Notes under the pieces: generated by a model | What the model was told of the DNA's origin: nothing | Database searches by the model: none | The model's input: the letters and a program-made list of their open reading frames with translations, nothing else | Made by a program: the position numbers and the translations under genes | Shown here: one piece after another, positions 1-55,248 of the stretch | Numbering within the stretch: position 1 is the stretch's first letter | How the letters are laid out: the number at the start of each line of letters is the position of its first letter | Virus record (IMG/VR): IMGVR_UViG_3300032083_002429 | Span: 1 to 55,248 of that record | Reading direction: 5' to 3' (one strand) | Source of the DNA: a virus | Length of the DNA stretch: 55,248 nt

Positions 1-96
1 AATGGCGTAAATACGCTTGTAGCAGTCGAAAGCAGGGTCTTAAAAGCAGTTGAGAAAACAGCTCGTAAGGATGTGAATCAAATAGGTATCGTTTAG
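1..96 (+). CDS. C-terminal fragment of an unidentified protein
   Basis: An open frame enters from the left edge and ends at TAG 94-96, giving 31 residues with a charged helix-like tail (VESRVLKAVEKTARKDVNQ). The start lies outside the window. It is followed 36 nt later by the portal gene on the same strand, so it may belong to the virion module. I do not recognise the family; the piece is too short for a functional call. Confidence 0.45.
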   Translation, partial: NGVNTLVAVESRVLKAVEKTARKDVNQIGIV

Positions 97-132
97 GTTG
101 CTCAAATGAACAAAAAAGTGTAACATATTACT

Positions 133-1854
133 ATGGCTTGGAAAAAATATTTTAAAGACGCAAACACATCTCCCATTAGTGGAGAGAAAGTACCCAACTT
201 CGCGAAGAGGAACTACAGTTCTTATCTTCCAGACGTTTACACAGGACACCCCAACAGGATACAGAGATACTTCCAGTATGACCAAATGGATTCAGACTCG
301 GAGATCAATGCGGCACTGGACATCCTGGCAGAATTCTCAACACAACAGAACACAGAGAACGAGACACCTTTCGATCTCGTGTTCAAGGACGAGACAACGG
401 AACATGAGGTGAAACTTCTCAAGAAGGCCTTACAACAGTGGACCCATTCCAACCAATTCCAGAAGAGGATCTTCAGGATATTCAGGAACGCACTCAAGTA
501 CGGAGACTGTTTCTTCGTGAGGGATCCAGAGACCATGAAATGGTTGTACATAGACAACGCCAAAGTTGACAGGATCGTTGTGAACGAATCGGAGGGCAAG
601 AAACCCGAGCAGTACGTGATCAGAGACATCAACCCCAACCTACAGAGACTTTCAGCGACACAGATAACACCGAACCAGACCTATGGTGGTGCAGGAACTG
701 GTGGTGGAGGAGCAGGTGGCGGATATGGACAGAGCAACATGAACCAAGGCGCAGGTGCAAACATGGGCGGTGGTGGCGGAGCTGGTGGAAGATTCTACAA
801 GACCATGAACGCATACAACATCAATGCGGAACACGTGATACACATGAGTATGTCAGATGGACTGGACAACCTATTCCCATTCGGACAGTCAGTGCTGGAA
901 CAGGTGTTCAAGGTCTACAAACAGAAAGAATTACTAGAGGACGCAATCATAATCTACAGGGTTCAGAGAGCACCTGAGAGAAGAGTGTTCTACATCGACG
1001 TGGGTAACATGCCAACACACTTGGCCATGCAGTTCGTTGAGAGGGTCAAGAATGAGATCAACCAAAGAAGGATTCCAAGTGCATCGGGCGGGGCAAACTA
1101 CATAGATGCAACATACAACCCAATGAGTATAAACGAAGATTACTTCTTCCCACAGACGGCAGAGGGCAGGGGATCTAAAGTGGACACACTACCAGGTGGT
1201 ACAAACCTAGGTGAGATTGATGATCTAAGATTCTTCACCAACAAACTGTTCAGAGGATTGAGGATTCCAAGTTCTTACCTACCAACAGGTGCGGAAGATG
1301 GCGGACAACAGTACAATGATGGTAGGGTCGGAACAGCCTACATACAGGAATTGAGATTCAACAAATATTGTGCGAGATTGCAATCAATGTTGGCGACAAC
1401 GTTCGACGATGAGTTCAAACTTTGGATCAAGGGCAAGGGTTACAACATTGACAACAGCATGTTCTCCCTTAAACTGAACCCACCACAGAACTTTGCACAG
1501 TACAGACAGACAGAGATGGACCAAAGCAGGGTTGGAACGTTCACACAGGTGGCAGAACTGCCTTACATGAGTAAAAGATTCGCATTGAAAAGATATCTTG
1601 GACTCACTGAGGAAGAGATGGCAAGGAATGCTGAACTATGGGCCGAGGAAAACAACGTACCACAGAAGAAACAGACCAAGAACAATGAATTGAGACAGGG
1701 CGGCGTGACACAGTCAGGCATATCAAGTGACCTAGACCAGTTCGAGGAACCTGTAGCAGATGCAGATGCACCAGAACCGGGTGCACCACAACCGGGCGTG
1801 CCGGGACAGACTCCGGGAGGAGCAGGTGGCACAGGCGGAGGAGGCCAAGTATAA
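133..1854 (+). CDS. gp20: Portal vertex protein (T4 gp20-like)
   Basis: This 573-residue protein matches the T4 gp20 family: an N-terminal region of the type RNYSSYLPDVYTGHPNRIQRY, then a DSEINAALDILAEFS segment and the crown/wing region with FRGLRIPSSYLP. Family members form the dodecameric ring at the unique capsid vertex, which nucleates prohead assembly and serves as the DNA-packaging channel that binds gp17. The length is close to T4 gp20 (524 aa). The excess is a glycine-rich insertion at about residues 182-215 and a Pro/Gly-rich C-terminal tail. It precedes the core, protease, scaffold and capsid genes, as in T4. The ATG at 133 has no strong ribosome-binding site. Confidence 0.95.
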   Translation: MAWKKYFKDANTSPISGEKVPNFAKRNYSSYLPDVYTGHPNRIQRYFQYDQMDSDSEINAALDILAEFSTQQNTENETPFDLVFKDETTEHEVKLLKKALQQWTHSNQFQKRIFRIFRNALKYGDCFFVRDPETMKWLYIDNAKVDRIVVNESEGKKPEQYVIRDINPNLQRLSATQITPNQTYGGAGTGGGGAGGGYGQSNMNQGAGANMGGGGGAGGRFYKTMNAYNINAEHVIHMSMSDGLDNLFPFGQSVLEQVFKVYKQKELLEDAIIIYRVQRAPERRVFYIDVGNMPTHLAMQFVERVKNEINQRRIPSASGGANYIDATYNPMSINEDYFFPQTAEGRGSKVDTLPGGTNLGEIDDLRFFTNKLFRGLRIPSSYLPTGAEDGGQQYNDGRVGTAYIQELRFNKYCARLQSMLATTFDDEFKLWIKGKGYNIDNSMFSLKLNPPQNFAQYRQTEMDQSRVGTFTQVAELPYMSKRFALKRYLGLTEEEMARNAELWAEENNVPQKKQTKNNELRQGGVTQSGISSDLDQFEEPVADADAPEPGAPQPGVPGQTPGGAGGTGGGGQV

Positions 1855-1857
1855 TTG

Positions 1858-1865
1858 GTTAAATA
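1858..1865 (+). promoter_or_regulatory. Late-promoter-like box GTTAAATA
   Basis: The box ends 6 nt before the ATG at 1872. It resembles the T4 late -10 element TATAAATA. With T4-like initiation the transcript would start at or next to the ATG. Confidence 0.5.
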
Positions 1866-1871
1866 GTAGTA

Positions 1872-2114
1872 ATGAAACTAAACGAATTTTTCACACACAC
1901 GGCAAACGGTTTTGAACAGGACAAGACTTACGAACCGGAGAATGACATATCAGTGCTCGACGACAACGACACAAGGAAGACGAGAATGACACTGATACAG
2001 ATCAATTCCATGAGACTTGCATCAGAGGCACACGATGCTCAGCAAAAGGAAGAGGCAGTGTTCACACAAAAGATGTATGGACAACCTGCAGGAACAGACG
2101 ATCTAGCATTGTAG
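1872..2114 (+). CDS. Small conserved-type protein between portal and core genes
   Basis: The product has 80 residues, is acidic in its first half (YEPENDISVLDDNDTRKTR) and predicted helical in its second half. In T4 the gene after gp20 is the 80-aa core protein gp67, but this sequence does not look like gp67; the better gp67 candidate lies at 4298. The start at 1872 is chosen because it follows a TAAATA box by 6 nt and is the first ATG. Its position 17 nt after gp20, with the next gene starting 1 nt after its stop, suggests a head-assembly role, but the function is unknown. Confidence 0.75.
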   Translation: MKLNEFFTHTANGFEQDKTYEPENDISVLDDNDTRKTRMTLIQINSMRLASEAHDAQQKEEAVFTQKMYGQPAGTDDLAL

Positions 2115-2115
2115 T

Positions 2116-2736
2116 ATGGCCGAAGTAGCTTTCGTACTAGGGAATGGTGAATCTCGGAAGGGCATAGACATCGATGACCTAAAGAAACACGGAACTGTAT
2201 TTGCCTGTAACGGTGTTTACAGGACAGACAAACCTGACTTCCTGATCGCAGTTGACCCTAAAATGGTTTTAGAGATAGCCGAAAGCGATTATCTATTACA
2301 AAATAAAGTATATTCCAACTTCAACGCACAATACAACAAGAATCCCAAGATACTGGACCACGTGCAATGGTTCAAGCCAAGCCTGGGTTGGTCTAGCGGA
2401 CCCACGGCACTGAGGATGGCCTGTGATCGCGGATTCAAGGAAATATACATCCTGGGTTTTGACTACCAGGGGCTGTCAGAGGGCGGCAAGAACAACAGAT
2501 TCAAGGTCAACAACCTGTTCAAGGACAGCAGGAACTACAAGAAGGGCAACGAGCAGGCCACGTTCTTTGGCAACTGGATGAATCAGACTAAAAAATGCCT
2601 ACAGGATTATCCAGAGGTTAAATTCCACAGGGTGATACCCACGGGATGGTTCCAACCCAAGGATCTCGCATGGAAAGGCAACATAGATCATCCAAGCACA
2701 GAAGAATTCCTCGAAAAGTTTAATCTTACACGTTAA
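2116..2736 (+). CDS. Sialyltransferase-fold / DUF115-like enzyme, copy 1
   Basis: This 206-residue protein opens with a Rossmann-type nucleotide-binding signature (VLGNGESRKGID), followed by FACNGVYR, PDFLIAVD, SSGPTALRMA and the strand-helix motif KEIYILGFDYQG. This order matches the fold shared by bacterial CstII-type sialyltransferases (GT42) and MptE/DUF115 proteins. CstII has IIAGNGPS near its N-terminus and a GYKEIYLSGIDFY segment near its C-terminus. The likely role is glycosyl transfer from a nucleotide sugar, by inference. It starts 1 nt after the preceding stop, so it is translated with the head genes, an odd place for such an enzyme. A paralogue lies at 53391-54152. The acceptor and donor are unknown. 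Confidence 0.7.
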   Translation: MAEVAFVLGNGESRKGIDIDDLKKHGTVFACNGVYRTDKPDFLIAVDPKMVLEIAESDYLLQNKVYSNFNAQYNKNPKILDHVQWFKPSLGWSSGPTALRMACDRGFKEIYILGFDYQGLSEGGKNNRFKVNNLFKDSRNYKKGNEQATFFGNWMNQTKKCLQDYPEVKFHRVIPTGWFQPKDLAWKGNIDHPSTEEFLEKFNLTR

Positions 2737-2774
2737 ATCCACTATATTTTTGGTAAATATCCGTACAGACTGGT

Positions 2775-2852
2775 ATGTATAAAGGTCCAGTGGATCTCCA
2801 AAAAATGTTCACTGCACTGTATAGAGGTATCAAAGTAGCAATCATGCTATAA
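2775..2852 (+). CDS. Possible 25-residue peptide
   Basis: A short ORF (MYKGPVDLQKMFTALYRGIK and five more residues) lies in the 146-nt gap between the sialyltransferase-fold gene and the next structural gene. A GGTAAATA box lies at 2752-2759, 15 nt upstream, farther than in the leaderless genes. The peptide has a positively charged amphipathic character. There is no independent support, so this is a tentative call. Confidence 0.25.
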   Translation: MYKGPVDLQKMFTALYRGIKVAIML

Positions 2853-2882
2853 CAGTCATAACCCATATAAAGGAGAAAAAAT

Positions 2883-3476
2883 ATGGCAACTCGAAAACTC
2901 TTAGGTAAAGTAATTGCCCAAGCTAGAGCTTCACACACAGGTAGAGACGGAGATTTATTCTTCGATGATTCAAGCAATCAGTTCTTTATCTCAGATGGAT
3001 CTACAGCTGGCGGTGTTCCTTTGGCTTTGAACCATAAAATAAATATCGTAGCGAGTACGGCGTCAACACTAGCACCCACAATAGCTCAGTCAGGTAGTAT
3101 CTTTACTATCACTGCGGCGGCAGGTTGTGTTGTAACTTTACCAGCGGCGACGGCAGGTTTGAACTACGGTTTCCACTTAGCGGCGACTGTGACTTCAAAC
3201 ACATTCACGATAAATGCGGCAAGTTCATCAGACACTTTACAAGGAGCTATCACGTGTGTTGACAAAGACACTCTAGGTAGTGTTGTGGCTACGAACGCAG
3301 GTGCTACATTGGCAATTGACTGTCCGATCGCGGCTGACCACCAAATCGTACAAGACGGTGACACAAAAGGTAGATTCATAGGAACAAAGATCGACTACGT
3401 TTGTATCACAGATGCAATCTGGCACGTGAGTGGTGTAAGTTTCCACGACGGATCTGTTGCAACTATGTTTACATAG
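2883..3476 (+). CDS. Small virion structural protein, fibre/decoration type
   Basis: This 197-residue Ala/Thr/Ser-rich, beta-type protein has an N-terminal module GRDGDLFFDDSSNQFFISDG. The module resembles the N-terminal attachment modules of the downstream fibre proteins at 10218 (EDGYLAVDVDTGTLRLGDG) and the small protein at 9511. The remainder looks like a single beta domain with few charged residues. A strong Shine-Dalgarno sequence (AAGGAG) precedes the ATG, suggesting abundant expression, and a hairpin terminator follows. A capsid decoration or short fibre role is inferred from composition and position in the head module; no specific family is recognised. Confidence 0.7.
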   Translation: MATRKLLGKVIAQARASHTGRDGDLFFDDSSNQFFISDGSTAGGVPLALNHKINIVASTASTLAPTIAQSGSIFTITAAAGCVVTLPAATAGLNYGFHLAATVTSNTFTINAASSSDTLQGAITCVDKDTLGSVVATNAGATLAIDCPIAADHQIVQDGDTKGRFIGTKIDYVCITDAIWHVSGVSFHDGSVATMFT

Positions 3477-3530
3477 ACCAACCCCGGATGGTATACGAGA
3501 GTATATCAGGATTGGTTCGTATCAATTTCC

Positions 3531-3564
3531 AAAAGCGGTGTCTGTTTTTTCAGGCATCGCTTTT
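3531..3564 (+). terminator. Hairpin terminator after the 2883 gene
   Basis: AAAAGCG at 3531-3537 pairs with CGCTTTT at 3558-3564. Additional inner pairing (TG/CA and TCTG/CAGG with wobble) surrounds a six-T loop. It sits between a structural gene and the late box at 3571, so it likely separates two transcription units. Confidence 0.65.
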
Positions 3565-3570
3565 GGTGTT

Positions 3571-3578
3571 TATAAATA
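3571..3578 (+). promoter_or_regulatory. Perfect T4-type late promoter TATAAATA
   Basis: The box matches the T4 late consensus exactly and ends 7 nt before the ATG at 3586, directly after a terminator hairpin. The expected start site falls at the start codon. Confidence 0.75.
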
Positions 3579-3585
3579 TCCATAC

Positions 3586-3891
3586 ATGGCACGCATCCAA
3601 AAGGACAAAAACTGGAATTGGAAAGACATCAGGTACATTGATCCGGACACAGAAGTAACATGTTCTGGAGGACTCGATGGTAAACCAAAACACGACCCAA
3701 CTCACATGGTTATGGGCATCAATGACGTCGTGCTGGTCTGCCCCCTCTGTGATACAATCTACGGCAACGAAGAAAGAATGAACGGTGTGGGTGTTCAAGC
3801 CCAGATGGCAGAAGCGGAAAGAAGAAAAGAAATTAACAATAACAAGTCCTTACTGAAAGTAGATCCTAGTCAAAGGATCAATAAGAAATAA
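3586..3891 (+). CDS. Small putative zinc-binding protein, paralogue A
   Basis: The product has 101 residues. A potential metal site is formed by C24 in a CSGGLDG context, His residues in KPKHDPTH and a CPLC pair near the middle (VLVCPLCDTIYGNEERM). The C-terminal third is a basic, Asn-rich helix. The ATG at 3586 is preferred to the longer frame from 3457, because the extra residues run through the terminator and promoter. The next gene encodes a recognisable paralogue with the same C...H...CxxC layout. The function is unknown; similar small zinc-ribbon proteins in phages often bind nucleic acid, but nothing here proves that. Confidence 0.7.
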   Translation: MARIQKDKNWNWKDIRYIDPDTEVTCSGGLDGKPKHDPTHMVMGINDVVLVCPLCDTIYGNEERMNGVGVQAQMAEAERRKEINNNKSLLKVDPSQRINKK

Positions 3892-3902
3892 CGAATAGTC
3901 AG

Positions 3903-4190
3903 ATGGCAATACACAAAATCAATTTGAAAGAGATGAACTTGGTGTCTAATGCCAACACAGAGGGCACTTGGGAAAATGCGTTCATATGTTATGGTCCAGG
4001 ACCAAAAGGCATAGAACACGAGGGGATAAAATACACCTATGGTTCACAGGACAAGATATTGTTCTGCAACGTGTGTGGACAGTCTTGGGGATGGCAGGAA
4101 AGGTTATCTGCTGATCTTAATAAAATAGATCAAATAAATGATAGTAAACGCGGACTCTTCAATAATATTAAAAAACAAATAGACAAATAA
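3903..4190 (+). CDS. Small putative zinc-binding protein, paralogue B
   Basis: This 95-residue protein shares the architecture of its upstream neighbour: a first Cys in FICYGPGPKG, a His in IEHEGIKY and the pair in ILFCNVCGQSWGWQERL, then a basic helical tail. The stretch ILFCNVCGQSWGWQERL aligns with VLVCPLCDTIYGNEERM. It begins 11 nt after the first gene and probably shares its transcript. This looks like an old tandem duplication in the head cluster. The function is not recognised. Confidence 0.7.
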   Translation: MAIHKINLKEMNLVSNANTEGTWENAFICYGPGPKGIEHEGIKYTYGSQDKILFCNVCGQSWGWQERLSADLNKIDQINDSKRGLFNNIKKQIDK

Positions 4191-4240
4191 CAAAAAACGC
4201 CATATTAAACCACCTTTCAGCACCGTTTTCTCACCTTTAC

Positions 4241-4248
4241 AGTAAATA
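4241..4248 (+). promoter_or_regulatory. Possible late box AGTAAATA upstream of core gene
   Basis: The box ends 49 nt before the ATG at 4298, leaving room for a leader that carries the AAAGGAG ribosome-binding site. The match to the late consensus is partial. The rest of the 107-nt gap shows only a short ACTTATAAGT palindrome near 4254. Confidence 0.35.
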
Positions 4249-4297
4249 CAAACACTTATAAGTACAAATCTTACGTAAAACAAAGGAGCACGTGTAA

Positions 4298-5215
4298 ATG
4301 TCAAACAATAAATTTGAAAGTTTATTAGAATTACTGATAAACGAAGAAAATGATAAAGCAGAAGCTTTATTTCATGAAATCGTAGTAGAAAAATCTAGAG
4401 ATATCTACGAGAACCTAGCAGACGAGTCTGCAGAAGAATCAAAAGAAGATGCTAAAGTTGACGAAACTACCGAAGAAGCTAAATCAGACGAGCAGGTTGA
4501 TGAAGTGGTAGAAATCGAAGACGAAGCTACAGAATCAGAAACTACTGAAGAAGAATCAATTGAAGAAATGGGCGGCGACGCTACTGACGAATTGGTTAAA
4601 GACATCTCAGCAGATCAAGAAGGCGAGCACGATGCAATGGACAAACCAGAGATGGACATGGACAAAGATGCAGAAGGTGACGCAGAAGGTGATGTTGAAG
4701 ACAGAGTAGTTGACTTAGAAGATGCTTTAGACGAACTAAAAGCAGAATTCGAAGCAATGATGGGTGACAAAAAAGATGGCGAAGAAGACAAAGAAGACGA
4801 GTCTTTGGAAATGCCAGCTGTTGAAACTCAGCCAGAAATGTCATATGAAGGCAAGAAAGACATGATGGCCGGCAAGAAAATGGATAAAGAAAAAATGAAA
4901 GAGTACAAAAATCCAGTGAAAGCCGATCATGCAGATCATTCAGACAAAGCGGCAAAAGGTGCAACACCAGTTGTAGGCGGATCAAAAGTTAAAACAGGCG
5001 CAAGCGGTTCTAACATGACTCAAGCACAAGCGGACAGCGGTAGTGCAGGTGCATCGACTTCCATTAATGGATCGTCAACACCTCAGAAAATGGCTGGTGA
5101 GTTTGAAAACACAGGTGGAAAAGCTAGAGGTACTTCAATGAAATCTCCAGCTCCTAAGCCAGTTACAGCTGACGGATCAGAAAAATCTGCAAAATCACCA
5201 ATCTCAGGCAAGTAA
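4298..5215 (+). CDS. gp67: Prohead core protein (gp67-like, extended)
   Basis: The 305-residue product begins with a short helix (SLLELLINEENDKAEALFHE) followed by VEKSRDIYENLADE. This is the same layout as T4 gp67, a small acidic prohead core protein cleaved by gp21. A very acidic stretch follows at about residues 45-180, then a Lys/Gly/Ser-rich tail ending in SAKSPISGK. T4 gp67 is only 80 aa, so the tail is an extension of the kind seen in marine T4-like phages. It has a strong ribosome-binding site and lies just upstream of the protease, scaffold and capsid genes. The family assignment rests on the N-terminus, composition and position. Confidence 0.7.
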   Translation: MSNNKFESLLELLINEENDKAEALFHEIVVEKSRDIYENLADESAEESKEDAKVDETTEEAKSDEQVDEVVEIEDEATESETTEEESIEEMGGDATDELVKDISADQEGEHDAMDKPEMDMDKDAEGDAEGDVEDRVVDLEDALDELKAEFEAMMGDKKDGEEDKEDESLEMPAVETQPEMSYEGKKDMMAGKKMDKEKMKEYKNPVKADHADHSDKAAKGATPVVGGSKVKTGASGSNMTQAQADSGSAGASTSINGSSTPQKMAGEFENTGGKARGTSMKSPAPKPVTADGSEKSAKSPISGK

Positions 5216-5250
5216 TTGCTAGAGACTGTTGATAACAAGGAGGTCATCGG

Positions 5251-5880
5251 ATGTCATCACTATATCTAAGAGAGAATCTAACTTTTAACGAAGCCAGATT
5301 ACAGATCTTACACGAGAACGAGGGTAAGGATTTGTACATGAAAGGTATCTGTATTCAAGGTGGGATTAAAAATGCTAATCAGAGAACGTACCCAGTGCAG
5401 GAGATTGCGAAAGCAACCAAAACACTGAACGATCAGATTACATCAGGATACTCTGTGTTAGGTGAAGTGGATCACCCGGATGATTTAAAGATTAATTTGG
5501 ACCGTGTGTCCCACATGATTACAGAGATGTGGATGGACGGACCAAATGGATACGGTAAGATGAAAATCTTACCAACACCAATGGGCCAACTTGTCAAAAC
5601 TATGTTGGAATCAGGTGTGAAACTAGGCGTATCAAGTAGAGGATCTGGAAACATGTCCGAGTACGGAAACGGCGAAGTTTCAGACTTCGAGATCATCACA
5701 GTAGATGTTGTAGCCCAACCTTCGGCACCAGGTGCTTACCCCACGCCAATTTACGAACACCTAATGAATACAAAAGGTGGTAACATGGCAAAAGGTTTGG
5801 CGGCAGAAGTTAGAAATGACCCAAAAGCACAGAAGTTCCTCAAAGAGGCGTTAACAAACATAATAAAGGACCTAAAATAA
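5251..5880 (+). CDS. gp21: Prohead core scaffold protease (gp21-like)
   Basis: The 209-residue product is a herpesvirus-type serine protease of the T4 gp21 family (T4: 212 aa). The catalytic His is visible as H75 in GEVDHP and the catalytic Ser as S128/S129 in GVSSRGSG; D152 lies in a following ITVDVV strand. The family cleaves core and capsid proteins after (L/I)-x-E once the prohead is complete, then digests itself. An AAGGAGG ribosome-binding site precedes the ATG. Its stop codon overlaps the gp22 start by 1 nt, indicating translational coupling. Confidence 0.93.
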   Translation: MSSLYLRENLTFNEARLQILHENEGKDLYMKGICIQGGIKNANQRTYPVQEIAKATKTLNDQITSGYSVLGEVDHPDDLKINLDRVSHMITEMWMDGPNGYGKMKILPTPMGQLVKTMLESGVKLGVSSRGSGNMSEYGNGEVSDFEIITVDVVAQPSAPGAYPTPIYEHLMNTKGGNMAKGLAAEVRNDPKAQKFLKEALTNIIKDLK

Positions 5881-6944
5881 TGATTGATGCAATATCAAAA
5901 TTGGTTGAGTCAGGAGCAATATCAGAAGATGTTCAAAAAAGTATCTCTGAAGCTTGGGATTCAAAAATCAAAGAAAACAAAGAACAAGTAGGTGCGGAAT
6001 TGAGAGAAGAATTCGCAAAAAGATATGAACACGACAAAGGGAACATGATCGAAGCCATCGACAAGATGATGGGCGAGAAGTTAAGCGAAGAGATCTCGAA
6101 GTTCGTTGAAGACAGAAAAGCACTTGCACAAGAAAAAATCGCCTACAAAGAAAACGTAGGCAAACATTCTGCTAAATTAGAATCATTTATGCTTTCTAAA
6201 CTGTCAGAAGAGTTGAAAGAACTACACGGCGACCGAAAAGGTGTCCACGAAAACTTCAAGAAGATGGAAGAATTCGTAGTAGGTGCTCTTGCAAAAGAAA
6301 TCAAAGAGTTCCACGAAGACAAAAAAGGCGTTGTGGAGACGAAAGTCAAACTAGTAGCCGAGGCCAAAAAACAAATGGCCAAGATGAAAGAGGCTTTCAT
6401 AACAAGATCTGCTAAGGTTGTAGAGTCTGCTGTAAACAAAAAACTTGCTGAAGAGCTATCTGCTCTTAAGGAAGACATCACAGCGGCAAGAACAGTGAAC
6501 TTTGGCAAGAAAATATTCGAAGCGTTTGCTTCAGAGTACCAGGCATCTTACTTAAATGAGAAATCTGAGACTTCGAAGATGATGAAAGTTGTGGATGAAA
6601 CTACACTTAAATTGAAAGACGCGGAGAAGGCTATCGAAGAGAAACAAGCGGTGATTGAATCGGCGTATGCTGAGTCCAAAAGACAGGCAGATTTGATGGA
6701 ACGTAAGGAAAAGATGGCTGAGATGCTCAATCCGTTGGGCAAAGAAAAGAGTGAAGTTATGAGTCAACTGTTGGAATCAGTTCAAACAGCGAAACTTGAA
6801 GCATCATTCAACAAGTATCTACCACATGTGATGGCTGACAAAGCAGTTAAAGGAGCTACGAAAGTACTTTCTGAGAGCGGCGGAGACAGAGCACCTAGGG
6901 AAGATGCTGACTTAACAAATATCCGTAAATTAGCGGGTATATAA
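5880..6944 (+). CDS. gp22: Major prohead scaffolding core protein (gp22-like)
   Basis: The 354 residues are almost entirely Lys/Glu-rich alpha helix, with predicted coiled coil from about 30 to 330, as expected for the T4 gp22 scaffold around which gp23 assembles. It follows the protease directly (1-nt overlap) and precedes the capsid gene, the conserved T4 order. The C-terminus LTNIRKLAGI carries a LxxLAG-type motif that recurs in other proteins of this window (33040-33072, 30471-30491). T4 gp22 is 269 aa, so this one is longer. In the family it is degraded by gp21 during maturation. Confidence 0.9.
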   Translation: MIDAISKLVESGAISEDVQKSISEAWDSKIKENKEQVGAELREEFAKRYEHDKGNMIEAIDKMMGEKLSEEISKFVEDRKALAQEKIAYKENVGKHSAKLESFMLSKLSEELKELHGDRKGVHENFKKMEEFVVGALAKEIKEFHEDKKGVVETKVKLVAEAKKQMAKMKEAFITRSAKVVESAVNKKLAEELSALKEDITAARTVNFGKKIFEAFASEYQASYLNEKSETSKMMKVVDETTLKLKDAEKAIEEKQAVIESAYAESKRQADLMERKEKMAEMLNPLGKEKSEVMSQLLESVQTAKLEASFNKYLPHVMADKAVKGATKVLSESGGDRAPREDADLTNIRKLAGI

Positions 6945-6970
6945 TTAACTAAACTAAAGGAAGATTACAA

Positions 6971-8143
6971 ATGTCAGATATATTTGAATCAAAATGGGGC
7001 GAAACTAAACAGGCCCTTACAGAAGGTTTAGCAGGCAACAAGAAAAAGACTATGGATGTTATCTTAGAAAACACTAAGAGATACCTTTCAGAGCAGTCTA
7101 CAGCAGGTGCGACATCTGCCGGTAACGTTGCTACGTTAAACAGAGTTATCCTACCAGTAATCAGAAGGGTTATGCCTACTGTTATTGCAAACGAAATCGT
7201 TGGTGTACAACCGATGACTGGTCCTGTAGGACAAATTCACACACTAAGAATAAGATATGCAGATACAGTTGCGTCAAACACGACAGCAGGTGAAGAAGCA
7301 CTATCTCCTTTCAAAATTGCGAAAGCATACTCTGGTAACCAGAACAACACAACTCCAAAAGCGGCTTCAACAGCTTCTTTAGAGGGAACACCTGGTAAAA
7401 GATTATCAATCCAGATCTTGAAACAACCGGTTGAAGCGAAGTCTAGAAAATTATCAGCTAGATGGACGTTTGAAGCGGCTCAAGATGCTCAAGCACAACA
7501 AGGTATCGATGTAGAAGCAGAAATCATGGCGGCATTAGCTCAAGAGATCACTGCAGAAATCGATCAAGAAGTAATTGGTTCATTAAGAACATTAGCTGGA
7601 ACGGCTTCTGAGACTTTTGACCAATCTGCTGTATCTGGTACGGCTACTTTCGTTGGTGATGAACACGCGGCATTGGCTGTTCTTATCAACAGAGTTGCAA
7701 ACCAAATCGCAACAAGAACAAGAAGAGGCGCTGGAAACTACGCAGTAGTATCTCCAACAGCTTTGACTGTTCTTCAATCAGCAACTACTTCAGCGTTCGC
7801 AAGATCGACTGAGGGAACTTTTGAAGCGCCTACAAATACTAAATTTGTTGGAACTTTAAACGGTGCTATGAGAGTGTACGTTGACGCTTACGCGGCAGAC
7901 GCCACTTCAGTACTTGTAGGTTACAAAGGAGCAAGTGAGGCAGACGCACCAGCGTTCTATTGTCCTTACATTCCTTTAATGTCTTCAGGTGTTGTGCTTG
8001 ATCCATCTACTTTCGAACCAGTAGTAGGCTTCTTAACAAGATATGGCTATGTAGAGTTAACAAACACTGCATCATCTCTTGGTAACGCGGCTGACTACGT
8101 TGGATTAGTAGCTGTAACATCAGCGAACTTAAAATTCAAATAA
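6971..8143 (+). CDS. gp23: Major capsid protein (gp23-like)
   Basis: This 390-residue HK97-fold capsid protein is shorter than T4 gp23 (521 aa), implying loss of insertion domains. The N-terminus contains RYLSE-Q at residues 37-42, which fits the gp21 cleavage rule (L/I)-x-E, so about 41 residues would be removed at maturation. Family-like segments include VGVQPMTGPVGQIHTLR and LSARWTFEAAQDAQAQQGIDV. An AAAGGAAG ribosome-binding site precedes the ATG and a strong terminator follows the stop codon, matching high late expression. It is the third of the coupled 21-22-23 set. Confidence 0.95.
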   Translation: MSDIFESKWGETKQALTEGLAGNKKKTMDVILENTKRYLSEQSTAGATSAGNVATLNRVILPVIRRVMPTVIANEIVGVQPMTGPVGQIHTLRIRYADTVASNTTAGEEALSPFKIAKAYSGNQNNTTPKAASTASLEGTPGKRLSIQILKQPVEAKSRKLSARWTFEAAQDAQAQQGIDVEAEIMAALAQEITAEIDQEVIGSLRTLAGTASETFDQSAVSGTATFVGDEHAALAVLINRVANQIATRTRRGAGNYAVVSPTALTVLQSATTSAFARSTEGTFEAPTNTKFVGTLNGAMRVYVDAYAADATSVLVGYKGASEADAPAFYCPYIPLMSSGVVLDPSTFEPVVGFLTRYGYVELTNTASSLGNAADYVGLVAVTSANLKFK

Positions 8144-8167
8144 TCCTAGATTATTTTATTTTCAAGG

Positions 8168-8195
8168 AAAGGCGGCTTTATGTCGCCTTTTTTTG
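8168..8195 (+). terminator. Intrinsic terminator after gp23
   Basis: AAAGGCG at 8168-8174 pairs with CGCCTTT at 8184-8190 around a 9-nt loop, followed by a run of T. It ends the capsid transcription unit. Confidence 0.85.
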
Positions 8196-8213
8196 TGGCG
8201 GTACTATCTAACA

Positions 8214-8221
8214 TTTAAATA
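8214..8221 (+). promoter_or_regulatory. Late-promoter-like box TTTAAATA
   Basis: The box ends 5 nt before the GTG start at 8227, just after the gp23 terminator. It would yield a leaderless mRNA that begins with GTG. Confidence 0.55.
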
Positions 8222-8226
8222 GTCAC

Positions 8227-8940
8227 GTGCAATACTGTTTCCATCATATACCAAAGACGGCGGGCAGTAGTTTACAACTGAGATTGTCACACAGAGAACA
8301 TGTAGGACAGTTACCAAAAGGCTCTACCATGATTGTGTATCCGTTGTACGACGATATGAGATTCTATAGAGTGAGTCACGACCCGGAATTCGATGCCAGT
8401 AAGCCTATCAAAGAAGCGTTCTTACGCACATACAATAATCCTAAGTCCCTTGGCCATGCATCTATCGTGTGTGGACATTCCACTACCATGCACCAGGATG
8501 GCAAACACTACACATGGTTCAGACATCCTCTGAAGAGAGACATATCACATTTCAACTATGATTCTAAATTTAGCAACGAGGAGTCGACAGACTTCGCCAC
8601 ACACCTGACACTGATGAACGGAAACTTTCTAGTACTATGGCTGTACAGCAAATATTGTTCTCTTTCGGCGACATCAGACATCAAAGAGAAATACGATGTT
8701 GTAAGAAAGACACTGAAAGAAAAATCTGTAAAAGTTTATGACTCTGATGATTTTGAAAACTCATGGACCGAGATAGCCGACGAGCTGAAAGTTGAAGTAG
8801 AACCGAGACTGAACTCCAATGAGGGCGGCAAGGCCTATGAGCAACTCATAAATTATTCCGACATGACAGATGAATTTAAAATCTGGCACAGGAGTTACAA
8901 CCACTACGATTATCTCCTCTACGAAGAATTCTGTACGTAG
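8227..8940 (+). CDS. PAPS-dependent sulfotransferase
   Basis: The 237-residue protein has both hallmarks of the sulfotransferase fold. The 5'-phosphosulfate loop is HIPKTAGSS at residues 7-15, with K10 as the likely catalytic lysine. The 3'-phosphate-binding segment is TWFRHPLKRDISHF, with R99 and S107 in the expected places. The pattern resembles Sulfotransfer_2-type carbohydrate sulfotransferases, which move sulfate from PAPS to a glycan hydroxyl. The start is GTG, chosen because the sulfate loop begins seven residues later and a late box sits 5 nt upstream. It is expressed alone between two terminators' worth of space after gp23. The acceptor could be host surface glycan or a virion glycan (inference). 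Confidence 0.85.
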   Translation: MQYCFHHIPKTAGSSLQLRLSHREHVGQLPKGSTMIVYPLYDDMRFYRVSHDPEFDASKPIKEAFLRTYNNPKSLGHASIVCGHSTTMHQDGKHYTWFRHPLKRDISHFNYDSKFSNEESTDFATHLTLMNGNFLVLWLYSKYCSLSATSDIKEKYDVVRKTLKEKSVKVYDSDDFENSWTEIADELKVEVEPRLNSNEGGKAYEQLINYSDMTDEFKIWHRSYNHYDYLLYEEFCT

Positions 8941-9009
8941 ATAACATTTTTTTTCCATACTCGTACCATCCGCAGACCAAATAGTGTAAGATTACTTGCA
9001 CTATAGACG

Positions 9010-9017
9010 TCTAAATA
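9010..9017 (+). promoter_or_regulatory. Late-promoter-like box TCTAAATA
   Basis: It lies 43 nt upstream of the ATG at 9061, leaving a leader with a strong AGGGAGG ribosome-binding site at 9048-9054. Confidence 0.5.
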
Positions 9018-9060
9018 AAATACGATTCGCAAGAATCACAACAACAAGGGAGGTCCAACT

Positions 9061-9294
9061 ATGGATATCATGAACCAAGTTAAAGGATGGGCGAAAGGAT
9101 TAGCTGACGTGGGTGTTTCACTTATAGCGTTAGGAATCGTTTTGGAAATCCTTTTCAAGGGGCAAGGTATTCCGTTCTGGCCAAACATTTCTGTAATAGG
9201 AAATGTCCAGGGCGTACTGAAAGGCTTTTCTGATCAAGGTTTGATCGGATTGGTCGCGGTTTGGATTCTATATCATATCTACAGCAGAAAATAA
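9061..9294 (+). CDS. Small two-helix membrane protein
   Basis: This 77-residue protein has two hydrophobic segments at about residues 17-32 (VGVSLIALGIVLEILF) and 60-74 (GLIGLVAVWILYHIY), separated by a loop with GIPFWPN. It ends in a basic SRK. It is a stand-alone unit with a late-type box, a strong ribosome-binding site and its own terminator, implying high late expression. The size and topology would suit a class II holin or a membrane component of the virion, but no family signature separates these options. No endolysin lies nearby. Confidence 0.75.
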   Translation: MDIMNQVKGWAKGLADVGVSLIALGIVLEILFKGQGIPFWPNISVIGNVQGVLKGFSDQGLIGLVAVWILYHIYSRK

Positions 9295-9322
9295 TATAGA
9301 TCTAGAAATACGTTAAGCTCAG

Positions 9323-9361
9323 GGAGTGGTGTGAATTATTCGGATTGGCGCCACTCCTTTT
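9323..9361 (+). terminator. Intrinsic terminator
   Basis: GGAGTGG at 9323-9329 pairs with CCACTCC at 9351-9357, followed by TTTTAT. It ends the small membrane protein unit. Confidence 0.75.
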
Positions 9362-9390
9362 ATACTCCTAGTTTAATCAAAATTACCACT

Positions 9391-9398
9391 AATAAATA
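9391..9398 (+). promoter_or_regulatory. Late-promoter box AATAAATA, distal
   Basis: This is one of two late boxes ahead of the fibre module; a second lies at 9496. A transcript from here would have a leader of about 107 nt containing the hairpin at 9467-9487. Confidence 0.55.
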
Positions 9399-9466
9399 TT
9401 TGCAAGTCAATGTGCATTCGCACAGTACAGAGAACACGTACTTTACACGACACACTTATAAGAGAA

Positions 9467-9487
9467 GGGGGAGTTACACGCTCCCCC
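9467..9487 (+). other. Perfect GC-rich hairpin without a T tract
   Basis: GGGGGAG pairs perfectly with CTCCCCC across a 7-nt loop. No run of T follows, so it is not a standard terminator. It lies between two late boxes and could stabilise or process the longer leader. Confidence 0.6.
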
Positions 9488-9495
9488 AATCTAGA

Positions 9496-9503
9496 CATAA
9501 ATA
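9496..9503 (+). promoter_or_regulatory. Late-promoter box CATAAATA, proximal
   Basis: The box ends 7 nt before the ATG at 9511, predicting a leaderless or near-leaderless transcript. Confidence 0.6.
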
Positions 9504-9510
9504 GTTGCAA

Positions 9511-9759
9511 ATGGCAAAAACAGTTAGAACATCAGGGGCATACACGCTAGAACCAGGAGCTGAGGTAGTAACGCTAAAGAACGGTCTAGCATTCACACCA
9601 GTAGCATTCGCAAATCTACCATCAAGTCCAGCAAACGGAATGGTGGCATTCTTGACCACAGACGGTGCCGGATCCACAAAAAACAAACTTTGTTATTACG
9701 AAACAGCCAACAACAGATGGAACTATGTGGTTGACGATAGTGCTGTTGCAACATCATAG
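9511..9759 (+). CDS. Small structural module protein
   Basis: This 82-residue beta-type protein contains the module PANGMVAFLTTDG...LCYYETANNRWNYV. The module is also visible in the C-terminal parts of gp15 and gp14 and in the sheath. ATG 9511 is chosen over an in-frame TTG six nt upstream because of the late box spacing. It heads the fibre operon (9768, 10218 and on) and ends 8 nt before the next gene. A role as a small fibre or attachment subunit is inferred from position and composition. Confidence 0.7.
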   Translation: MAKTVRTSGAYTLEPGAEVVTLKNGLAFTPVAFANLPSSPANGMVAFLTTDGAGSTKNKLCYYETANNRWNYVVDDSAVATS

Positions 9760-9767
9760 GATACAGG

Positions 9768-10205
9768 ATGAGATTCAAAGAGATAGATATCAATATAAAA
9801 GCACTGCCAGATGATGGAGACGAAGAATTGCTGAAGCAGTTGTTTGGCGCCAAGGGTGTTACAGTTTCGGACTCAGATGATGAACCAAAAGCTGGCAACC
9901 CAGAAAATCCGGGAAAGGTGGCTTCAGATGATCCAACCACTGTGGCATCGGTATATCCACTACAACAAGAATTAGAATTAAAGAAACAAGAAGCAGGTAA
10001 AGATCTAGCACAGTTCGATAACATCACACAAGATGCTGACGAGACTGCACCAGACCAAGAAGTAAGACAAGACGAACCTCTAGTTGCACAACCAGAAGTA
10101 ACCGGTGGTGAGAACCCAGGCGTGCCTGCCGAGATGAAGAAGAAACAACCCAACAACGAAAACACAGAACTATCACTACTGAAGAAACTATCTGGCGTGA
10201 TATAA
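9768..10205 (+). CDS. Acidic protein with scaffold-like C-terminal motif
   Basis: The 145 residues are acidic and low in complexity (DDGDEELLKQLFGAKG, then Pro/Gln/Asp-rich), probably disordered. The last residues, LSLLKKLSGVI, resemble the C-terminus of the gp22 scaffold (IRKLAGI). No enzymatic motif is present. It lies between two structural genes, with the next ATG 12 nt after its stop behind a GGAG ribosome-binding site. It may be a chaperone or a disordered internal virion protein; the family is not recognised. Confidence 0.7.
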   Translation: MRFKEIDINIKALPDDGDEELLKQLFGAKGVTVSDSDDEPKAGNPENPGKVASDDPTTVASVYPLQQELELKKQEAGKDLAQFDNITQDADETAPDQEVRQDEPLVAQPEVTGGENPGVPAEMKKKQPNNENTELSLLKKLSGVI

Positions 10206-10217
10206 GGAGCGTAGGTC

Positions 10218-11207
10218 ATGGCATTCAGAAAACTAGTAGGTTCCTACAAGGACTACAACCTAGCAACACACATCATAGAAGACGGATATCTAGCAGTAGA
10301 CGTAGACACAGGAACTCTTAGACTAGGGGACGGTGTAACAGCAGGTGGTATCACAGTTGGTGGTGGTGGTAGTCTAGGTGATCTCTCCGGTATAGGATCA
10401 ACACTGACTGCGCCGACTAACGCAGACATGACATTGCAGACATCCGGCACAGGGATTGTGTTGATCAATGACACCTTCAAAATAGGTTCCGGTGTAAGTG
10501 TAACAACAATACTAGATGAGGACACCTTATCTTCAAATTCAGCAACGGCCTTGGTAACACAGCAATCAATAAAGGCATATGTTGACACAGAGATAGCGAA
10601 CGTGGCCATAGGTGACCTTTCATTCGTGGGATCCACAATTGCCGCACCCAGCAATGCTGATTTAACTTTGACATCCAGCAACGGAAATGTTGTCATAGAA
10701 GGTATCAGGGTAGCAGGGACCACACTGTCAACAGAAGATTCAAGTCCGGGTATAGAAATAGCAGGTAATCTTATTCCCAGTCAGAATGGAGTCTTCCAAC
10801 TGGGTAGTGCAACAAGAAGATGGCAGACCGTGTATGTTGCGGCAGAGACAATCGACCTAGGTGGCGCGACCATAAAATCAGATGGTTCAGGGGCGTTGAC
10901 CATCGCGGCCACTGGTGCCACACTTCCCACGGGAAGCAAAGTGGGAACCAATGGTATATCACTGACTGGTTCCACGGCTGGCACAACTGCAAGACCAGTA
11001 CAAACTGTGGGATTATTCCTAAATGATGGTAGTACATCACTGTCTGACGCACAACTGCTGGCAACAACAGCCGCTTTGACATTGGAATTCAATGCCACTG
11101 TCGAGGACGTGCCTGTGTACACAGATGCAGGACAGACCTTCATACTAGCGAATGGTACGGCATTAGAGGCATCGGGAGCCTCTGGTATCACACTATTCCA
11201 GTTCTAG
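10218..11207 (+). CDS. Tail fibre / adhesin protein with cassette repeat
   Basis: The 329 residues are Gly/Thr/Ser/Ala-rich beta structure. The N-terminal module (about 1-50, EDGYLAVDVDTGTLRLGDG) resembles the one at 2883. Next comes a triple-helix-like collar that includes ILDEDTLSSNSATALVTQQS followed by IKAYVDTEI, a cassette repeated several times in the next gene. Motifs such as APSNADLTLTSSNGNV are also shared with the neighbour. This is typical of long fibres in marine T4-like phages, which bind host surface glycans or proteins. A C-terminal beta domain of about 120 residues may be the receptor tip. Confidence 0.8.
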   Translation: MAFRKLVGSYKDYNLATHIIEDGYLAVDVDTGTLRLGDGVTAGGITVGGGGSLGDLSGIGSTLTAPTNADMTLQTSGTGIVLINDTFKIGSGVSVTTILDEDTLSSNSATALVTQQSIKAYVDTEIANVAIGDLSFVGSTIAAPSNADLTLTSSNGNVVIEGIRVAGTTLSTEDSSPGIEIAGNLIPSQNGVFQLGSATRRWQTVYVAAETIDLGGATIKSDGSGALTIAATGATLPTGSKVGTNGISLTGSTAGTTARPVQTVGLFLNDGSTSLSDAQLLATTAALTLEFNATVEDVPVYTDAGQTFILANGTALEASGASGITLFQF

Positions 11208-11208
11208 C

Positions 11209-11216
11209 AATAAATA
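11209..11216 (+). promoter_or_regulatory. Late-promoter box AATAAATA
   Basis: It lies 64 nt upstream of the ATG at 11281, so this fibre gene has a real leader. The box begins 2 nt after the upstream fibre's stop codon. Confidence 0.6.
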
Positions 11217-11280
11217 CCTACAATACAAAGGAAATGAATGCATTCCGTGAGTTCAAGTAGGCGGAGCACAGAATTGAGTT

Positions 11281-14200
11281 ATGGCTGATAAAACACCGGT
11301 ACGAGTAGTCTTTAATGCTTCGAACGTTGCCACTGGAATGGCGGAATTCCAGTCAGGCGAAACTGTACCCGTAGCAAATGGCGGAACGGGTCTAGCATCA
11401 ATTGGGTCAGCAGGACAAGTTCTCAGAACCAACGCGGCAGGAAATGCCTTAGAGTTCGCAACACTGGAAGATCTTGCAGACATTATATCAGTTGGGTCAA
11501 CATTGACAGCACCGTCAAACGCTGATTTCAACATAACCACGGCCGGCACTGGAAACATAGTGCTAAATGATTTAAGCATCAGCGATAACACTCTTTCAAC
11601 CAACAGATCCAACGACGATCTACACATCAACGCCAGTGGTACAGGAACCGTAGTCCTTGAAAATCTTAAAATAGGTTCAAGTGGATCCACCGTAACAACG
11701 ATTTTAGATGAGGACAACATGTCCTCTGATAGTGCAACATCACTAGCCACACAACAATCTATCAAGGCCTATGTTGACAGCGAGGTATCAGCAGTAAGCA
11801 CCACATCAATATCAACAGGTGACAGCAATGTAACAGTTGTTGACTCAGGCACAGGAAATGTTACCATCGAAGTTGACGGCACTGACAGGCTTACAACAGT
11901 GGCGGCCACTACAACAACTGCCACAGGACACAGTCTCGTAATAGGTGCAGGCAGTAACAGTGCCGGTGGACAAATAAAATTCTTAGAAGGCACAGACAAT
12001 GGAACCAACGGTGTTACGCTACTAGGACCGGCCAGCACTGCTGACGTAACAGTCACACTACCAGCGGCCACTGACACACTGGTAGGTAAAGCAACCACTG
12101 ACACATTCACAAACAAAACCATAGATGCCAATGGCACAGGAAACAGTATTACAAATTTAGAAGTGGCAGACCTTGCTTCTGGTGTCTTAGACACAGACCT
12201 ATCAAGTGTTTCAGCATCAGACAACACCCTTGCATCTGCCAAAGCAATTAAAACATATGTGGATGCACAGGTAACAGCATCTGACTTAGACTTTGCTACA
12301 GACGATTCAACAGCATTGAGCATAGACCTCGATAGTGAAAGTTTACAAGTTTCGGGTGGAGCAAACATTTCAACAAGTGGTTCTGCCAACACGATCACAA
12401 TAGCATTAGATACCAGCCTATCAGGCCTGTCATCTGTTACATCAACAGCATTAGTTACAAACAATATTTCATCTTCGGATTCAACAGCAGTAAGAATCGA
12501 CGATGCACTAAACGTTGACGGTGCATTAGACGTTGGTGCAGGGTTCACTATAAGCAATACCACATCAATCACTTCTATACTCGATGAAGATGCCATGGGT
12601 TCAGACAGTGCCACTGCGTTAGCAACACAACAGTCAATCAAAGCATACGTTGACACACAAGATGCCAACATAGCATCTGACACTTTAACATTTACAAACA
12701 AAACATTCGACGTAGAAGGAACAGGAAACAGCATTTCAAACATCGACGTGGCGGATCTTAAATCAGGTGTCCTAGACACAGATATTTCAAGCGTGGCTGG
12801 CACAGACACAACACTTGCTTCTGCAAAAGCAATCAAGACTTATGCAGACACCAAAGCAGTGCTTTCTGGGTCAACCAACAATCAAATCACAACAGTGACC
12901 GGTGCACACGCTATACAGGGCGAATCGAACCTCACGTTCGATGGTTCAACACTGGCAGTTACAGGTGCTGTGACAGTGTCAGGCGATCTAGCCGTTGATA
13001 CAAATACTTTATTTGTAGATGTGAGCACGAACAGAGTTGGTGTTGGATCAACAACATTATCTCAGCCATTTACAATACACAATACCTCTTCAGCACAAAT
13101 TCATTTAAGGACGGCAAATCCTGCAATTAGATTTTCAAGTGACGAAGCCGGTGGTAGTGATTCAACTAGAGCATTTATAGGTTTGGCCACTAATAGTAAT
13201 GCATTTATAAATGGAACAGCCGCTGGTGATCTTGCAGTTAGGAGTGCAACAGATGGAAAAATTCTTTTAGGTCATTCCGGTGGAGAATATGCTAGACTAA
13301 CCACTAGTGGTGCAACATTCACTGCCGGTGTGACTGCCACTGGTGTCACAATTTCTGGTGCTTCGATACTTGACGGTGTAACAATAACAGACAATACTAT
13401 TTCAACAAATGCCTCGAATGCACCTTTAGAGATAATTGCTAATGGCACAGGCCCGGTGGTAATAACTTCAGGTGGTGTTGCGTTTACCTTGCCAACGTCA
13501 GATGGTTCGGCGGGACAGGCACTGATTACAGACGGTTCGGGTACTTTAAGTTTTGACACAGTAACAACAACAGCATCAGATGACTCAAGGGCTGTCATCA
13601 AAAACAACAAGAAAGTGAACACCTCGGCAAAGACTGTGGACTACTTCCAAGAAACTGGATTCGACATGGCATGGTACTTCATGGCACTGAACGATCTCAC
13701 AAACGACCACACAAGTGGATCAGTATTCACGGTTTGCCACAACAATAGTAATGCTTTCGTCGGCAGTCCAAGGGGAGGTTCTTCTGGCACTGGAAACCTT
13801 TTGCCTACCACAACGGCGGACATGGCGGCGGATCAGGTCAGGGTTAAAATAACAGGACCTAGTGCAGATGGCAAAGTCAGTTTCTACAAGATTCCAATCT
13901 CGACAGCAAACACTGCCGATGCCACATCAGGTGTCACTGTAACAACATCAAACACGGATGTAGATTCTGCCTCAGAAAGCATAGACACATTCGCCCACGC
14001 TTCATTCAGGGCCGCGAAGTACACCATACTGATCGATGACGACGCCAAGACCGAGACGGGTGTGACAGAAGCACTTGTGGTGCATGACGGGACCAACGCT
14101 TTCGTGTCACAGTTCGGCACAGTCAACACCGGCAACAATGACATGATCACGCTGTCAGCGGCCATAAGCGGATCCAATGTTGTGTTAAGTGCGGCAGGAC

Positions 14201-14607
14201 TGACACCAAACCTAAAATTGAAAACACACAAAATTCTACTATCAGATTCAATGACAGCCGTATCAAATGCCAACCAGAAGACAATTGGTGCAACCACAGT
14301 GAGTTCAACTGCCACAGCGTTTGACAGTTTCGATCTCGACGAAGTAACTGCGGCAGTGTACTATGTTGTGGGCAAGAATGCCTCAGAGGGTGCGTACAGT
14401 GTACAGGAAGTGTACATGTGTGGTGACATAGGGGAGGCGGGTGTCAGTGCAGGACCTTACGTTTCAACCAAGGAAACCACACAGTTGGAATTCGCTGGCG
14501 ATTACATCGGCACAGCCGACAACACTGTCCAACTGACCATTTCGTCCACATCAGGTGGTTCAACAGTGGCCAATGCATACAGAATAAGCTGTCTAGCAGA
14601 GGAATAG
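11281..14607 (+). CDS. Very long tail fibre protein (1108 aa)
   Basis: This 1108-residue protein is dominated by Thr/Ser/Gly/Ala-rich beta repeats. At least two full copies of the ILDED...ATQQSIKAYVD cassette occur (about residues 138-163 and 431-456), plus related ASAKAIKTYVD segments near 320 and 520 and GNSITNLEVADL/GNSISNIDVADL pairs. Shorter repeats such as TFTNKT(I/F)D recur. The C-terminal 350 residues are non-repetitive with mixed alpha/beta character and are the likely host-binding end. It starts with MADKTPVRVVFNASNVATGM, an attachment-type N-terminus. It is the second of three consecutive fibre genes. Confidence 0.85.
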   Translation: MADKTPVRVVFNASNVATGMAEFQSGETVPVANGGTGLASIGSAGQVLRTNAAGNALEFATLEDLADIISVGSTLTAPSNADFNITTAGTGNIVLNDLSISDNTLSTNRSNDDLHINASGTGTVVLENLKIGSSGSTVTTILDEDNMSSDSATSLATQQSIKAYVDSEVSAVSTTSISTGDSNVTVVDSGTGNVTIEVDGTDRLTTVAATTTTATGHSLVIGAGSNSAGGQIKFLEGTDNGTNGVTLLGPASTADVTVTLPAATDTLVGKATTDTFTNKTIDANGTGNSITNLEVADLASGVLDTDLSSVSASDNTLASAKAIKTYVDAQVTASDLDFATDDSTALSIDLDSESLQVSGGANISTSGSANTITIALDTSLSGLSSVTSTALVTNNISSSDSTAVRIDDALNVDGALDVGAGFTISNTTSITSILDEDAMGSDSATALATQQSIKAYVDTQDANIASDTLTFTNKTFDVEGTGNSISNIDVADLKSGVLDTDISSVAGTDTTLASAKAIKTYADTKAVLSGSTNNQITTVTGAHAIQGESNLTFDGSTLAVTGAVTVSGDLAVDTNTLFVDVSTNRVGVGSTTLSQPFTIHNTSSAQIHLRTANPAIRFSSDEAGGSDSTRAFIGLATNSNAFINGTAAGDLAVRSATDGKILLGHSGGEYARLTTSGATFTAGVTATGVTISGASILDGVTITDNTISTNASNAPLEIIANGTGPVVITSGGVAFTLPTSDGSAGQALITDGSGTLSFDTVTTTASDDSRAVIKNNKKVNTSAKTVDYFQETGFDMAWYFMALNDLTNDHTSGSVFTVCHNNSNAFVGSPRGGSSGTGNLLPTTTADMAADQVRVKITGPSADGKVSFYKIPISTANTADATSGVTVTTSNTDVDSASESIDTFAHASFRAAKYTILIDDDAKTETGVTEALVVHDGTNAFVSQFGTVNTGNNDMITLSAAISGSNVVLSAAGLTPNLKLKTHKILLSDSMTAVSNANQKTIGATTVSSTATAFDSFDLDEVTAAVYYVVGKNASEGAYSVQEVYMCGDIGEAGVSAGPYVSTKETTQLEFAGDYIGTADNTVQLTISSTSGGSTVANAYRISCLAEE

Positions 14608-14618
14608 GGTCAAATCAA

Positions 14619-14626
14619 CATAAATA
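14619..14626 (+). promoter_or_regulatory. Late-promoter box CATAAATA
   Basis: It lies 37 nt upstream of the ATG at 14664, leaving a leader with a GGGAG ribosome-binding site. Confidence 0.6.
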
Positions 14627-14663
14627 CAAGCAATATTAACAATCATGCGGGAGATATGGAACC

Positions 14664-17015
14664 ATGACAACACGAAATTTTAGAGTAAACAACGGACTGG
14701 AAGTAGGAGATATCGTACTCAATGCTTCAACCAATAAAATAACAGGACTAGCGACCGCGGCACCAAGTGCTGACGGTGACGTGTCCAACAAGAAGTACGT
14801 AGATGACCAAGCGGCGGCGGCATTAACATTAACTAACAAAACTTTAACAGCACCAAAAATAGCAGACGCAGGATTCATTGCAGACGCAAATGGAAATGAA
14901 CAGATCATTTTCCAGACAATAGGTTCAGCAGTTAATGAATTAGAAATTTCAAACGCGGCATCAGGCAACGGTCCAATCATAGGATCAAGTGGAGAAACAA
15001 ACGTTCCAATAAACATCACTCCAAAAGGAACTGGAAACATTCTCTTAAACGCAGGAGCAGATGTAGTAATACCGGCCAATATTGGATTACAATTTGTAGA
15101 TGCCAATGAAAAGATCGAATCAGATGGAACTGATTTAACAGTAAACTCCGGTGCAAAAATTAATTTAACAGCAACGACAGATGTACACATTCCAAATGCA
15201 GTAGGTTTAGTTTTTGGTGATGGTGGAGAACACATTGAAACCAACAACACTGATTTCACAATCACATCAGGTGGTAAAATCAATTTAGCAACAGCTTCGG
15301 ATGTACACATGGCCAATGACCGAGGAATAGTTTTTGGCGATGCAGGTGAGAAGATCGAAGGGGATGGTACAGACTTGACTATCACTTCTTCTGCCGCATT
15401 GAATCTTACAGCAGGAACTGATGTAGTAATTCCAGCAAACATAGGTTTGACATTTGGTACTGGTGAGAAGATCGAGGGTGATAGTACAAACTTGACTGTG
15501 ACTTCCGGTGCTCAGATCATAATGGCGGCGGCGACAGACGTAGTAATACCTGTCAACGTGGGAATCACGTTTGGAGCAGGTGAGAAGATCGAGGGGGATG
15601 ACACAAACTTAACAATCACATCGGGTGCCCAGATCATAATGGCGGCGGCGACAGATGTAAAACTGGCCAATGACATTGGAATAGTTTTTGGTGATGCAGG
15701 TGAGAAGATCGAAGGGGATGGTACAGACTTGACTATCTCTTCTAGTAACTTACTAAATTTATCAGCGGCTACAGACATTGTTATACCAAATGACGTGGGA
15801 ATAGTGTTTGGTGGCGCTTCAGAAAAGATCGAAGGTGACGGTACAGACTTAACAATTTCAGGTGCTAAAATCAATTTAGCGGCAGTAACAGATGTACACA
15901 TGGCCAATGACATTGGAATAGTGTTTGGCGATGCAGGTGAGAAGATCGAGGGTGATGGTACTGACTTGACAATATCTTCAAGTAACTTACTAAATTTATC
16001 AGCGGCTACAGACATTGTTATCCCAACAAACGTTGGATTACATTTCACTGATGCCAACGAGAAGATTGAATCAAACGGAACTGACTTTACTTTTAACTCA
16101 GGTAATGACATAAATTTAACAGCGACCACTGATATTAACATTCCAGCCAACGTTGGTTTAACGTTTGGTGACGATGGTGAGAAGATCGAAGGTAATGGTA
16201 CTAATCTAGTAATTGCATCTTCCGGTAATCTTACACTTACTGCTACAGGTGAAACTATTGTTACTAACAACATGAGAATTTCGGGTAACTTTACAGTTGA
16301 TGGAACAACAACAACTATTAACACAACGACACTTTCAGTTGAGGACAACATCATCGAGTTGAACAGAAACGTATCTGCCAACTCAGGAATGCCTTCACTT
16401 TCAGGTTTAAAAGTACAGAGGGGTTCCACATCAGCCGCTACAGAGACGGATCTGTTCTGGGCTTGGGATGAAACTTTTGCAGATGACGGAACAACTATAT
16501 TTGGTAACGCAGGTGGTGCCTGGACAGCATACAAACATGCGGCTGATTCTATACCAGTAGACGCAGACCTAGTAGACATTAGGGCCAACGTGTTACATGC
16601 CTTAGCAACTTCGGCGCAGTATGCGGACGTTGCCGAGCGTTTCGAAGCAGACGCTCCTATGACAGCAGGTGCAGTAGTAATGGTTGGCGGTGACGCAGAG
16701 ATCACAGAGACAACTTCAGATTTATCTGATCAAGTGTTTGGTGTCATATCTGACAGTCCGGCTTATGCCATGAACGCAGGTGCAGGTAACAACGATTCAC
16801 ACCCATTTGTTGCGATGACTGGAAGAACTCCAGTGAGAGTAGTAGGTGCAGTGACCAAAGGTCAAAGACTAGTTAGTTCATCAACTAAAGGTTGTGCGAG
16901 AGCGGCCGCAACAGGCGAAACAATTTCACCATTCAACGTTATCGGAAGAGCACTAGAGAGCTCAACTGACGCAGGGATCAAATTGGTAAATTGTGCGGTG
17001 AGGACAAACAACTAA
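14664..17015 (+). CDS. Tail fibre protein with ten tandem beta repeats and chaperone-like C-terminus
   Basis: The product has 783 residues. Residues 1-138 are a shaft-like N-terminus (TTRNFRVNNGLEVGDIVLNA). Residues 139-534 contain ten tandem repeats of 38-40 residues of the form xVGIVFGDAGEKIEGDGTDL, each one probable beta-solenoid turn set. Residues about 535-640 are a linker with VDGTTTTINTTTLSVEDN. The C-terminal 140 residues, starting at QYADVAERFEAD, resemble the C-terminal intramolecular-chaperone or autoprotease domains (peptidase G2-like) that help fibres trimerise. It is the last of the fibre genes and is followed by a terminator. Confidence 0.85.
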   Translation: MTTRNFRVNNGLEVGDIVLNASTNKITGLATAAPSADGDVSNKKYVDDQAAAALTLTNKTLTAPKIADAGFIADANGNEQIIFQTIGSAVNELEISNAASGNGPIIGSSGETNVPINITPKGTGNILLNAGADVVIPANIGLQFVDANEKIESDGTDLTVNSGAKINLTATTDVHIPNAVGLVFGDGGEHIETNNTDFTITSGGKINLATASDVHMANDRGIVFGDAGEKIEGDGTDLTITSSAALNLTAGTDVVIPANIGLTFGTGEKIEGDSTNLTVTSGAQIIMAAATDVVIPVNVGITFGAGEKIEGDDTNLTITSGAQIIMAAATDVKLANDIGIVFGDAGEKIEGDGTDLTISSSNLLNLSAATDIVIPNDVGIVFGGASEKIEGDGTDLTISGAKINLAAVTDVHMANDIGIVFGDAGEKIEGDGTDLTISSSNLLNLSAATDIVIPTNVGLHFTDANEKIESNGTDFTFNSGNDINLTATTDINIPANVGLTFGDDGEKIEGNGTNLVIASSGNLTLTATGETIVTNNMRISGNFTVDGTTTTINTTTLSVEDNIIELNRNVSANSGMPSLSGLKVQRGSTSAATETDLFWAWDETFADDGTTIFGNAGGAWTAYKHAADSIPVDADLVDIRANVLHALATSAQYADVAERFEADAPMTAGAVVMVGGDAEITETTSDLSDQVFGVISDSPAYAMNAGAGNNDSHPFVAMTGRTPVRVVGAVTKGQRLVSSSTKGCARAAATGETISPFNVIGRALESSTDAGIKLVNCAVRTNN
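15078..16265 (+). repeat. Ten tandem ~119-nt coding repeats
   Basis: Ten consecutive units encode 38-40 residues each, with the core GEKIEGDGTDLTI. Units 6 and 8 encode identical 40-residue sequences with only scattered synonymous differences. Homologous recombination between units could change the repeat number and so fibre length. Confidence 0.9.
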
Positions 17016-17042
17016 TAAATATTCATACTTTTTAGTAGAATC

Positions 17043-17076
17043 AAAAGGCCTTGTAGAAATACTGGGCCTTTTTTTT
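17043..17076 (+). terminator. Bidirectional terminator between convergent units
   Basis: AAAAGGCC at 17043-17050 pairs with GGCCTTTT at 17065-17072, with T runs on the plus strand and A/T-rich sequence serving the minus strand. It separates the fibre operon from the minus-strand Nudix/gp15/gp14 genes. Confidence 0.8.
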
Positions 17077-17503
17077 AGGTTATAAGATCTAGTATAGTCT
17101 GTAACTTGCCCTTGATGGCTTTGTTGTTCAGTGTGTTCTTCAAACCCATGTGTAGGTTCTTGGGCCAGCATTCAAACGCAGTCCAACAGTATCCCGAATG
17201 TTCATCATTCAGTTTAGGTAAGAATTCAGTCTCTATCGCAATAAGATAAGTGTGGAAGAAAAACTTCTGATCATTTGAAGTGAACATCTCCAAGGGAATG
17301 ACTTTCTTGAACTTAGGAGTATCTCCTATTTCCTCTTTGATTTCTCTCTTCAATCCTTCAAATGCTGATTCAGTGTATTTGGCCTGGCCTCCGACCAATC
17401 CCCACATGCCCTGTGTCTTCTTGTCGGTCCTCTGCAAGAACAGGAAACGCTTGGTACCAGTTGAATAGAACAGTGCCCCTGAGCAGACTATATTTTTTTC
17501 CAT
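17075..17503 (-). CDS. Nudix hydrolase
   Basis: The 142 residues contain a complete Nudix box at 39-61: a Gly, five residues, Glu, seven residues, then REIKEEIGD. The catalytic Glu residues are all present. The family hydrolyses nucleoside diphosphates linked to another moiety, such as oxidised dNTPs, ADP-ribose, NADH or capped RNA ends. T4 also has one (NudE). The substrate cannot be read from the sequence. The gene has a TATAAT-type box 5 nt before its ATG, which suggests its own early transcription. It lies downstream of gp15 on the same strand, separated by 15 nt. Confidence 0.9.
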   Translation of the reverse strand: MEKNIVCSGALFYSTGTKRFLFLQRTDKKTQGMWGLVGGQAKYTESAFEGLKREIKEEIGDTPKFKKVIPLEMFTSNDQKFFFHTYLIAIETEFLPKLNDEHSGYCWTAFECWPKNLHMGLKNTLNNKAIKGKLQTILDLIT

Positions 17504-17508
17504 GTATT

Positions 17509-17514
17509 ATTATA
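17509..17514 (-). promoter_or_regulatory. TATAAT-type -10 box for the Nudix gene
   Basis: On the minus strand TATAAT ends 5 nt before the ATG at 17503. No clear -35 box is visible. It is similar to the element ahead of the dNMP kinase gene. Confidence 0.4.
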
Positions 17515-17518
17515 ACAA

Positions 17519-18961
17519 TTATGGAGTAGTGGCGTCAAGGCTTGAATTATATCCTGGATCTGCTCCACCGTCCAACACAATACTCCAAGTACCTTGTGCA
17601 TACACGCCTTCGTATGATTTGACCCACTCTGTGCCATTGAATCTGTATTGAATTCCTGTGTTTAAATTAGTAACATAATGTTGTGTTGAATCTGGATTTG
17701 AAGCGTCAAACGCCACGTTCCATTTACCAGTTGAACTGTTGTACTCTATGATATCTCCAATACTTGCCACTAGTGTTCCCCATGTTGCACTCTGGAATGA
17801 TGACGTGCTGTCTCCCACATCGTTTATGACCAGATACCTGTCACCGTTTGCAGGTGTGCCAGGACTAAATGTTGCAGGATTTATGATCTTGGAAACTGCT
17901 GTCAGTGAGTTTGCGGGTATCGTGTCCGAATCAATGCTGTATAACAAAATTGTGTCGTCTAATGATGTTGTTGCAATCGTTCCTACTATCTCGTTGCCAT
18001 TGGGTTGGGTAAGTCTGATCTGCGATGTGCCGTTGGTCACTTTACCATACTGGTCTAGTAATGTTTTCCAGTTGACTGCTGGACCAAATGTCTCAAATGG
18101 ATCAAAATTAGATGGTTCATTCGCTCCTGTCTGGAATCCGTCTCCTCCCGAAGTCACACTTGTTCCTGTAGACCCCAGTAATCTCAATTGATTCCCAGTC
18201 ACCAGCAATCCAAAATTGTTTGGTGTGATGAAACTCCTCGATGTTAGTGTACCGTCTATTAACCCTTTTGTTATTCCGCCATCGTCATCATAGATGCTCA
18301 TTATGATCTTCTGTATAACTCCCAGTTTCTTGACCTTCACAGGAGGTGATATCCATATTGGCATTGAAAATGTCAATGTAGCGATATCGATCTCAGAGTC
18401 AGCCCCAACGGGTATGGTCCTCGATGAGAACGTTGTACCGGTCAGTTCCACGTAGCTCAAGCTGGTCCAGTCGATGTAATTGTCTGATTTTTGTATCTCG
18501 AAGTCTGGATTGAACAGGTATAATATCTGTTCCATGATCTGTAATTTCTGGTCTGTGTTTGAACTCCAGATGTCTGCAGTCACTTCCAATCTAAAGGGAG
18601 AAGGCATAACTTTCTCGACCGTGTATCCTGCACCTATTTCGCTTGTGTAATTTCCGTCTGCATCAACATTCCTTTCTCTTAAATGTTGTTTTTCAATGTG
18701 ATAGGGGTTCTGCATTCTTTCCCTGTCATAGTTCAGTTCTCTAACGTAACACGCAATCTTTGGAACATACTGTAATGCGTTCTCAGAATTGTTCCTGATT
18801 ATACTTGCAACTTGTCTTGTAGGATCTCCGTAAACTACCGGAACAGCTCTTAACTGTATAGAATTATCTTTACCTCGGCCTGTTTCCACAGAAAAGTTAC
18901 TCAAAATCCTGATGAATTGAGTTAAAAATTTCCTTACCTGTCCTTCGTAAAAGTGTAGCAT
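17519..18961 (-). CDS. gp15: Tail completion / sheath stabiliser protein (gp15-like) with extra C-terminal modules
   Basis: The product has 480 residues, against 272 for T4 gp15. Residues 1-265 follow the gp15 pattern: RKFLTQFIRILSNFSVE, IQLRAVPVVYGDP, VRELNYDRERM, MPSPFRLEVTADIWSSN and MEQILYLFNPDFEIQ. In T4 gp15 forms the hexameric ring at the top of the tail that locks the sheath and binds the neck. Residues about 270-480 are additional Thr/Gly-rich beta modules ending in YRFNGTEWVKSYEG and VYAQGTWSIVLDGG, related to modules in gp14 and the sheath. It begins 2 nt after the gp14 stop. Confidence 0.85.
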   Translation of the reverse strand: MLHFYEGQVRKFLTQFIRILSNFSVETGRGKDNSIQLRAVPVVYGDPTRQVASIIRNNSENALQYVPKIACYVRELNYDRERMQNPYHIEKQHLRERNVDADGNYTSEIGAGYTVEKVMPSPFRLEVTADIWSSNTDQKLQIMEQILYLFNPDFEIQKSDNYIDWTSLSYVELTGTTFSSRTIPVGADSEIDIATLTFSMPIWISPPVKVKKLGVIQKIIMSIYDDDGGITKGLIDGTLTSRSFITPNNFGLLVTGNQLRLLGSTGTSVTSGGDGFQTGANEPSNFDPFETFGPAVNWKTLLDQYGKVTNGTSQIRLTQPNGNEIVGTIATTSLDDTILLYSIDSDTIPANSLTAVSKIINPATFSPGTPANGDRYLVINDVGDSTSSFQSATWGTLVASIGDIIEYNSSTGKWNVAFDASNPDSTQHYVTNLNTGIQYRFNGTEWVKSYEGVYAQGTWSIVLDGGADPGYNSSLDATTP

Positions 18962-18963
18962 TC

Positions 18964-20133
18964 TTAATTGTCAGCCTTAGGTTTGAGAGCATCTGTCAAT
19001 GATTGTCTCTGTGTTACTGTCAAACCATTTATCGTTGAACTTGTTGCATCGTTAACAAAACTTGTTTTGTAGTTTGCTCTCGAATTATTGTTAGTTGTAG
19101 TTATTCTAACGGAATCTTCTATTTTAACCCATCTGGTTCCGTCATAACGGAATAATCTGTTAGGTAAGTAATCTGTTCTCAAGAAATAATCACCAACGTC
19201 AACACCCGATGTTGGGAAAGATATTCCAAATCCGGCCGGGTGTCCGTTTGGTGCGACCCCATCGCCGTCCATGTAGAAGCCATAGTGCGAACTTGCCGGT
19301 GTGTCTATTGTAGCATTAACAGTTTTGTCACCACTTGCTCTTTGTTCTTCTGTGTTAACATTTTCTGTCCTAATATTTCCTCTCTCGTCTATGGGTGCAA
19401 CATAGTACTGCTTATAGTTGAATCCTGACTTGGGTGCATCTGCTTCTGCCTGTGCAACTACTTGATCGTTAATTGTTTTTTCTTTGTTGAATGTTGACAT
19501 GTAACTGGCAAGGGATCCTGTTGTGGTTGCATCACCTATGATGTCTTTGAACTCCTGTGAGTCTACCATGGTCTTCATCTTCAATCTCAACAGGTGTGGC
19601 CACCATGTTTGCGAAAATCCTTCCGCCGCCCTGTTAACATCCTCCACAACATAGTATCTTTTCAATGCGATCGGTATGCTCTCGTCCAACGAGTAGTCTT
19701 CTTTCATGTGCGGGAATTCTATGACATCACCTGCCATTGGTTTCCTGCCTAATCTTTCAACTATGTCGTTCAGGTGTACTGTTAAAAATAGTGTGTCGTT
19801 CTGTAAGAACATACCAAACTGTGAAAGGTTGAAATCTGCATCTTGCACATTGTAAATCCCCCTCACGATGTAAATATCATCTGCATATTTCCTGTCCCTG
19901 TTCTCTAGGAAAAGTAAATCCTGTATGGTTCTCTCGTTTAATGAGTCTCCGGAATACTGAGGATTTGTAGGACTTGCCTCTCCGTCCTTGTTTGTGTCTC
20001 CCTGATCGTAGGGGCCTATGTACTTGTGGAAATGTAGATCGGTTCCTCCAACAACGAACATCTCCTTGATGTTACGATCGAAGAACTTGTAGTCATTACC
20101 TTTTTCAGGCTTAAAAATGGACAATCTTGGCAT
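18964..20133 (-). CDS. gp14: Neck protein (gp14-like)
   Basis: The product has 389 residues. The N-terminal half matches T4 gp14: FFDRNIKEMFVVGGTDLHFH, FGMFLQNDTLFLTVHLND and KPMAGDVIEFPHMKED. gp14 forms part of the collar that closes the filled head and joins the tail. The C-terminal 130 residues are a family extension with a module VGDYFLRTDYLPNRLFRYDG and RWVKIED. The start at ATG 20133 (MPRLSIF) is preferred to 20142, because the latter lies inside the late-promoter box. It is divergent from gp13, with only 43 nt between the start codons. Confidence 0.88.
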   Translation of the reverse strand: MPRLSIFKPEKGNDYKFFDRNIKEMFVVGGTDLHFHKYIGPYDQGDTNKDGEASPTNPQYSGDSLNERTIQDLLFLENRDRKYADDIYIVRGIYNVQDADFNLSQFGMFLQNDTLFLTVHLNDIVERLGRKPMAGDVIEFPHMKEDYSLDESIPIALKRYYVVEDVNRAAEGFSQTWWPHLLRLKMKTMVDSQEFKDIIGDATTTGSLASYMSTFNKEKTINDQVVAQAEADAPKSGFNYKQYYVAPIDERGNIRTENVNTEEQRASGDKTVNATIDTPASSHYGFYMDGDGVAPNGHPAGFGISFPTSGVDVGDYFLRTDYLPNRLFRYDGTRWVKIEDSVRITTTNNNSRANYKTSFVNDATSSTINGLTVTQRQSLTDALKPKADN

Positions 20134-20141
20134 ATCATACA

Positions 20142-20149
20142 TATTTATT
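20142..20149 (-). promoter_or_regulatory. Late box AATAAATA for gp14 (minus strand)
   Basis: The box ends 8 nt before the ATG at 20133. It is one half of a back-to-back promoter pair with the box at 20164-20171. Confidence 0.65.
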
Positions 20150-20163
20150 GCACAGGCAAAGGT

Positions 20164-20171
20164 AATAAATA
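20164..20171 (+). promoter_or_regulatory. Late box AATAAATA for gp13
   Basis: The last A of the box is the A of an in-frame ATG at 20171, and the next ATG at 20177 is 5 nt downstream. The second ATG is therefore the likely start on a leaderless mRNA. Confidence 0.65.
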
Positions 20172-20176
20172 TGAGT

Positions 20177-20938
20177 ATGTCAGAACTACAAACAGGACAA
20201 CAAGAAATATTTGATTACGTCAAGAACAACCTAGGTGACGGTATGATTGACGTTGAATTAGACCCTAAACACTATCAAACGGCGCTGGAAAGAGCAGTCA
20301 ACAAATTCAGACAAAGATCATCAAACGCTGTGGAAGAATCTTATGCTTTTCTTCAATTAAAGAAAAATCAGAACACATACATTTTACCGGATGAGATTAT
20401 CAATGTGAGAAATCTCAACAGGAGAAGTGTTGGATCCAGGACAGAAGGTGGCGAAGGCGGAACACTGTTCGAACCTTTCAACTTGGCCTACACAAACACC
20501 TATCTGTTAAAAGCGGGAGCAACAGGTGGATTGGCCACTTACTATGCGTTTGCATCATACCAGGAATTAGTAGGTAAGATGTTTGGTAGTTTCATACAGT
20601 TCCATTTTGACGTGGCAACAAAGAAATTAACTATCACACAGAGACCCAGGGCGGACGACGAAACAGTCCTTATGCACACTGACAATTTCAGACCTGACAT
20701 AACGCTGTTCAAGGACATCTATTCTAAACCATGGATCAGAGATTACACACTTGCAGTATCTAAACTCATGTTGGGAGAAGCAAGGGGAAAATTCAATACC
20801 ATAGCAGGACCACAAGGTGGAACAACACTGAACGGTGATGCATTGAAGAATGAAGGCCAGGCAGAGATGGACAGACTCGAGGCAGACATAGGCAATTTCC
20901 AAGAAGGCGGGAGTCCAACAAGTTTCATTATCGGTTAA
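20177..20938 (+). CDS. gp13: Neck protein (gp13-like)
   Basis: The 253 residues match the T4 gp13 neck family: an N-terminal helix with ELDPKHYQTALERAVNKFRQ, a LPDEIINVRNLN strand segment, FDVATKKLTITQRP and a C-terminal PWIRDYTLAVSKLMLGEARG helix. gp13 and gp14 together seal the packaged head and provide the tail docking site. In T4 gp13, gp14 and gp15 are co-directional; here gp13 points away from gp14-gp15. The ATG at 20177 was chosen on the promoter spacing; 20171 is also in frame. Confidence 0.88.
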   Translation: MSELQTGQQEIFDYVKNNLGDGMIDVELDPKHYQTALERAVNKFRQRSSNAVEESYAFLQLKKNQNTYILPDEIINVRNLNRRSVGSRTEGGEGGTLFEPFNLAYTNTYLLKAGATGGLATYYAFASYQELVGKMFGSFIQFHFDVATKKLTITQRPRADDETVLMHTDNFRPDITLFKDIYSKPWIRDYTLAVSKLMLGEARGKFNTIAGPQGGTTLNGDALKNEGQAEMDRLEADIGNFQEGGSPTSFIIG

Positions 20939-20971
20939 CTTCTATTACCGGTAAATTCTTACATGTATTAT

Positions 20972-20979
20972 TTTAAATA
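20972..20979 (+). promoter_or_regulatory. Late-promoter-like box TTTAAATA
   Basis: The box ends 8 nt before the ATG at 20988. Confidence 0.5.
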
Positions 20980-20987
20980 CTAGTATC

Positions 20988-21170
20988 ATGATAGACGACA
21001 GATACAAAAAACTTACCAAATGCACACTAGACGAATTGGCCGACATGGTCGATGACCTAGAGAACATTGCCATACACGCCCTGAAAGAGGGAAAATTAAG
21101 TATGCGTAAACTGGTATTAACACAGATCCATGATGTTAAAAAAGAGATTGAAAAACGTTTAAAAAAATAG
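20988..21170 (+). CDS. Small helical charged protein
   Basis: The 60 residues are almost all helix-forming and highly charged (LDELADMVDDLENIAIHALK, then a Lys-rich end), suggesting a small coiled-coil or helical hairpin. It is bracketed by a late box upstream and a TATAAT-type box for the kinase gene directly downstream. The family is not recognised and no function is assigned. Confidence 0.65.
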   Translation: MIDDRYKKLTKCTLDELADMVDDLENIAIHALKEGKLSMRKLVLTQIHDVKKEIEKRLKK

Positions 21171-21176
21171 TATAAT
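21171..21176 (+). promoter_or_regulatory. TATAAT-type -10 box for dNMP kinase
   Basis: TAGTATAAT ends 6 nt before the ATG at 21183. A similar TATAGTATAA string precedes the genes at 45392 and 46500, suggesting a distinct, probably earlier, promoter class. Confidence 0.45.
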
Positions 21177-21182
21177 AAGTCT

Positions 21183-21836
21183 ATGTTAATAGGCATAGTA
21201 GGTTTAATAAGTTCTGGTAAGGACACAGTCGCAGAAAGACTAGTACAAGAACATAATTTCAAAAAAGATTCATTCGCAAAAAGTTTAAAAGATGCAGTAA
21301 GTTCTATGTTCAATTGGGACAGAGAAATGCTGGAAGGCAAGACAGCCGAAAGCAGAGAATGGAGAGAACGGCCTGATGCTTTTTGGAGTAAAAGATTTAA
21401 TAAAGATGTAACACCTCGTTGGGTGCTACAACACTTTGGCACAGAAGTAATGCGTCAGAATATGCATGATGGCATATGGATTGACAGTTGCATGGCCAGA
21501 TACAAGGGTGAACCAACGGTGATATCAGATACAAGATTTGAAAATGAAATCAAGATGATCAAGGAATCCGGAGGCAACATTATACTTGTAAAAAGAGGAC
21601 AAGATCCTGATTGGTTTACAAGCTATGTTGAAGGTAATATCAAACCCTCGGGCATTCACTCTTCGGAATATGCATGGGCAAAATCAGAGTTTGATTATGT
21701 TATCAAGAACGACGGAACACTGGAAGAATTACACCAACAAGTTGACGATCTAATCGTCAGCAACAAGATCACCAATACGCCATCCAAGTCTACGGACACT
21801 GCCCAACCGTTGGCAATTGGCGCAAACAGTTTTTAG
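21183..21836 (+). CDS. gp1: Deoxynucleoside monophosphate kinase (gp1-like)
   Basis: The 217 residues contain a P-loop at 7-14 (GLISSGKD) and the T4 gp1 pattern: DSFAKSLKDAVSSMF, RWVLQHFGTEVMRQ, WIDSCMARYKG and VISDTRFENEIKMIKE. The enzyme phosphorylates dNMPs for phage DNA synthesis. T4 gp1 is 241 aa. The last 25 residues (from SNKITNTPSKSTD) are a non-conserved-looking tail that overlaps the antisense HNH-like gene by 87 nt. The promoter is of the TATAAT type rather than late, fitting an early nucleotide-metabolism gene. Confidence 0.9.
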   Translation: MLIGIVGLISSGKDTVAERLVQEHNFKKDSFAKSLKDAVSSMFNWDREMLEGKTAESREWRERPDAFWSKRFNKDVTPRWVLQHFGTEVMRQNMHDGIWIDSCMARYKGEPTVISDTRFENEIKMIKESGGNIILVKRGQDPDWFTSYVEGNIKPSGIHSSEYAWAKSEFDYVIKNDGTLEELHQQVDDLIVSNKITNTPSKSTDTAQPLAIGANSF

Positions 21837-22109
21837 ATTAGTAGTCGCGGTATTCCTCATACTCCCATCCACAAAGAACACATCCAGTTGAGATTGTTTC
21901 TGTGCCCTGAACCCACACAGCTCACACTTCTTATGTTTCTTGTATCCGGATCTCTGCAGGGCCGTGATTCCTCCAACTTTCTTGCCAGCTTTCTTTCTGT
22001 TGCAGGTGTCACACAGGCTACGCCAGTAGATCTTTGTTCCTTTCCTGTAAGCATAGGCACGAGGCTTTGCCTTGCACTCCTTACACAACGGTCTGTCCTT
22101 GTATGCCAT
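21750..22109 (-). CDS. HNH-type / zinc-finger endonuclease-like protein
   Basis: The 119-residue basic protein has three CxxC-type pairs: LCKECKAK, LCDTCNRKK with KKCELCGFRA, and TVCANCQRL near the C-terminus. A region around LDVFFVDGSMRNTATTNLKT resembles the HNH core, where the VDG strand leads into the NLKTVCANC helix. In classic HNH enzymes this first position is often a His; here it is less clear, so activity is uncertain. The start at 22109 replaces a longer frame because a CTTAAATA box lies 5 nt upstream. The 3' end overlaps the dNMP kinase gene in antisense by 87 nt. Confidence 0.7.
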   Translation of the reverse strand: MAYKDRPLCKECKAKPRAYAYRKGTKIYWRSLCDTCNRKKAGKKVGGITALQRSGYKKHKKCELCGFRAQKQSQLDVFFVDGSMRNTATTNLKTVCANCQRLGSVRRLGWRIGDLVADD

Positions 22110-22114
22110 ACACT

Positions 22115-22122
22115 TATTTAAG
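22115..22122 (-). promoter_or_regulatory. Late-promoter-like box CTTAAATA (minus strand)
   Basis: The box ends 5 nt before the ATG at 22109 on the minus strand. Confidence 0.5.
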
Positions 22123-22177
22123 TCGCCTATATAGGCACCAGAAAATAGCAAGTTATATCGTAAAAACCATATGATTG

Positions 22178-22185
22178 AATAAATA
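22178..22185 (+). promoter_or_regulatory. Late-promoter box AATAAATA for sheath gene
   Basis: It lies 38 nt upstream of the ATG at 22224. The leader carries an AAGGAG ribosome-binding site, as expected for a very abundant protein. Confidence 0.65.
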
Positions 22186-22223
22186 ACTCTGTATACGTTA
22201 AACTTGCAAGGAGAAAACGAAAA

Positions 22224-25200
22224 ATGGCTTTAACATCACCAGGAGTAGAAGTTTCAGTAATAAACGAGAGCTTTTATGTACCATCAGATGCGGGTACAAC
22301 ACCACTATTCATAGTAGCATCAGCACAGGACAAGACAAACGGAGCGGGTGACGGAACAGCGACTGGAACAACAGTTGCCGGCGCCAACACTGCTTACTTG
22401 ATCTCATCACAAAGAGAATTAACAGAGACTTTCGGGGATCCGAGTTTCTACACTGACACTTCAGGAAATTCATTACAAGGGTATGAGTTGAACGAATACG
22501 GTCTACAAGCGGCTTACTCATTCTTGGGTGTGGCCAACAGAGCTTACGTTCTAAGAGCAAACATTGACACTGGCGAATTACTAGGCAGTGCAACGGCTCC
22601 TACAGCAGACCCAACAGACGGAACATACTGGTTTGACCTTGCATCAACTAGCTATGGTTTATTTGAATGGTCTCAAACTAATCAAACGTTTACAGCAATT
22701 ACTCCAATCTTGATCACACTAGTTGGTGAATTAGTTGGCGGTGTTTCCACTGGTGCACCACTGACTTCTATTGGACAAGTTGGATCATACGCAATCAACA
22801 CAACACACGTTTCAAACAAGATCTTCAAGAAGACAGCAAGTAACACTTGGGTACAGGTTGGATCACAAACTTGGCACACTTCATTACCGGTGGTATCAGT
22901 TGCATCAGGAACAACAGTTACGAATGGTCACAACATGATAATGAACGGTGTAACTGTCACTGTATCAGGAACAACTTTAACTGCGGTTGCATCAGCGATC
23001 GGTTCTAACGTGACCAACGTTACAGCTTCTATTAACTCAGTAACAGGTAACCTAGATATATTCCACAACGGTCTAGCACTAGGTGACTCAGCAGGAGGAA
23101 CAGGGACAATCAGATTTGACGAAGGCACAGGCTTACTAGCTAGCCTAGGAATCACAGCAGGTGTTAAAAATGGTGTTCAATTCCTACAAGCGGCACACAC
23201 TTCAAGACCCACTTGGAAAACTGCAGACGAAGACAGGCCCGATGGTTCTGTTTGGTTCAAGACTACATCGGCTAATGCAGGTGCTAACATTATTGCAAAA
23301 CTTTACGCTTCGGATAGTGCAAGTTTCTCAACAATAGCGGCCCCATTACATGATGATCACAGCACGGCAATCTTCAAATTAGACCCTTCGACAGGTGGAA
23401 CATCATTAGCAACAGGAACTTTATACACACAATTCAACATCACTGAACAGAGCATAACGGCGGCTGACTCGGCTGACACTACTCCTAACGTTGGTGACTT
23501 CCAACTATTCAGATACGAAGGCGGCCAAACTACTGTTACAAGTTTATTGACTAGTCCGAGTTTCACAAGTTCAGAAACTTTCTCAATCAAAGAGACAAGA
23601 AAAAATCAAGATGGTTTCAGTACAGCAGTTACAGTTACACTGGGCGGAACAGGTGCCGATGATTTTGTTGCGGCAGTCAATGCTAAAGTTAACGCTTCAG
23701 CATCAGCTACATCAACTACTGAACTGATAAATGTCAGAGCTAGTAAATTAACAACTGGCGAGATCGTGCTTACACACGTACTGGGCGGTGACATCAGAAT
23801 GGTAGACACAAGCGGTACTCCATTAGCAGATGCTGGTTTTAGTACAACGACAGCACATGAATATGGATCGTACACGGCAAACAGTTCAACACTGATTGAC
23901 AACTTGTACAAGGTTCCGACTGGAGAGACTATTGACTCATCGGCCAACAATGCATTGTTGATTTCGAACTGGAAGAGATTGAGCTACACAGCTTCACTTT
24001 CTGCTCCAAGCAACGAGCCAGCTGACGGAACACTATGGTATGACACTAGCCTCGAAGCAGACATCATGGCACACAACGGCACAACTTGGGTTGGTTATGC
24101 GACTGCATACTCAACTACAGATCCAAATGGTCCACAGTTTAGTGCAACAGCACCGACTACACAGTCAGATGGTACTGCACTTGTGACGAACGACCTATGG
24201 ATTGACACAAGTGATTTGGAAAACTATCCAAAACTTTACAAATATAACACAGCGGCTTCGATCAGTTCGAGCAACACAGCCAACCAGGTAGCAGTTACTA
24301 CAACAGGTGCGGCATGGGTGCTAGTTGACAAAGCTGACCAAACAACAGAAGACGGTATAGTTTTTGCAGATGCGAGATTCCACACAACGACTGACAAAGT
24401 GGCGGGAACATCAACAGCGGCAGGAGTACCTTCAACAATCAAGAACTTGTTGAGTGATGGTTTCCTAGACCCGGATGCGCCAGATCCAACTTTATTCCCA
24501 CAAGGTATATTGCTTTGGAACACTAGACGTTCAGGTTACAATGTTAAAGAATACAAAAACAGTTACATCACAACCACGAAGTATCCAGGGTCTGGATCAG
24601 CAGGGTTGGGTAACATCAGAGCAAACAATGAATCTGTTGCAACTTACTACCCAGACAGATGGGTTCTTAAGTCAAGCAACAACGCAGACGGTTCTGGATC
24701 TTTCGGAAGGAAAGCACAGAGAAAAGTCATCGTTGAGCAACTGAAATCAGAGATCGACACCAACCAAGCAATCAGAGAAGACCAAAGAGGCTTCAATGTT
24801 ATTGCTGTACCTGGTTACCCTGAACTGATCTCAAACATGATCAACTTGAACACAGACAGGAACAACACAGCGTTTATAATTGGAGATACGCCTTTGAGAT
24901 TAGATGGAACATCAACAGCAATCCAGAACTGGGCCAACAACACGGCAGGTGCACTGGACAACGGTGAAGACGGTCTAATAAGTGCAAGTGATTACTTGGG
25001 TGTGTTTTATCCATCTGGATTAACAACAGACAACACAGGTAAATCGATTGTGGTTCCGGCATCACACATGATGATGAGGACACTGGCAAACAACGATAAC
25101 ATCGCTTTCCCATGGTTCGCACCATCGGGAACGAGAAGAGGTGTCGTTGACAATGCCACAGCAGTTGGTTACATCGACTCAGCGTCTGGAGAATTCCAAA

Positions 25201-25652
25201 CAATATCTGTGACGGAGTCAGTGAGAGATTCAATGCATGAAGTCAAGATTAACCCGATCACTTTCTTTGCAGGAGCAGGCATAGTTAACTTTGGTAATTT
25301 AACCAAAACATCGGCAAGTTCAGCATTGGATAGGATCAACGTTGCAAGGTTGGCAGTGTATCTAAGAACACAACTAGATGCTATTGCTAAACCGTTCATA
25401 TTCGAACCAAATGATGAACTGACAAGGAACGAGATCAAAGGTGCGGTCGAATCATTCTTGTTGGAACTGGTCGGACAGAGAGCATTGTTTGACTTCTTGG
25501 TAGTTTGTGATGACACAAACAACACATCTACTAGAATAGATAGAAATGAACTGTACGTAGATATAGCAATTGAGCCGATCAAATCAGTTGAATTTATTTA
25601 CATACCGTTGAGGATTAAAAACACAGGAGAAATTGCAAAATTAGGAAGCTAA
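22224..25652 (+). CDS. gp18: Tail sheath protein (gp18-like), greatly enlarged
   Basis: The 1142-residue sheath subunit compares with 659 in T4. The N-terminus (LTSPGVEVSVINESFYVPSD and LQAAYSFLGVANRAYVLRAN) and the C-terminal 300 residues (DRINVARLAVYLRTQLD, KPFIFEPNDELTRNEIKGAV, VEFIYIPLRIKN) are the conserved sheath core that polymerises around the tube and contracts. Between about residues 120 and 740 lies a long Thr/Ser/Gly-rich insertion with at least four modules of the form DGTxWxDT (PTDGTYWFDL, RPDGSVWFKT, PADGTLWYDT, NDLWIDTSD). These probably project from the tail surface. Confidence 0.93.
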   Translation: MALTSPGVEVSVINESFYVPSDAGTTPLFIVASAQDKTNGAGDGTATGTTVAGANTAYLISSQRELTETFGDPSFYTDTSGNSLQGYELNEYGLQAAYSFLGVANRAYVLRANIDTGELLGSATAPTADPTDGTYWFDLASTSYGLFEWSQTNQTFTAITPILITLVGELVGGVSTGAPLTSIGQVGSYAINTTHVSNKIFKKTASNTWVQVGSQTWHTSLPVVSVASGTTVTNGHNMIMNGVTVTVSGTTLTAVASAIGSNVTNVTASINSVTGNLDIFHNGLALGDSAGGTGTIRFDEGTGLLASLGITAGVKNGVQFLQAAHTSRPTWKTADEDRPDGSVWFKTTSANAGANIIAKLYASDSASFSTIAAPLHDDHSTAIFKLDPSTGGTSLATGTLYTQFNITEQSITAADSADTTPNVGDFQLFRYEGGQTTVTSLLTSPSFTSSETFSIKETRKNQDGFSTAVTVTLGGTGADDFVAAVNAKVNASASATSTTELINVRASKLTTGEIVLTHVLGGDIRMVDTSGTPLADAGFSTTTAHEYGSYTANSSTLIDNLYKVPTGETIDSSANNALLISNWKRLSYTASLSAPSNEPADGTLWYDTSLEADIMAHNGTTWVGYATAYSTTDPNGPQFSATAPTTQSDGTALVTNDLWIDTSDLENYPKLYKYNTAASISSSNTANQVAVTTTGAAWVLVDKADQTTEDGIVFADARFHTTTDKVAGTSTAAGVPSTIKNLLSDGFLDPDAPDPTLFPQGILLWNTRRSGYNVKEYKNSYITTTKYPGSGSAGLGNIRANNESVATYYPDRWVLKSSNNADGSGSFGRKAQRKVIVEQLKSEIDTNQAIREDQRGFNVIAVPGYPELISNMINLNTDRNNTAFIIGDTPLRLDGTSTAIQNWANNTAGALDNGEDGLISASDYLGVFYPSGLTTDNTGKSIVVPASHMMMRTLANNDNIAFPWFAPSGTRRGVVDNATAVGYIDSASGEFQTISVTESVRDSMHEVKINPITFFAGAGIVNFGNLTKTSASSALDRINVARLAVYLRTQLDAIAKPFIFEPNDELTRNEIKGAVESFLLELVGQRALFDFLVVCDDTNNTSTRIDRNELYVDIAIEPIKSVEFIYIPLRIKNTGEIAKLGS

Positions 25653-25657
25653 TTTTC

Positions 25658-25665
25658 GATAAATA
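25658..25665 (+). promoter_or_regulatory. Late-promoter box GATAAATA for tube gene
   Basis: The box ends 10 nt before the ATG at 25676, with AGGAGA between them, so this short leader still carries a ribosome-binding site. Confidence 0.6.
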
Positions 25666-25675
25666 GGAGAAACAA

Positions 25676-26302
25676 ATGGCAATATCAACATTATCAAAAT
25701 TTACAGTACCTTTAAGCAACGATCAAAGTTCAGCATCACAAGGTCTGTTGATGCCAAAACTCCAGTATCGTTTCAGATTGGTCCTGGAAAATTTTGGAGT
25801 ATCAACACCAAGATCAGAACTAACAAAACAAGTAATGGACGTGACAAGACCCAGCTTGACTTTTGACACAGTGACACTAGATGTGTACAACTCAAAAGTA
25901 TACATGGCAGGTAAACACACTTGGGAACCTATCACAATCCAGATGAGAGATGACGTCAACAACTCGGTTAGCAAACTGGTCGGTGAACAGATACAGAAAC
26001 AGTTTGATTTCTTCGAACAGTCAAGTGCGGCATCAGGTATTGATTACAAATTCACAGGTAGAATTGAAATGCTAGACGGTGGTAACGGATCAAGTGCTCC
26101 AAACGTTCTAGAGACATGGGAACTTTACGGTGCTTATATTGAAAACGTTAACTACAACACACTGGCCTACAACCTTTCGGAACCAGTGACTATCACACTG
26201 TCTATGAGATACGACAATGCGGTACAGACACCACAGGGTACAGGAATCGGAACAGCAGTGGCTAGAACGATCGGTACACTTTCAACAGGTGGTGGACAGT
26301 AA
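25676..26302 (+). CDS. gp19: Tail tube protein (gp19-like)
   Basis: The 208 residues match the T4 gp19 tube family (163 aa in T4): LMPKLQYRFRLVLENFG near the N-terminus, QVMDVTRPSLTFDTVTLDVY and ENVNYNTLAYNLSEPVTITL near the C-terminus. It forms stacked hexameric rings inside the sheath. It follows gp18 as in T4, is preceded by a ribosome-binding site and late box, and is followed by a strong terminator. Confidence 0.93.
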   Translation: MAISTLSKFTVPLSNDQSSASQGLLMPKLQYRFRLVLENFGVSTPRSELTKQVMDVTRPSLTFDTVTLDVYNSKVYMAGKHTWEPITIQMRDDVNNSVSKLVGEQIQKQFDFFEQSSAASGIDYKFTGRIEMLDGGNGSSAPNVLETWELYGAYIENVNYNTLAYNLSEPVTITLSMRYDNAVQTPQGTGIGTAVARTIGTLSTGGGQ

Positions 26303-26335
26303 TAAACAAAATTAGACTTAGCATTTAATACACTG

Positions 26336-26361
26336 AAAGCGTCTTTATAGGCGCTTTTTTT
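26336..26361 (+). terminator. Intrinsic terminator after gp19
   Basis: AAAGCG at 26336-26341 pairs with CGCTTT at 26352-26357, extended by a T-G and a C-G pair, followed by T residues. Confidence 0.8.
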
Positions 26362-26366
26362 GTGAC

Positions 26367-26374
26367 TATAAATA
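26367..26374 (+). promoter_or_regulatory. Perfect late promoter TATAAATA
   Basis: The box ends 5 nt before the ATG at 26380 and lies 5 nt after the gp19 terminator. Initiation as in T4 would place +1 on the A of the ATG. Confidence 0.75.
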
Positions 26375-26379
26375 ACAGT

Positions 26380-27771
26380 ATGCCAAGCATTAACAATTTC
26401 TTAAAAGGTTTCCAAGATGGTCTTCCAGGGATGAAGGACTATCGACACGCATCTAGACTGTACCTCGATAACAATTACCAGTTGATGCCAAAACAGAAGT
26501 TTCTGTTTCACGTGGTATTCGATCTCGATGACTCCATAGCATTTGAAAAATTTAACCCCAGCGAGAGAGCCCAACTCAACATGTTGGTCAAGGCGTGTGA
26601 CCTACCCAAGTACAACATGAGTATGGAAGAAAAGGTACAGTACAACAAGAAGATGTACACGGCCACGAGGATCGCATACGAGCCGATCAACATCACATTC
26701 CACGATGACCATGCAGACACTGTCAACGCATTCTGGAAGAAATACTACGAGTACCACATAGCCGACTCCGTGTCCATGAACTCAGACCTACAGATATCAG
26801 CAACCAAAGACAGTTTGTATGATTCCATCGGTGCTGAAAAAAGGACGAACAAATACGGGTTGGACACTCCTGCGGAACGTGGTAAACCTTTCCTGAAAGG
26901 GATACAGATATTCGTGTTACACAAGAAGAGATTCACGTCAATGACATTGGTCAATCCTGTGATTGGATCATTCAGTCACGACAACCTGGACGCGGCCGAT
27001 GGTGCAGGGATCATGTCTAACACCATGCAGATATTATATGAGACTGTGATATACAAGGCAGGGATAATCAACAGGAACAGTGTTCCAGGATTTGCCACGG
27101 TGAATTACGACAACGAACCATCTCCGTTATCAGTGTTAGGCAGAGGAACAAACAGCATATTTGGACCAGGCGGTGTTGTAGATGGCATAGGGTCAGTGAT
27201 GAGAAATTTAGATAATGGGAACATACTGGGTGCGATACTGGGTGCGTCTAACACCTACAACAATGCCAAGAAGATAAAAAAGAAAGACGTCAAGCAAGAA
27301 TTGAAAGGTATAGCCAAACAAGGTATACTGGACATAGGCAAACAGGCAGGATCAATAACCAATCCAGTTGCTCGATTCTCCGTTGGTGCGGTCGTGGCGG
27401 CAGGGGCCATCATAGCGTCACCCAGGGGAACCAGTGACAACAAAACGAAACTGAACAACACCGTTATTTCTAATCCCGTGCAGGACACGATCAACTTCCT
27501 GTCTGCAGACGAGTCATTTAACATTGTGTCAAACGATGAATCGATCAGAGATCAGATAGCATCAAGCATATACTACAAGGACATAGGTTCACGTACAGGG
27601 CTCACTGTGGCAGAGTCCGACATAGCGTATGCGGCATCTTCCGATAACGTGAAGAACGTGTACAGCAACAAGGCCATAACAGACACGAGGAAACTGGTCA
27701 CAGAAGGATACATAAAAATTGCTAGAGGAACACAAGATGTTCAGATAGTAGCAGAGAAGGCAGGACTATAA
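26380..27771 (+). CDS. Baseplate tail-tube initiator/cap-like protein (gp54/gp48-type)
   Basis: The product has 463 residues. Residues about 30-235 look like a tail-tube-type domain: KFLFHVVFDLDDS, a LVKACDLPKYNMSMEE segment, YEPINITFHDDHADTVNAFW and a closing SNTMQILYETVIYK strand. This order matches gp19, gp48 and gp54 relatives. The C-terminal 220 residues are an extension with an Ala/Val-rich stretch (VGAVVAAGAIIAS). Its place directly after gp19 supports a tube-initiation or cap role at the baseplate, but gp48 and gp54 cannot be separated by eye. A frame from GTG 26362 was rejected because it overlaps the promoter box. Confidence 0.6.
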   Translation: MPSINNFLKGFQDGLPGMKDYRHASRLYLDNNYQLMPKQKFLFHVVFDLDDSIAFEKFNPSERAQLNMLVKACDLPKYNMSMEEKVQYNKKMYTATRIAYEPINITFHDDHADTVNAFWKKYYEYHIADSVSMNSDLQISATKDSLYDSIGAEKRTNKYGLDTPAERGKPFLKGIQIFVLHKKRFTSMTLVNPVIGSFSHDNLDAADGAGIMSNTMQILYETVIYKAGIINRNSVPGFATVNYDNEPSPLSVLGRGTNSIFGPGGVVDGIGSVMRNLDNGNILGAILGASNTYNNAKKIKKKDVKQELKGIAKQGILDIGKQAGSITNPVARFSVGAVVAAGAIIASPRGTSDNKTKLNNTVISNPVQDTINFLSADESFNIVSNDESIRDQIASSIYYKDIGSRTGLTVAESDIAYAASSDNVKNVYSNKAITDTRKLVTEGYIKIARGTQDVQIVAEKAGL

Positions 27772-28148
27772 TGGCAGAATTCTACACCAACTTACCACCA
27801 AAGCAGAAAGACGACCTTGACAAGACCATAGAGAAGTTGACTACCACCAACTATGAAACGGAATATCAATTCAATGTAGGAGAATATGATACCACCGTGG
27901 GTTTCTTCGTCAAGAGAGGTTTCTCCAGGACCGCGGCGGAGTCGACCGCATACGTGATATTGTCACAGGCCAAGATAGACAGCATCAAACCACACGAGCT
28001 GTTAGACAAACTGACCGAGGCGTCGCCTGCACAACTGTCTGAACTGATAACGATCATATTGAATGCCAACCGATACAAATCCAGTAGGTTAGGAGTCAGA
28101 CAGACCCTGGCAACTGTTGAGACTGTGTCAAGAAACATCATAGACTAA
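27771..28148 (+). CDS. Conserved-type small structural-module protein
   Basis: The 125 residues are mostly helical (PPKQKDDLDKTIEKLTTTNY, then YVILSQAKIDSIKPHELLDK and ELITIILNANRYK). The start overlaps the previous stop by 1 nt and its own stop overlaps the gp4 start by 1 nt, so it is translationally coupled between the tube-initiator-like protein and gp4. No known fold is recognised. A role in head or tail completion is inferred only from its neighbours. Confidence 0.7.
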   Translation: MAEFYTNLPPKQKDDLDKTIEKLTTTNYETEYQFNVGEYDTTVGFFVKRGFSRTAAESTAYVILSQAKIDSIKPHELLDKLTEASPAQLSELITIILNANRYKSSRLGVRQTLATVETVSRNIID

Positions 28149-28588
28149 TGTTACCTAGATTCGCGAGGGGCAAATTCTATCCCAAGAATGCCGAGAAGTA
28201 TGTTGGCTTAAAAACCCCAACCTACAGATCAAGTTGGGAACATGCTTTCATGAGATTGTGTGATGAACATCCTAATGTGTACAAGTGGGCCAGCGAGAGT
28301 ATAAAAATTCCTTACAGACATCCGTTCACGGGCAAATACACAGTCTACGTGCCAGATTTTTTCATTGTGTACAACGACAAGAACAGCAAGAAACACGCCG
28401 AGCTTGTGGAAGTTAAACCTGCATCACAGACCACCATGGAAGCGGCCGGCAAAAGCATGGCCAAGAAGAAACAGGTTGTGATAAATCACGCCAAGTGGGA
28501 GGCCGCAAGTGCCTATGCCAAACAGAACAAGCTACGATTCAGGGTTGTGTCAGAAGACCAACTTTTCCACAACGGCAAGCGTAAGTAA
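28148..28588 (+). CDS. gp4: Head completion protein (gp4-like)
   Basis: The 146 residues match T4 gp4 (150 aa): GKFYPKNAEKYVGLKTPTYR, SWEHAFMRLCDEHPNV, YKWASESIKIPYRHPFTGKY, then YVPDFFIVYND and AELVEVKP. The layout SWE...VPDF...EVKP is that of a TnsA-like or restriction-endonuclease-like nuclease core, with D and E-x-K metal-site residues. In T4, gp4 is needed after packaging for the head to accept the tail. Its stop codon overlaps the late box of the next gene. Confidence 0.88.
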   Translation: MLPRFARGKFYPKNAEKYVGLKTPTYRSSWEHAFMRLCDEHPNVYKWASESIKIPYRHPFTGKYTVYVPDFFIVYNDKNSKKHAELVEVKPASQTTMEAAGKSMAKKKQVVINHAKWEAASAYAKQNKLRFRVVSEDQLFHNGKRK

Positions 28589-28591
28589 ATA
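28584..28591 (+). promoter_or_regulatory. Late-promoter-like box AGTAAATA over the gp4 stop codon
   Basis: TAAATA includes the TAA stop of gp4. The box ends 5 nt before the ATG at 28597. Confidence 0.5.
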
Positions 28592-28596
28592 AAACA

Positions 28597-29133
28597 ATGA
28601 CAAAGAAATTAGAAGACATCCTTAATTTACCAAATGTCAAAGACGCATTCAAAGAGGTGGATAAAAAAGAGAAAGATCAGAAATTGAAGGAGACTGCCAA
28701 TGGTGGTACCACTGTTTCATCAAAAAATCTAGATCCAAAGACACAGGCGAACCTACAGAAAAGCTATGCGGAGTTTGACAAGATCGCGGCATCACTGCCA
28801 CAGGTGAAAGGCTTGGGTGATATGTCTGATCTGGAGATGGACAAGCTGGCCGTAGAAGCAGAAGAGAGCTATAAGAACCTAATGGACCTGGGCATGAACG
28901 TGGACTCGCGTTATTCAGGACGTATTTTCGAGGTTGCAAGTAACTTCCTAAAGAACGCCATAGATGCAAAGAGCTCCAAGATAGACAAGAAGCTCAAAAT
29001 GGTGGATCTACAACTCAAGAAGTTGAAGCTGGACAAAGACGGCAATAAAGACGGTTCTCCCATAGAAGAAAGCGATGGATTTGTAATATCTGACCGTAAT
29101 GAATTAATGAAGAAACTATTAAAGAAAGGCTAA
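28597..29133 (+). CDS. gp16: Small terminase subunit (gp16-like)
   Basis: The 178 residues (T4 gp16: 164) share a helical core with the family: MNVDSRYSGRIFEVASNFLK, then AIDAKSSKIDKKLKMVDLQL. The C-terminal segment FVISDRNELMKKLLKKG parallels the FMGSPTELMDEI-type end of T4 gp16. The small subunit regulates gp17 and recognises DNA during packaging initiation. In T4, gp16 and gp17 are adjacent; here two candidate internal-protein genes separate them. The assignment is by pattern and position, without a strong motif. Confidence 0.7.
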   Translation: MTKKLEDILNLPNVKDAFKEVDKKEKDQKLKETANGGTTVSSKNLDPKTQANLQKSYAEFDKIAASLPQVKGLGDMSDLEMDKLAVEAEESYKNLMDLGMNVDSRYSGRIFEVASNFLKNAIDAKSSKIDKKLKMVDLQLKKLKLDKDGNKDGSPIEESDGFVISDRNELMKKLLKKG

Positions 29134-29136
29134 ATA
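29129..29136 (+). promoter_or_regulatory. Late-promoter-like box GCTAAATA over the gp16 stop codon
   Basis: TAAATA includes the TAA stop of the gp16 gene. The box ends 6 nt before the ATG at 29143. Confidence 0.5.
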
Positions 29137-29142
29137 TTGCAT

Positions 29143-29793
29143 ATGAGTACATTCACACAGTATCTTACAGAAGCGGCCAAGTCATATGATTACAAAATCA
29201 AGGTGGCAGGCAATATTGATAAAGACTTCGCATCTAGAATGGAAACAGCATTAGCAAAATTTGAAGTGGCTAAGATGTCAGCGGGCAAGAAAACCCCTAT
29301 CATGACACTGCCGTTGGACTTCCCGATGTTATCAAATGAATCAGTTACAATTTACGATGTTACAACAAACTATCCAGCTTCATCAAATGTCATGAAGGAA
29401 TACCTTTCAGACATTTTAAGAGTTCCGGCAACACACATTGTTGTCAGGAAACCGGGTGAGCCCACAGAGGAATATCAAGACGCTATGCAGGTAGCGAAAA
29501 AATCAGACTTTGCAAATAAAGTAGCAGACGTTGAACAAAAATTCCAAGACAACGCACCAAATGGAAGAGGAAAAGCAGATGATTTATCTGGTGACAAGTA
29601 CAACATGAGTTTGATGAGAGAATTACTTAAAGACAAAGAAGACAGATACCATATTACAAAAGGCACTGACAACAAAGTTGGAAAGGTCATGCCAAGTGAA
29701 GATGATAAAAAAGCAGGTTCTCCAGTACACCCTGGACCAGGACCAGTAAAAGGAAATCCACACCCAGCAACACTACAAGGTTTCAAACAATAA
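29143..29793 (+). CDS. Candidate internal head protein with capsid-targeting-like N-terminus
   Basis: The product has 216 residues. The first eleven, MSTFTQYLTEA, follow the pattern of the T4 internal-protein capsid-targeting sequence (M-x-T-aromatic-x-x-aromatic/F-I/L-x-E, then A), in which gp21 cleaves after the Glu. The rest is a mixed alpha/beta protein with VAGNIDKDFASRMETALAKF and a Pro/Gly/His-rich C-terminus (PVHPGPGPVKGNPHPATLQG). The ATG at 29143 is chosen over an upstream TTG because of the late box. It lies between the two terminase genes. The function after injection or in the head is unknown. Confidence 0.65.
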   Translation: MSTFTQYLTEAAKSYDYKIKVAGNIDKDFASRMETALAKFEVAKMSAGKKTPIMTLPLDFPMLSNESVTIYDVTTNYPASSNVMKEYLSDILRVPATHIVVRKPGEPTEEYQDAMQVAKKSDFANKVADVEQKFQDNAPNGRGKADDLSGDKYNMSLMRELLKDKEDRYHITKGTDNKVGKVMPSEDDKKAGSPVHPGPGPVKGNPHPATLQGFKQ

Positions 29794-29804
29794 GGATATA
29801 AGTT

Positions 29805-30986
29805 ATGGAAATGATCGACGTATTAAAAAAATTAGAAGAAATTGCACAGACTAGACCAGAACTAGTTGCAGATGCGGTGGACAATGTTTCAAGAACTAAT
29901 CCTGCAGAAGTACAAGACAATGCAGTACAAACTGAAAGAGTTGGCGGAATGTCAGACGTACACATAGGTGCACAAGAAGTTGTAGGCGAATACGCGGACG
30001 AAGATGGCAACTTGAAAATGCCAAAACAAGACGTGTTAAGAGCGATGGCGGCTGAAAAAGAAAAAGCAAGTTTTCCTAGATCATACGAGATCGAAACTGC
30101 AATGGCGATGGTCAATGACAAATTTGGCAATGACGGCATAGCAAAAGACGACATGGACATGAGTTCAGAGCAACCAGCACAAGAGCCAGAAGCACTAGAA
30201 GGCAATGCATTTGCACAGGCAGTACAACAAGCCAAAGCGGCAGGCATGAAAAAAGGCGACAAGTTCAAAGTCGGTGACGAAGAACATACATTAAGAGACA
30301 GCGATTTTGAAGGGGAGAGCACAAGAGATATGACTACAGAAAAAACAGAAGGTAAAATACCAGCAGGCTTAAAAGCATACCAAGATAAAAAAGCAGGCAA
30401 AAAAGAAACTGTAAAAGAATCAATACAGATTTCAACAGATTCACCACAGGAAGCAGGCATGATGATGCAACTTCTAAAACTAGCAGGTTTACAAACAGTC
30501 GATCAAGCAATGATCAGCCAGGAACCCGAGCATGGTTCAGACATGGATCCAGGTGCGTTGAACAAGCAAATGGATGTTCCAGGTGATGATGCAATGGGCA
30601 GTATGCAGATGGCTAAAATGAGAGACATGATGACTGCACCAGCAGAAGAGAAAGCAGAAGAAACATTTGCGAATTCAATGGGTGACGAGAAAGAAGAACC
30701 AAAATATCAAGACACAGACACATTGGTAAACACTATGTCAGGTGGTATGAACAGACAAAAGAAAACTTATCCAAAAGTTGCTAGTGGAGATAATCCAATG
30801 GCGGCGGAAGACACAGTAACAGCTGAAAGTTTAGCAAACAGTTTGAGAGAACAGTACGAAACGTTCAAAGAAACTTACATAAAAGTTGCTGAAACAAAAG
30901 TGAAACCTGACTTCTTAGACATGGACAAAGATGGCAACAAGAAAGAACCAATGAAGAAAGCCATCAAAGACAAAGAAGCAAAGTAA
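29805..30986 (+). CDS. Acidic, probably internal or core-associated virion protein
   Basis: The 393 residues are rich in Glu, Lys, Met and Ala and poor in aromatic residues, like scaffold and core proteins. A central LxxLAG motif (MQLLKLAGLQTVDQ, at about residue 220-233) resembles motifs in gp22 and the 852-residue protein at 32641. The tail (DFLDMDKDGNKKEPMKKAIK) contains a Ca-loop-like D-x-D-x-D-G-N pattern. It follows the internal-protein candidate by 11 nt in the same transcript. The function is not known; a role in head assembly or as packaged protein is inferred from composition and context. Confidence 0.65.
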   Translation: MEMIDVLKKLEEIAQTRPELVADAVDNVSRTNPAEVQDNAVQTERVGGMSDVHIGAQEVVGEYADEDGNLKMPKQDVLRAMAAEKEKASFPRSYEIETAMAMVNDKFGNDGIAKDDMDMSSEQPAQEPEALEGNAFAQAVQQAKAAGMKKGDKFKVGDEEHTLRDSDFEGESTRDMTTEKTEGKIPAGLKAYQDKKAGKKETVKESIQISTDSPQEAGMMMQLLKLAGLQTVDQAMISQEPEHGSDMDPGALNKQMDVPGDDAMGSMQMAKMRDMMTAPAEEKAEETFANSMGDEKEEPKYQDTDTLVNTMSGGMNRQKKTYPKVASGDNPMAAEDTVTAESLANSLREQYETFKETYIKVAETKVKPDFLDMDKDGNKKEPMKKAIKDKEAK

Positions 30987-31010
30987 TACTTTTCCGGACA
31001 CCCCAACAGC

Positions 31011-31018
31011 GTTAAATA
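31011..31018 (+). promoter_or_regulatory. Late-promoter-like box GTTAAATA for gp17
   Basis: The box ends 7 nt before the ATG at 31026. Confidence 0.55.
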
Positions 31019-31025
31019 CTACATC

Positions 31026-32618
31026 ATGGCGTATGTATCACTAGATAGCGACCAAATTAAAAAGGCGCACAAGAAACACAAATATTCTAAAACTCAGGTA
31101 GAGCAACTAGAGAAGTGCATGGATGAAAAATCAGGTCCACTGTACTTTATGAAGTCGTTCATGAAGATACAACATCCTGTCAAGGGATCAATCCCTTTCC
31201 ACCCGTTCCCATACCAGGAGAGACTGATATCAAGTTACAACGACCATAGATTTTCAATTGCCATGTTACCCAGACAGACCGGTAAGACTACATGTGCATC
31301 AGGTTTCCTTATTTGGTATGCCATGTTTAGACCAGATTCACAGATACTGATCGCGGCACACAAATACGCAGGTGCATCAGACATAATGTCAAGGGTACGT
31401 TATGCATATGAGATGTTGCCCAGCTGGATCAAGGCAGGTGTGACCCAGTACAACAGGAACAGTATAGAATTTGACAATGGCTCAAAGATCATGGCAACCA
31501 CAACAACTGAGAACACAGGACGGGGTATGTCACTTACACTAGTTTATTGTGATGAGTTTGCATTCGTGCAACCACCTGAGAAGGCCAAAGAGTTTTGGAC
31601 ATCACTATCACCCACACTATCAACTGGTGGTAAGTGCATGATCACTTCTACCCCTAACTCAGATGAAGATCAGTTTGCATTAATTTGGAAAGAAGCCAAC
31701 AAAAGATTTGATGAATACGGCAATGATCAAGAAGTAGGAACCAATGGGTTCTATGCCATGAAAGCACACTGGTCAGAACACCCAGACAGGGATCAGGAAT
31801 GGGCCGATGCAGAGAAGGCCAGGATCGGAGATGAGAGATTTAGGAGGGAGCATGAATGTGAATTCTTGATCTACGATGAGACACTTATCAGTTCCACCCA
31901 TCTAATAGACATGGAAGCACAAGCCCCGGTCGAGGTCACTGGACAGGTACGTTGGTTTAAACGACCCACACCCGGAATGACTTACATGGTATCACTGGAT
32001 CCTGCTATGGGAACAGGCGGAGACTATGCCGCGATACAGGTATTCGAACTGCCAACATTTGAACAAGTAGCAGAATGGCATCACAACACAACACCTATGA
32101 ATCAGCAAGTTAGAATACTACAAAGTATTACCAAACACATTCATGATACAATAATGGAAAAAGATCAATCAGCATCACCGCAAATATTCTATTCTATGGA
32201 AAACAACTCTATAGGTGAAGCGGCATTGTTGAGAGTTATGGATATCGGTGAAGAGAATATTCCGGGCATGTTCCTGTCTGAACCTATCAGGAAAGGACAC
32301 AGGAGGAAGTTCAGGAGAGGATTCAACACAACTGCTAAACACAAAATAGACGCCTGTACTAAATTCAAAGAACTAGTAGAGAACAACAAAATGAAAATTA
32401 ACTCACAATTACTGCTATCAGAACTGAAGGACTTCGTTGCTTCGGGCATGAGTTTCAAAGCCAAAGCCGGACAACACGACGATTTAGTCAGTGCTTGTTT
32501 GTTAATGACACGTATGATTAAGACATTGGCTGATTTTGACCCTAAAATATTTGAAAAATGGACTGACAGAACATCAGAGCTCAAACCAATGCCTGTGTTT
32601 GGCTCTTTCTATGGCTAA
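31026..32618 (+). CDS. gp17: Large terminase subunit (gp17-like)
   Basis: The product has 530 residues (T4: 610). The packaging ATPase has Walker A LPRQTGKT at 81-88, Walker B LVYCDE at 172-177 and a coupling motif TSTPN at 208-212. The RNase H-like nuclease begins with D325 in VSLDPAMGTGGDY, followed by an acidic YSMENN segment at about 391 and GQHDDLVSACL near 485. All key residues are present, so the motor should be functional. It docks on the gp20 portal and cuts and translocates concatemeric DNA. Confidence 0.96.
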   Translation: MAYVSLDSDQIKKAHKKHKYSKTQVEQLEKCMDEKSGPLYFMKSFMKIQHPVKGSIPFHPFPYQERLISSYNDHRFSIAMLPRQTGKTTCASGFLIWYAMFRPDSQILIAAHKYAGASDIMSRVRYAYEMLPSWIKAGVTQYNRNSIEFDNGSKIMATTTTENTGRGMSLTLVYCDEFAFVQPPEKAKEFWTSLSPTLSTGGKCMITSTPNSDEDQFALIWKEANKRFDEYGNDQEVGTNGFYAMKAHWSEHPDRDQEWADAEKARIGDERFRREHECEFLIYDETLISSTHLIDMEAQAPVEVTGQVRWFKRPTPGMTYMVSLDPAMGTGGDYAAIQVFELPTFEQVAEWHHNTTPMNQQVRILQSITKHIHDTIMEKDQSASPQIFYSMENNSIGEAALLRVMDIGEENIPGMFLSEPIRKGHRRKFRRGFNTTAKHKIDACTKFKELVENNKMKINSQLLLSELKDFVASGMSFKAKAGQHDDLVSACLLMTRMIKTLADFDPKIFEKWTDRTSELKPMPVFGSFYG

Positions 32619-32625
32619 CAAACAA

Positions 32626-32633
32626 ACTAAATA
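32626..32633 (+). promoter_or_regulatory. Late-promoter-like box ACTAAATA
   Basis: The box ends 7 nt before the ATG at 32641, in the short gap after gp17. Confidence 0.5.
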
Positions 32634-32640
32634 ATGCTAC

Positions 32641-35199
32641 ATGAACCCAAAAAATTCGCAAGACCTATTCAATAAGATCAGATCACAGTTCTCAAACATC
32701 AGATTAGGTGACGAGAATGGTGCCGCAACAGCAGAGCCGGCCAGTGCTGTGTTCTTTGAATTTGAGTTCAAAGAGGACTCCGACACGTTTGGCTCTATTA
32801 GTGTATCCATAGCAGACGGTGAAACAATGAAAGTATTCTACAACAGGAATCTAGTGGACAAGATTGACGAGGACAGCAAGGGCGAGTGGTTTGCGTTCCT
32901 CAAGGAACTGAAAGACTTCGCAGTAGAACATCAATTGAGATTTGATGTGCGTGATATAACCAAATCGAACCTAACGAAGCAGGACTATGAAAATCTTGCA
33001 GATACGAATAAAACGGTAAATACTGATGAAATGTCAGAAGAACTAAACAGGATCACTAAACTAGCAGGTGTTGATAAGGCACCAGTAGCAGAAGGCTTAT
33101 CAGGCACTTCAAAAAGCTCATTCGAGAACCTAAACAAAACAAAATTAATAATCAGACACAAAGGCAAAGTTGACGAGACTGTGCCAGGTGCGAGATCAAG
33201 ACAGATACAATCACTGTACATAGAGAACGAAGACGGTGAGAGATTCAAATATCCACTGACTCATCTAGCAGGTGCGAGGGCCATGCAGAGACACGTGTCA
33301 AATGGCGGAAGACCACATGATGAATTCGGTGAACACATTGTTAGAACATCAGAAGACATAGCCAAACTGAATTCATTCTCGAGATATGCCTCTAACAAAG
33401 ATCAGTTGAACGACAACGCAGGTGACATCATTGAACAGACCAAATTGAAACTGGAGAACCTAAGAGGTTACATGAGGAACATATCAAAACAGGCACATTA
33501 CGAAGCGGCCGCGAAAGATTTCAAAACGGCAGAAGATCAAATACTGGACGACGAGACAGTGAACAAATTGAGAGAGAAGTTCACGATGAAAAACCTAGAC
33601 AGCAGGGTTGAAGACGCTTTTCCAATCATAAACAAAATAATGAGTGAATTCGAAGCAACCAAAGACCAAGAACAAGTGAACGAACTAGACTTAAAAGATT
33701 TAAAACCAAAAGCAAGTGACGTTATCACCTATGGCAAGGGTGGAAGTTTAAAACATATACAAATAGAATACGAAATACTTGGTACATTGGAAAATATGCT
33801 AATTGATAATTCAGAACAAGAAGTTCTAAAAAGAATTGCAGATTTTGTAACAGACGAAGTAGGTGAAGAGCATGTTGGCAAAGCAATGGAAATAATCCAA
33901 AAGGCAAAAGAAAATAAAGACGAGGAAATGACATTCGACGACATGATACAACAACTAAAAGGCAAAAAAGAGGATCAAGTGAACGAACTGGATCCAGGTG
34001 ATGAGCCGATCGACGCACCAATACAGGCACCAGTTGATCACGGTGCGGTGGTACAGAGTTTCTTGACTGATCCAGAAAACAAATTAGTACTAAGAAAAGA
34101 TGATTCAGCAGACAAGATGTTGAAAGTAACAAAATTCAAAGACAAGAACACAATGCTGGGATCAATACTTTCAGACATAGCAAGTAGATTGCTTACCAAA
34201 TCAGGTGAAGAAGACAGAGTGGCAAACTTCGCTTCTAGAGTAGCAGATGGAATAGAGCAAGAAGGTTCGAACTCATTCAAGCCAGGACCAGACTACAACA
34301 GCAACAAGAAAATCGCTGTGCAGTTGGCAAAGAGATACATCGACGACTACAAGAAGATGCAACAAGATCCAGCATACGCAGACGAAGTGAGGATGGATCC
34401 AGCAGATTTCAATCCCAAGAAAGACATCAAGGGAAAAGCGATAGGCAAAGAAACAGAAGCGTTTGAATCATGGGTTGACGAAACTGTGAACGAATACGCA
34501 ACAGCACCAAAGGATCCTGAATTAGAGAAAAAAGACAAAGAGAACGCTACAAAACTTGATGTGACGAAAGCGGACAAGATGATGAACACGACCGCATACA
34601 AAAAAATGAAGTCAGGTGATGACAGATACACAGACAAGACAGAAGGCATGGGTGGCGTGAATGAAAATCCAGAAACAGATTACGAGGGTTCAATGGACTA
34701 TGAACTGTCAGGTGATGACGGAGAGATGGCATACGGTACAATACACTACAAAGCAATCAACGGTGTGGTTGATCCAAACTCACTGCAAGGCAGTTATGAA
34801 TACGATGGCAACCATAAAATTGACAATGACATAGCAGATGAAATGATCAAGCCGGGTGGGGAAGAGCATGAAGAAGCACTCAAAGCCGCTCAAGAAGACT
34901 ATGATTACGAAGCAGGACGTATGAAATCAAAATTTGAGGGCAACCAACTGGAAGGCCTGACTTTCGAGGACATCAAGCCTTACGTTTCAATGTACAAGGA
35001 CAAGGATGGCAAGATAGTGAACGCCGTGCTAGACAAGGACGGTAAGGAAGTTTTCAAGACACATGACGGGAAAGCGGCAATGGCATACCTATCACAGAAC
35101 TACGACAAACTTAAAAGAGAAGACAGCGAAGTGCAAGACGAAGCTGAAGAGATCAACACAGAACTAGACAGAATCAAACACCTGGCTAACATCCAATAA
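32641..35199 (+). CDS. Large acidic protein with repeated linker motifs, likely virion-associated
   Basis: The product has 852 residues. A folded N-terminal domain (about 1-125, FFEFEFKEDSDTFGSISVSI) is followed by long charged helical stretches. Interspersed are LNRITKLAGV (residues 135-144), three linker-like VNE motifs (QVNELDLKD, QVNELDPGD and TVNEYATAP) and a C-terminus LDRIKHLANIQ. The LxxLA motifs resemble the scaffold C-terminus. The domain-linker pattern suggests a multidomain or proteolytically processed protein. It sits between gp17 and gp32 with its own late-type box. No enzyme motif is visible and the family is not recognised. Confidence 0.7.
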   Translation: MNPKNSQDLFNKIRSQFSNIRLGDENGAATAEPASAVFFEFEFKEDSDTFGSISVSIADGETMKVFYNRNLVDKIDEDSKGEWFAFLKELKDFAVEHQLRFDVRDITKSNLTKQDYENLADTNKTVNTDEMSEELNRITKLAGVDKAPVAEGLSGTSKSSFENLNKTKLIIRHKGKVDETVPGARSRQIQSLYIENEDGERFKYPLTHLAGARAMQRHVSNGGRPHDEFGEHIVRTSEDIAKLNSFSRYASNKDQLNDNAGDIIEQTKLKLENLRGYMRNISKQAHYEAAAKDFKTAEDQILDDETVNKLREKFTMKNLDSRVEDAFPIINKIMSEFEATKDQEQVNELDLKDLKPKASDVITYGKGGSLKHIQIEYEILGTLENMLIDNSEQEVLKRIADFVTDEVGEEHVGKAMEIIQKAKENKDEEMTFDDMIQQLKGKKEDQVNELDPGDEPIDAPIQAPVDHGAVVQSFLTDPENKLVLRKDDSADKMLKVTKFKDKNTMLGSILSDIASRLLTKSGEEDRVANFASRVADGIEQEGSNSFKPGPDYNSNKKIAVQLAKRYIDDYKKMQQDPAYADEVRMDPADFNPKKDIKGKAIGKETEAFESWVDETVNEYATAPKDPELEKKDKENATKLDVTKADKMMNTTAYKKMKSGDDRYTDKTEGMGGVNENPETDYEGSMDYELSGDDGEMAYGTIHYKAINGVVDPNSLQGSYEYDGNHKIDNDIADEMIKPGGEEHEEALKAAQEDYDYEAGRMKSKFEGNQLEGLTFEDIKPYVSMYKDKDGKIVNAVLDKDGKEVFKTHDGKAAMAYLSQNYDKLKREDSEVQDEAEEINTELDRIKHLANIQ

Positions 35200-35237
35200 T
35201 AAAACCTCCATATTACCAATAATAACAGTAGACAACT

Positions 35238-35245
35238 GATAAATA
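35238..35245 (+). promoter_or_regulatory. Late-type box GATAAATA upstream of gp32
   Basis: It lies 85 nt before the gp32 ATG within the 131-nt gap. The leader has a strong AAGGAGG ribosome-binding site at 35316-35322. AT-rich sequence at 35251-35280 could hold an earlier promoter, but none is clear. Confidence 0.45.
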
Positions 35246-35330
35246 AGTGTGTATATTATGTACTATATGTCTAATATACACTTAGGCAACTTAAAACTAA
35301 CAAACATAGGCACACAAGGAGGCTTACATT

Positions 35331-36317
35331 ATGGCATCATTAGCTGAAATAAGGGCGAAGTTAAAATCTCAAGAAGTGAATCGCTCCACTTCCAACACAG
35401 GCGGAGACAACGCCATTTATCCACATTGGAACATAGCAGAAGGATCAGAAGCAGTAATCAGATTCTTACCCGATAAGGATACAACAAATACATTTTTCTG
35501 GACTGAGAGAAACATGATCAAATTACCTTTCGCGGGTATTAAGGGTCAGACTGATTCCAGACCAGTGCAGGTACAAGTACCATGCATGGAGATGTATGGC
35601 AAGACTTGCCCAGTACTGACGGAAGTTCGACCATGGTTCAAAGACAAGAGCATGGAAGACATGGGTAGAAAATATTGGAAAAAGAAAAGTTATATTTTCC
35701 AAGGTTTTGTTACAACAAACCCGTTGGCCGAAGACTCAACACCTGAGAATCCAATCAGAAGATTCATCATTGGACCTCAGATCTTTAACATCATTAGAAG
35801 TGCATTACTGGATCCAGAGATGGAAGAGATGCCTACTGATTACGTAAAAGGTGTTGACTTCAGAATCAACAAGACAACCAAAGGTGGTTATGCTGACTAC
35901 TCAACGTCAAAATGGTCAAGAAGAGAAAGAGCTCTGGACGAAGCAGAGAGAGCCGCAGTAGAAACACACGGGTTACACAACCTAGGTGACTTCAGACCAA
36001 AAGAGCCAACAGAAGCAGAAGTAAAAATAATCAAGGAGTTATTTGAGAAATCTGTAGAAGGTGAAGCTTTTGATCTTGAACAGTATGGTCAGTATTACAG
36101 ACCCGCGGGAATGGCTTACCAAGCTAAACCTCAAGTGTCTGTACCAACAGCGAGTCCAGTAACTGAAACTGCAACTGCACCAGCGGTAGCACCAGCGACT
36201 GAATCTGCACCAGCACCACAACCAGAGGCGGCACCAGCAGTGGTGGCACCAGCGGGTGACAGTGCCAAGAGAGCAGAGGACATCCTGAAGCTGATCAGAT
36301 CAAGACAAGCAAAATAA
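35331..36317 (+). CDS. gp32: Single-stranded DNA-binding protein (gp32-like)
   Basis: The product has 328 residues (T4: 301). The core follows the gp32 OB-fold pattern: YPHWNIAEGSEAVIRFLPDK, FFWTERNMIKLPF, CMEMYGKTCPVL and YIFQGFVTTNPL, with a basic N-terminal region (MASLAEIRAKLKSQE) for cooperative binding. Only two Cys lie in the zinc region (C-x6-C), so the T4 Cys3His site may be incomplete. Residues about 265-310 are a Pro/Ala-rich linker. The C-terminus ends in EDILKLIRSRQAK and lacks the acidic tail T4 gp32 uses to contact partner proteins. It heads the recombination module. Confidence 0.93.
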   Translation: MASLAEIRAKLKSQEVNRSTSNTGGDNAIYPHWNIAEGSEAVIRFLPDKDTTNTFFWTERNMIKLPFAGIKGQTDSRPVQVQVPCMEMYGKTCPVLTEVRPWFKDKSMEDMGRKYWKKKSYIFQGFVTTNPLAEDSTPENPIRRFIIGPQIFNIIRSALLDPEMEEMPTDYVKGVDFRINKTTKGGYADYSTSKWSRRERALDEAERAAVETHGLHNLGDFRPKEPTEAEVKIIKELFEKSVEGEAFDLEQYGQYYRPAGMAYQAKPQVSVPTASPVTETATAPAVAPATESAPAPQPEAAPAVVAPAGDSAKRAEDILKLIRSRQAK

Positions 36318-36332
36318 TCTGACATTTTACCA

Positions 36333-36358
36333 AGGCCCTGACATTGACGTTAGGGCCT
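36333..36358 (+). terminator. Strong hairpin downstream of gp32
   Basis: AGGCCCTGAC pairs with GTTAGGGCCT (10 bp with one wobble) around a 6-nt loop. No T run follows, so it may be a 3'-end stabiliser or an attenuator rather than a full terminator. Confidence 0.55.
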
Positions 36359-36378
36359 AGGTATGTTAATATATTAAT

Positions 36379-36477
36379 ATGAAAAAGAAAATACAAATGG
36401 CTGTTAATTGGATCTTGTACAAGCAAATACCTGCATGGGTGTTGATAGTGGCAATTATCCTTTGGATGGTATTATAA
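36379..36477 (+). CDS. 32-residue single-helix membrane peptide
   Basis: The ORF encodes a basic start (MKKKIQMAVNWILYK) and one hydrophobic segment (PAWVLIVAIILWMVL), a typical small single-pass membrane peptide with the basic end probably cytoplasmic. The stop is followed by AAGGA, which serves uvsX 10 nt later, so the pair is likely co-transcribed. An AT-rich stretch (TATGTTAATATATTAAT) just upstream could be a promoter. The function is unknown. Confidence 0.55.
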   Translation: MKKKIQMAVNWILYKQIPAWVLIVAIILWMVL

Positions 36478-36487
36478 GGAAAACAAA

Positions 36488-37606
36488 ATGACAAAAGTAT
36501 TTGACGCAACTAAATTCAGAAAGAACATCACGAAATCAATCCAAGGACTGGGTGTAGGATTCAGCGATCCCACTGATTGGATATCAACAGGAAATTACGC
36601 ATTGAACTATTTGATGACTGGTGATTTCAATAAGGGAATTCCACTAGGTAAGGTTACTGTGTTCGCAGGAGAATCTGGAGCAGGTAAATCATACATAGCA
36701 TCAGGAAACATTATCAAGAATGCACAGGAGCAAGGTATATTTGTTATACTTGTTGACACAGAGAATGCATTGGATGAGAAATGGTTACAAGCATTGAAAG
36801 TAGACACATCAGAAGATAAACTTCTAAAATTAAGTATATCAATGATTGATGATGTAGCTAAAACTATTTCAGAGTTCATGAAAGGTTACAAAGAAGCACA
36901 CTCCGAAGACAAAGAAGGTGCCCCAAAAGTATTATTTGTTGTTGACTCATTAGGTATGATGCTTACACCAACAGATGTTAATCAATTCGAAGCAGGTGAC
37001 ATGAAAGGTGACCTAGGTAGAAAACCCAAGGCATTAACAGCACTTGTAAGAAACTGTGTTAACATGTTTGGTTCATGGAACGTGGGACTTGTAGCAACCA
37101 ACCATACATATGCATCACAGGATATGTTTGATCCAGATGATAAGATATCAGGTGGACAAGGATTTATCTATGCAAGTTCAATTGTGGTTGCAATGAAAAA
37201 ACTTAAATTAAAAGAAGATCTTGATGGTAACAAAGTCACAGATGTGAGAGGTATTAGAGCGGCTTGTAAAGTTATGAAGACAAGATATGCTAAACCGTTC
37301 GAAGGTGTACAGGTCAAGATTCCATACGAAACAGGAATGAATCCGTACAGTGGACTTGTGGACTTGTTTGAGAAGAAAGGTATACTTGTACAAACAGGAA
37401 ACAGACTAAAATACATCGATAAAGCAGGCAAAGAACACATTGACTTTAGAAAACAATGGATTGGTGATAAATTAGATATGCTAATGGCAGACTTCGAAGA
37501 AGATACAGACTTTGCTGATAAAGAAGTTATAGACGTACCTGAAGTAGTTGAAACAAAGCCAAAAGCAAAAACTAAAAAAGCAGAACCAATTATAGAGAAG
37601 GAATAG
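36488..37606 (+). CDS. uvsX: RecA-like recombinase UvsX
   Basis: The 372 residues (T4 UvsX: 391) show a Walker A motif GESGAGKS at 61-68, a Walker B strand VLFVVDSLGMML, and VGLVATNHTYASQ followed by the GGQGFIYASS loop, typical of UvsX. It forms filaments on ssDNA coated with gp32 and drives recombination-dependent replication and repair, with UvsY as loader. The C-terminal 50 residues are acidic then Lys/Thr-rich. The stop is immediately followed by the next ATG. Confidence 0.95.
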   Translation: MTKVFDATKFRKNITKSIQGLGVGFSDPTDWISTGNYALNYLMTGDFNKGIPLGKVTVFAGESGAGKSYIASGNIIKNAQEQGIFVILVDTENALDEKWLQALKVDTSEDKLLKLSISMIDDVAKTISEFMKGYKEAHSEDKEGAPKVLFVVDSLGMMLTPTDVNQFEAGDMKGDLGRKPKALTALVRNCVNMFGSWNVGLVATNHTYASQDMFDPDDKISGGQGFIYASSIVVAMKKLKLKEDLDGNKVTDVRGIRAACKVMKTRYAKPFEGVQVKIPYETGMNPYSGLVDLFEKKGILVQTGNRLKYIDKAGKEHIDFRKQWIGDKLDMLMADFEEDTDFADKEVIDVPEVVETKPKAKTKKAEPIIEKE

Positions 37607-37843
37607 ATGATAGACTTTACACACGAAGACATCGAACGTTTGTGGAACTCAATTATACATTACGTCCCGGAGAGACAAAAATTGGACATGGCGATTGATT
37701 TCATTAAGAGTTTAGAAGACATCGGTGTAGAGCATGATGAGATAAAAGCATCTGCAGAATATGATCCAAAACTTGAAGAAGCTGTTAACACTGTGTTCGA
37801 GGAAGATGAAGTAGACGAAGATGGATATAGCGAGGATGAATGA
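37607..37843 (+). CDS. Small acidic protein between uvsX and uvsY
   Basis: The 78 residues form a helical N-terminus (TPEDIERLWNSI-like: THEDIERLWNSIIHYVPERQ) and a very acidic C-terminus (VFEEDEVDEDGYSEDE). The ATG abuts the uvsX stop and its own stop overlaps the uvsY ATG, so all three are coupled. It may work with the recombination proteins, for example as a DNA-mimic-like acidic partner, but this is only inference; the family is not recognised. Confidence 0.75.
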   Translation: MIDFTHEDIERLWNSIIHYVPERQKLDMAIDFIKSLEDIGVEHDEIKASAEYDPKLEEAVNTVFEEDEVDEDGYSEDE

Positions 37844-38301
37844 TAAACTGGTACAACGAAGTAAGTAGAAACCTATCTAAGATACCCGACTGCGTAGCAT
37901 ACTACGACGCCGAACTACTAGAAGCAAAGAAACAATGCAAAGTATACGGCAATCTAGAACGTGCCAGTGCATCGTTGCCCGGCATAGTTGAAGAAAGATT
38001 CAGCCAACTGCAACACCTTGAAGCAATACTAGAATACCTGAACATAGAGCTGAGAAGATTAAGATCAAAGACCTTCAGAAAATTCCTAGAGAACTACAAT
38101 AAACTATTAAGCAGTAGAGATGCAGAGAAATATGTTGATGGCGAAGACGACGTTGTTGACATGACTAAAATTATAAACGACTTCGCATTAATCCGTAATC
38201 AATGGTTAGGAATAACCAAAGGGTTAGATCAAAAACAATGGCAGATCACAAACATTGTTAAGTTGAGGGTGGCAGGGATGGAAGATGCCGATATTGGCTA
38301 G
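37840..38301 (+). CDS. uvsY: Recombination mediator UvsY
   Basis: The 153 residues are mainly helical and fit UvsY (T4: 137 aa): an N-terminal region LLEAKKQCKVYGNLERASAS, EERFSQLQHLEAILEYLNIE, and the NQWLGITKGLDQKQWQITNI segment near the C-terminus. UvsY displaces gp32 and loads UvsX onto ssDNA. The start overlaps the previous stop by 4 nt, and the gene overlaps the next by 17 nt. Confidence 0.85.
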   Translation: MINWYNEVSRNLSKIPDCVAYYDAELLEAKKQCKVYGNLERASASLPGIVEERFSQLQHLEAILEYLNIELRRLRSKTFRKFLENYNKLLSSRDAEKYVDGEDDVVDMTKIINDFALIRNQWLGITKGLDQKQWQITNIVKLRVAGMEDADIG

Positions 38302-38908
38302 TAGAATCATATTAACAGACGTAGACGGAGTACTGCTGGAATGGGAACATCATTTCACTAAATGGTTACAACTACGATCGTACTTTGACAAAAACGGAAA
38401 TAGGAATTATCCATATAAGCTATTAGATGCCAAGCATGACGACTACGACATGTCTAAAAGATTTGGAATTAGTAAAGAAACAATAAGCCAAGAGATCAGA
38501 GAGTTCAACAGGAGTGCGTGGATGGGGACACAACGACCTATGTTGGAATCACAGACATGGGTAAAACTGCTACATGCCGAGGGGTGGACCTTCGTACCAA
38601 TAACATCACAGACGTCAGACATACCAGGACAGGCACTACGTAAAAAAAGATTAGGTGAATTATTTGGCGAACATGTTTTCTCAAATTACCATATATTAGG
38701 TACAGGTGCAGACAAAGACAGTGCATTAGCAAACTTCCATGACACCGGGCTGTATTGGGTCGAGGACAAGCCTAAGAACGCACTAGCAGGGCTGTCTTAC
38801 GGTTTAAAGCCTATATTAATTGACCATCCATACAACAGAGATTTTAATCACCCTGACATCATACGTGTAAACAATTGGAAACAAATACACGAGATGTTAT
38901 CTAGATAA
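38285..38908 (+). CDS. HAD-superfamily phosphatase-like protein
   Basis: The 207 residues carry HAD motifs: the nucleophile pair D12 and D14 in LTDVDGVLLEWE, a motif II Thr/Ser in VPITSQTSD, a Lys in the LRKKRLGELFG region, and motif IV-like VEDKPKNA. A phosphatase on a nucleotide, sugar phosphate or DNA/RNA end is possible. It is coupled to uvsY by a 17-nt overlap, which may point to DNA repair, but the following genes are glycan genes on the other strand. Confidence 0.8.
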   Translation: MPILASRIILTDVDGVLLEWEHHFTKWLQLRSYFDKNGNRNYPYKLLDAKHDDYDMSKRFGISKETISQEIREFNRSAWMGTQRPMLESQTWVKLLHAEGWTFVPITSQTSDIPGQALRKKRLGELFGEHVFSNYHILGTGADKDSALANFHDTGLYWVEDKPKNALAGLSYGLKPILIDHPYNRDFNHPDIIRVNNWKQIHEMLSR

Positions 38909-38921
38909 CAAAAGAGTTAGT

Positions 38922-39638
38922 TTAAAGGGTAGCTTCGTTATATTTTAAAAAACAAAGTTCAACACATTCCCCATTGGTTTTTCTGTTTGTAAATACCGTG
39001 AAACCTATTTTTTGATAACGTTCTACTATTGAATCTAATTTTAAAAATTGTGCATCATGATCTCCAATATACATTTCACACTCAGCTAAAACTATTTTAG
39101 GAGCTAGACCTAGGTCTAGTATTTCTGTCAGCATCTCATGCCATCGCCCTTCGATGTCTAACTTGATAACATCAACGTCTCGTCCATGCTGTTCAGCTAT
39201 TGTTTTTAAATTTATTGTTTCTACCTCGATTTCGTCATGCGGGTTTTCGGGCCTGTCTAGTTGGTAGCATTTTTTTGAGTCATTGATGGCATAGAATTTT
39301 AGTATTTTTCCGGATTCTTTGTCGTATGCTTTGTTGGTATGCTCGATCCTGTAGCCACCACTGTTGGCACTGTCAACTGTGAGTTGAGATAAAGGTGTTG
39401 GATCCCATGTCAATATCTTTGCAGTTTCGTTATGTTTTCTACAATTTAATTCAAACCTAATTTCTCTCGACACGCCAAAGCACCAATACATGTTGGCCGT
39501 TTCCCTTAACTTGTCGGGTATGCTGTATTGTTTGTGCTTACTCCAGCCTTTGTTATTTGGTTTTTCTTTTGTGTCATTGGCACTAGGAGTCAGAGGAAAT
39601 TTAAGTTCGTACTGTCTACAACGTTCAGAGAGTTTCAT
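38922..39638 (-). CDS. FkbM-like methyltransferase, copy 1
   Basis: The 238 residues contain the C-terminal FkbM motif VIKLDIEGRWHEML followed by KIVLAECEMYIG. A degenerate SAM-site region (MYWCFGVSREIRFEL) precedes a WDPTP motif. The glycine-rich motif I is weaker than in the copy at 42511. FkbM enzymes O-methylate hydroxyls of sugars or polyketides. It is most similar in this window to the protein at 48071, sharing DPTP and the D-I-E-G core. A TATAAATA box ends 7 nt before the ATG, so late, leaderless expression is predicted. Confidence 0.75.
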   Translation of the reverse strand: MKLSERCRQYELKFPLTPSANDTKEKPNNKGWSKHKQYSIPDKLRETANMYWCFGVSREIRFELNCRKHNETAKILTWDPTPLSQLTVDSANSGGYRIEHTNKAYDKESGKILKFYAINDSKKCYQLDRPENPHDEIEVETINLKTIAEQHGRDVDVIKLDIEGRWHEMLTEILDLGLAPKIVLAECEMYIGDHDAQFLKLDSIVERYQKIGFTVFTNRKTNGECVELCFLKYNEATL

Positions 39639-39645
39639 GCAAAGA

Positions 39646-39653
39646 TATTTATA
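39646..39653 (-). promoter_or_regulatory. Perfect late box TATAAATA (minus strand)
   Basis: The box ends 7 nt before the ATG at 39638 on the minus strand. It lies back to back with the plus-strand box at 39655. Confidence 0.7.
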
Positions 39654-39654
39654 G

Positions 39655-39662
39655 TGTAAATA
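39655..39662 (+). promoter_or_regulatory. Late-type box TGTAAATA
   Basis: The box ends 5 nt before the ATG at 39668 and is separated from the minus-strand box by one base pair. Confidence 0.55.
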
Positions 39663-39667
39663 TCAGT

Positions 39668-40345
39668 ATGAAAATTTATGTAGGGTGGGATCCAAGGGAA
39701 GACATAGCGTACCAGGTTTGTGAACACTCTATCAAGCGTAGAGATGCCGACGCAGAAGTCATTCCACTGAAACAGAATCAGATGCGAGAGCAGGGCATCT
39801 ACACCAGAGAGCTAGACAAGTTAGCCACAACAGAATTCACATTCACGAGATTCTTCGTGCCATACCTTAGCAACTACAAAGGGTGGGCGGTGTTCTGTGA
39901 CTGTGACTTCCTTTGGAAGATCTCTGCAAAGGAACTGGAACAATACTTTGATGATTCCAAAGCAGTGGTCTGTGTACAACATGAGTACACCCCGGAAGAA
40001 GGATCTATCAAGATGGATGCACAAGTACAAACAGCCTATCCCAGGAAGAATTGGAGCAGTATGGTGCTATGGAACTGTGCTCATCCAAAAAACAAATTGT
40101 TGACCCCGGAGTTCCTAAACAAGCAGACTCCAAAGTTCCTACACAGGTTCAGTTGGTTAGAAGATTCGGATATTGGATCACTACCACACGAATACAACTG
40201 GCTAGTAGGTTGGTACGAAGAACCGAAAGATGGTGCACCAAAAATACTACACTACACAGAGGGCGGACCTTGGTTTGACGGGTACAGAGATTGCGAGTAC
40301 TCCGACGATTGGAAGAAAGAAGTCATTAATTTATTTTCAGCATAA
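39668..40345 (+). CDS. GT-A glycosyltransferase (GT8-like)
   Basis: The 225 residues have a GT-A fold layout: N-terminal IYVGWDPREDIAYQVCEHS, the metal-binding DxD at 78-80 in VFCDCDFLW, and a downstream acceptor region (NWSSMVLWNCAHPKNKLLTP). The C-terminal GAPKILHYTEGGPWF supplies a likely His ligand, as in GT8 enzymes. It would transfer a sugar from UDP- or GDP-sugar with retention. Its stop overlaps the next ATG by 1 nt. Confidence 0.8.
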   Translation: MKIYVGWDPREDIAYQVCEHSIKRRDADAEVIPLKQNQMREQGIYTRELDKLATTEFTFTRFFVPYLSNYKGWAVFCDCDFLWKISAKELEQYFDDSKAVVCVQHEYTPEEGSIKMDAQVQTAYPRKNWSSMVLWNCAHPKNKLLTPEFLNKQTPKFLHRFSWLEDSDIGSLPHEYNWLVGWYEEPKDGAPKILHYTEGGPWFDGYRDCEYSDDWKKEVINLFSA

Positions 40346-40779
40346 TGAACTGGGAAAAACTTAAACAGAATCATTACAACAAAGATCCTGTAGAACACAT
40401 CTATTCGAAAACTATATTTGACATGAAAGAGTACGATGATCTTTACGAGAATCAGAACAATTTGTCACACAAGGTATGGAAGAATTTAAGTGAAAAGTAT
40501 GGCATTGAATTTAATTTTCTCAAAGACATAAGAGATTTTGACAAAGACAAAGATGTAATATGTTTGTGGTTTTTTAAAGATCGAGGGGACCGGACTGCAG
40601 GCGAGTACATAAAAATAGCAGGACACAGTATCACATACTATACAAATACATTTTTAATTACTAAATCAAAAGATATACTGATACGGGAGAAAGGATTCAT
40701 ATACAGGCCAGCACTGCAATTAGATTTACCTAGTAGCACATATGATGAGATATTAGAAAGATTTAATAAAATCGTTTAA
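40345..40779 (+). CDS. Uncharacterised protein in glycan island
   Basis: The 144 residues show no recognised motif. The protein is rich in Lys, Asp, Tyr and Phe (YNKDPVEHIYSKTIFDMKEY, VICLWFFKDRGDRT) and probably alpha/beta. It is coupled to the GT8-like gene by a 1-nt overlap and its 3' end overlaps the convergent GT gene by 27 nt. A partner of the upstream glycosyltransferase is possible but unproven. Confidence 0.65.
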   Translation: MNWEKLKQNHYNKDPVEHIYSKTIFDMKEYDDLYENQNNLSHKVWKNLSEKYGIEFNFLKDIRDFDKDKDVICLWFFKDRGDRTAGEYIKIAGHSITYYTNTFLITKSKDILIREKGFIYRPALQLDLPSSTYDEILERFNKIV

Positions 40780-41490
40780 AACATTAACATCGGTCATTAA
40801 GTGTCTGTCATTGACCTTTGACCAAGTGTAATTGTCCTTCCCGATGATGTTTAAATTTCCCCTTACTGCCCTTCCCGTGTCATCGGATATTTTTTTTGCT
40901 TTAAATTCCACCTTCGGTAAAAAAAGACAACGATTTAATTTCCTAGCAACTTTTTGCGTCCATGTATCAACGTACCAGTGCCAAAAAAACGGTGGTGCCA
41001 GATATCCCACAGTGTTGATCCAGTTTTTGTGAAGTGCAAAGTGTGGGGCTCCGAATGGCTCGTCCTCTATCAATATTGGGTGCTTGCCATTATAATATCT
41101 TTGTTGATTTAGCTGTCTTGTTACTGCTAATCTGTTCCCTCTGCCATCGTTTGGGATCACCATCAATATCTTGTCATCGTATTTGTCAAACTGGTCCACG
41201 ATCTGCTGGTCCCAATTTCTTGTCCTCACTTGCACATCGTCACCCATTAACATCACAATATCGTGTTTGGCTCTCTGGGCCATGAGATTCCAACTGAGAC
41301 AAGTGGATTGATTTGGTCCAACTGTGTAGTGTTTTTCGTCTATAGTATCTCTGTATTGTTCAAGCGTTGGATCATCATCGTTGAGATAGAACAGGAATTC
41401 GGTGTCACTTTTTTGTGTTTCGGAGGCTGTCCGGATCAAATGTTTTGCTAGTTTGGGCCTACCCCTCGATGGACAACAGAATGAGATCAT
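40753..41490 (-). CDS. GT-A glycosyltransferase (GT2-like)
   Basis: The 245 residues start with ISFCCPSRGRPKLAKHLIRT, typical of GT2-like enzymes. The sequence continues with FLFYLNDDDPTLEQY and HDIVMLMGDDVQVRTRNWD, where the two acidic clusters fit the nucleotide- and metal-binding positions. A C-terminal PPFFWHWYVDTW region may form the acceptor site. Its start overlaps the upstream epimerase stop by 4 nt on the minus strand, so the two are co-translated. The 3' end overlaps the plus-strand gene at 40345. Confidence 0.8.
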   Translation of the reverse strand: MISFCCPSRGRPKLAKHLIRTASETQKSDTEFLFYLNDDDPTLEQYRDTIDEKHYTVGPNQSTCLSWNLMAQRAKHDIVMLMGDDVQVRTRNWDQQIVDQFDKYDDKILMVIPNDGRGNRLAVTRQLNQQRYYNGKHPILIEDEPFGAPHFALHKNWINTVGYLAPPFFWHWYVDTWTQKVARKLNRCLFLPKVEFKAKKISDDTGRAVRGNLNIIGKDNYTWSKVNDRHLMTDVNVLNDFIKSF

Positions 41491-42491
41491 ATCAATTTAT
41501 TCTTCCAAGTCTCTGGGGTCTTGTCATTAATAATTTCCAATGGCAAGTGATATTGGAACTTCTTTGTTCCCCTAGATCTTATGTATTCTGCAGTCTTTTT
41601 AACTGACTGCCGCATGTTAGTCGCTGTGCTGTAACCTAATAGTTCTCTTGCCTTGTCCGATGAACACACTGCTAGTTTAACTTCCTTGGGTCTGTCCTTG
41701 TGGTGTATAGGATCTAAGTTGATTCCTGTTTCATTGGCACAGGCTTCTGCTAATTCATTAATCGTAATTGGTTCCTCGTCCGGTCCTATGTTTATTATCT
41801 CGCCAACGACATTGTCCTGGAATGCCAGTGCGTTCAAACAGTACAAGCAATCATCAATGTAACTGAAACATCTCTGTTGTTTACCATCTCCGTAAATGAT
41901 CGGTTGCTTGCCTTGTAACATCCTGTTCAACATGATAGACATAACGTTTCTAAATGGGTCGTCATACTTCTGTCTTGGTCCTACTATGTTGTGCGGTACA
42001 GCAATAACATACTCTACCCCATGTGTTTCACACAGATTTCTTAATACATCTTCACCGGCTTTCTTTGCAATACCATATGGATCCTGTGGACGACATTCGT
42101 AGTCTTCCTTGTACGGCATTTGATCATGGTGGCCATATCTTGCCATGCTTGAACAATACACAATACGTTTGACTTTGTTTCTTATTGCCGCTGTAATGGT
42201 TGTGACCGATGCTTCAAAAATATTCCTTGTCACCAACACAGGAGAAAACACAGACAGCCCCTCATAGGCAGTAGCGGCAGTGTGATAAACTATGTCACAT
42301 CCTTCCATTGCTTTGGTCATGTTCTCTAGATCACAACAGTCTACTTGGTGGAACTCGACGTCCTGTGGTACGTTGTCCGTGTATCCGCCTATCATGTTAT
42401 CATTACCGGCAACAGTGTGACCCTGTGATAGCATCAAATCTGCTAGGTGTGATCCTAGGAATCCTGCCACGCCTGTAATAAAAATCTTCAT
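41487..42491 (-). CDS. NAD-dependent sugar epimerase/dehydratase
   Basis: The 334-residue extended short-chain dehydrogenase has TGVAGFLG at 6-13 as the NAD-binding Gly motif, CSSMARYG at about 113-120 providing the catalytic Ser, and YGIAK with Y139 and K143. The C-terminal half shows the nucleotide-sugar-binding pattern (PIIYGDGKQQRCFSYIDD, then NIGPDEEPITINEL). It converts UDP-, GDP- or dTDP-sugars (4-epimerase or 4,6-dehydratase class). The exact substrate cannot be read. A late box ATTAAATA precedes the ATG by 6 nt. Confidence 0.9.
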   Translation of the reverse strand: MKIFITGVAGFLGSHLADLMLSQGHTVAGNDNMIGGYTDNVPQDVEFHQVDCCDLENMTKAMEGCDIVYHTAATAYEGLSVFSPVLVTRNIFEASVTTITAAIRNKVKRIVYCSSMARYGHHDQMPYKEDYECRPQDPYGIAKKAGEDVLRNLCETHGVEYVIAVPHNIVGPRQKYDDPFRNVMSIMLNRMLQGKQPIIYGDGKQQRCFSYIDDCLYCLNALAFQDNVVGEIINIGPDEEPITINELAEACANETGINLDPIHHKDRPKEVKLAVCSSDKARELLGYSTATNMRQSVKKTAEYIRSRGTKKFQYHLPLEIINDKTPETWKNKLI

Positions 42492-42497
42492 TTCGAG

Positions 42498-42505
42498 TAT
42501 TTAAT
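42498..42505 (-). promoter_or_regulatory. Late-promoter-like box ATTAAATA (minus strand)
   Basis: The box ends 6 nt before the ATG at 42491. Confidence 0.5.
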
Positions 42506-42510
42506 TTAAG

Positions 42511-43137
42511 TTATGGACGGTGAAAAACTTTGTCTGGCCAGTGCCCCATCAGTAGCTCGAACCCTAATAATCTTATGTGTTTTTCAATTTCAATGTTATT
42601 ACTACCATACTTCTTAGTGTTGTTGTTTAACTCTATCATTAGATACTGTACACTTTCTAATGTCTTTGTTGCACCTTTAAGCACTTCCATTTCGTAGCCT
42701 TCCACGTCTATCTTGATCATATCTACGTCATCTAGTCCAAGGCTATCAACTGTAATCATAGGAATACTGCCTTCACCTACGACCCTTCTACTCTGTGTAA
42801 AATCATCCTGCGATAGTGATATCATTTTTTGTTCTGCTCCAATGGCAAGCTGATGTGTTTCTACATCGTCACCTACATTTTTTACGAGACATTCATAATG
42901 CAGTCCTTCCGGTTCAAAAGCAACCACTCGTCCACAGTACTCATTCATGGCCATGCTCCATGTTCCAACCCATGCACCGATGTCCAATATGTGATTGAAT
43001 TTTTTATTGTGTTTCTTACAATAATCTTGGAACTGTAAGAGACATTTGTTTTGTGTGAAAGGCTTGCCTGCTTTCCAATCAGTGAGATGTATATCATTGC
43101 TGGGTACCCAGAACCCATTTACTTTTTCTATGTTCAT
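42511..43137 (-). CDS. FkbM-family methyltransferase, copy 2
   Basis: The 208 residues are a clear FkbM methyltransferase: motif I HILDIGAWVGTWSM, VVAFEPEGLHYECL, and the C-terminal IKIDVEGYEMEVLKGATK with LMIELNN. It would transfer methyl from SAM to a sugar hydroxyl. It overlaps the upstream SGNH gene by 4 nt on the minus strand, so both are made together, and 19 nt separate it from the epimerase gene. Confidence 0.88.
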   Translation of the reverse strand: MNIEKVNGFWVPSNDIHLTDWKAGKPFTQNKCLLQFQDYCKKHNKKFNHILDIGAWVGTWSMAMNEYCGRVVAFEPEGLHYECLVKNVGDDVETHQLAIGAEQKMISLSQDDFTQSRRVVGEGSIPMITVDSLGLDDVDMIKIDVEGYEMEVLKGATKTLESVQYLMIELNNNTKKYGSNNIEIEKHIRLLGFELLMGHWPDKVFHRP

Positions 43138-43910
43138 AATATCTTTTCAACTAGAGGCATTAACTGTTTGGCCCATGCCTGTTGTCCCGGGACGTTTGGA
43201 TGGTCATCTAACTCGGAAACTACTAGATGATTTTTTAGGCTCCAACCGTGCTGGCACTCATTAAAATTGCCTTGTAATTTATAGTATCTTGTTTGATCAA
43301 CCATAGACAATAATTCTTTACACTCGTAAGTTAATGGATCATCGAATCCATTGTAAAGAGCATTGTACATCAGGTAAGGCACACTATTTGCTTTAAAATA
43401 GTTTTGCATATATAATATTTGCGTAGCTGTCCTAATCTGCCCTTCTTCTTCAATTGCAGGATGATATTCTCTTCGACCTTTGTTGACCCATGGATCAAAT
43501 CGGATTTCCTTGTAAGCAGGGGTTTCTTCCAGACCTACCATTTTCCAAGTGTGCCAATGACTAGCTTCTCTTCGAAGACCTGGTTCTACAGAGGTTGTAA
43601 GTCCTTCGCGACGATTGTAACTTGTTAATCCTACCAGAACAAAGGATTTTTTCAAAGAAGTCTGTAGCAGTTTCCTAACTATTCTCTCGTTACTGCCACC
43701 GTTTTCTGCCACCATCACATACTTTGCATCTAGATGATCCGCAATTATCCTGCCACAGCTTGTAGGGTCATTTATTTTTACGTTGTACTGTTTTTCTAAT
43801 TCTCTTCTCAGTTTCAAATGAACGTAAGCACCAGATCGAAGTCCTGGCATGTAGGCCGGTACTGCGTTTCCAACAGCAAAAGAACAACCAAAGTGGATTA
43901 ATTTTTTCAT
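43134..43910 (-). CDS. SGNH-hydrolase-like protein, copy 1
   Basis: The 258 residues have the SGNH layout: FGCSFAVGN near the N-terminus as block I with the nucleophile Ser, ENGGSNERI as the Gly/Asn block and DDHPNVPGQQAWAKQL near the C-terminus as the D-x-H block. Such enzymes are esterases or acyl-transferring enzymes on glycans or lipids. The paralogue at 44697 shares the blocks GCSF, G-x-x-N-x-R-I and HP...G...QWAKQL, and a TW-x-TWK motif. It overlaps neighbouring genes on both sides, so it is part of one minus-strand operon. Confidence 0.78.
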   Translation of the reverse strand: MKKLIHFGCSFAVGNAVPAYMPGLRSGAYVHLKLRRELEKQYNVKINDPTSCGRIIADHLDAKYVMVAENGGSNERIVRKLLQTSLKKSFVLVGLTSYNRREGLTTSVEPGLRREASHWHTWKMVGLEETPAYKEIRFDPWVNKGRREYHPAIEEEGQIRTATQILYMQNYFKANSVPYLMYNALYNGFDDPLTYECKELLSMVDQTRYYKLQGNFNECQHGWSLKNHLVVSELDDHPNVPGQQAWAKQLMPLVEKIL

Positions 43911-44722
43911 TATAATATTCCTTTGTCCAATAATATCTCAACTGCTGTGCCATTAGCAAATTCCTCCGGTGTGAACTGCTGATAGGCAAGACTGTATAGC
44001 CATGGTTCTGGGCCTCCGTAGTATGGATTCTCAATGTCAGATAATTCTATGCCGGCAACATCTACAGCAAAACTTTTTTCATGGCAGAACACAGGCACGC
44101 CCTCACACATGGCCTCCACTGCCGCAATTGAACAACTAGTAACCAAGCACCAAGCATCTTTTAGATCCTCAGACAACGGAACTTTTGCTTCGCTAGGGCC
44201 TGACGTTCCTCTTCCACGCGGCTTTTCTCTAATTTTTATTGGTCTGTCTGTGTATCTTTTGATCTGTTCTACAGTATCTTCTGTCCAATTGGGCCGGTCA
44301 AGGTAATCGTTTATTCCTGCCGAACTTGGACACACTAACACATAAGATCCTTGGAAGTTTGGTGCTTTTATCTTCAGGCCAAACTTTTCAAATCTGTCTG
44401 CTTTACACCCTTTAATATAACTTGCATGAATTTTATTTTTTGATATTCGCCAATAATGATTGTCGGGTTTTAGATTGTTGTTGTCAAATCTACCAAAGTA
44501 AGGCGTGTCTGTAAACCAAAACGGATGCTTACGTTTTTCTAACTGCTTGATCATTTGCATGTTGTTGTTCACAAATCCCCAGTACATGGAATTAGCAAGT
44601 GGCTCCGCTGTAACACCGTTGTCTAATATCTTGACCAGATCTGGCCATGAATGTTCTATCCCGTTGAACACTTCCCAGGCCTTGCTTTTCTTATTATTAT
44701 ATGGTGCGTAGATTGTTAGCAT
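43910..44722 (-). CDS. Capsule-synthesis-like GT-B family protein, copy 1
   Basis: The 270 residues follow a pattern shared with 47252, 48888 and 52519: YTDRPIKIREKP in the middle, then AWCLVTSCSIAAVEAMCEGV, PVFCHEKSFA, LSDIENPYYGGPEPWLYSLA and FANGTAVEILLD. The layout resembles the C-terminal donor-binding half of KpsC/KpsS-like capsule polysaccharide enzymes, where a Ser/Thr-Glu-Gly-Val-Pro-Val-Phe segment binds the nucleotide. A polysaccharide transferase role is inferred. It overlaps the next upstream gene by 26 nt. Confidence 0.7.
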   Translation of the reverse strand: MLTIYAPYNNKKSKAWEVFNGIEHSWPDLVKILDNGVTAEPLANSMYWGFVNNNMQMIKQLEKRKHPFWFTDTPYFGRFDNNNLKPDNHYWRISKNKIHASYIKGCKADRFEKFGLKIKAPNFQGSYVLVCPSSAGINDYLDRPNWTEDTVEQIKRYTDRPIKIREKPRGRGTSGPSEAKVPLSEDLKDAWCLVTSCSIAAVEAMCEGVPVFCHEKSFAVDVAGIELSDIENPYYGGPEPWLYSLAYQQFTPEEFANGTAVEILLDKGIL

Positions 44723-45362
44723 CTATAAATTCCTTTAACTGTTTTGCCCACTGTTCGTGGCCTTCTGCTGACGGATGTGGATCGTTAGAACTCACTATTA
44801 AATTTTTGTCTGTGATAAATTCAAAGTGACTTACCGTTGGACTGAAAAATCTGTCCATGTTAATTGCATTTCTAATAACATTAAAGTCTTCTGTGCCGTT
44901 ACCAAAATAATTTGGCAAAGAGTTATACATCACATAAGGTATTCGCCTACGTTCAAAGTAATTCTGTAAATCAAAAACATTATCAAGGAAATTCATAGTA
45001 AGATTGTTTTCTATATCCCAGCCCTTGTTTTTGCGTATAAAACTTACGTTGTCTAATGTCTTCCAGGTTCTCCATGTGAGCTCCGTGCCTGGTATGCGAC
45101 CTTTCTTCCATCCATCGTCTGTTATGTAATCGTTCCTGACAGCACTGGACCAGCCTATCACAGCGAAAACATCTTTGTCTTTGTTCTGTTCACACCAAAC
45201 TTTGGTAGAAAAACTTATCCTAGTATTACCACGGCCTCCCATTGCTATGTTAAACAGTTCTTCATTATAATTTTCCGCTATAATTTTGCTTACGAAAGTA
45301 TCAACCCCATCCTTAGGACGTGGCGTTAGGAAACTACAACCGTTAGAAAATATCTTGGACAT
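44697..45362 (-). CDS. SGNH-hydrolase-like protein, copy 2
   Basis: The 221 residues match the copy at 43134: SNGCSFLTPRP (nucleophile block), AMGGRGNTRIS (Gly/Asn block), TWRTWKTL and DPHPSAEGHEQWAKQL (Asp-x-x-His block). A deacylase, acyl esterase or acyltransferase on a glycan is the likely class; the substrate is unknown. It is the first gene of the leftward operon and starts 29 bp from the divergent GT61-like gene. Confidence 0.75.
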   Translation of the reverse strand: MSKIFSNGCSFLTPRPKDGVDTFVSKIIAENYNEELFNIAMGGRGNTRISFSTKVWCEQNKDKDVFAVIGWSSAVRNDYITDDGWKKGRIPGTELTWRTWKTLDNVSFIRKNKGWDIENNLTMNFLDNVFDLQNYFERRRIPYVMYNSLPNYFGNGTEDFNVIRNAINMDRFFSPTVSHFEFITDKNLIVSSNDPHPSAEGHEQWAKQLKEFIDANNLRTI

Positions 45363-45367
45363 ACAGC

Positions 45368-45376
45368 TATTTTATA
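45368..45376 (-). promoter_or_regulatory. TATAAAATA box for leftward glycan operon
   Basis: The box ends 5 nt before the ATG at 45362 on the minus strand. It may be a late box with one extra A or a sigma70-like element; the two cannot be told apart here. Confidence 0.4.
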
Positions 45377-45377
45377 G

Positions 45378-45383
45378 TATAAT
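45378..45383 (+). promoter_or_regulatory. TATAAT box for rightward glycan operon
   Basis: TAGTATAAT ends 8 nt before the ATG at 45392. It matches the element ahead of the dNMP kinase gene, suggesting earlier expression than the late-box genes. Confidence 0.45.
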
Positions 45384-45391
45384 TATTATAA

Positions 45392-46480
45392 ATGCAAACG
45401 GTAAAAAATATTACAGACATAAGATACTTCTTGGAAAGATTTGAGACCATAGACCAAGGGTACAATTACCAAGTTGATTATCACGAACAAGCAGAGAGTC
45501 ACTTTTCCTCACTACCAACATTCGTAGCGGAATTTGATAACTGTTTGGTCAACAGTTGTCCAATATTGGTAACGGAGGATCGGCACCTTATAACAAATCA
45601 TGTATGGGGGCTTGTACACAAAAGCAGGCATCAACCACACAAGTCACACAAACTTTGGACCGAATGGGGAGATAATGTTGACCTAAGACTTCCTCCTGTT
45701 ACCAAACAGTTCGATGAAAGAAATAAATTCGTATGGCTACCGATAGACGAAGGTAGTGCAGGAAATCCATGGCATGTATGGATTGACATGATATCTAAAT
45801 TTCGTTTACTTGAAAAGAGATGGAGTACTAATTTCACAAAGTACATCTTTATACTTCCCACCCCAAGTTCGTATTTTGATAAAGTTGCTAAAGAACTGTT
45901 TCCAGAATTAAGATATTTTATTATACCCAAGGATGAAACATGGCGGTTTAAACATTTGATAGTGCCATCATTGAGCAATCATAATGACGGAGTGCTGACA
46001 CCTACTCTGGCTCCATGGTTAAGACACTTCAAGGGATCGTTCGGAATACCAGAAAATCAAAAACCGTTCAGGAAAATATTCATATCACGTGACAAAGCAC
46101 GTAGCAGGAAAGTAAACAATTCCAGTGAACTACTGATTGCTTTAAAAGGTTGGGAGTCAGTAATACTCGAAGACTTACCAATAAGAGAACAGATCAAAAT
46201 ATTCGCTGAAGCGTCACACGTATTAGCAACACACGGTGCAGGGTTGGTAAACATCATGTGGTGCAAAGAAGGGACAAAGATTATTGAGATACAAGATGAA
46301 AAAGCACTACACAAAAAAGTATATCCGTTGTTGTCAAACAACTTGAAGTTAAAACACGAAGTGTATGTTGCAAACACAGTCCAGAAAAATTTAAACGGAG
46401 CCAAACCAATTGGAACAAAAAGATGGCAAATGGTAGATTTTGAAATTAACATTCCTGATTTAATTAGACATCTGGACTGA
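45392..46480 (+). CDS. GT61-like (DUF563) glycosyltransferase
   Basis: The 362 residues end with the pattern typical of GT61/DUF563: ATHGAGLVNIMWCKEGTKII with E following, preceded by the RKIFISRDKARSRKVNN segment and an IREQIKIFAEASHVLA helix. The family transfers xylose, GlcNAc or related sugars to glycans. It is the first gene of a nine-gene rightward operon and lies in a divergent arrangement with the SGNH gene at 44697. Confidence 0.85.
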   Translation: MQTVKNITDIRYFLERFETIDQGYNYQVDYHEQAESHFSSLPTFVAEFDNCLVNSCPILVTEDRHLITNHVWGLVHKSRHQPHKSHKLWTEWGDNVDLRLPPVTKQFDERNKFVWLPIDEGSAGNPWHVWIDMISKFRLLEKRWSTNFTKYIFILPTPSSYFDKVAKELFPELRYFIIPKDETWRFKHLIVPSLSNHNDGVLTPTLAPWLRHFKGSFGIPENQKPFRKIFISRDKARSRKVNNSSELLIALKGWESVILEDLPIREQIKIFAEASHVLATHGAGLVNIMWCKEGTKIIEIQDEKALHKKVYPLLSNNLKLKHEVYVANTVQKNLNGAKPIGTKRWQMVDFEINIPDLIRHLD

Positions 46481-46492
46481 TATCATTTATAG

Positions 46493-46498
46493 TATAAC
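46493..46498 (+). promoter_or_regulatory. Possible TATAAC box before the oxygenase gene
   Basis: TATAGTATAAC ends 1 nt before the ATG at 46500. It repeats the sequence motif ahead of 45392, but the spacing is too short for normal initiation, so this is weak. Confidence 0.25.
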
Positions 46499-46499
46499 C

Positions 46500-47255
46500 A
46501 TGTATTCATTATTACAGAAAAAATTAACAGTACAGGCAGATCCTTATCCACATGTGGTCATAGAAGATGCCTTACCATGGGATCTGTACGAACAACTAGA
46601 AAGAGAATGGCCGGAGCAACAACTACTGGCTACACAACCGCACGACAACGGAATATGTTACAGGTTAAAAGCAGATAGTATGCTAAGGCCAGGCCTGGTG
46701 TCGGAAACATGGAGAAAATTTACAGAGTATCATACAAGTGTTAAATTCTACAATGAGGTTAAAAATATTTTTAAAGATTATATTACTGATTTACCCAACG
46801 TTGAAAATACTCTAAGTCCTCGTGGTTGGGACAACGGTAATGACATGATAGGAACTGATTGTCAGACAGTCATGCATTCTCCTATTGATTTCAGTTCAAG
46901 GACGCCGCACATCGATAACCCCAGGGAGATATATGCCGGTCTACTTTACATGCCTTATCCCGAAGATGATAGCACGGGTGGGGAATTCCGGATACACAGA
47001 TCGGTTGGTCAGATAAAAAGAGTGAATAAAAACGGTGGTAGGGAAGTGGGAGTTGAAAATCAAGGGAGTATTGTCAAGTCTGTTCCGTACAAGAGGAATA
47101 CATTTGTGATGTTTTGTAATAACTCCAGTAACACGGTGCACAGTGTTTCTAAAAGAGAAAACGCTACCTTACACAGAAGAAGCGTTAATGTTATCGCAGA
47201 GTATAATAGAGTGGCCAAGAAGTCCATGTTTGAGATTGAGGAGTTCAGGAAATGA
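46500..47255 (+). CDS. 2OG-Fe(II) dioxygenase
   Basis: The 251 residues carry the iron ligands H137 and D139 in RTPHIDNPREIYAGLLYMPY and the distal His at about 214 in SNTVHSVSKRE. An Arg in LHRRSVNVI binds 2-oxoglutarate. Such enzymes hydroxylate proteins, glycans, nucleobases or small metabolites. Placement in a sugar operon suggests a sugar or glycan substrate, but DNA-base or protein hydroxylation cannot be excluded. The stop overlaps the next ATG by 4 nt. Confidence 0.85.
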   Translation: MYSLLQKKLTVQADPYPHVVIEDALPWDLYEQLEREWPEQQLLATQPHDNGICYRLKADSMLRPGLVSETWRKFTEYHTSVKFYNEVKNIFKDYITDLPNVENTLSPRGWDNGNDMIGTDCQTVMHSPIDFSSRTPHIDNPREIYAGLLYMPYPEDDSTGGEFRIHRSVGQIKRVNKNGGREVGVENQGSIVKSVPYKRNTFVMFCNNSSNTVHSVSKRENATLHRRSVNVIAEYNRVAKKSMFEIEEFRK

Positions 47256-48070
47256 ATCTAGCAGGCATACACACGACCAAACCACGTACACAGAGATACG
47301 TAGATGCTTTTGTTAAAGGAACCCCAGGGGCATCAAAGATATATCAATTCCGAGATTTGAAAGAACTACCCCCGGAGGATCTAACAATGTACGGTATACT
47401 CGCAGGCTCCGGTGAAATATATAAAAGATGTGAGCAGGAAAAGAAAGATTTCTATTTCATGGATCATGGCTATTTTACAAACGCACATGACAAACCACAC
47501 TGGTTACGTATTACAAAAAATGCACATTGCCAGACCAAACTTACAAATACCAACCCAGATAGATATGAGAAATATTTCAAACGTGAGCTGAAACCATGGC
47601 AAAAGGACGGCAAGAAGATTTTAGTCCTGCCACCAACGAATGCTGTTGCTGGATTCTTTAACGCAACCGGATGGCTAGATGAAACTGTAAAAGTACTGAA
47701 AGAAAATACTGATAGGCCCATTGAGGTCAGAGAAAAACCTTACAATCCCACTATCGCTACGGACCATGTTGGAGCAACAGTAAAAGTGGATGAACCCACA
47801 AACCACCAACCAAGCATCTCCTGGAATGAATATTTTGCTTGTGTGACTTATAACAGCACTACGTTCATTGAAAGTTTTACTAACGGTGTGCCTGTGTTTT
47901 GTGATCCAAATGTCTGTGGTGCAACGCCGATAGCCGGAACAGATTTTACCAAGATAGAAAAACCTAGATATGAGGACAGGGTTGCATTGTTTTCCAATCT
48001 AGCATACAACAACTGGACCATGGAAGAAATGTCCAACGGCACGGCATGGAAGATGCTCAAAGGTTACTAA
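47252..48070 (+). CDS. Capsule-synthesis-like GT-B family protein, copy 2
   Basis: The 272 residues contain the family blocks: NTDRPIEVREKPYNP, YFACVTYNSTTFIESFTNGV, PVFCDPNVCG, TKIEKPRYEDRVALFSNLAY and NWTMEEMSNGTAWKMLKGY. It is most like the copy at 43910 in size and blocks. The N-terminal half is variable and likely holds the acceptor site. It is coupled to the oxygenase (4-nt overlap) and directly followed by the FkbM gene. Confidence 0.7.
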   Translation: MNLAGIHTTKPRTQRYVDAFVKGTPGASKIYQFRDLKELPPEDLTMYGILAGSGEIYKRCEQEKKDFYFMDHGYFTNAHDKPHWLRITKNAHCQTKLTNTNPDRYEKYFKRELKPWQKDGKKILVLPPTNAVAGFFNATGWLDETVKVLKENTDRPIEVREKPYNPTIATDHVGATVKVDEPTNHQPSISWNEYFACVTYNSTTFIESFTNGVPVFCDPNVCGATPIAGTDFTKIEKPRYEDRVALFSNLAYNNWTMEEMSNGTAWKMLKGY

Positions 48071-48898
48071 ATGGCAGATAGAATTAATCCAGAAACAGTC
48101 GAGACAGTTAAAGCAATAAGAGAATGGGAGAGAAAAAATAATTTCAAAGAGGCCTGTGATCTTCCGGGATTCACATCGTACAAGAACTATTTTGTGCCAG
48201 ACTCTATTGTGGAATCTAGCAAGACTGTTTTGACTTTTGGCGTAGGTGGTAATGTTGGCTTTGAGAAATTAGTGGCATTTGCCAACAAGGATATACATGT
48301 TGAGATGTATGATCCTACTCCATGGAGTGTGTCTCTGATAGAACACATAGTAGACAGATCAAGCAGGAACACAATCAACGCTGGAACAGGATGGACCGGC
48401 AACACTGCTAGAAACAAGGCAGTTGTTAAAAGAATACATTTTAATCCCGTTGCATATGCTCCAGAGAATGGCACACTGCCGTTCTACTATGATCCGGCTC
48501 GCGAGTCCGAGGGAGAAACAATATCAATGCAACAACAAAGTTTTTCCTTAATAAAAAGACAAGATCACTTTAAGTCATTAAACGTAAAAGCTAAAAATTT
48601 ACAATCCATATTGGAAGCACTTGGACTAACAAGTGTTGACATCATTAAAGCAGACATAGAAGGACTATGGTGGGATTTCGGCAACGAAATTCTAGACAAA
48701 AAGATAAACTGTAAGTTTATAGCACTTGAGTTAGAATTGAATTTTGAGAAGGACGGGAAGGTCGAAACAGCACTAGAAAAAGCACAGATACTGTGTGACA
48801 AGTTTAAAGAAAACAACTACGACATTGTGATAAACAGGAGAAGAGAGAAGCTGATGTTAGAAATGCTTTTCATAAAGAAAGACGCTTATGAAGGTTGA
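48071..48898 (+). CDS. FkbM-like methyltransferase, copy 3
   Basis: The 275 residues include VLTFGVGGNVGFEKLV as a SAM-site region, MYDPTPWSV (the same DPTP motif as the copy at 38922) and the C-terminal IIKADIEGLWWDFGNEIL with KFIALELELNF. A central insertion of about 40 residues has no counterpart in copy 2. It is a probable sugar O-methyltransferase. Its start abuts the preceding stop and its end overlaps the next gene by 11 nt. Confidence 0.78.
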   Translation: MADRINPETVETVKAIREWERKNNFKEACDLPGFTSYKNYFVPDSIVESSKTVLTFGVGGNVGFEKLVAFANKDIHVEMYDPTPWSVSLIEHIVDRSSRNTINAGTGWTGNTARNKAVVKRIHFNPVAYAPENGTLPFYYDPARESEGETISMQQQSFSLIKRQDHFKSLNVKAKNLQSILEALGLTSVDIIKADIEGLWWDFGNEILDKKINCKFIALELELNFEKDGKVETALEKAQILCDKFKENNYDIVINRRREKLMLEMLFIKKDAYEG

Positions 48899-49871
48899 GA
48901 TATTCAGGAGAACAGTAAAAGATCGTAAACGTGGTAACAGTTGGGAACTGCTGTATCATTTAGCGGAAGGAATCAAGGCCGCAGGAGACGAAGCCGTTAT
49001 TGTCAACGAAGATAGGTCCGGGCCCACTGTCAAAGGTGAGATGACTCCAACAGCGCCAATGGCCGCCATGTTTGGATACGGGGGTGATCAACAGATGCAC
49101 CACACCAAAGGCAGGCGTAGGGAACTGGCAGACAACTGCAGGGCCAAGAAAATCCCATTGATCACATTTGACGGTGGACTGTTATCTAGTTTTGGTAATG
49201 TTTCGACATCACCTGATCATCATTTCAGGGTGTCCTTGTACACGCCAATGAACGACGGCGACTTCCTATCAGATAACAGTCCTAGCGATCGTTGGGAGAT
49301 GTTGGTCAAAAAATTTGATGTGAAGCACGAACCATGGAGAAAATCTAATCAAGACGATCCAATCATATTTGTAATGCAACCGAAGGACAACTGGAGCATG
49401 AATGAACTGGATCCGATAGATTGGTTCAACGGAGTCTATGAAAAACTAAGACCGGCGACAAGTAGGAAATTTATTGTGCGGCCTCATCCAAACAATGTGT
49501 CAAACATTCTAGAACGTGAGAATGAACTACCCGACGATGTTGAAATTCAATACACACAAAAAAATTTTGTTGGTGACGAAAAAAAATATTACAGATTCCA
49601 TTTTCAAGAAGCCATTTCAAATGCACACGCTGTTGTAACCCATAACAGTACAGCTAGTGTTGACAGTTGCATCAGGGGTATACCAACTTTCTGCACATCG
49701 GATCTGGCATTGTGTTGGGACGTTTGTAACAAAGATCTCAACGACATAGAAACACCAAAGACCCCAGACAGGACACAATGGGTCAATGACCTTGGATACA
49801 AGCTATGGAGTATACAGGAGATCAAAGACGGCACTGTGTACAAAAGATTCAAAGAAAGATTAGGATTGTAA
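48888..49871 (+). CDS. Capsule-synthesis-like GT-B family protein, copy 3
   Basis: The 327-residue protein is the longest of the four paralogues. It has RKFIVRPHPNNVSNIL, AISNAHAVVTHNSTASVDSC, IRGIPTFCTSDLALCWDV and IETPKTPDRTQWVNDLGYK followed by LWSIQEIKDGTVYKRFKE. An RPHP motif is shared with copy 4 and is seen in other GT-B capsule enzymes. The N-terminal half includes a possible nucleotide- or acceptor-binding region (MFGYGGDQQMHHTKG). It overlaps its neighbours on both sides. Confidence 0.7.
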   Translation: MKVEIFRRTVKDRKRGNSWELLYHLAEGIKAAGDEAVIVNEDRSGPTVKGEMTPTAPMAAMFGYGGDQQMHHTKGRRRELADNCRAKKIPLITFDGGLLSSFGNVSTSPDHHFRVSLYTPMNDGDFLSDNSPSDRWEMLVKKFDVKHEPWRKSNQDDPIIFVMQPKDNWSMNELDPIDWFNGVYEKLRPATSRKFIVRPHPNNVSNILERENELPDDVEIQYTQKNFVGDEKKYYRFHFQEAISNAHAVVTHNSTASVDSCIRGIPTFCTSDLALCWDVCNKDLNDIETPKTPDRTQWVNDLGYKLWSIQEIKDGTVYKRFKERLGL

Positions 49872-51589
49872 TGTGTGGCATATACGGTATAACAGCAGAA
49901 GATCCTGAGTTCATACAGAACTTTATAAAAGTTTGTAAGCACAGAGGCCCCGACGGAGAACGTGTGTGGTGGGATGAAACAGTGACCCTCGGACATAATT
50001 TATTAAGCATCATGGCAAATCCGGACCTATCAAGACAACCATGGAAGACACCCAAGGGTAACATGCTTGTATACAATGGTGAGATATTCAACTACTACGA
50101 ACTGAAAGAGAAATACAAAGACTTCAATGATACAACTGGTTGTGACACAGAACTACTTGCGTGGGGTTTGGACAAGTTTGGTTTGAACTTTATTGATGAG
50201 ATAGATTCAATGCACGGCTTTGCTTACTATGAAGTTGACAAAGGCAGAATTACTTTAAGTAGGGATCATGCAGGAATCAAACCAGTGTACTATGCAGAAA
50301 TAAAAGAGGGACTAGTGTTTGGGTCGGAGATCAAAGGCATGTTAGACAAGGTTCCGGGCTCGAGGACATTATACAATGTGGCTGTTGATTTCCAGAACAA
50401 GACAGGAATTAATCCCCTAAGGGAGACAGTGTTCACAGGTATAAAAAAACTACTCGCCGGTGAAACTATTGTGTACGACATCGCACAAAAGAAAATTATA
50501 GATACAAAAAGAATATTCATTAGGCCGAACTGCAATATCAAATTTAAACCAGAAGAATTCAGAAAGCAATTACATCAAGCAGTCAAAAGGTGTTCGATAG
50601 GACAAAGAAAGATAGGAGTGTTCTTGAGCGGTGGTCTGGACTCTGGCGTGGTGGCACATGAGCTAATGAAGGTCAAGGGTGAGGTAAACTCTTTCACAAA
50701 TAGAATAAGTCCGGAGGTTGTTGCAGATGAGGATTACAACAGTGACGCTAAGGTGGCAAAAATACTTGCGAAAAAAGAAGGTTACAATCATACAGAAGTT
50801 AAAGTAACACCCAAGGAATACATAAGCAACTGGAAAGATTCTATCTACTACATAGAAGAACCGATCCATAGTTCTGCTATGCCCATGTACTTCCACACAA
50901 ATAAAATATTGGCCAAGAACGATATAGTTGTGACCATTGCAGGAGATATGGGAGACGAAATACTAGGCGGCTATCCAAACTACCAGCAGATGTTCATGAT
51001 GAAAAACAGTATCAACAGTTGGAGTGATGTTTTGAAATTATGGTTCCGGAGATTGAAAGGACCTATCACGGATGAGGTAGTAGAATTATCTGATGAATAC
51101 CTCCTAGGAGAGTTTGCTAAATGTTATCCAGATGATTTATGGAATCCTGAAGATCCTGTCGCTTCCTACATGGCTTTAGATTGTGTAACGCAAGTGCCTG
51201 CAGATTTCTTCAGCAGGAATGACAAGTACGGCATGGCGCACAGCATGGAAGGACGTTTTCCATTGGCCTCAAAAATTTTCATGCAATACTGTTTAGATAT
51301 TCCAACAAAACATAAAGTCGGCAGTACTTCTGACCGTACAAAACTGCTAATAAAAAAAGCATATAGAAATATATTGCCTGATGAAGTCATAGGCAAATCA
51401 AAAACCGGATGGACAGTCCCTGTGGGATATTGGTTAACAGATAAACACGATGTTGAACTAGAGGCTTTTTATAAATCAGCCATGGGATCAGAGATTTTAG
51501 ACAAGGTAAGTTCTAATCAAAAAGCAAGTAAAAGATTGATACCCAGGTGGCTAGTAAAAGATTGGAGGGCAGAATATGATATTAAATAG
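49871..51589 (+). CDS. asnB: Asparagine-synthetase-type glutamine amidotransferase
   Basis: The 572 residues start with MCGIYGITA, so Cys2 is the glutaminase nucleophile after Met removal; HRGPDGE and YNGEIFNY complete the glutaminase site. The synthetase half begins with the PP-loop FLSGGLDSGV (SGGLDS at 253-258) and later has GDMGDEILGGYPNY. All catalytic residues are present. In surface-glycan clusters this family often amidates a uronic acid or amino-acid substituent rather than making free asparagine. The ATG at 49871 is used because the Cys must follow Met; an upstream in-frame ATG is inside the previous gene. Confidence 0.93.
   Translation: MCGIYGITAEDPEFIQNFIKVCKHRGPDGERVWWDETVTLGHNLLSIMANPDLSRQPWKTPKGNMLVYNGEIFNYYELKEKYKDFNDTTGCDTELLAWGLDKFGLNFIDEIDSMHGFAYYEVDKGRITLSRDHAGIKPVYYAEIKEGLVFGSEIKGMLDKVPGSRTLYNVAVDFQNKTGINPLRETVFTGIKKLLAGETIVYDIAQKKIIDTKRIFIRPNCNIKFKPEEFRKQLHQAVKRCSIGQRKIGVFLSGGLDSGVVAHELMKVKGEVNSFTNRISPEVVADEDYNSDAKVAKILAKKEGYNHTEVKVTPKEYISNWKDSIYYIEEPIHSSAMPMYFHTNKILAKNDIVVTIAGDMGDEILGGYPNYQQMFMMKNSINSWSDVLKLWFRRLKGPITDEVVELSDEYLLGEFAKCYPDDLWNPEDPVASYMALDCVTQVPADFFSRNDKYGMAHSMEGRFPLASKIFMQYCLDIPTKHKVGSTSDRTKLLIKKAYRNILPDEVIGKSKTGWTVPVGYWLTDKHDVELEAFYKSAMGSEILDKVSSNQKASKRLIPRWLVKDWRAEYDIK
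51581..51588 (+). promoter_or_regulatory. Late-type box ATTAAATA over the end of the amidotransferase gene
   Basis: The box ends 10 nt before the ATG at 51599 with AGGAG in between. It could give an internal late transcript for the last three operon genes. Confidence 0.35.
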
Positions 51590-51598
51590 GAGTATATC

Positions 51599-52519
51599 AT
51601 GAAAACACTAGCAGTCGTTACAACGTTCCCACCAAACAGATGGACAGCATATGCAAAGAGAATGTTGGAAAGCCATATACAATACTGGCCAGATGATGTT
51701 GTACTGTATGCGTACCACGAAGGTGACAAACCAGAACTAGAGCATGACAAAATAAAATTTATACAGATAGAAGATGCCAACCCAGAGCTTGTTAAATTTA
51801 AACAAAGACACAAAAACGATCCCGTGGCCAACGGTGAGGTGGACGAGATCATCGGTGGTGTCAGGAGAAACCCCATGGCGGGAAAGAATGATAAAGGCAA
51901 GGGCTCATACCTATGGGACGCTGTGAGATTCTCCCACAAGACCTTTGCTGTGGACCATGCAATCAAGAACATAGACACAGATTATGTTTTATGGTTAGAT
52001 GCCGACACATACACATTCAGGCCAATCACAACAGAGTTTGTTACTGGGCTACTACCCGAAGATAAGCTCGTGAACTTCTTAGGGAGGGGTGAAAAATATC
52101 CAGAATGTGGGTGGGTGTGCTACAACAAGAAGCATCCAAAAATTACAGAATTCATGCAGTACTGGACAGACCTTTACATCAAAGACACCATATTCAAAGA
52201 GTTGGAATGGCACGACAGTTACCTGTTCTGGCAGTGTGTCAAACGTGTGGCACCCAACGACGGTGTGGACATAGGCAAAGGTGCAGGTGCCAAAGGACAT
52301 CATGTGTTCATCAACAGCGTGTTAGGAGCATACGTGGATCATATGAAAGGCAAAAGGAAAGTGCAAGGTAAAAGTAGCAAGAGTGACCTACGTGGAAACA
52401 GGAACGAGGACTACTGGAAGAACGTGGAGAACTACGATCCGTTCAGTGGTGTGAAGTTTGATCCAAAACAGGCCAGTGACATAGTGAGCAAAGTCGCAAA
52501 GGGCGACGAAGGAAACTAA
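51599..52519 (+). CDS. GT-A glycosyltransferase-like protein
   Basis: The 306 residues have an N-terminal LAVVTTFPPNRWTAYAKRML and a clear DxD at 134-136 in YVLWLDADTYTF, typical of metal-dependent GT-A enzymes. Downstream, ECGWVCYNKKHPKITEFMQY and LEWHDSYLFWQCVK may line the acceptor site. The C-terminal 40 residues are basic. A dedicated AGGAG ribosome-binding site is present. The donor and acceptor are unknown. Its stop overlaps the next ATG by 1 nt. Confidence 0.78.
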   Translation: MKTLAVVTTFPPNRWTAYAKRMLESHIQYWPDDVVLYAYHEGDKPELEHDKIKFIQIEDANPELVKFKQRHKNDPVANGEVDEIIGGVRRNPMAGKNDKGKGSYLWDAVRFSHKTFAVDHAIKNIDTDYVLWLDADTYTFRPITTEFVTGLLPEDKLVNFLGRGEKYPECGWVCYNKKHPKITEFMQYWTDLYIKDTIFKELEWHDSYLFWQCVKRVAPNDGVDIGKGAGAKGHHVFINSVLGAYVDHMKGKRKVQGKSSKSDLRGNRNEDYWKNVENYDPFSGVKFDPKQASDIVSKVAKGDEGN

Positions 52520-53391
52520 TGAAAATAAGTTGTTTTACGGATTACGGACCACTGAACTCTAAACCTGTGTTTGAGGCATTCATGAAAAGCATGAGACAGG
52601 CCGGCGACACAGTGTTTGAGAACAAGGATGACGGACAGTGTGACGTCGCTGTCATATGGTCAGTGCTGTGGCAGGGCAGGATGGCCAAGTATCGCAACAT
52701 ATGGGACACCTATAGGAACAAAAATAAACCTGTTGTTGTTATAGAAGTGGGTGGCATAAAGAGAAATGAAACTTGGAAGATAGGAATTAATGGTGTAAAC
52801 AGAGAAGCAGATTTCCATAATGACAGCGTAGGTAGAGAACGTTGGGGTAAATTTAATGTGGAACTGAGGCCATGGAAGCAGACAGGCCATGATATAATTG
52901 TGTGTGGACAACACACGAACAGTCACCAGTGGAGGAACAATCCCCCGATGTCAAAATGGTTTGATCAACAGATAACAGAGATCAGGAAGTACACGGACAA
53001 GCCTATCATCATCAGGCCACATCCTAGGAATCATGTTTTAATAGACACTGCAAAATACAAGGATGTAAAAATAGTAGGACCTAAAAGAGATAGGAACACA
53101 TACGACGACACAGACCTCGCAGAGAGATTGAAGTCAGCATGGGCTGTGGTCAGTCACTCGAGCAATCCTGCCATGACGGCGGCGTTTGCAGGAATACCCG
53201 TGTATGTTTCCGAGGCCAGTCTGAGTTACGATGTTGGCAATAAAACATTCGAGAACATTAACAATCCTGACATGCCCGATAGACAAAACTGGGCAAACAA
53301 GCTATCATACACCGAATGGTGGACAGATGAGATAGAGCAAGGACTGCCATGGAAAAGAATTAAAAAGAGACTAGAGGAGAAATATCTATAA
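52519..53391 (+). CDS. Capsule-synthesis-like GT-B family protein, copy 4
   Basis: The 290 residues contain HDIIVCGQHTNSHQW, YTDKPIIIRPHPRNH, LKSAWAVVSHSSNPAMTAAF, AGIPVYVSEASLSYDV, PDMPDRQNWANKLSYTEWW and EIEQGLPWKRIKKRLEE, the full block order of the family. It is closest to copy 3, with RPHP and PDRxxW. It is coupled by 1-nt overlaps to genes on either side. Confidence 0.7.
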   Translation: MKISCFTDYGPLNSKPVFEAFMKSMRQAGDTVFENKDDGQCDVAVIWSVLWQGRMAKYRNIWDTYRNKNKPVVVIEVGGIKRNETWKIGINGVNREADFHNDSVGRERWGKFNVELRPWKQTGHDIIVCGQHTNSHQWRNNPPMSKWFDQQITEIRKYTDKPIIIRPHPRNHVLIDTAKYKDVKIVGPKRDRNTYDDTDLAERLKSAWAVVSHSSNPAMTAAFAGIPVYVSEASLSYDVGNKTFENINNPDMPDRQNWANKLSYTEWWTDEIEQGLPWKRIKKRLEEKYL

Positions 53392-54152
53392 TGACTATTT
53401 TAAGAAACTTGCCTGGTGCAAGACAATCGTTGGATCCCATACAATGGAAACCCTACGAGGGAGAGACAGTCAACACACATCTCACAATACGTAAGGGAAA
53501 GAAGATTCAGGAGACTGCCTACTATGAGGACAGGGTCAAGGCAGTGCCACGTGGCAATGCATACTGCATAGGTAACGGACCTTCACGTAAAGGATTTGAT
53601 CTTACCAGATTGACGGCAACAGGACAGACTTATGGATGTAACGCACTGTACAGAGATTTCGTTCCTGACTTTATTTTTTCAATAGACTCCCCTATAACAT
53701 TAACCATGGTCAACGACAAAGTCTATGAGAAGTGTATCCACTACTCTACTTCTCTAGAAGTTAATCGTTATCCAAAAGGTGGCCCATCACACCTACACCT
53801 GATCCCAAACAACCCACACTGGATATGTGGCAACCAGGCCATATGGACAGCAGGAGTACACGGACACAAGAACATATATCTACTGGGATTTGACTTTAGG
53901 GAGTACGGCAAGGGACAACTTAATAATATATACCAGGGCACAGAGAACTATGGAGAGCGGCATGCAGATACAATTTTTGATGGTTGGTTGAAACAGTTTC
54001 GGGACATGCTGAAATTACGACCGTATGTCAACTACGTTATGGTACACGACAACCCACCGGAGTACATGCACAACGTACAGACAGGCACCGACTTAGGCAA
54101 CAGTAAAATTATAAGTTACAAAGAGTTTGAAAAGGTATTAGCACCTAGCTAA
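53391..54152 (+). CDS. Sialyltransferase-fold / DUF115-like enzyme, copy 2
   Basis: The 253 residues share the block order of the protein at 2116: YCIGNGPSRKGFDLTRL, YGCNALYR, PDFIFSIDSP, then NQAIWTAGVHGHKNIYLLGF with DFRE. An N-terminal extension of about 50 residues is absent from copy 1. CstII-type GT42 and MptE/DUF115 proteins have the same core. It is the last gene of the rightward operon and overlaps the convergent SprT-like gene by 15 nt. Confidence 0.72.
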   Translation: MTILRNLPGARQSLDPIQWKPYEGETVNTHLTIRKGKKIQETAYYEDRVKAVPRGNAYCIGNGPSRKGFDLTRLTATGQTYGCNALYRDFVPDFIFSIDSPITLTMVNDKVYEKCIHYSTSLEVNRYPKGGPSHLHLIPNNPHWICGNQAIWTAGVHGHKNIYLLGFDFREYGKGQLNNIYQGTENYGERHADTIFDGWLKQFRDMLKLRPYVNYVMVHDNPPEYMHNVQTGTDLGNSKIISYKEFEKVLAPS

Positions 54153-54614
54153 ACGTAATCCTGCACGTCTAAATTTTTCTTTCCAAGCAAAGAAATTAGC
54201 GTTGTGATTAGAATAGGGATCCTGCAACCAAGCCATCTGATACAAGTGTACCATCTCGTGTGCTAGTGTTTCTATAAAGTCTTTCCATTTAGGAAACCTA
54301 TTGTTTATTTCAATGTAGTAGTCAACTTCTATATGATATGGAATTACCCTCTGATCGAATTTCCCTTTGGGTGTTTTCCTATTATCCCAATTGGCCACAC
54401 ATCTGCCCCAATCACAGTGTAATCTTTTTACCAACAATGGTACCATTGGTAATCTATTGTTGAATAGACCATTGTTCATGACTTTGAACCAGTGATATGC
54501 CTGTTGTTCTGTAGGGTTGAAACCAACTATATTTTTGTGTCTAGTCTGGGTGTTTTCCAACCTGACTTTTAGTTGTTTCCTAACATTTACCTTTTTATTT
54601 TTATACTTTTTCAT
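54138..54614 (-). CDS. SprT-like zinc metalloprotease
   Basis: The 158 residues contain the HExxH motif at 119-123 in ETLAHEMVHLYQM and a third His about 14 residues later in SNHNANFFAWKEKF, the SprT arrangement. SprT/Spartan-type proteases cleave DNA-protein crosslinks, but phage members have no proven substrate. The C-terminal half is basic (RRAGLRLARC), suiting DNA contact. ATG 54614 is preferred over an upstream TTG. It is the only minus-strand gene at this end and diverges from the partial gene at 54669. Confidence 0.85.
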   Translation of the reverse strand: MKKYKNKKVNVRKQLKVRLENTQTRHKNIVGFNPTEQQAYHWFKVMNNGLFNNRLPMVPLLVKRLHCDWGRCVANWDNRKTPKGKFDQRVIPYHIEVDYYIEINNRFPKWKDFIETLAHEMVHLYQMAWLQDPYSNHNANFFAWKEKFRRAGLRLARC

Positions 54615-54668
54615 GGTTGACAGTATTACCAATTATGCTATACTATATTAATAATTATCTAAAAACAC

Positions 54669-55248
54669 ATGGACAATATGCACACAGATTTGCCAAAAAC
54701 AATTAACGAAGCACTTAAAATACTAGCATATAATGATTATTTTTGGTCAGATCCCCAAAAGACTCATATCAAGCCCCATCCCAAAGATCAAGAGACTGTG
54801 AGATCTCTGGCTGAATCACAATATGTGTGGACGGAGAAGCAGGGCAGATTAGCATTGGTAATACTTAAAAGATACCTGACAAAGTTCCAGGCACACGGCA
54901 TGGACATCAAGTCATTGCTGGATAAACCTGTGTACGAAGACGAATTCAGAGTACTCAGCTTTGACAAAAGCATAGAAAAATTTATAGATGACGACGACCA
55001 GGAAAAAATTGAGGTCAAATTTCCATATAATAAAAAAATCATTACATTGATCAGATTATTGAAAGACAAAAGAGGATTGCCAGGAGGGTATGCACTGTAC
55101 GATGGTGAGGCAAAGAAATGGACTTTCCTACAGTCGGATGTAACAACATACTACCTCACGTTGATTGCAGTGCGTTACGATTTTAAATTCATAGACGAGA
55201 CATTGTTGGATGATTACGAAACAGTCAAACAGGAAATACAAGGATACA
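54669..55248 (+). CDS. N-terminal part of a large protein, possible SF2 helicase
   Basis: An open frame from ATG 54669 runs off the window end (at least 193 residues). Residues about 120-160 (FPYNKKIITLIRLLKDKRG, then GYALYDGEAKKWTFLQSD) resemble the HARP-type substrate-recognition domain found in front of SF2 helicases of the SMARCAL1/UvsW kind. No helicase motif is yet reached. This is a pattern-based guess, and the remainder lies outside the window. Confidence 0.5.
   Translation, partial: MDNMHTDLPKTINEALKILAYNDYFWSDPQKTHIKPHPKDQETVRSLAESQYVWTEKQGRLALVILKRYLTKFQAHGMDIKSLLDKPVYEDEFRVLSFDKSIEKFIDDDDQEKIEVKFPYNKKIITLIRLLKDKRGLPGGYALYDGEAKKWTFLQSDVTTYYLTLIAVRYDFKFIDETLLDDYETVKQEIQGY

Follow-up and report, generated by a model that had tools for sequence, protein, structure and literature searches.

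The window analysed here is the entire 55,248-nt virus record IMGVR_UViG_3300032083_002429, so the layout of genes around the gene of interest is seen within these 55 kb. The gene content (gp20, gp21, gp23, gp18, gp17, etc.) is that of a T4-superfamily phage. Gene X, the subject of this analysis, encodes a protein with computed masses of 23.9 kDa for the precursor and 22.7 kDa if cut after Glu10. A preliminary description had placed X between gp16 and gp17; X does directly follow the gp16-like gene, while a further gene, Y, separates it from gp17. The features are collected in Table 1.

Table 1. Features of the window that bear on gene X (CTS, capsid-targeting sequence; a single number is the only position given)
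Feature	Position	Strand	Remarks
Portal gp20	133		
Head maturation protease gp21, which is predicted to cut X	5251..5880	+	phrog_207, E 4e-58
gp22-like scaffold, predicted core for docking of X	5880..6944	+	before gp23; coiled composition; phrog_10922 (family of unknown function), E 3.5e-81
gp23 major head protein	6971..8143	+	phrog_138, E 2e-101
Sheath gp18	22224		tube proteins also encoded in the window
gp4	28148		
gp16-like small terminase candidate	28597..29133	+	directly 5' of X; phrog_445 (terminase small subunit), E 1.9e-4; phrog_16202, E 1.4e-14
TAAATA, late-promoter-like element	29131..29136	+	12 nt before the ATG of X; kept 5' of X in relatives, including those with a shifted gp16 stop
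X, internal head protein candidate	29143..29793	+	ORF, ATG at 29143, 216 aa; phrog_14802 match
CTS of X, codons 1-10 (MSTFTQYLTE)	29143..29172	+	predicted cut Glu10/Ala11; conservation, specificity, T4 matrix test, helix at 4-10 in the AlphaFold2 model
Predicted ferredoxin-like domain of X, residues 14-108	29182..29466	+	beta-alpha-beta-beta-alpha-beta; AlphaFold2 block with pLDDT 62-87; generic matches
C-terminal part of X, residues 109-216	29467..29790	+	low confidence, largely flexible in the AlphaFold2 model
Y, candidate virion protein; lies between X and gp17	29805..30986	+	position matches that of PA5oct gp281 (ESI-MS/MS)
gp17	31026		
Z, large protein	32641		
gp32	35331		
UvsX	36488		

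For the start of X we prefer the ATG over a TTG at 29137 (MHMSTF...), which has a better Shine-Dalgarno spacing and is kept in 80 of 80 members of the close clade, but is absent from other relatives; its use would add two residues to the N-terminal signal and alter nothing else. The element TAAATA is found 11-13 nt before the ATGs of gp16, X, gp17 and Z. Most other genes of the window differ from these four, which have no clear Shine-Dalgarno sequence at the usual distance. If the elements acted as T4-late-type promoters, transcripts would start at or next to the ATG and would be leaderless. Elsewhere in the window, the ORF at 2116-2736, situated between the portal gene and the protease gene, matches an alpha-2,3-sialyltransferase family weakly (phrog_4603, E 5.6e-5) and a family of unknown function more strongly (phrog_30607, E 7.7e-31).

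X belongs to family phrog_14802, annotated as 'virion structural protein' in the head-and-packaging category (E 1.9e-8, positions 1-156 of a 179-position profile), with homology over most of the profile and the gene order kept; the earlier statement that the body of the protein matches no family has to be withdrawn. Members of this family (121Q gp557, GAP32 gp204, CBB_210 and PA5oct gp282) are homologous to X over most of its length and have a like neighbourhood, though their records carry no capsid-targeting annotation and several lack either the Glu of the signal or a small residue after it. Homologues were found by tblastn in jumbo myoviruses, namely GAP32, 121Q/PBECO4, BF, CBB, RaK2/K64-1 and their Salmonella and Klebsiella relatives, PA5oct/MIJ3, Atu_ph07, Phosso and Vibrio phage 2.275.O. 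The order gp4, gp16-like gene, X and virion protein (Y) is conserved in most of the records with homologues; in rhizobial records other genes are inserted before X. The group is abundant in IMG/VR, where three queries yielded 227, 183 and 144 confirmed stretches; the Phosso homologue as query gave one locus, and the Vibrio 2.275.O and PA5oct homologues gave none. All four contigs longer than 100 kb that were scanned contain X.

Beyond this family, searches with X were negative: the body had no Pfam match at E 1, the profiles matched no PDB sequence at E 5, and the profile found nothing at E 1 in T4, S-PM2, P-SSM2, HTVC008M, KVP40, phiM12 and Cr30, a set that holds no positive control. Against T4 head proteins the X HMM gave low-complexity scores, none of them significant. 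An alignment across the jumbo homologues was tried as a search model and dropped as too diverse.

The preliminary description had compared MSTFTQYLTE-A at the N-terminus of X with the signal of the T4 internal proteins (IPs), and the T4 record does give MKTYQEFIAEA for IPIII, as stated there, and for IPII as well. The pattern [LI]xE[AGS] with Glu at residue 10 occurs in 0.13% of shuffled X sequences (0.9% with Glu anywhere at 8-16). Among 64 distinct close homologues the residues M1, S2, T3, F4, L8 and E10 are invariant, residue 7 is Tyr in 63, residue 9 is Thr, Ala or Ser, and residue 11 is only Ser or Ala; none of the 64 has an [LI]xE[AGS] site beyond residue 12, so that the site at residue 10 is the sole one. 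In the wider family Glu stands at P1 in 191 of 195 distinct homologues (one fragment row set aside), and where Glu is kept the P1' residue is Ser (138), Ala (26), Asn (22), Gly (2), Leu (2) or Lys (1). The CTS pattern was present in 239 of 255 X frames and in 0 of 3,250 other frames of at least 100 aa from the same loci. Freshwater-type (lake) relatives begin with MKTFKEYLAE|S or MKTFKEYLTE|S/N, very close to IPII and IPIII and to the MKTFKEF of IPI. X thus carries the N-terminal signal of about ten residues that marks CTS-bearing internal head proteins, and the signal ends in a gp21-type site (L/I-x-E and a small residue), as in gp23 of this phage, though not in every relative.

A weight matrix was built from 82 unique X 11-mers only and used to scan all T4 ATG starts of at least 50 codons (1,319). 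IPIII and IPII ranked second and third (10.3 bits) and IPI fifth (5.0 bits), with rank 6 scoring 0.8. The top match (138185, minus strand, 76 aa) is no known IP and was taken as noise. Rank 4 is a 54-aa frame at 19130 of T4 NC_000866 (minus strand) that begins with MKTFKEFIKED and whose score falls among those of the known internal proteins. In the window X came first with 25.9 bits, the next frame scoring 3.5; it was also on top in four long relatives (26.5-30.6 vs at most 6.9) and in PA5oct (14.0 vs 1.9). The matrix includes the X sequences of these phages or of close relatives, and the informative part of these scores is the gap to everything else. With phrog_2667 ('internal head protein'), an independent profile, eight related genomes matched at the N-terminus of X (E 1e-5 to 6e-4), and in T4 the matches were ipIII and ipII (E 0.001-0.002); under a permissive threshold of 0.1, two large bacterial control genomes matched as well. 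When further CTS proteins were sought in related genomes, matches outside X either were about as frequent as in the controls or lay within Y; each of the long relatives scanned has a single CTS protein, in a conserved position.

Other head proteins of the phage carry sites of the same type. In gp23 cuts are predicted after Glu18 (LTE|G) and Glu41 (YLSE|Q); both L/I-x-E sites are present in 87 of 87 gp23 homologues, with Ser, Thr, Gln, Ala or Asn after the second, which sits where T4 gp23 has FLTE65|A. The gp22-like scaffold has ten [LIVFM]xE[AGS] sites, and in the stricter [LI] form 4-7 sites against about 1.4 expected. The single site of X, at residue 10, would be the pattern of a protein that is trimmed once and then retained, since with one site the body of X would survive the protease. 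The P1 Glu is missing from X of PA5oct (YYDAS), Phosso (YLSSV), BF (FLIDL) and XaC1 (ILTAL); in GAP32 and 121Q the Glu is followed by Leu or Lys, with LRE|S or LTE|S retained in their gp23. Loss of the Glu in some relatives indicates that cleavage is not required everywhere, and PA5oct gp282 is found in the virion although it has no cleavage site. The N-terminal helix outlives the cut, and targeting looks, from these alignments, more general than cleavage.

PA5oct has two further proteins of note. In NC_071039 a 73-aa virion protein (gp333, 82921-83142; ESI-MS/MS) adjoins the portal gene and has a CTS-like N-terminus, MKINDIITE|G, reminiscent of T4 gp24 (MAKINELLRE|S). The same genome encodes, besides the gp21 homologue gp331, a second annotated head maturation protease that was detected in the virion (gp212, 180349-181020).

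Homologues of X are constituents of virions. For CBB_210, at the position of X, 13 unique peptides covering 60.5% of the protein were identified in CBB particles (PMC5259590, Table 4), and the record of PA5oct gp282 carries an ESI-MS/MS note. In phAPEC6 the virion protein gp270c (16.20 kDa, 41.1% coverage; PMC7247149, Table 1) is probably the X homologue, judging from gene order and mass. The 121Q homologue read from Met38 has a mass of 16.204 kDa; given this fit, the phAPEC6 gene was probably annotated from an internal, downstream Met, and its signal missed. These data come from homologues in other phages, and 'virion' in them does not separate the head interior from the tail or surface.

The AlphaFold2 model of X (30 sequences, mean pLDDT 63, pTM 0.41) has a helix at residues 4-10, within the signal. 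A fold search gave no clear relative (best PDB match E 1.7e-3 with a poor TM score), and VIA-align gave Z of at most 8.2 to common ferredoxin-like folds. These matches may reflect merely a common arrangement, and none of them points to an active site, partner or function. In BFVD the clear matches to the model are unnamed phage proteins; T-even Ip7 (E 1.5e-3, TM 0.24) was too weak a match to be used.

A second motif recurs within the window. A hydrophobic sequence of the approximate form [L/M]xx[I/L]x[K/R]LAG[I/L/V] is found at the C-terminus of gp22 (6897-6941), in Y (30447-30491) and twice in Z (33028-33072 and 35149-35193). The gp22-like protein ends in DLTNIRKLAGI, and in the gp22 homologues listed the motif is C-terminal or nearly so, reading LSG in the GAP32/121Q type; it also ends Z or Y in several long relatives. 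Its counts in long relatives, compared with shuffled sequences, were 6 vs 0.45, 4 vs 1.25, 3 vs 0.75, 2 vs 0.55 and 5 vs 0.75. Core proteins could use the motif as a tag for binding to the scaffold or capsid, distinct from the CTS of X.

The specificity of the signal, the recovery of the T4 IPs, the site motif in gp23 and gp22 and the presence of homologues in virions all support the earlier proposal of an internal head protein with a T4-type CTS and a gp21-type site after Glu10. Very probably X is delivered into the prohead by this signal, trimmed by gp21 in this clade and kept as an internal head protein. Internal head proteins with a CTS are, as a kind, already known. X resembles T4 IPII and IPIII (MKTYQEFIAE|A) and IPI (MKTFKEF...ITE|A) in its ten-residue N-terminal signal with Glu and then a small residue, and its homologues are retained in virions. 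The body of X is unrelated by sequence to these proteins: the mature part showed no relation to IPI, IPII or IPIII, either with the X HMM on T4 proteins or with the X profile on the T4 genome. The T4 IPs are non-essential, several per genome, variable between relatives and inhibit individual GmrSD enzymes (PMC9958956, PMC12373910); they are apparently non-homologous to each other (PMC12373910). In contrast, X is one conserved gene in the head cluster; its family has a lower pI, lacks the cleavage Glu in some lineages and has no known anti-restriction activity. Another parallel is seen in the head proteins of phiKZ and SPN3US, whose propeptides are cut at A/S-x-E (PMC5694885, PMC10052503). There too a gp21-type protease trims after Glu, as predicted for X, whereas most of the propeptides are far longer, Ala or Ser stands at P3 and the set of proteins differs.

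The reading that we consider likely makes X an internal head protein, encoded by a jumbo relative of T4 of the Rak2/PA5oct type, that is docked by its CTS, cut by gp21 and retained with the DNA and has a general job in the head. What we infer for this phage, namely docking on the core, cleavage, a place inside the head, ejection and the mature function, would run as follows. The first ten or so residues would form a short helix. Like the CTS of T4 IPII and IPIII, this helix would dock X onto the core of the prohead, which comprises gp22, gp21 and further core proteins. After closure of the shell gp21 would cut behind Glu10, and the peptide would leave. The mature protein of 206 residues, predicted to consist of a ferredoxin-like domain and a flexible tail, would stay with the packaged DNA. 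Its job in the filled head would be a general one: as a constituent of the inner head, in the organisation of DNA, or as a co-ejected factor useful in any host. The heads of phAPEC6 and 121Q contain a rod-like inner body (PMC7247149), and one may speculate that X is a component of such a body.

The preliminary description had suggested an anti-defence role, which the present data do not support. X would then be packaged by its CTS, cut, ejected with the DNA and would block a host nuclease or the like, as T4 IPI, IPII and IPIII do; the signal is common to X and the T4 IPs, which inhibit GmrSD enzymes (PMC12373910). The rate of evolution can be read in the same sense. In the nearest long genome X is 56% identical, compared with 95% for gp23, 82% for gp4 and 80% for gp16, and such divergence, faster than that of neighbouring structural proteins, would also fit an arms-race gene and speaks against the reading we prefer. 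In the same comparison the divergence of X is much like that of a core protein at 4298 (46%) and of Y (63%), and X is under purifying selection, with a median dN/dS of about 0.12 (approximate, dS being near 1). Against counter-defence stand the single CTS protein per genome, fixed in place among the head genes, where T4 has several dispensable IPs that differ between relatives, and a median pI of the mature X family of 5.7 vs 9.0-9.7 for the T4 IPs, though X of the window itself has 8.5; no link was found between X and any defence. We regard injected counter-defence as improbable. Since X is a single gene that the lineage keeps in a constant position among its head genes, a general job is the most likely, rather than inhibition of one defence, and a general inner-head or co-ejected function is favoured with moderate confidence.

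A role for X as a core assembly factor in the manner of T4 gp67 or gp68, needed for the prohead, with the N-terminal helix as a core anchor and ejection incidental, is quite unlikely. Its lineage-wide presence, its synteny with gp4, gp16 and gp17, a rate like that of other core candidates and the helix retained where Glu is lost would all suit such a factor. Core proteins of the gp22/gp67/gp68 type, however, have many sites and are destroyed at maturation, gp67 and gp68 being cut to small pieces and lost, whereas X has a single site and homologues present in mature virions at high coverage; nor has X any sequence relation to gp67 or gp68. We see very little room for X as a neck, tail or packaging accessory protein in which the helix and Glu10 are coincidental and unrelated to capsid targeting. 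X does adjoin tube, neck and terminase genes, and its homologues are annotated merely as structural, but chance resemblance is at odds with the specificity of the pattern, with the recovery of the T4 IPs and with the invariant Glu and small P1' residue in the 64 close homologues.

The literature covered describes the T4-type CTS for T4 and, by analogy, discusses it for giants of the phiKZ type. Among titles and abstracts on 'capsid targeting sequence' we found no report of a CTS in the Rak2/PA5oct/121Q group, and in combination with 'jumbo phage' only the SPN3US papers; most subscription papers lie outside such a search, and this is weak evidence. A bolder and rather doubtful extension is that X is the lineage's one universal CTS-delivered protein, injected with the genome for a general, host-independent task (to protect, condense or handle the incoming DNA), and that the internal-protein route of T4 was originally a core head function, of which the anti-restriction IPs are a specialised offshoot. 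Should the preferred reading hold, a conserved protein of a widespread giant-phage group would be assigned a place in the head and a way of getting there. This would also yield a candidate tag with which cargo could be loaded into very large heads, and a handle on whether the strategy of injecting proteins began as a core head function and not as counter-defence.

Follow-up and report, generated by a model that had tools for sequence, protein, structure and literature searches.

What would a T4-like phage build with a dense cluster of glycan enzymes, and where would the product go? The window analysed here (55,248 nucleotides, positions 1 to 55,248 of virus record IMGVR_UViG_3300032083_002429) carries such a cluster at 38922–54152. 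Marine-phage glycan genes are usually catalogued singly as LPS-related auxiliary genes, but a fixed locus, a conserved skeleton of transferases, recombining cassettes and Kdo-type folds here point to one joint product. We propose a fixed, recombining glycan-assembly locus whose variable oligosaccharide would be made in the cytosol and most likely placed on one or more virion proteins, a reading that we hold tentatively, at a probability of about 0.45.

Gene content and layout of the island

ORF analysis and family matches confirm the glycan-enzyme cluster, although the sequence-only reading of it as fifteen consecutive genes does not hold: 18 intact, tightly packed ORFs fill the region. They form four blocks on alternating strands (38922, minus; 39668–40779, plus; 40753–45362, minus; 45392–54152, plus), which excludes a single operon. 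Adjacent ORFs are spaced by −27 to +29 nt, so that the 1–26 nt overlaps described earlier apply to many pairs. That the phage is a T4-like myovirus is borne out by PHROG matches to structural and recombination genes (gp20, gp21, gp23, gp18, gp19, gp17, gp32, UvsX, UvsY). The island encodes three FkbM methyltransferases, three GT-A-type and four paralogous GT-B glycosyltransferases, a GT61 and a GT42-like transferase, an epimerase, two SGNH-like proteins, a 2OG oxygenase and an AsnB-type amidotransferase. Most of these enzyme calls, including those made earlier, are backed by Pfam, NCBIfam, PHROG or fold evidence; the matches of the 48071 FkbM, the 40753 GT2, the 46500 2OG oxygenase and one SGNH protein lie below Pfam curated cut-offs.

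The first gene, an FkbM-type methyltransferase (38922–39638, minus; PF05050, E=7.4e-7), fills an accessory slot shared with 1 of 21 relatives. Next comes the skeleton gene GT39668 (39668–40345, plus; phrog_28018), a GT-A-type glycosyltransferase with the DxD motif FCDCDF, whose profile matches WbbM at E=0.0014 and whose homologues occur in phages of Pelagibacter, Caulobacter, Stenotrophomonas and Synechococcus. A 144-aa protein in an accessory slot (40345–40779, plus) lacks a family match and is found in about half of the relatives. On the minus strand, a GT2-like glycosyltransferase (40753–41490; PF00535, E=2.8e-4; phrog_14945, E=2e-28) co-occurs with an NAD-dependent nucleotide-sugar epimerase/dehydratase (41487–42491; PF01370, E=1.6e-48) whose closest solved structures are UDP-glucose 4-epimerases. 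The same block holds the methyltransferase FkbM2 (42511–43137; PF05050, E=1.3e-17), which falls into allele groups A and B, the accessory SGNH-like protein 1 (43134–43910; weak DUF6071 match, GCSF and DxHP motifs) and its skeleton paralogue SGNH2 (44697–45362; PF19547 DUF6071, E=1.3e-6; paralogy, E=9e-14), with three allele groups.

The last block opens with the skeleton GT61 glycosyltransferase (45392–46480, plus; PF04577, E=5.5e-23) and includes a third, accessory FkbM-like methyltransferase (48071–48898, plus; PF05050, E=2.6e-4), a paralogue of the first (E=8e-19). The AsnB-type glutamine amidotransferase (49871–51589, plus; Asn_synthase PF00733, E=4e-52, plus GATase) has an MCGIYG N-terminus and an SGGLDSG PP-loop; its start was corrected to 49871, where it overlaps the stop of the preceding gene (TAATG). 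It passes the NCBIfam asparagine synthase model TIGR01536 above cut-off, is missing from 3 of 21 relatives (L012, L018, L021) and has remote relatives among cultured phages (24–29%). Its role may be that of a plain asparagine synthetase.

A fixed site with exchangeable slots

The island occupies the same position, between uvsX-uvsY and sprT, in 21 related loci, and about nine skeleton genes (GT39668, GTB1–4, SGNH2, GT61, GT51599 and the GT42-like gene) keep the same order in all loci compared. With every gene intact and the skeleton found again at this site in 21 other loci, the arrangement stands above chance. Slot 1 holds either GT2, epimerase and FkbM-B or a different methyltransferase and FkbM-A, and slot 2 either the 2OG oxygenase or a GDP-mannose dehydratase; sulfotransferases, LicD and radical SAM genes are also swapped in among relatives. 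The two main slots occur in all four possible combinations and therefore recombine. The epimerase accompanies FkbM2-B in 9 of 9 loci and FkbM2-A in 0 of 10, and is 90–98% identical among the loci that have it, whereas the adjacent FkbM2 and SGNH2 fall to 41% and 39%. Across the 21 loci, conserved flanks thus surround swappable sugar-synthesis and transferase genes, as in bacterial O-antigen and capsule loci; the decoration genes are exchanged between phages much as bacterial surface-antigen genes are.

Single genes turn over fast, as would also be expected of unrelated auxiliary genes gathered at a recombination hotspot without a joint product, and AsnB could on its own supply amino acids. Such a miscellany is improbable given the fixed order of the skeleton, the modules that travel together (GT2 with the epimerase; a GT with the GDP-mannose dehydratase) and the nature of the replacements: almost every one with a family match would plausibly act on glycans (GDP-mannose dehydratase, E=5e-117; sulfotransferases; LicD; FkbM). 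Skeleton transferases, sugar-synthesis modules with their transferases, and decoration enzymes together support the earlier proposal that the gene set could build and decorate an oligosaccharide.

Predicted folds of the skeleton transferases

The AlphaFold2 model of the GT-B skeleton enzyme GTB1 (43910–44722, minus; pLDDT 87.8) has the fold of the retaining Kdo transferases KpsC, WbbB and KrkA, with a Foldseek match to KpsC at E=1.3e-7. VIA-align gave Z 11.2 and rmsd 5.0 over 227 of 270 residues. KpsC or WbbB entries take the first 12 places in the structural ranking and KrkA comes next (Z 8.1–8.2), so that the likeness to the three enzymes runs over the whole length at Z 8.1–11.2; whole-length matches with Z >8.4 are Kdo transferases only. 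The GTB proteins differ from these enzymes in sharing 8–14% identity with them, in being phage-encoded in four divergent copies and, for GTB1, in being a single 270-aa protein. Pfam gave no PF05159 match for GTB1, and the search with GTB profile A1 returned no KpsC chain or other relative from the PDB. Because sequence-family membership is not detectable, we suggest from the model that GTB1 works like a retaining Kdo transferase and do not file it as a member of the family.

Its skeleton paralogues are GTB2 (47252–48070, plus; blastp to GTB1, E=3.5e-29; four allele groups), GTB3 (48888–49871, plus), assigned by alignment with the GTB paralogues, and GTB4 (52519–53391, plus). At profile level, the C-terminal half of GTB3, and that half only, aligns with a KpsC-type profile (hhalign E=2.6e-4, probability 42%), including the HP and (S/T)-E motif region. 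The nucleophilic Asp of KpsC is D160. A conserved Asp in the GTB proteins (D72 in GTB1, D71 in GTB2, D95 in GTB3; replaced by Glu in GTB4) is found where a predicted strand of the N-terminal half ends, and the profile alignment with KpsC stops short of this residue.

The skeleton GT-A enzyme GT51599 (51599–52519, plus; DxD motif WLDADT) has no PDB relatives by sequence-profile search (A4). Its AlphaFold2 model (pLDDT 71, with 70 poor C-terminal residues) is GT6-like, with BoGT6a as top Foldseek match (E=2e-6). Structure prediction, which the sequence-only reading had proposed as a check, thus gave glycosyltransferase folds for both GTB1 and GT51599.

Glycan genes beside virion genes

The last skeleton gene, a GT42-like (sialyltransferase-type) transferase (53391–54152, plus; phrog_30607, E=1.5e-22), has a paralogue between gp20 (portal) and gp21 (prohead protease) at 2116–2736 (plus; blastp E=2e-23; phrog_4603 sialyltransferase, E=5.6e-5). 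Both share a GNGPS-type donor motif and overall similarity with Cst-I/Cst-II, and profile A3 matches Campylobacter sialyltransferases (2wqq) at E=1.9e-6 in two aligned blocks; a candidate His near residue 191 varies among orthologues in the A3 alignment. The portal-protease copy is at the same place in 27 of 36 relatives; HTVC008M carries its GT42-like gene outside the head operon. Directly after gp23 (major capsid) lies a sulfotransferase-like gene (8227–8940, plus) that had been called a sulfotransferase. The call is supported by PAPS-site motifs at residues 8 (5'-PSB, HIPKTAGSSL) and 99 (3'-PB, RHPLKRDISHF), retained in three orthologues adjoining gp23 (63–65%), but not by the Pfam sulfotransferase models, which match neither this gene nor the three orthologues. 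A search for homologues among cultured phages found none.

Kernel genes of the skeleton recur beside structural genes elsewhere. In Caulobacter jumbo siphophages (CcrColossus gp126–131, C1 gp162–167), profile search found a GT42-like gene (weak), two GTB genes and GT39668 in a row, with FkbM also present in C1; the genes lie directly 3' of a tail gene and before the lysis genes, and the cassette is short, unlike the 18-gene island. In a podovirus, kernel genes adjoin capsid genes. In S-SCSM2R, GT39668 adjoins KdsA/KdsB; this is suggestive of Kdo supply, but we dropped it as proof, as profile search finds no GTB-family gene in that cassette.

Candidate acceptors of the glycan

From the gene content we infer that the soluble skeleton transferases (GT39668, GTB1–4, GT61, the GT6-like and the GT42-like enzymes) would use host nucleotide sugars, among them probably acidic ones activated with CMP (Kdo, for example), to assemble an oligosaccharide in the cytosol. 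Swappable cassettes would alter its sugars (epimerase with GT2; GDP-mannose dehydratase with a GT) and its decorations, through O-methylation by FkbM enzymes, sulfation, hydroxylation, amidation and the gain or loss of ester groups, so that different cassette sets would give different glycan types, as in bacterial serotype loci. The likeliest acceptor would be one or more abundant virion proteins, and the GT42-like enzyme of the capsid operon and the sulfotransferase linked to gp23 would belong to the same pathway. The link to the virion comes from the positions of these two genes and from the kernel genes beside tail and lysis genes in Caulobacter siphophages and capsid genes in the podovirus. 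Capsid and tail-tube glycans are reported for mycobacteriophages (Freeman 2023, as cited in PMC12619734); the literature searched contained no report of glycosylated T4-like virions. A more specific version seems to us rather doubtful: that the phages encode a self-contained, serotype-like machinery in the cytosol and cover their own capsid or tail with an oligosaccharide that contains Kdo, carries sulfate and methyl groups and changes type by cassette recombination.

Of the three targets named earlier, sugar-modified DNA fares worst. Island sugars on hydroxylated genome pyrimidines could block restriction; phage-encoded transferases do glycosylate DNA elsewhere, for example with a pentose in phage Thanatos (PMC12838424; see also Pyle 2024, as cited in PMC12619734), and the island includes an accessory 2OG-Fe(II) oxygenase (46500–47255, plus; PF13640 2OG-FeII_Oxy_3, E=5e-5; HxD...H...R). 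By Pfam, however, this protein matches PF13640 and not Tet_JBP (a separate Tet_JBP search was uninformative, its control being silent), and many relatives retain the skeleton but lack this gene. PF00303 (the thymidylate synthase family, including dCMP/dUMP hydroxymethylases) is absent from four relatives of 182–210 kb, the window itself being a fragment, and four Kdo-type transferases, sulfotransferases and LicD are ill-suited to a nucleobase. We consider this target very unlikely.

Remodelling of the host surface is a good deal more credible. An LPS core, O-chain or capsule intermediate would be extended or capped at the cytosolic face of the inner membrane, and the altered receptor would block other phages or keep progeny off debris. 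The resemblances to Kdo transferases (KpsC/WbbB/KrkA), the GT42 LOS sialyltransferase and WbbM are all to surface-polysaccharide enzymes, and some alphaproteobacterial chromosomes harbour part of the skeleton kernel, which means that the glycan may belong to the bacterial surface. A hydrophobic-segment scan found no membrane helix in any island protein (maximum KD19 1.58, below the transmembrane range). KpsC, WbbB and LPS-core transferases use lipid-linked glycans as substrates and are likewise soluble or peripheral, which leaves the missing helices compatible with a host-LPS target. The authors of the pelagimyophage study prefer such a role for their glycosyltransferases (PMC7029224). Against it, Pfam/PHROG and hydrophobicity analysis of the island found no Wzx/Wzy/ABC exporter, flippase, polymerase or lipid-carrier initiating transferase, a GT42-like paralogue sits inside the head operon, and phages that differ in morphology have the kernel beside structural genes. 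The gene context speaks for the virion rather than the host surface; a virion protein is thus the more likely acceptor, ahead of host LPS, with DNA last.

Comparison with known systems

Pelagimyophages carry hypervariable regions rich in glycosyltransferases (PMC7029224), so that the "unusually full toolkit" of the earlier description is justified for this phage group but has precedent. Their host-recognition cluster is likewise a large variable island of glycosyltransferases and sugar enzymes in marine T4-like phages, but is found among structural genes, between VrlC and gp14, together with tail fibres (PMC7029224), whereas the present island occupies the uvsX-uvsY/sprT site, lacks a tail-fibre gene and has recombining cassettes set in a constant transferase skeleton. 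That such phages carry glycan genes was known; the cassette architecture and the Kdo-transferase assignment appear to be new. Cluster O mycobacteriophages such as Corndog offer a precedent for the link to the virion, since GT genes lie between their portal and protease genes and, as here, the set includes methyltransferases (O-methyltransferases in Corndog; PMC4351075). Corndog has four genes in total, whereas the present phage has one GT42-like gene at that place and a separate 18-gene island. Bacterial O-antigen and capsule loci share the conserved flanks and exchangeable genes, and their export and lipid-carrier functions have no counterpart here.

Chlorovirus PBCV-1 also encodes soluble, cytosolic transferases and sugar-nucleotide enzymes, including GDP-mannose dehydratase, and its glycan variants act as antigenic types (PMC7019647); it is a eukaryotic NCLDV with autonomous capsid glycosylation and a solved glycan, whereas the present system is a clustered bacteriophage locus. 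If the self-coating version were true, the locus would be a bacteriophage counterpart of that system. A product on the virion would give particles with recombining glycan types and bear on adsorption and recognition by others; one on the host would make an unusually elaborate exclusion system. The locus offers specific enzymes and acceptors for testing.

Promoter-like elements

Late co-expression with the structural genes is unsupported, since the island's promoter-like sites (TATAGTATAATT-like) are unlike the regions upstream of structural genes and the T4 late-promoter motif ATAAATA (14 matches against 9.1 expected) is not enriched in the island. A divergent promoter-like element, TTATAGTATAATT, lies between SGNH2 and GT61 (45363–45391), with similar sites at 39649, 46487 and 54631. 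Elements of this type number 7 against 2.1 expected, a count reached in 0 of 100 shuffles, and are retained in relatives.

Organization of the glycan-enzyme island

The 55,248-base IMG/VR record covers part of the genome of a T4-like myovirus, in which PHROG profiles match the portal gp20, protease gp21, capsid gp23, sheath, tube, terminase, a gp32-like SSB, UvsX and UvsY. Its tail sheath protein (22224-25652) has 1142 aa, compared with 496 positions in the common sheath family profile phrog_23. The island (38922-54152) lies between a HAD-like gene at 38285 and a SprT-like gene at 54138, with inter-ORF gaps of -27 to +29 nt. The sequence-only reading had described fifteen consecutive genes here; the dense cluster stands, but there are 18 intact ORFs in four strand blocks rather than a single run of fifteen. 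Most of the enzyme types it had named were backed by family searches: FkbM methyltransferases at 38922, 42511 and 48071 (the last a weak match), an NAD-dependent epimerase, a GT61 enzyme, two paralogous SGNH/DUF6071-like genes, a 2OG oxygenase (below the Pfam cut-off) and an AsnB-type amidotransferase whose start at 49871 gives an N-terminal MCGIYG with the catalytic Cys. The searches also returned a GT2-like enzyme. ORFs 43910, 47252, 48888 and 52519 (GTB1 to GTB4) have no significant family match and are mutual paralogues (E 1e-10 to 4e-29). The sialyltransferase-type (GT42-like) genes at 53391 and 2116 are likewise paralogues.

A repeated element, TTATAGTATAATT, is found just upstream of start codons at 45363-45391, 39649, 46487 and 54631. 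Since this leaves little room for a Shine-Dalgarno site, its placement suggests that the island genes may have short-leader or leaderless transcripts. The island's divergent promoter-like elements (7 observed, 2.1 expected) are kept in relatives and are unlike the upstream regions of the structural genes.

A conserved skeleton with exchangeable slots

Scans with UvsX and AsnB yielded 123 IMG/VR loci. In the closer relatives (UvsX about 84-93%), the island occupies the same site, between uvsX-uvsY-HAD and sprT; downstream of uvsY, more distant relatives (about 75-79%) often retain the GT-A-type gene GT39668 together with GTB-type genes. We compared 21 loci gene by gene, judging presence wherever the contig covers the place. 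GT39668, GTB1, SGNH2, GT61, GTB2, GTB3, GT51599 (a second GT-A-type gene), GTB4 and the GT42-like gene keep the same order and strand, the one exception being L099, where SGNH2 is absent from the called ORFs yet detected by tblastn at 89%. It is improbable that the island is an unrelated gene collection without a joint product.

Slot 1 holds either GT2, the epimerase and allele B of FkbM2 (the methyltransferase at 42511), or another methyltransferase (mostly c8) and allele A. The epimerase is present in 9/9 loci with allele B vs 0/10 with allele A (1e-5 on the assumption of independent loci, which holds only in part). In slot 2, the 2OG oxygenase comes with particular alleles of GTB2 and GT51599; its alternative is a GDP-mannose 4,6-dehydratase, accompanied in several loci by a further copy of GT51599. 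Each of the four possible pairings of slot 1 (epimerase or none) with slot 2 (GTB2 allele A or B) is seen, with counts of 4, 2, 6 and 4, which requires recombination or repeated replacement. Where present, the epimerase is 90-98% identical, above UvsX (median 89%); the FkbM2 and SGNH2 alleles flanking it fall to 41% and 39%. Replacements of window genes in relatives include GDP-mannose dehydratase (PF16363, E=5e-117), Sulfotransfer_1, Sulfotransfer_2, LicD, FkbM and a SPASM protein. Glycosyltransferase-rich variable regions are already known in marine T4-like phages (PMC7029224), and in chloroviruses the virus-made glycans of the capsid are known to vary as antigen types (PMC7019647); the arrangement at uvsXY-sprT, in which cassettes recombine within a fixed skeleton, appears to be new.

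Fold assignments

The predicted GTB1 structure (pLDDT 87.8, pTM 0.86) finds KpsC, KrkA and WbbB as its best thirteen Foldseek matches in the PDB (best E=1.3e-7). With VIA-align, entries of KpsC and WbbB score Z 10.0-11.2 over 220-234 residues, followed by single-domain GT-B matches at <=8.4 and KrkA at 8.1-8.2. By sequence, GTB1 matches neither PF05159 nor any PDB entry, and the hhalign match to a KpsC-type profile, scored for GTB3, is confined to the C-terminal nucleotide-binding half (E=2.6e-4, probability 42%). GTB1 is modelled as a putative Kdo-transferase fold of the KpsC/WbbB/KrkA type, with weak sequence-level support; such a predicted fold in a four-member paralogous family appears to be new. 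Among viral structures, GTB1 lies closest to proteins of uncultured phages, to CcrColossus and to Tetraselmis virus 1 'capsule' proteins. The GT42-like profile has two blocks that match sialyltransferases of Campylobacter (E=1.9e-6). GT51599 gives a GT-A model with GT6-type best matches, its last 70 residues being poorly modelled.

The glycan kernel in other genomes

By profile search, Pelagibacter phage Mosig carries GT51599-GT39668-GTB-sulfotransferase-GTB; the Caulobacter siphophages CcrColossus and C1 have GT42-like (weak)-GTB-GTB-GT39668 directly after the tail gene, a podovirus has GT51599-GTB, and other genomes contain GT39668 on its own. L232 (PBPT01000016.1, 335 kb), a contig filed under Candidatus Neomarinimicrobiota, has UvsX and UvsY together with the kernel and resembles a large T4-like phage sequence binned into a MAG. 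L224 and L225 likewise resemble phage contigs placed in bacterial MAGs. Bacteria have the kernel as well, since the marine alphaproteobacterial single-cell genomes L240 and L248 hold GT39668-GTB-TPR protein-GT51599-GTB surrounded by housekeeping genes (rpe, purH, thioredoxin-like). In cyanophage S-SCSM2R (L129, 209814-213339), a GT39668 homologue belongs to a gene run that includes annotated KdsB and KdsA genes (CMP-Kdo supply).

Candidate targets of the glycan enzymes

DNA is a very improbable target: four relatives of 182-210 kb have no thymidylate-synthase-family protein, although one 104-kb relative does carry one, and the 2OG oxygenase is dispensable among relatives. No island ORF has a transmembrane-range segment, the maximum KD19 of 1.58 being the epimerase NAD-binding strand. 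LPS and capsule transferases of the types that the island enzymes resemble are soluble or peripheral, and for that reason the host surface stays a serious, if somewhat less favoured, candidate. We tentatively prefer the virion as target, at a probability of roughly 0.45. The GT42-like paralogue (2116-2736) sits between gp20 and gp21, in the same place in 27/36 relatives; the sulfotransferase-like gene at 8227 follows gp23 and lies within about 2 kb of gp23 in three relatives; and the Caulobacter and podovirus kernel cassettes adjoin tail or capsid genes. Mycobacteriophage virion glycosylation is known, as cited in PMC12619734, and Corndog-type mycobacteriophages carry methyltransferase and glycosyltransferase genes at the portal-protease position (PMC4351075), the same position as the GT42-like gene here. 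A GT42-like gene in the head operon appears to be new; the only cultured phages matching it are the pelagiphages HTVC008M and Mosig.
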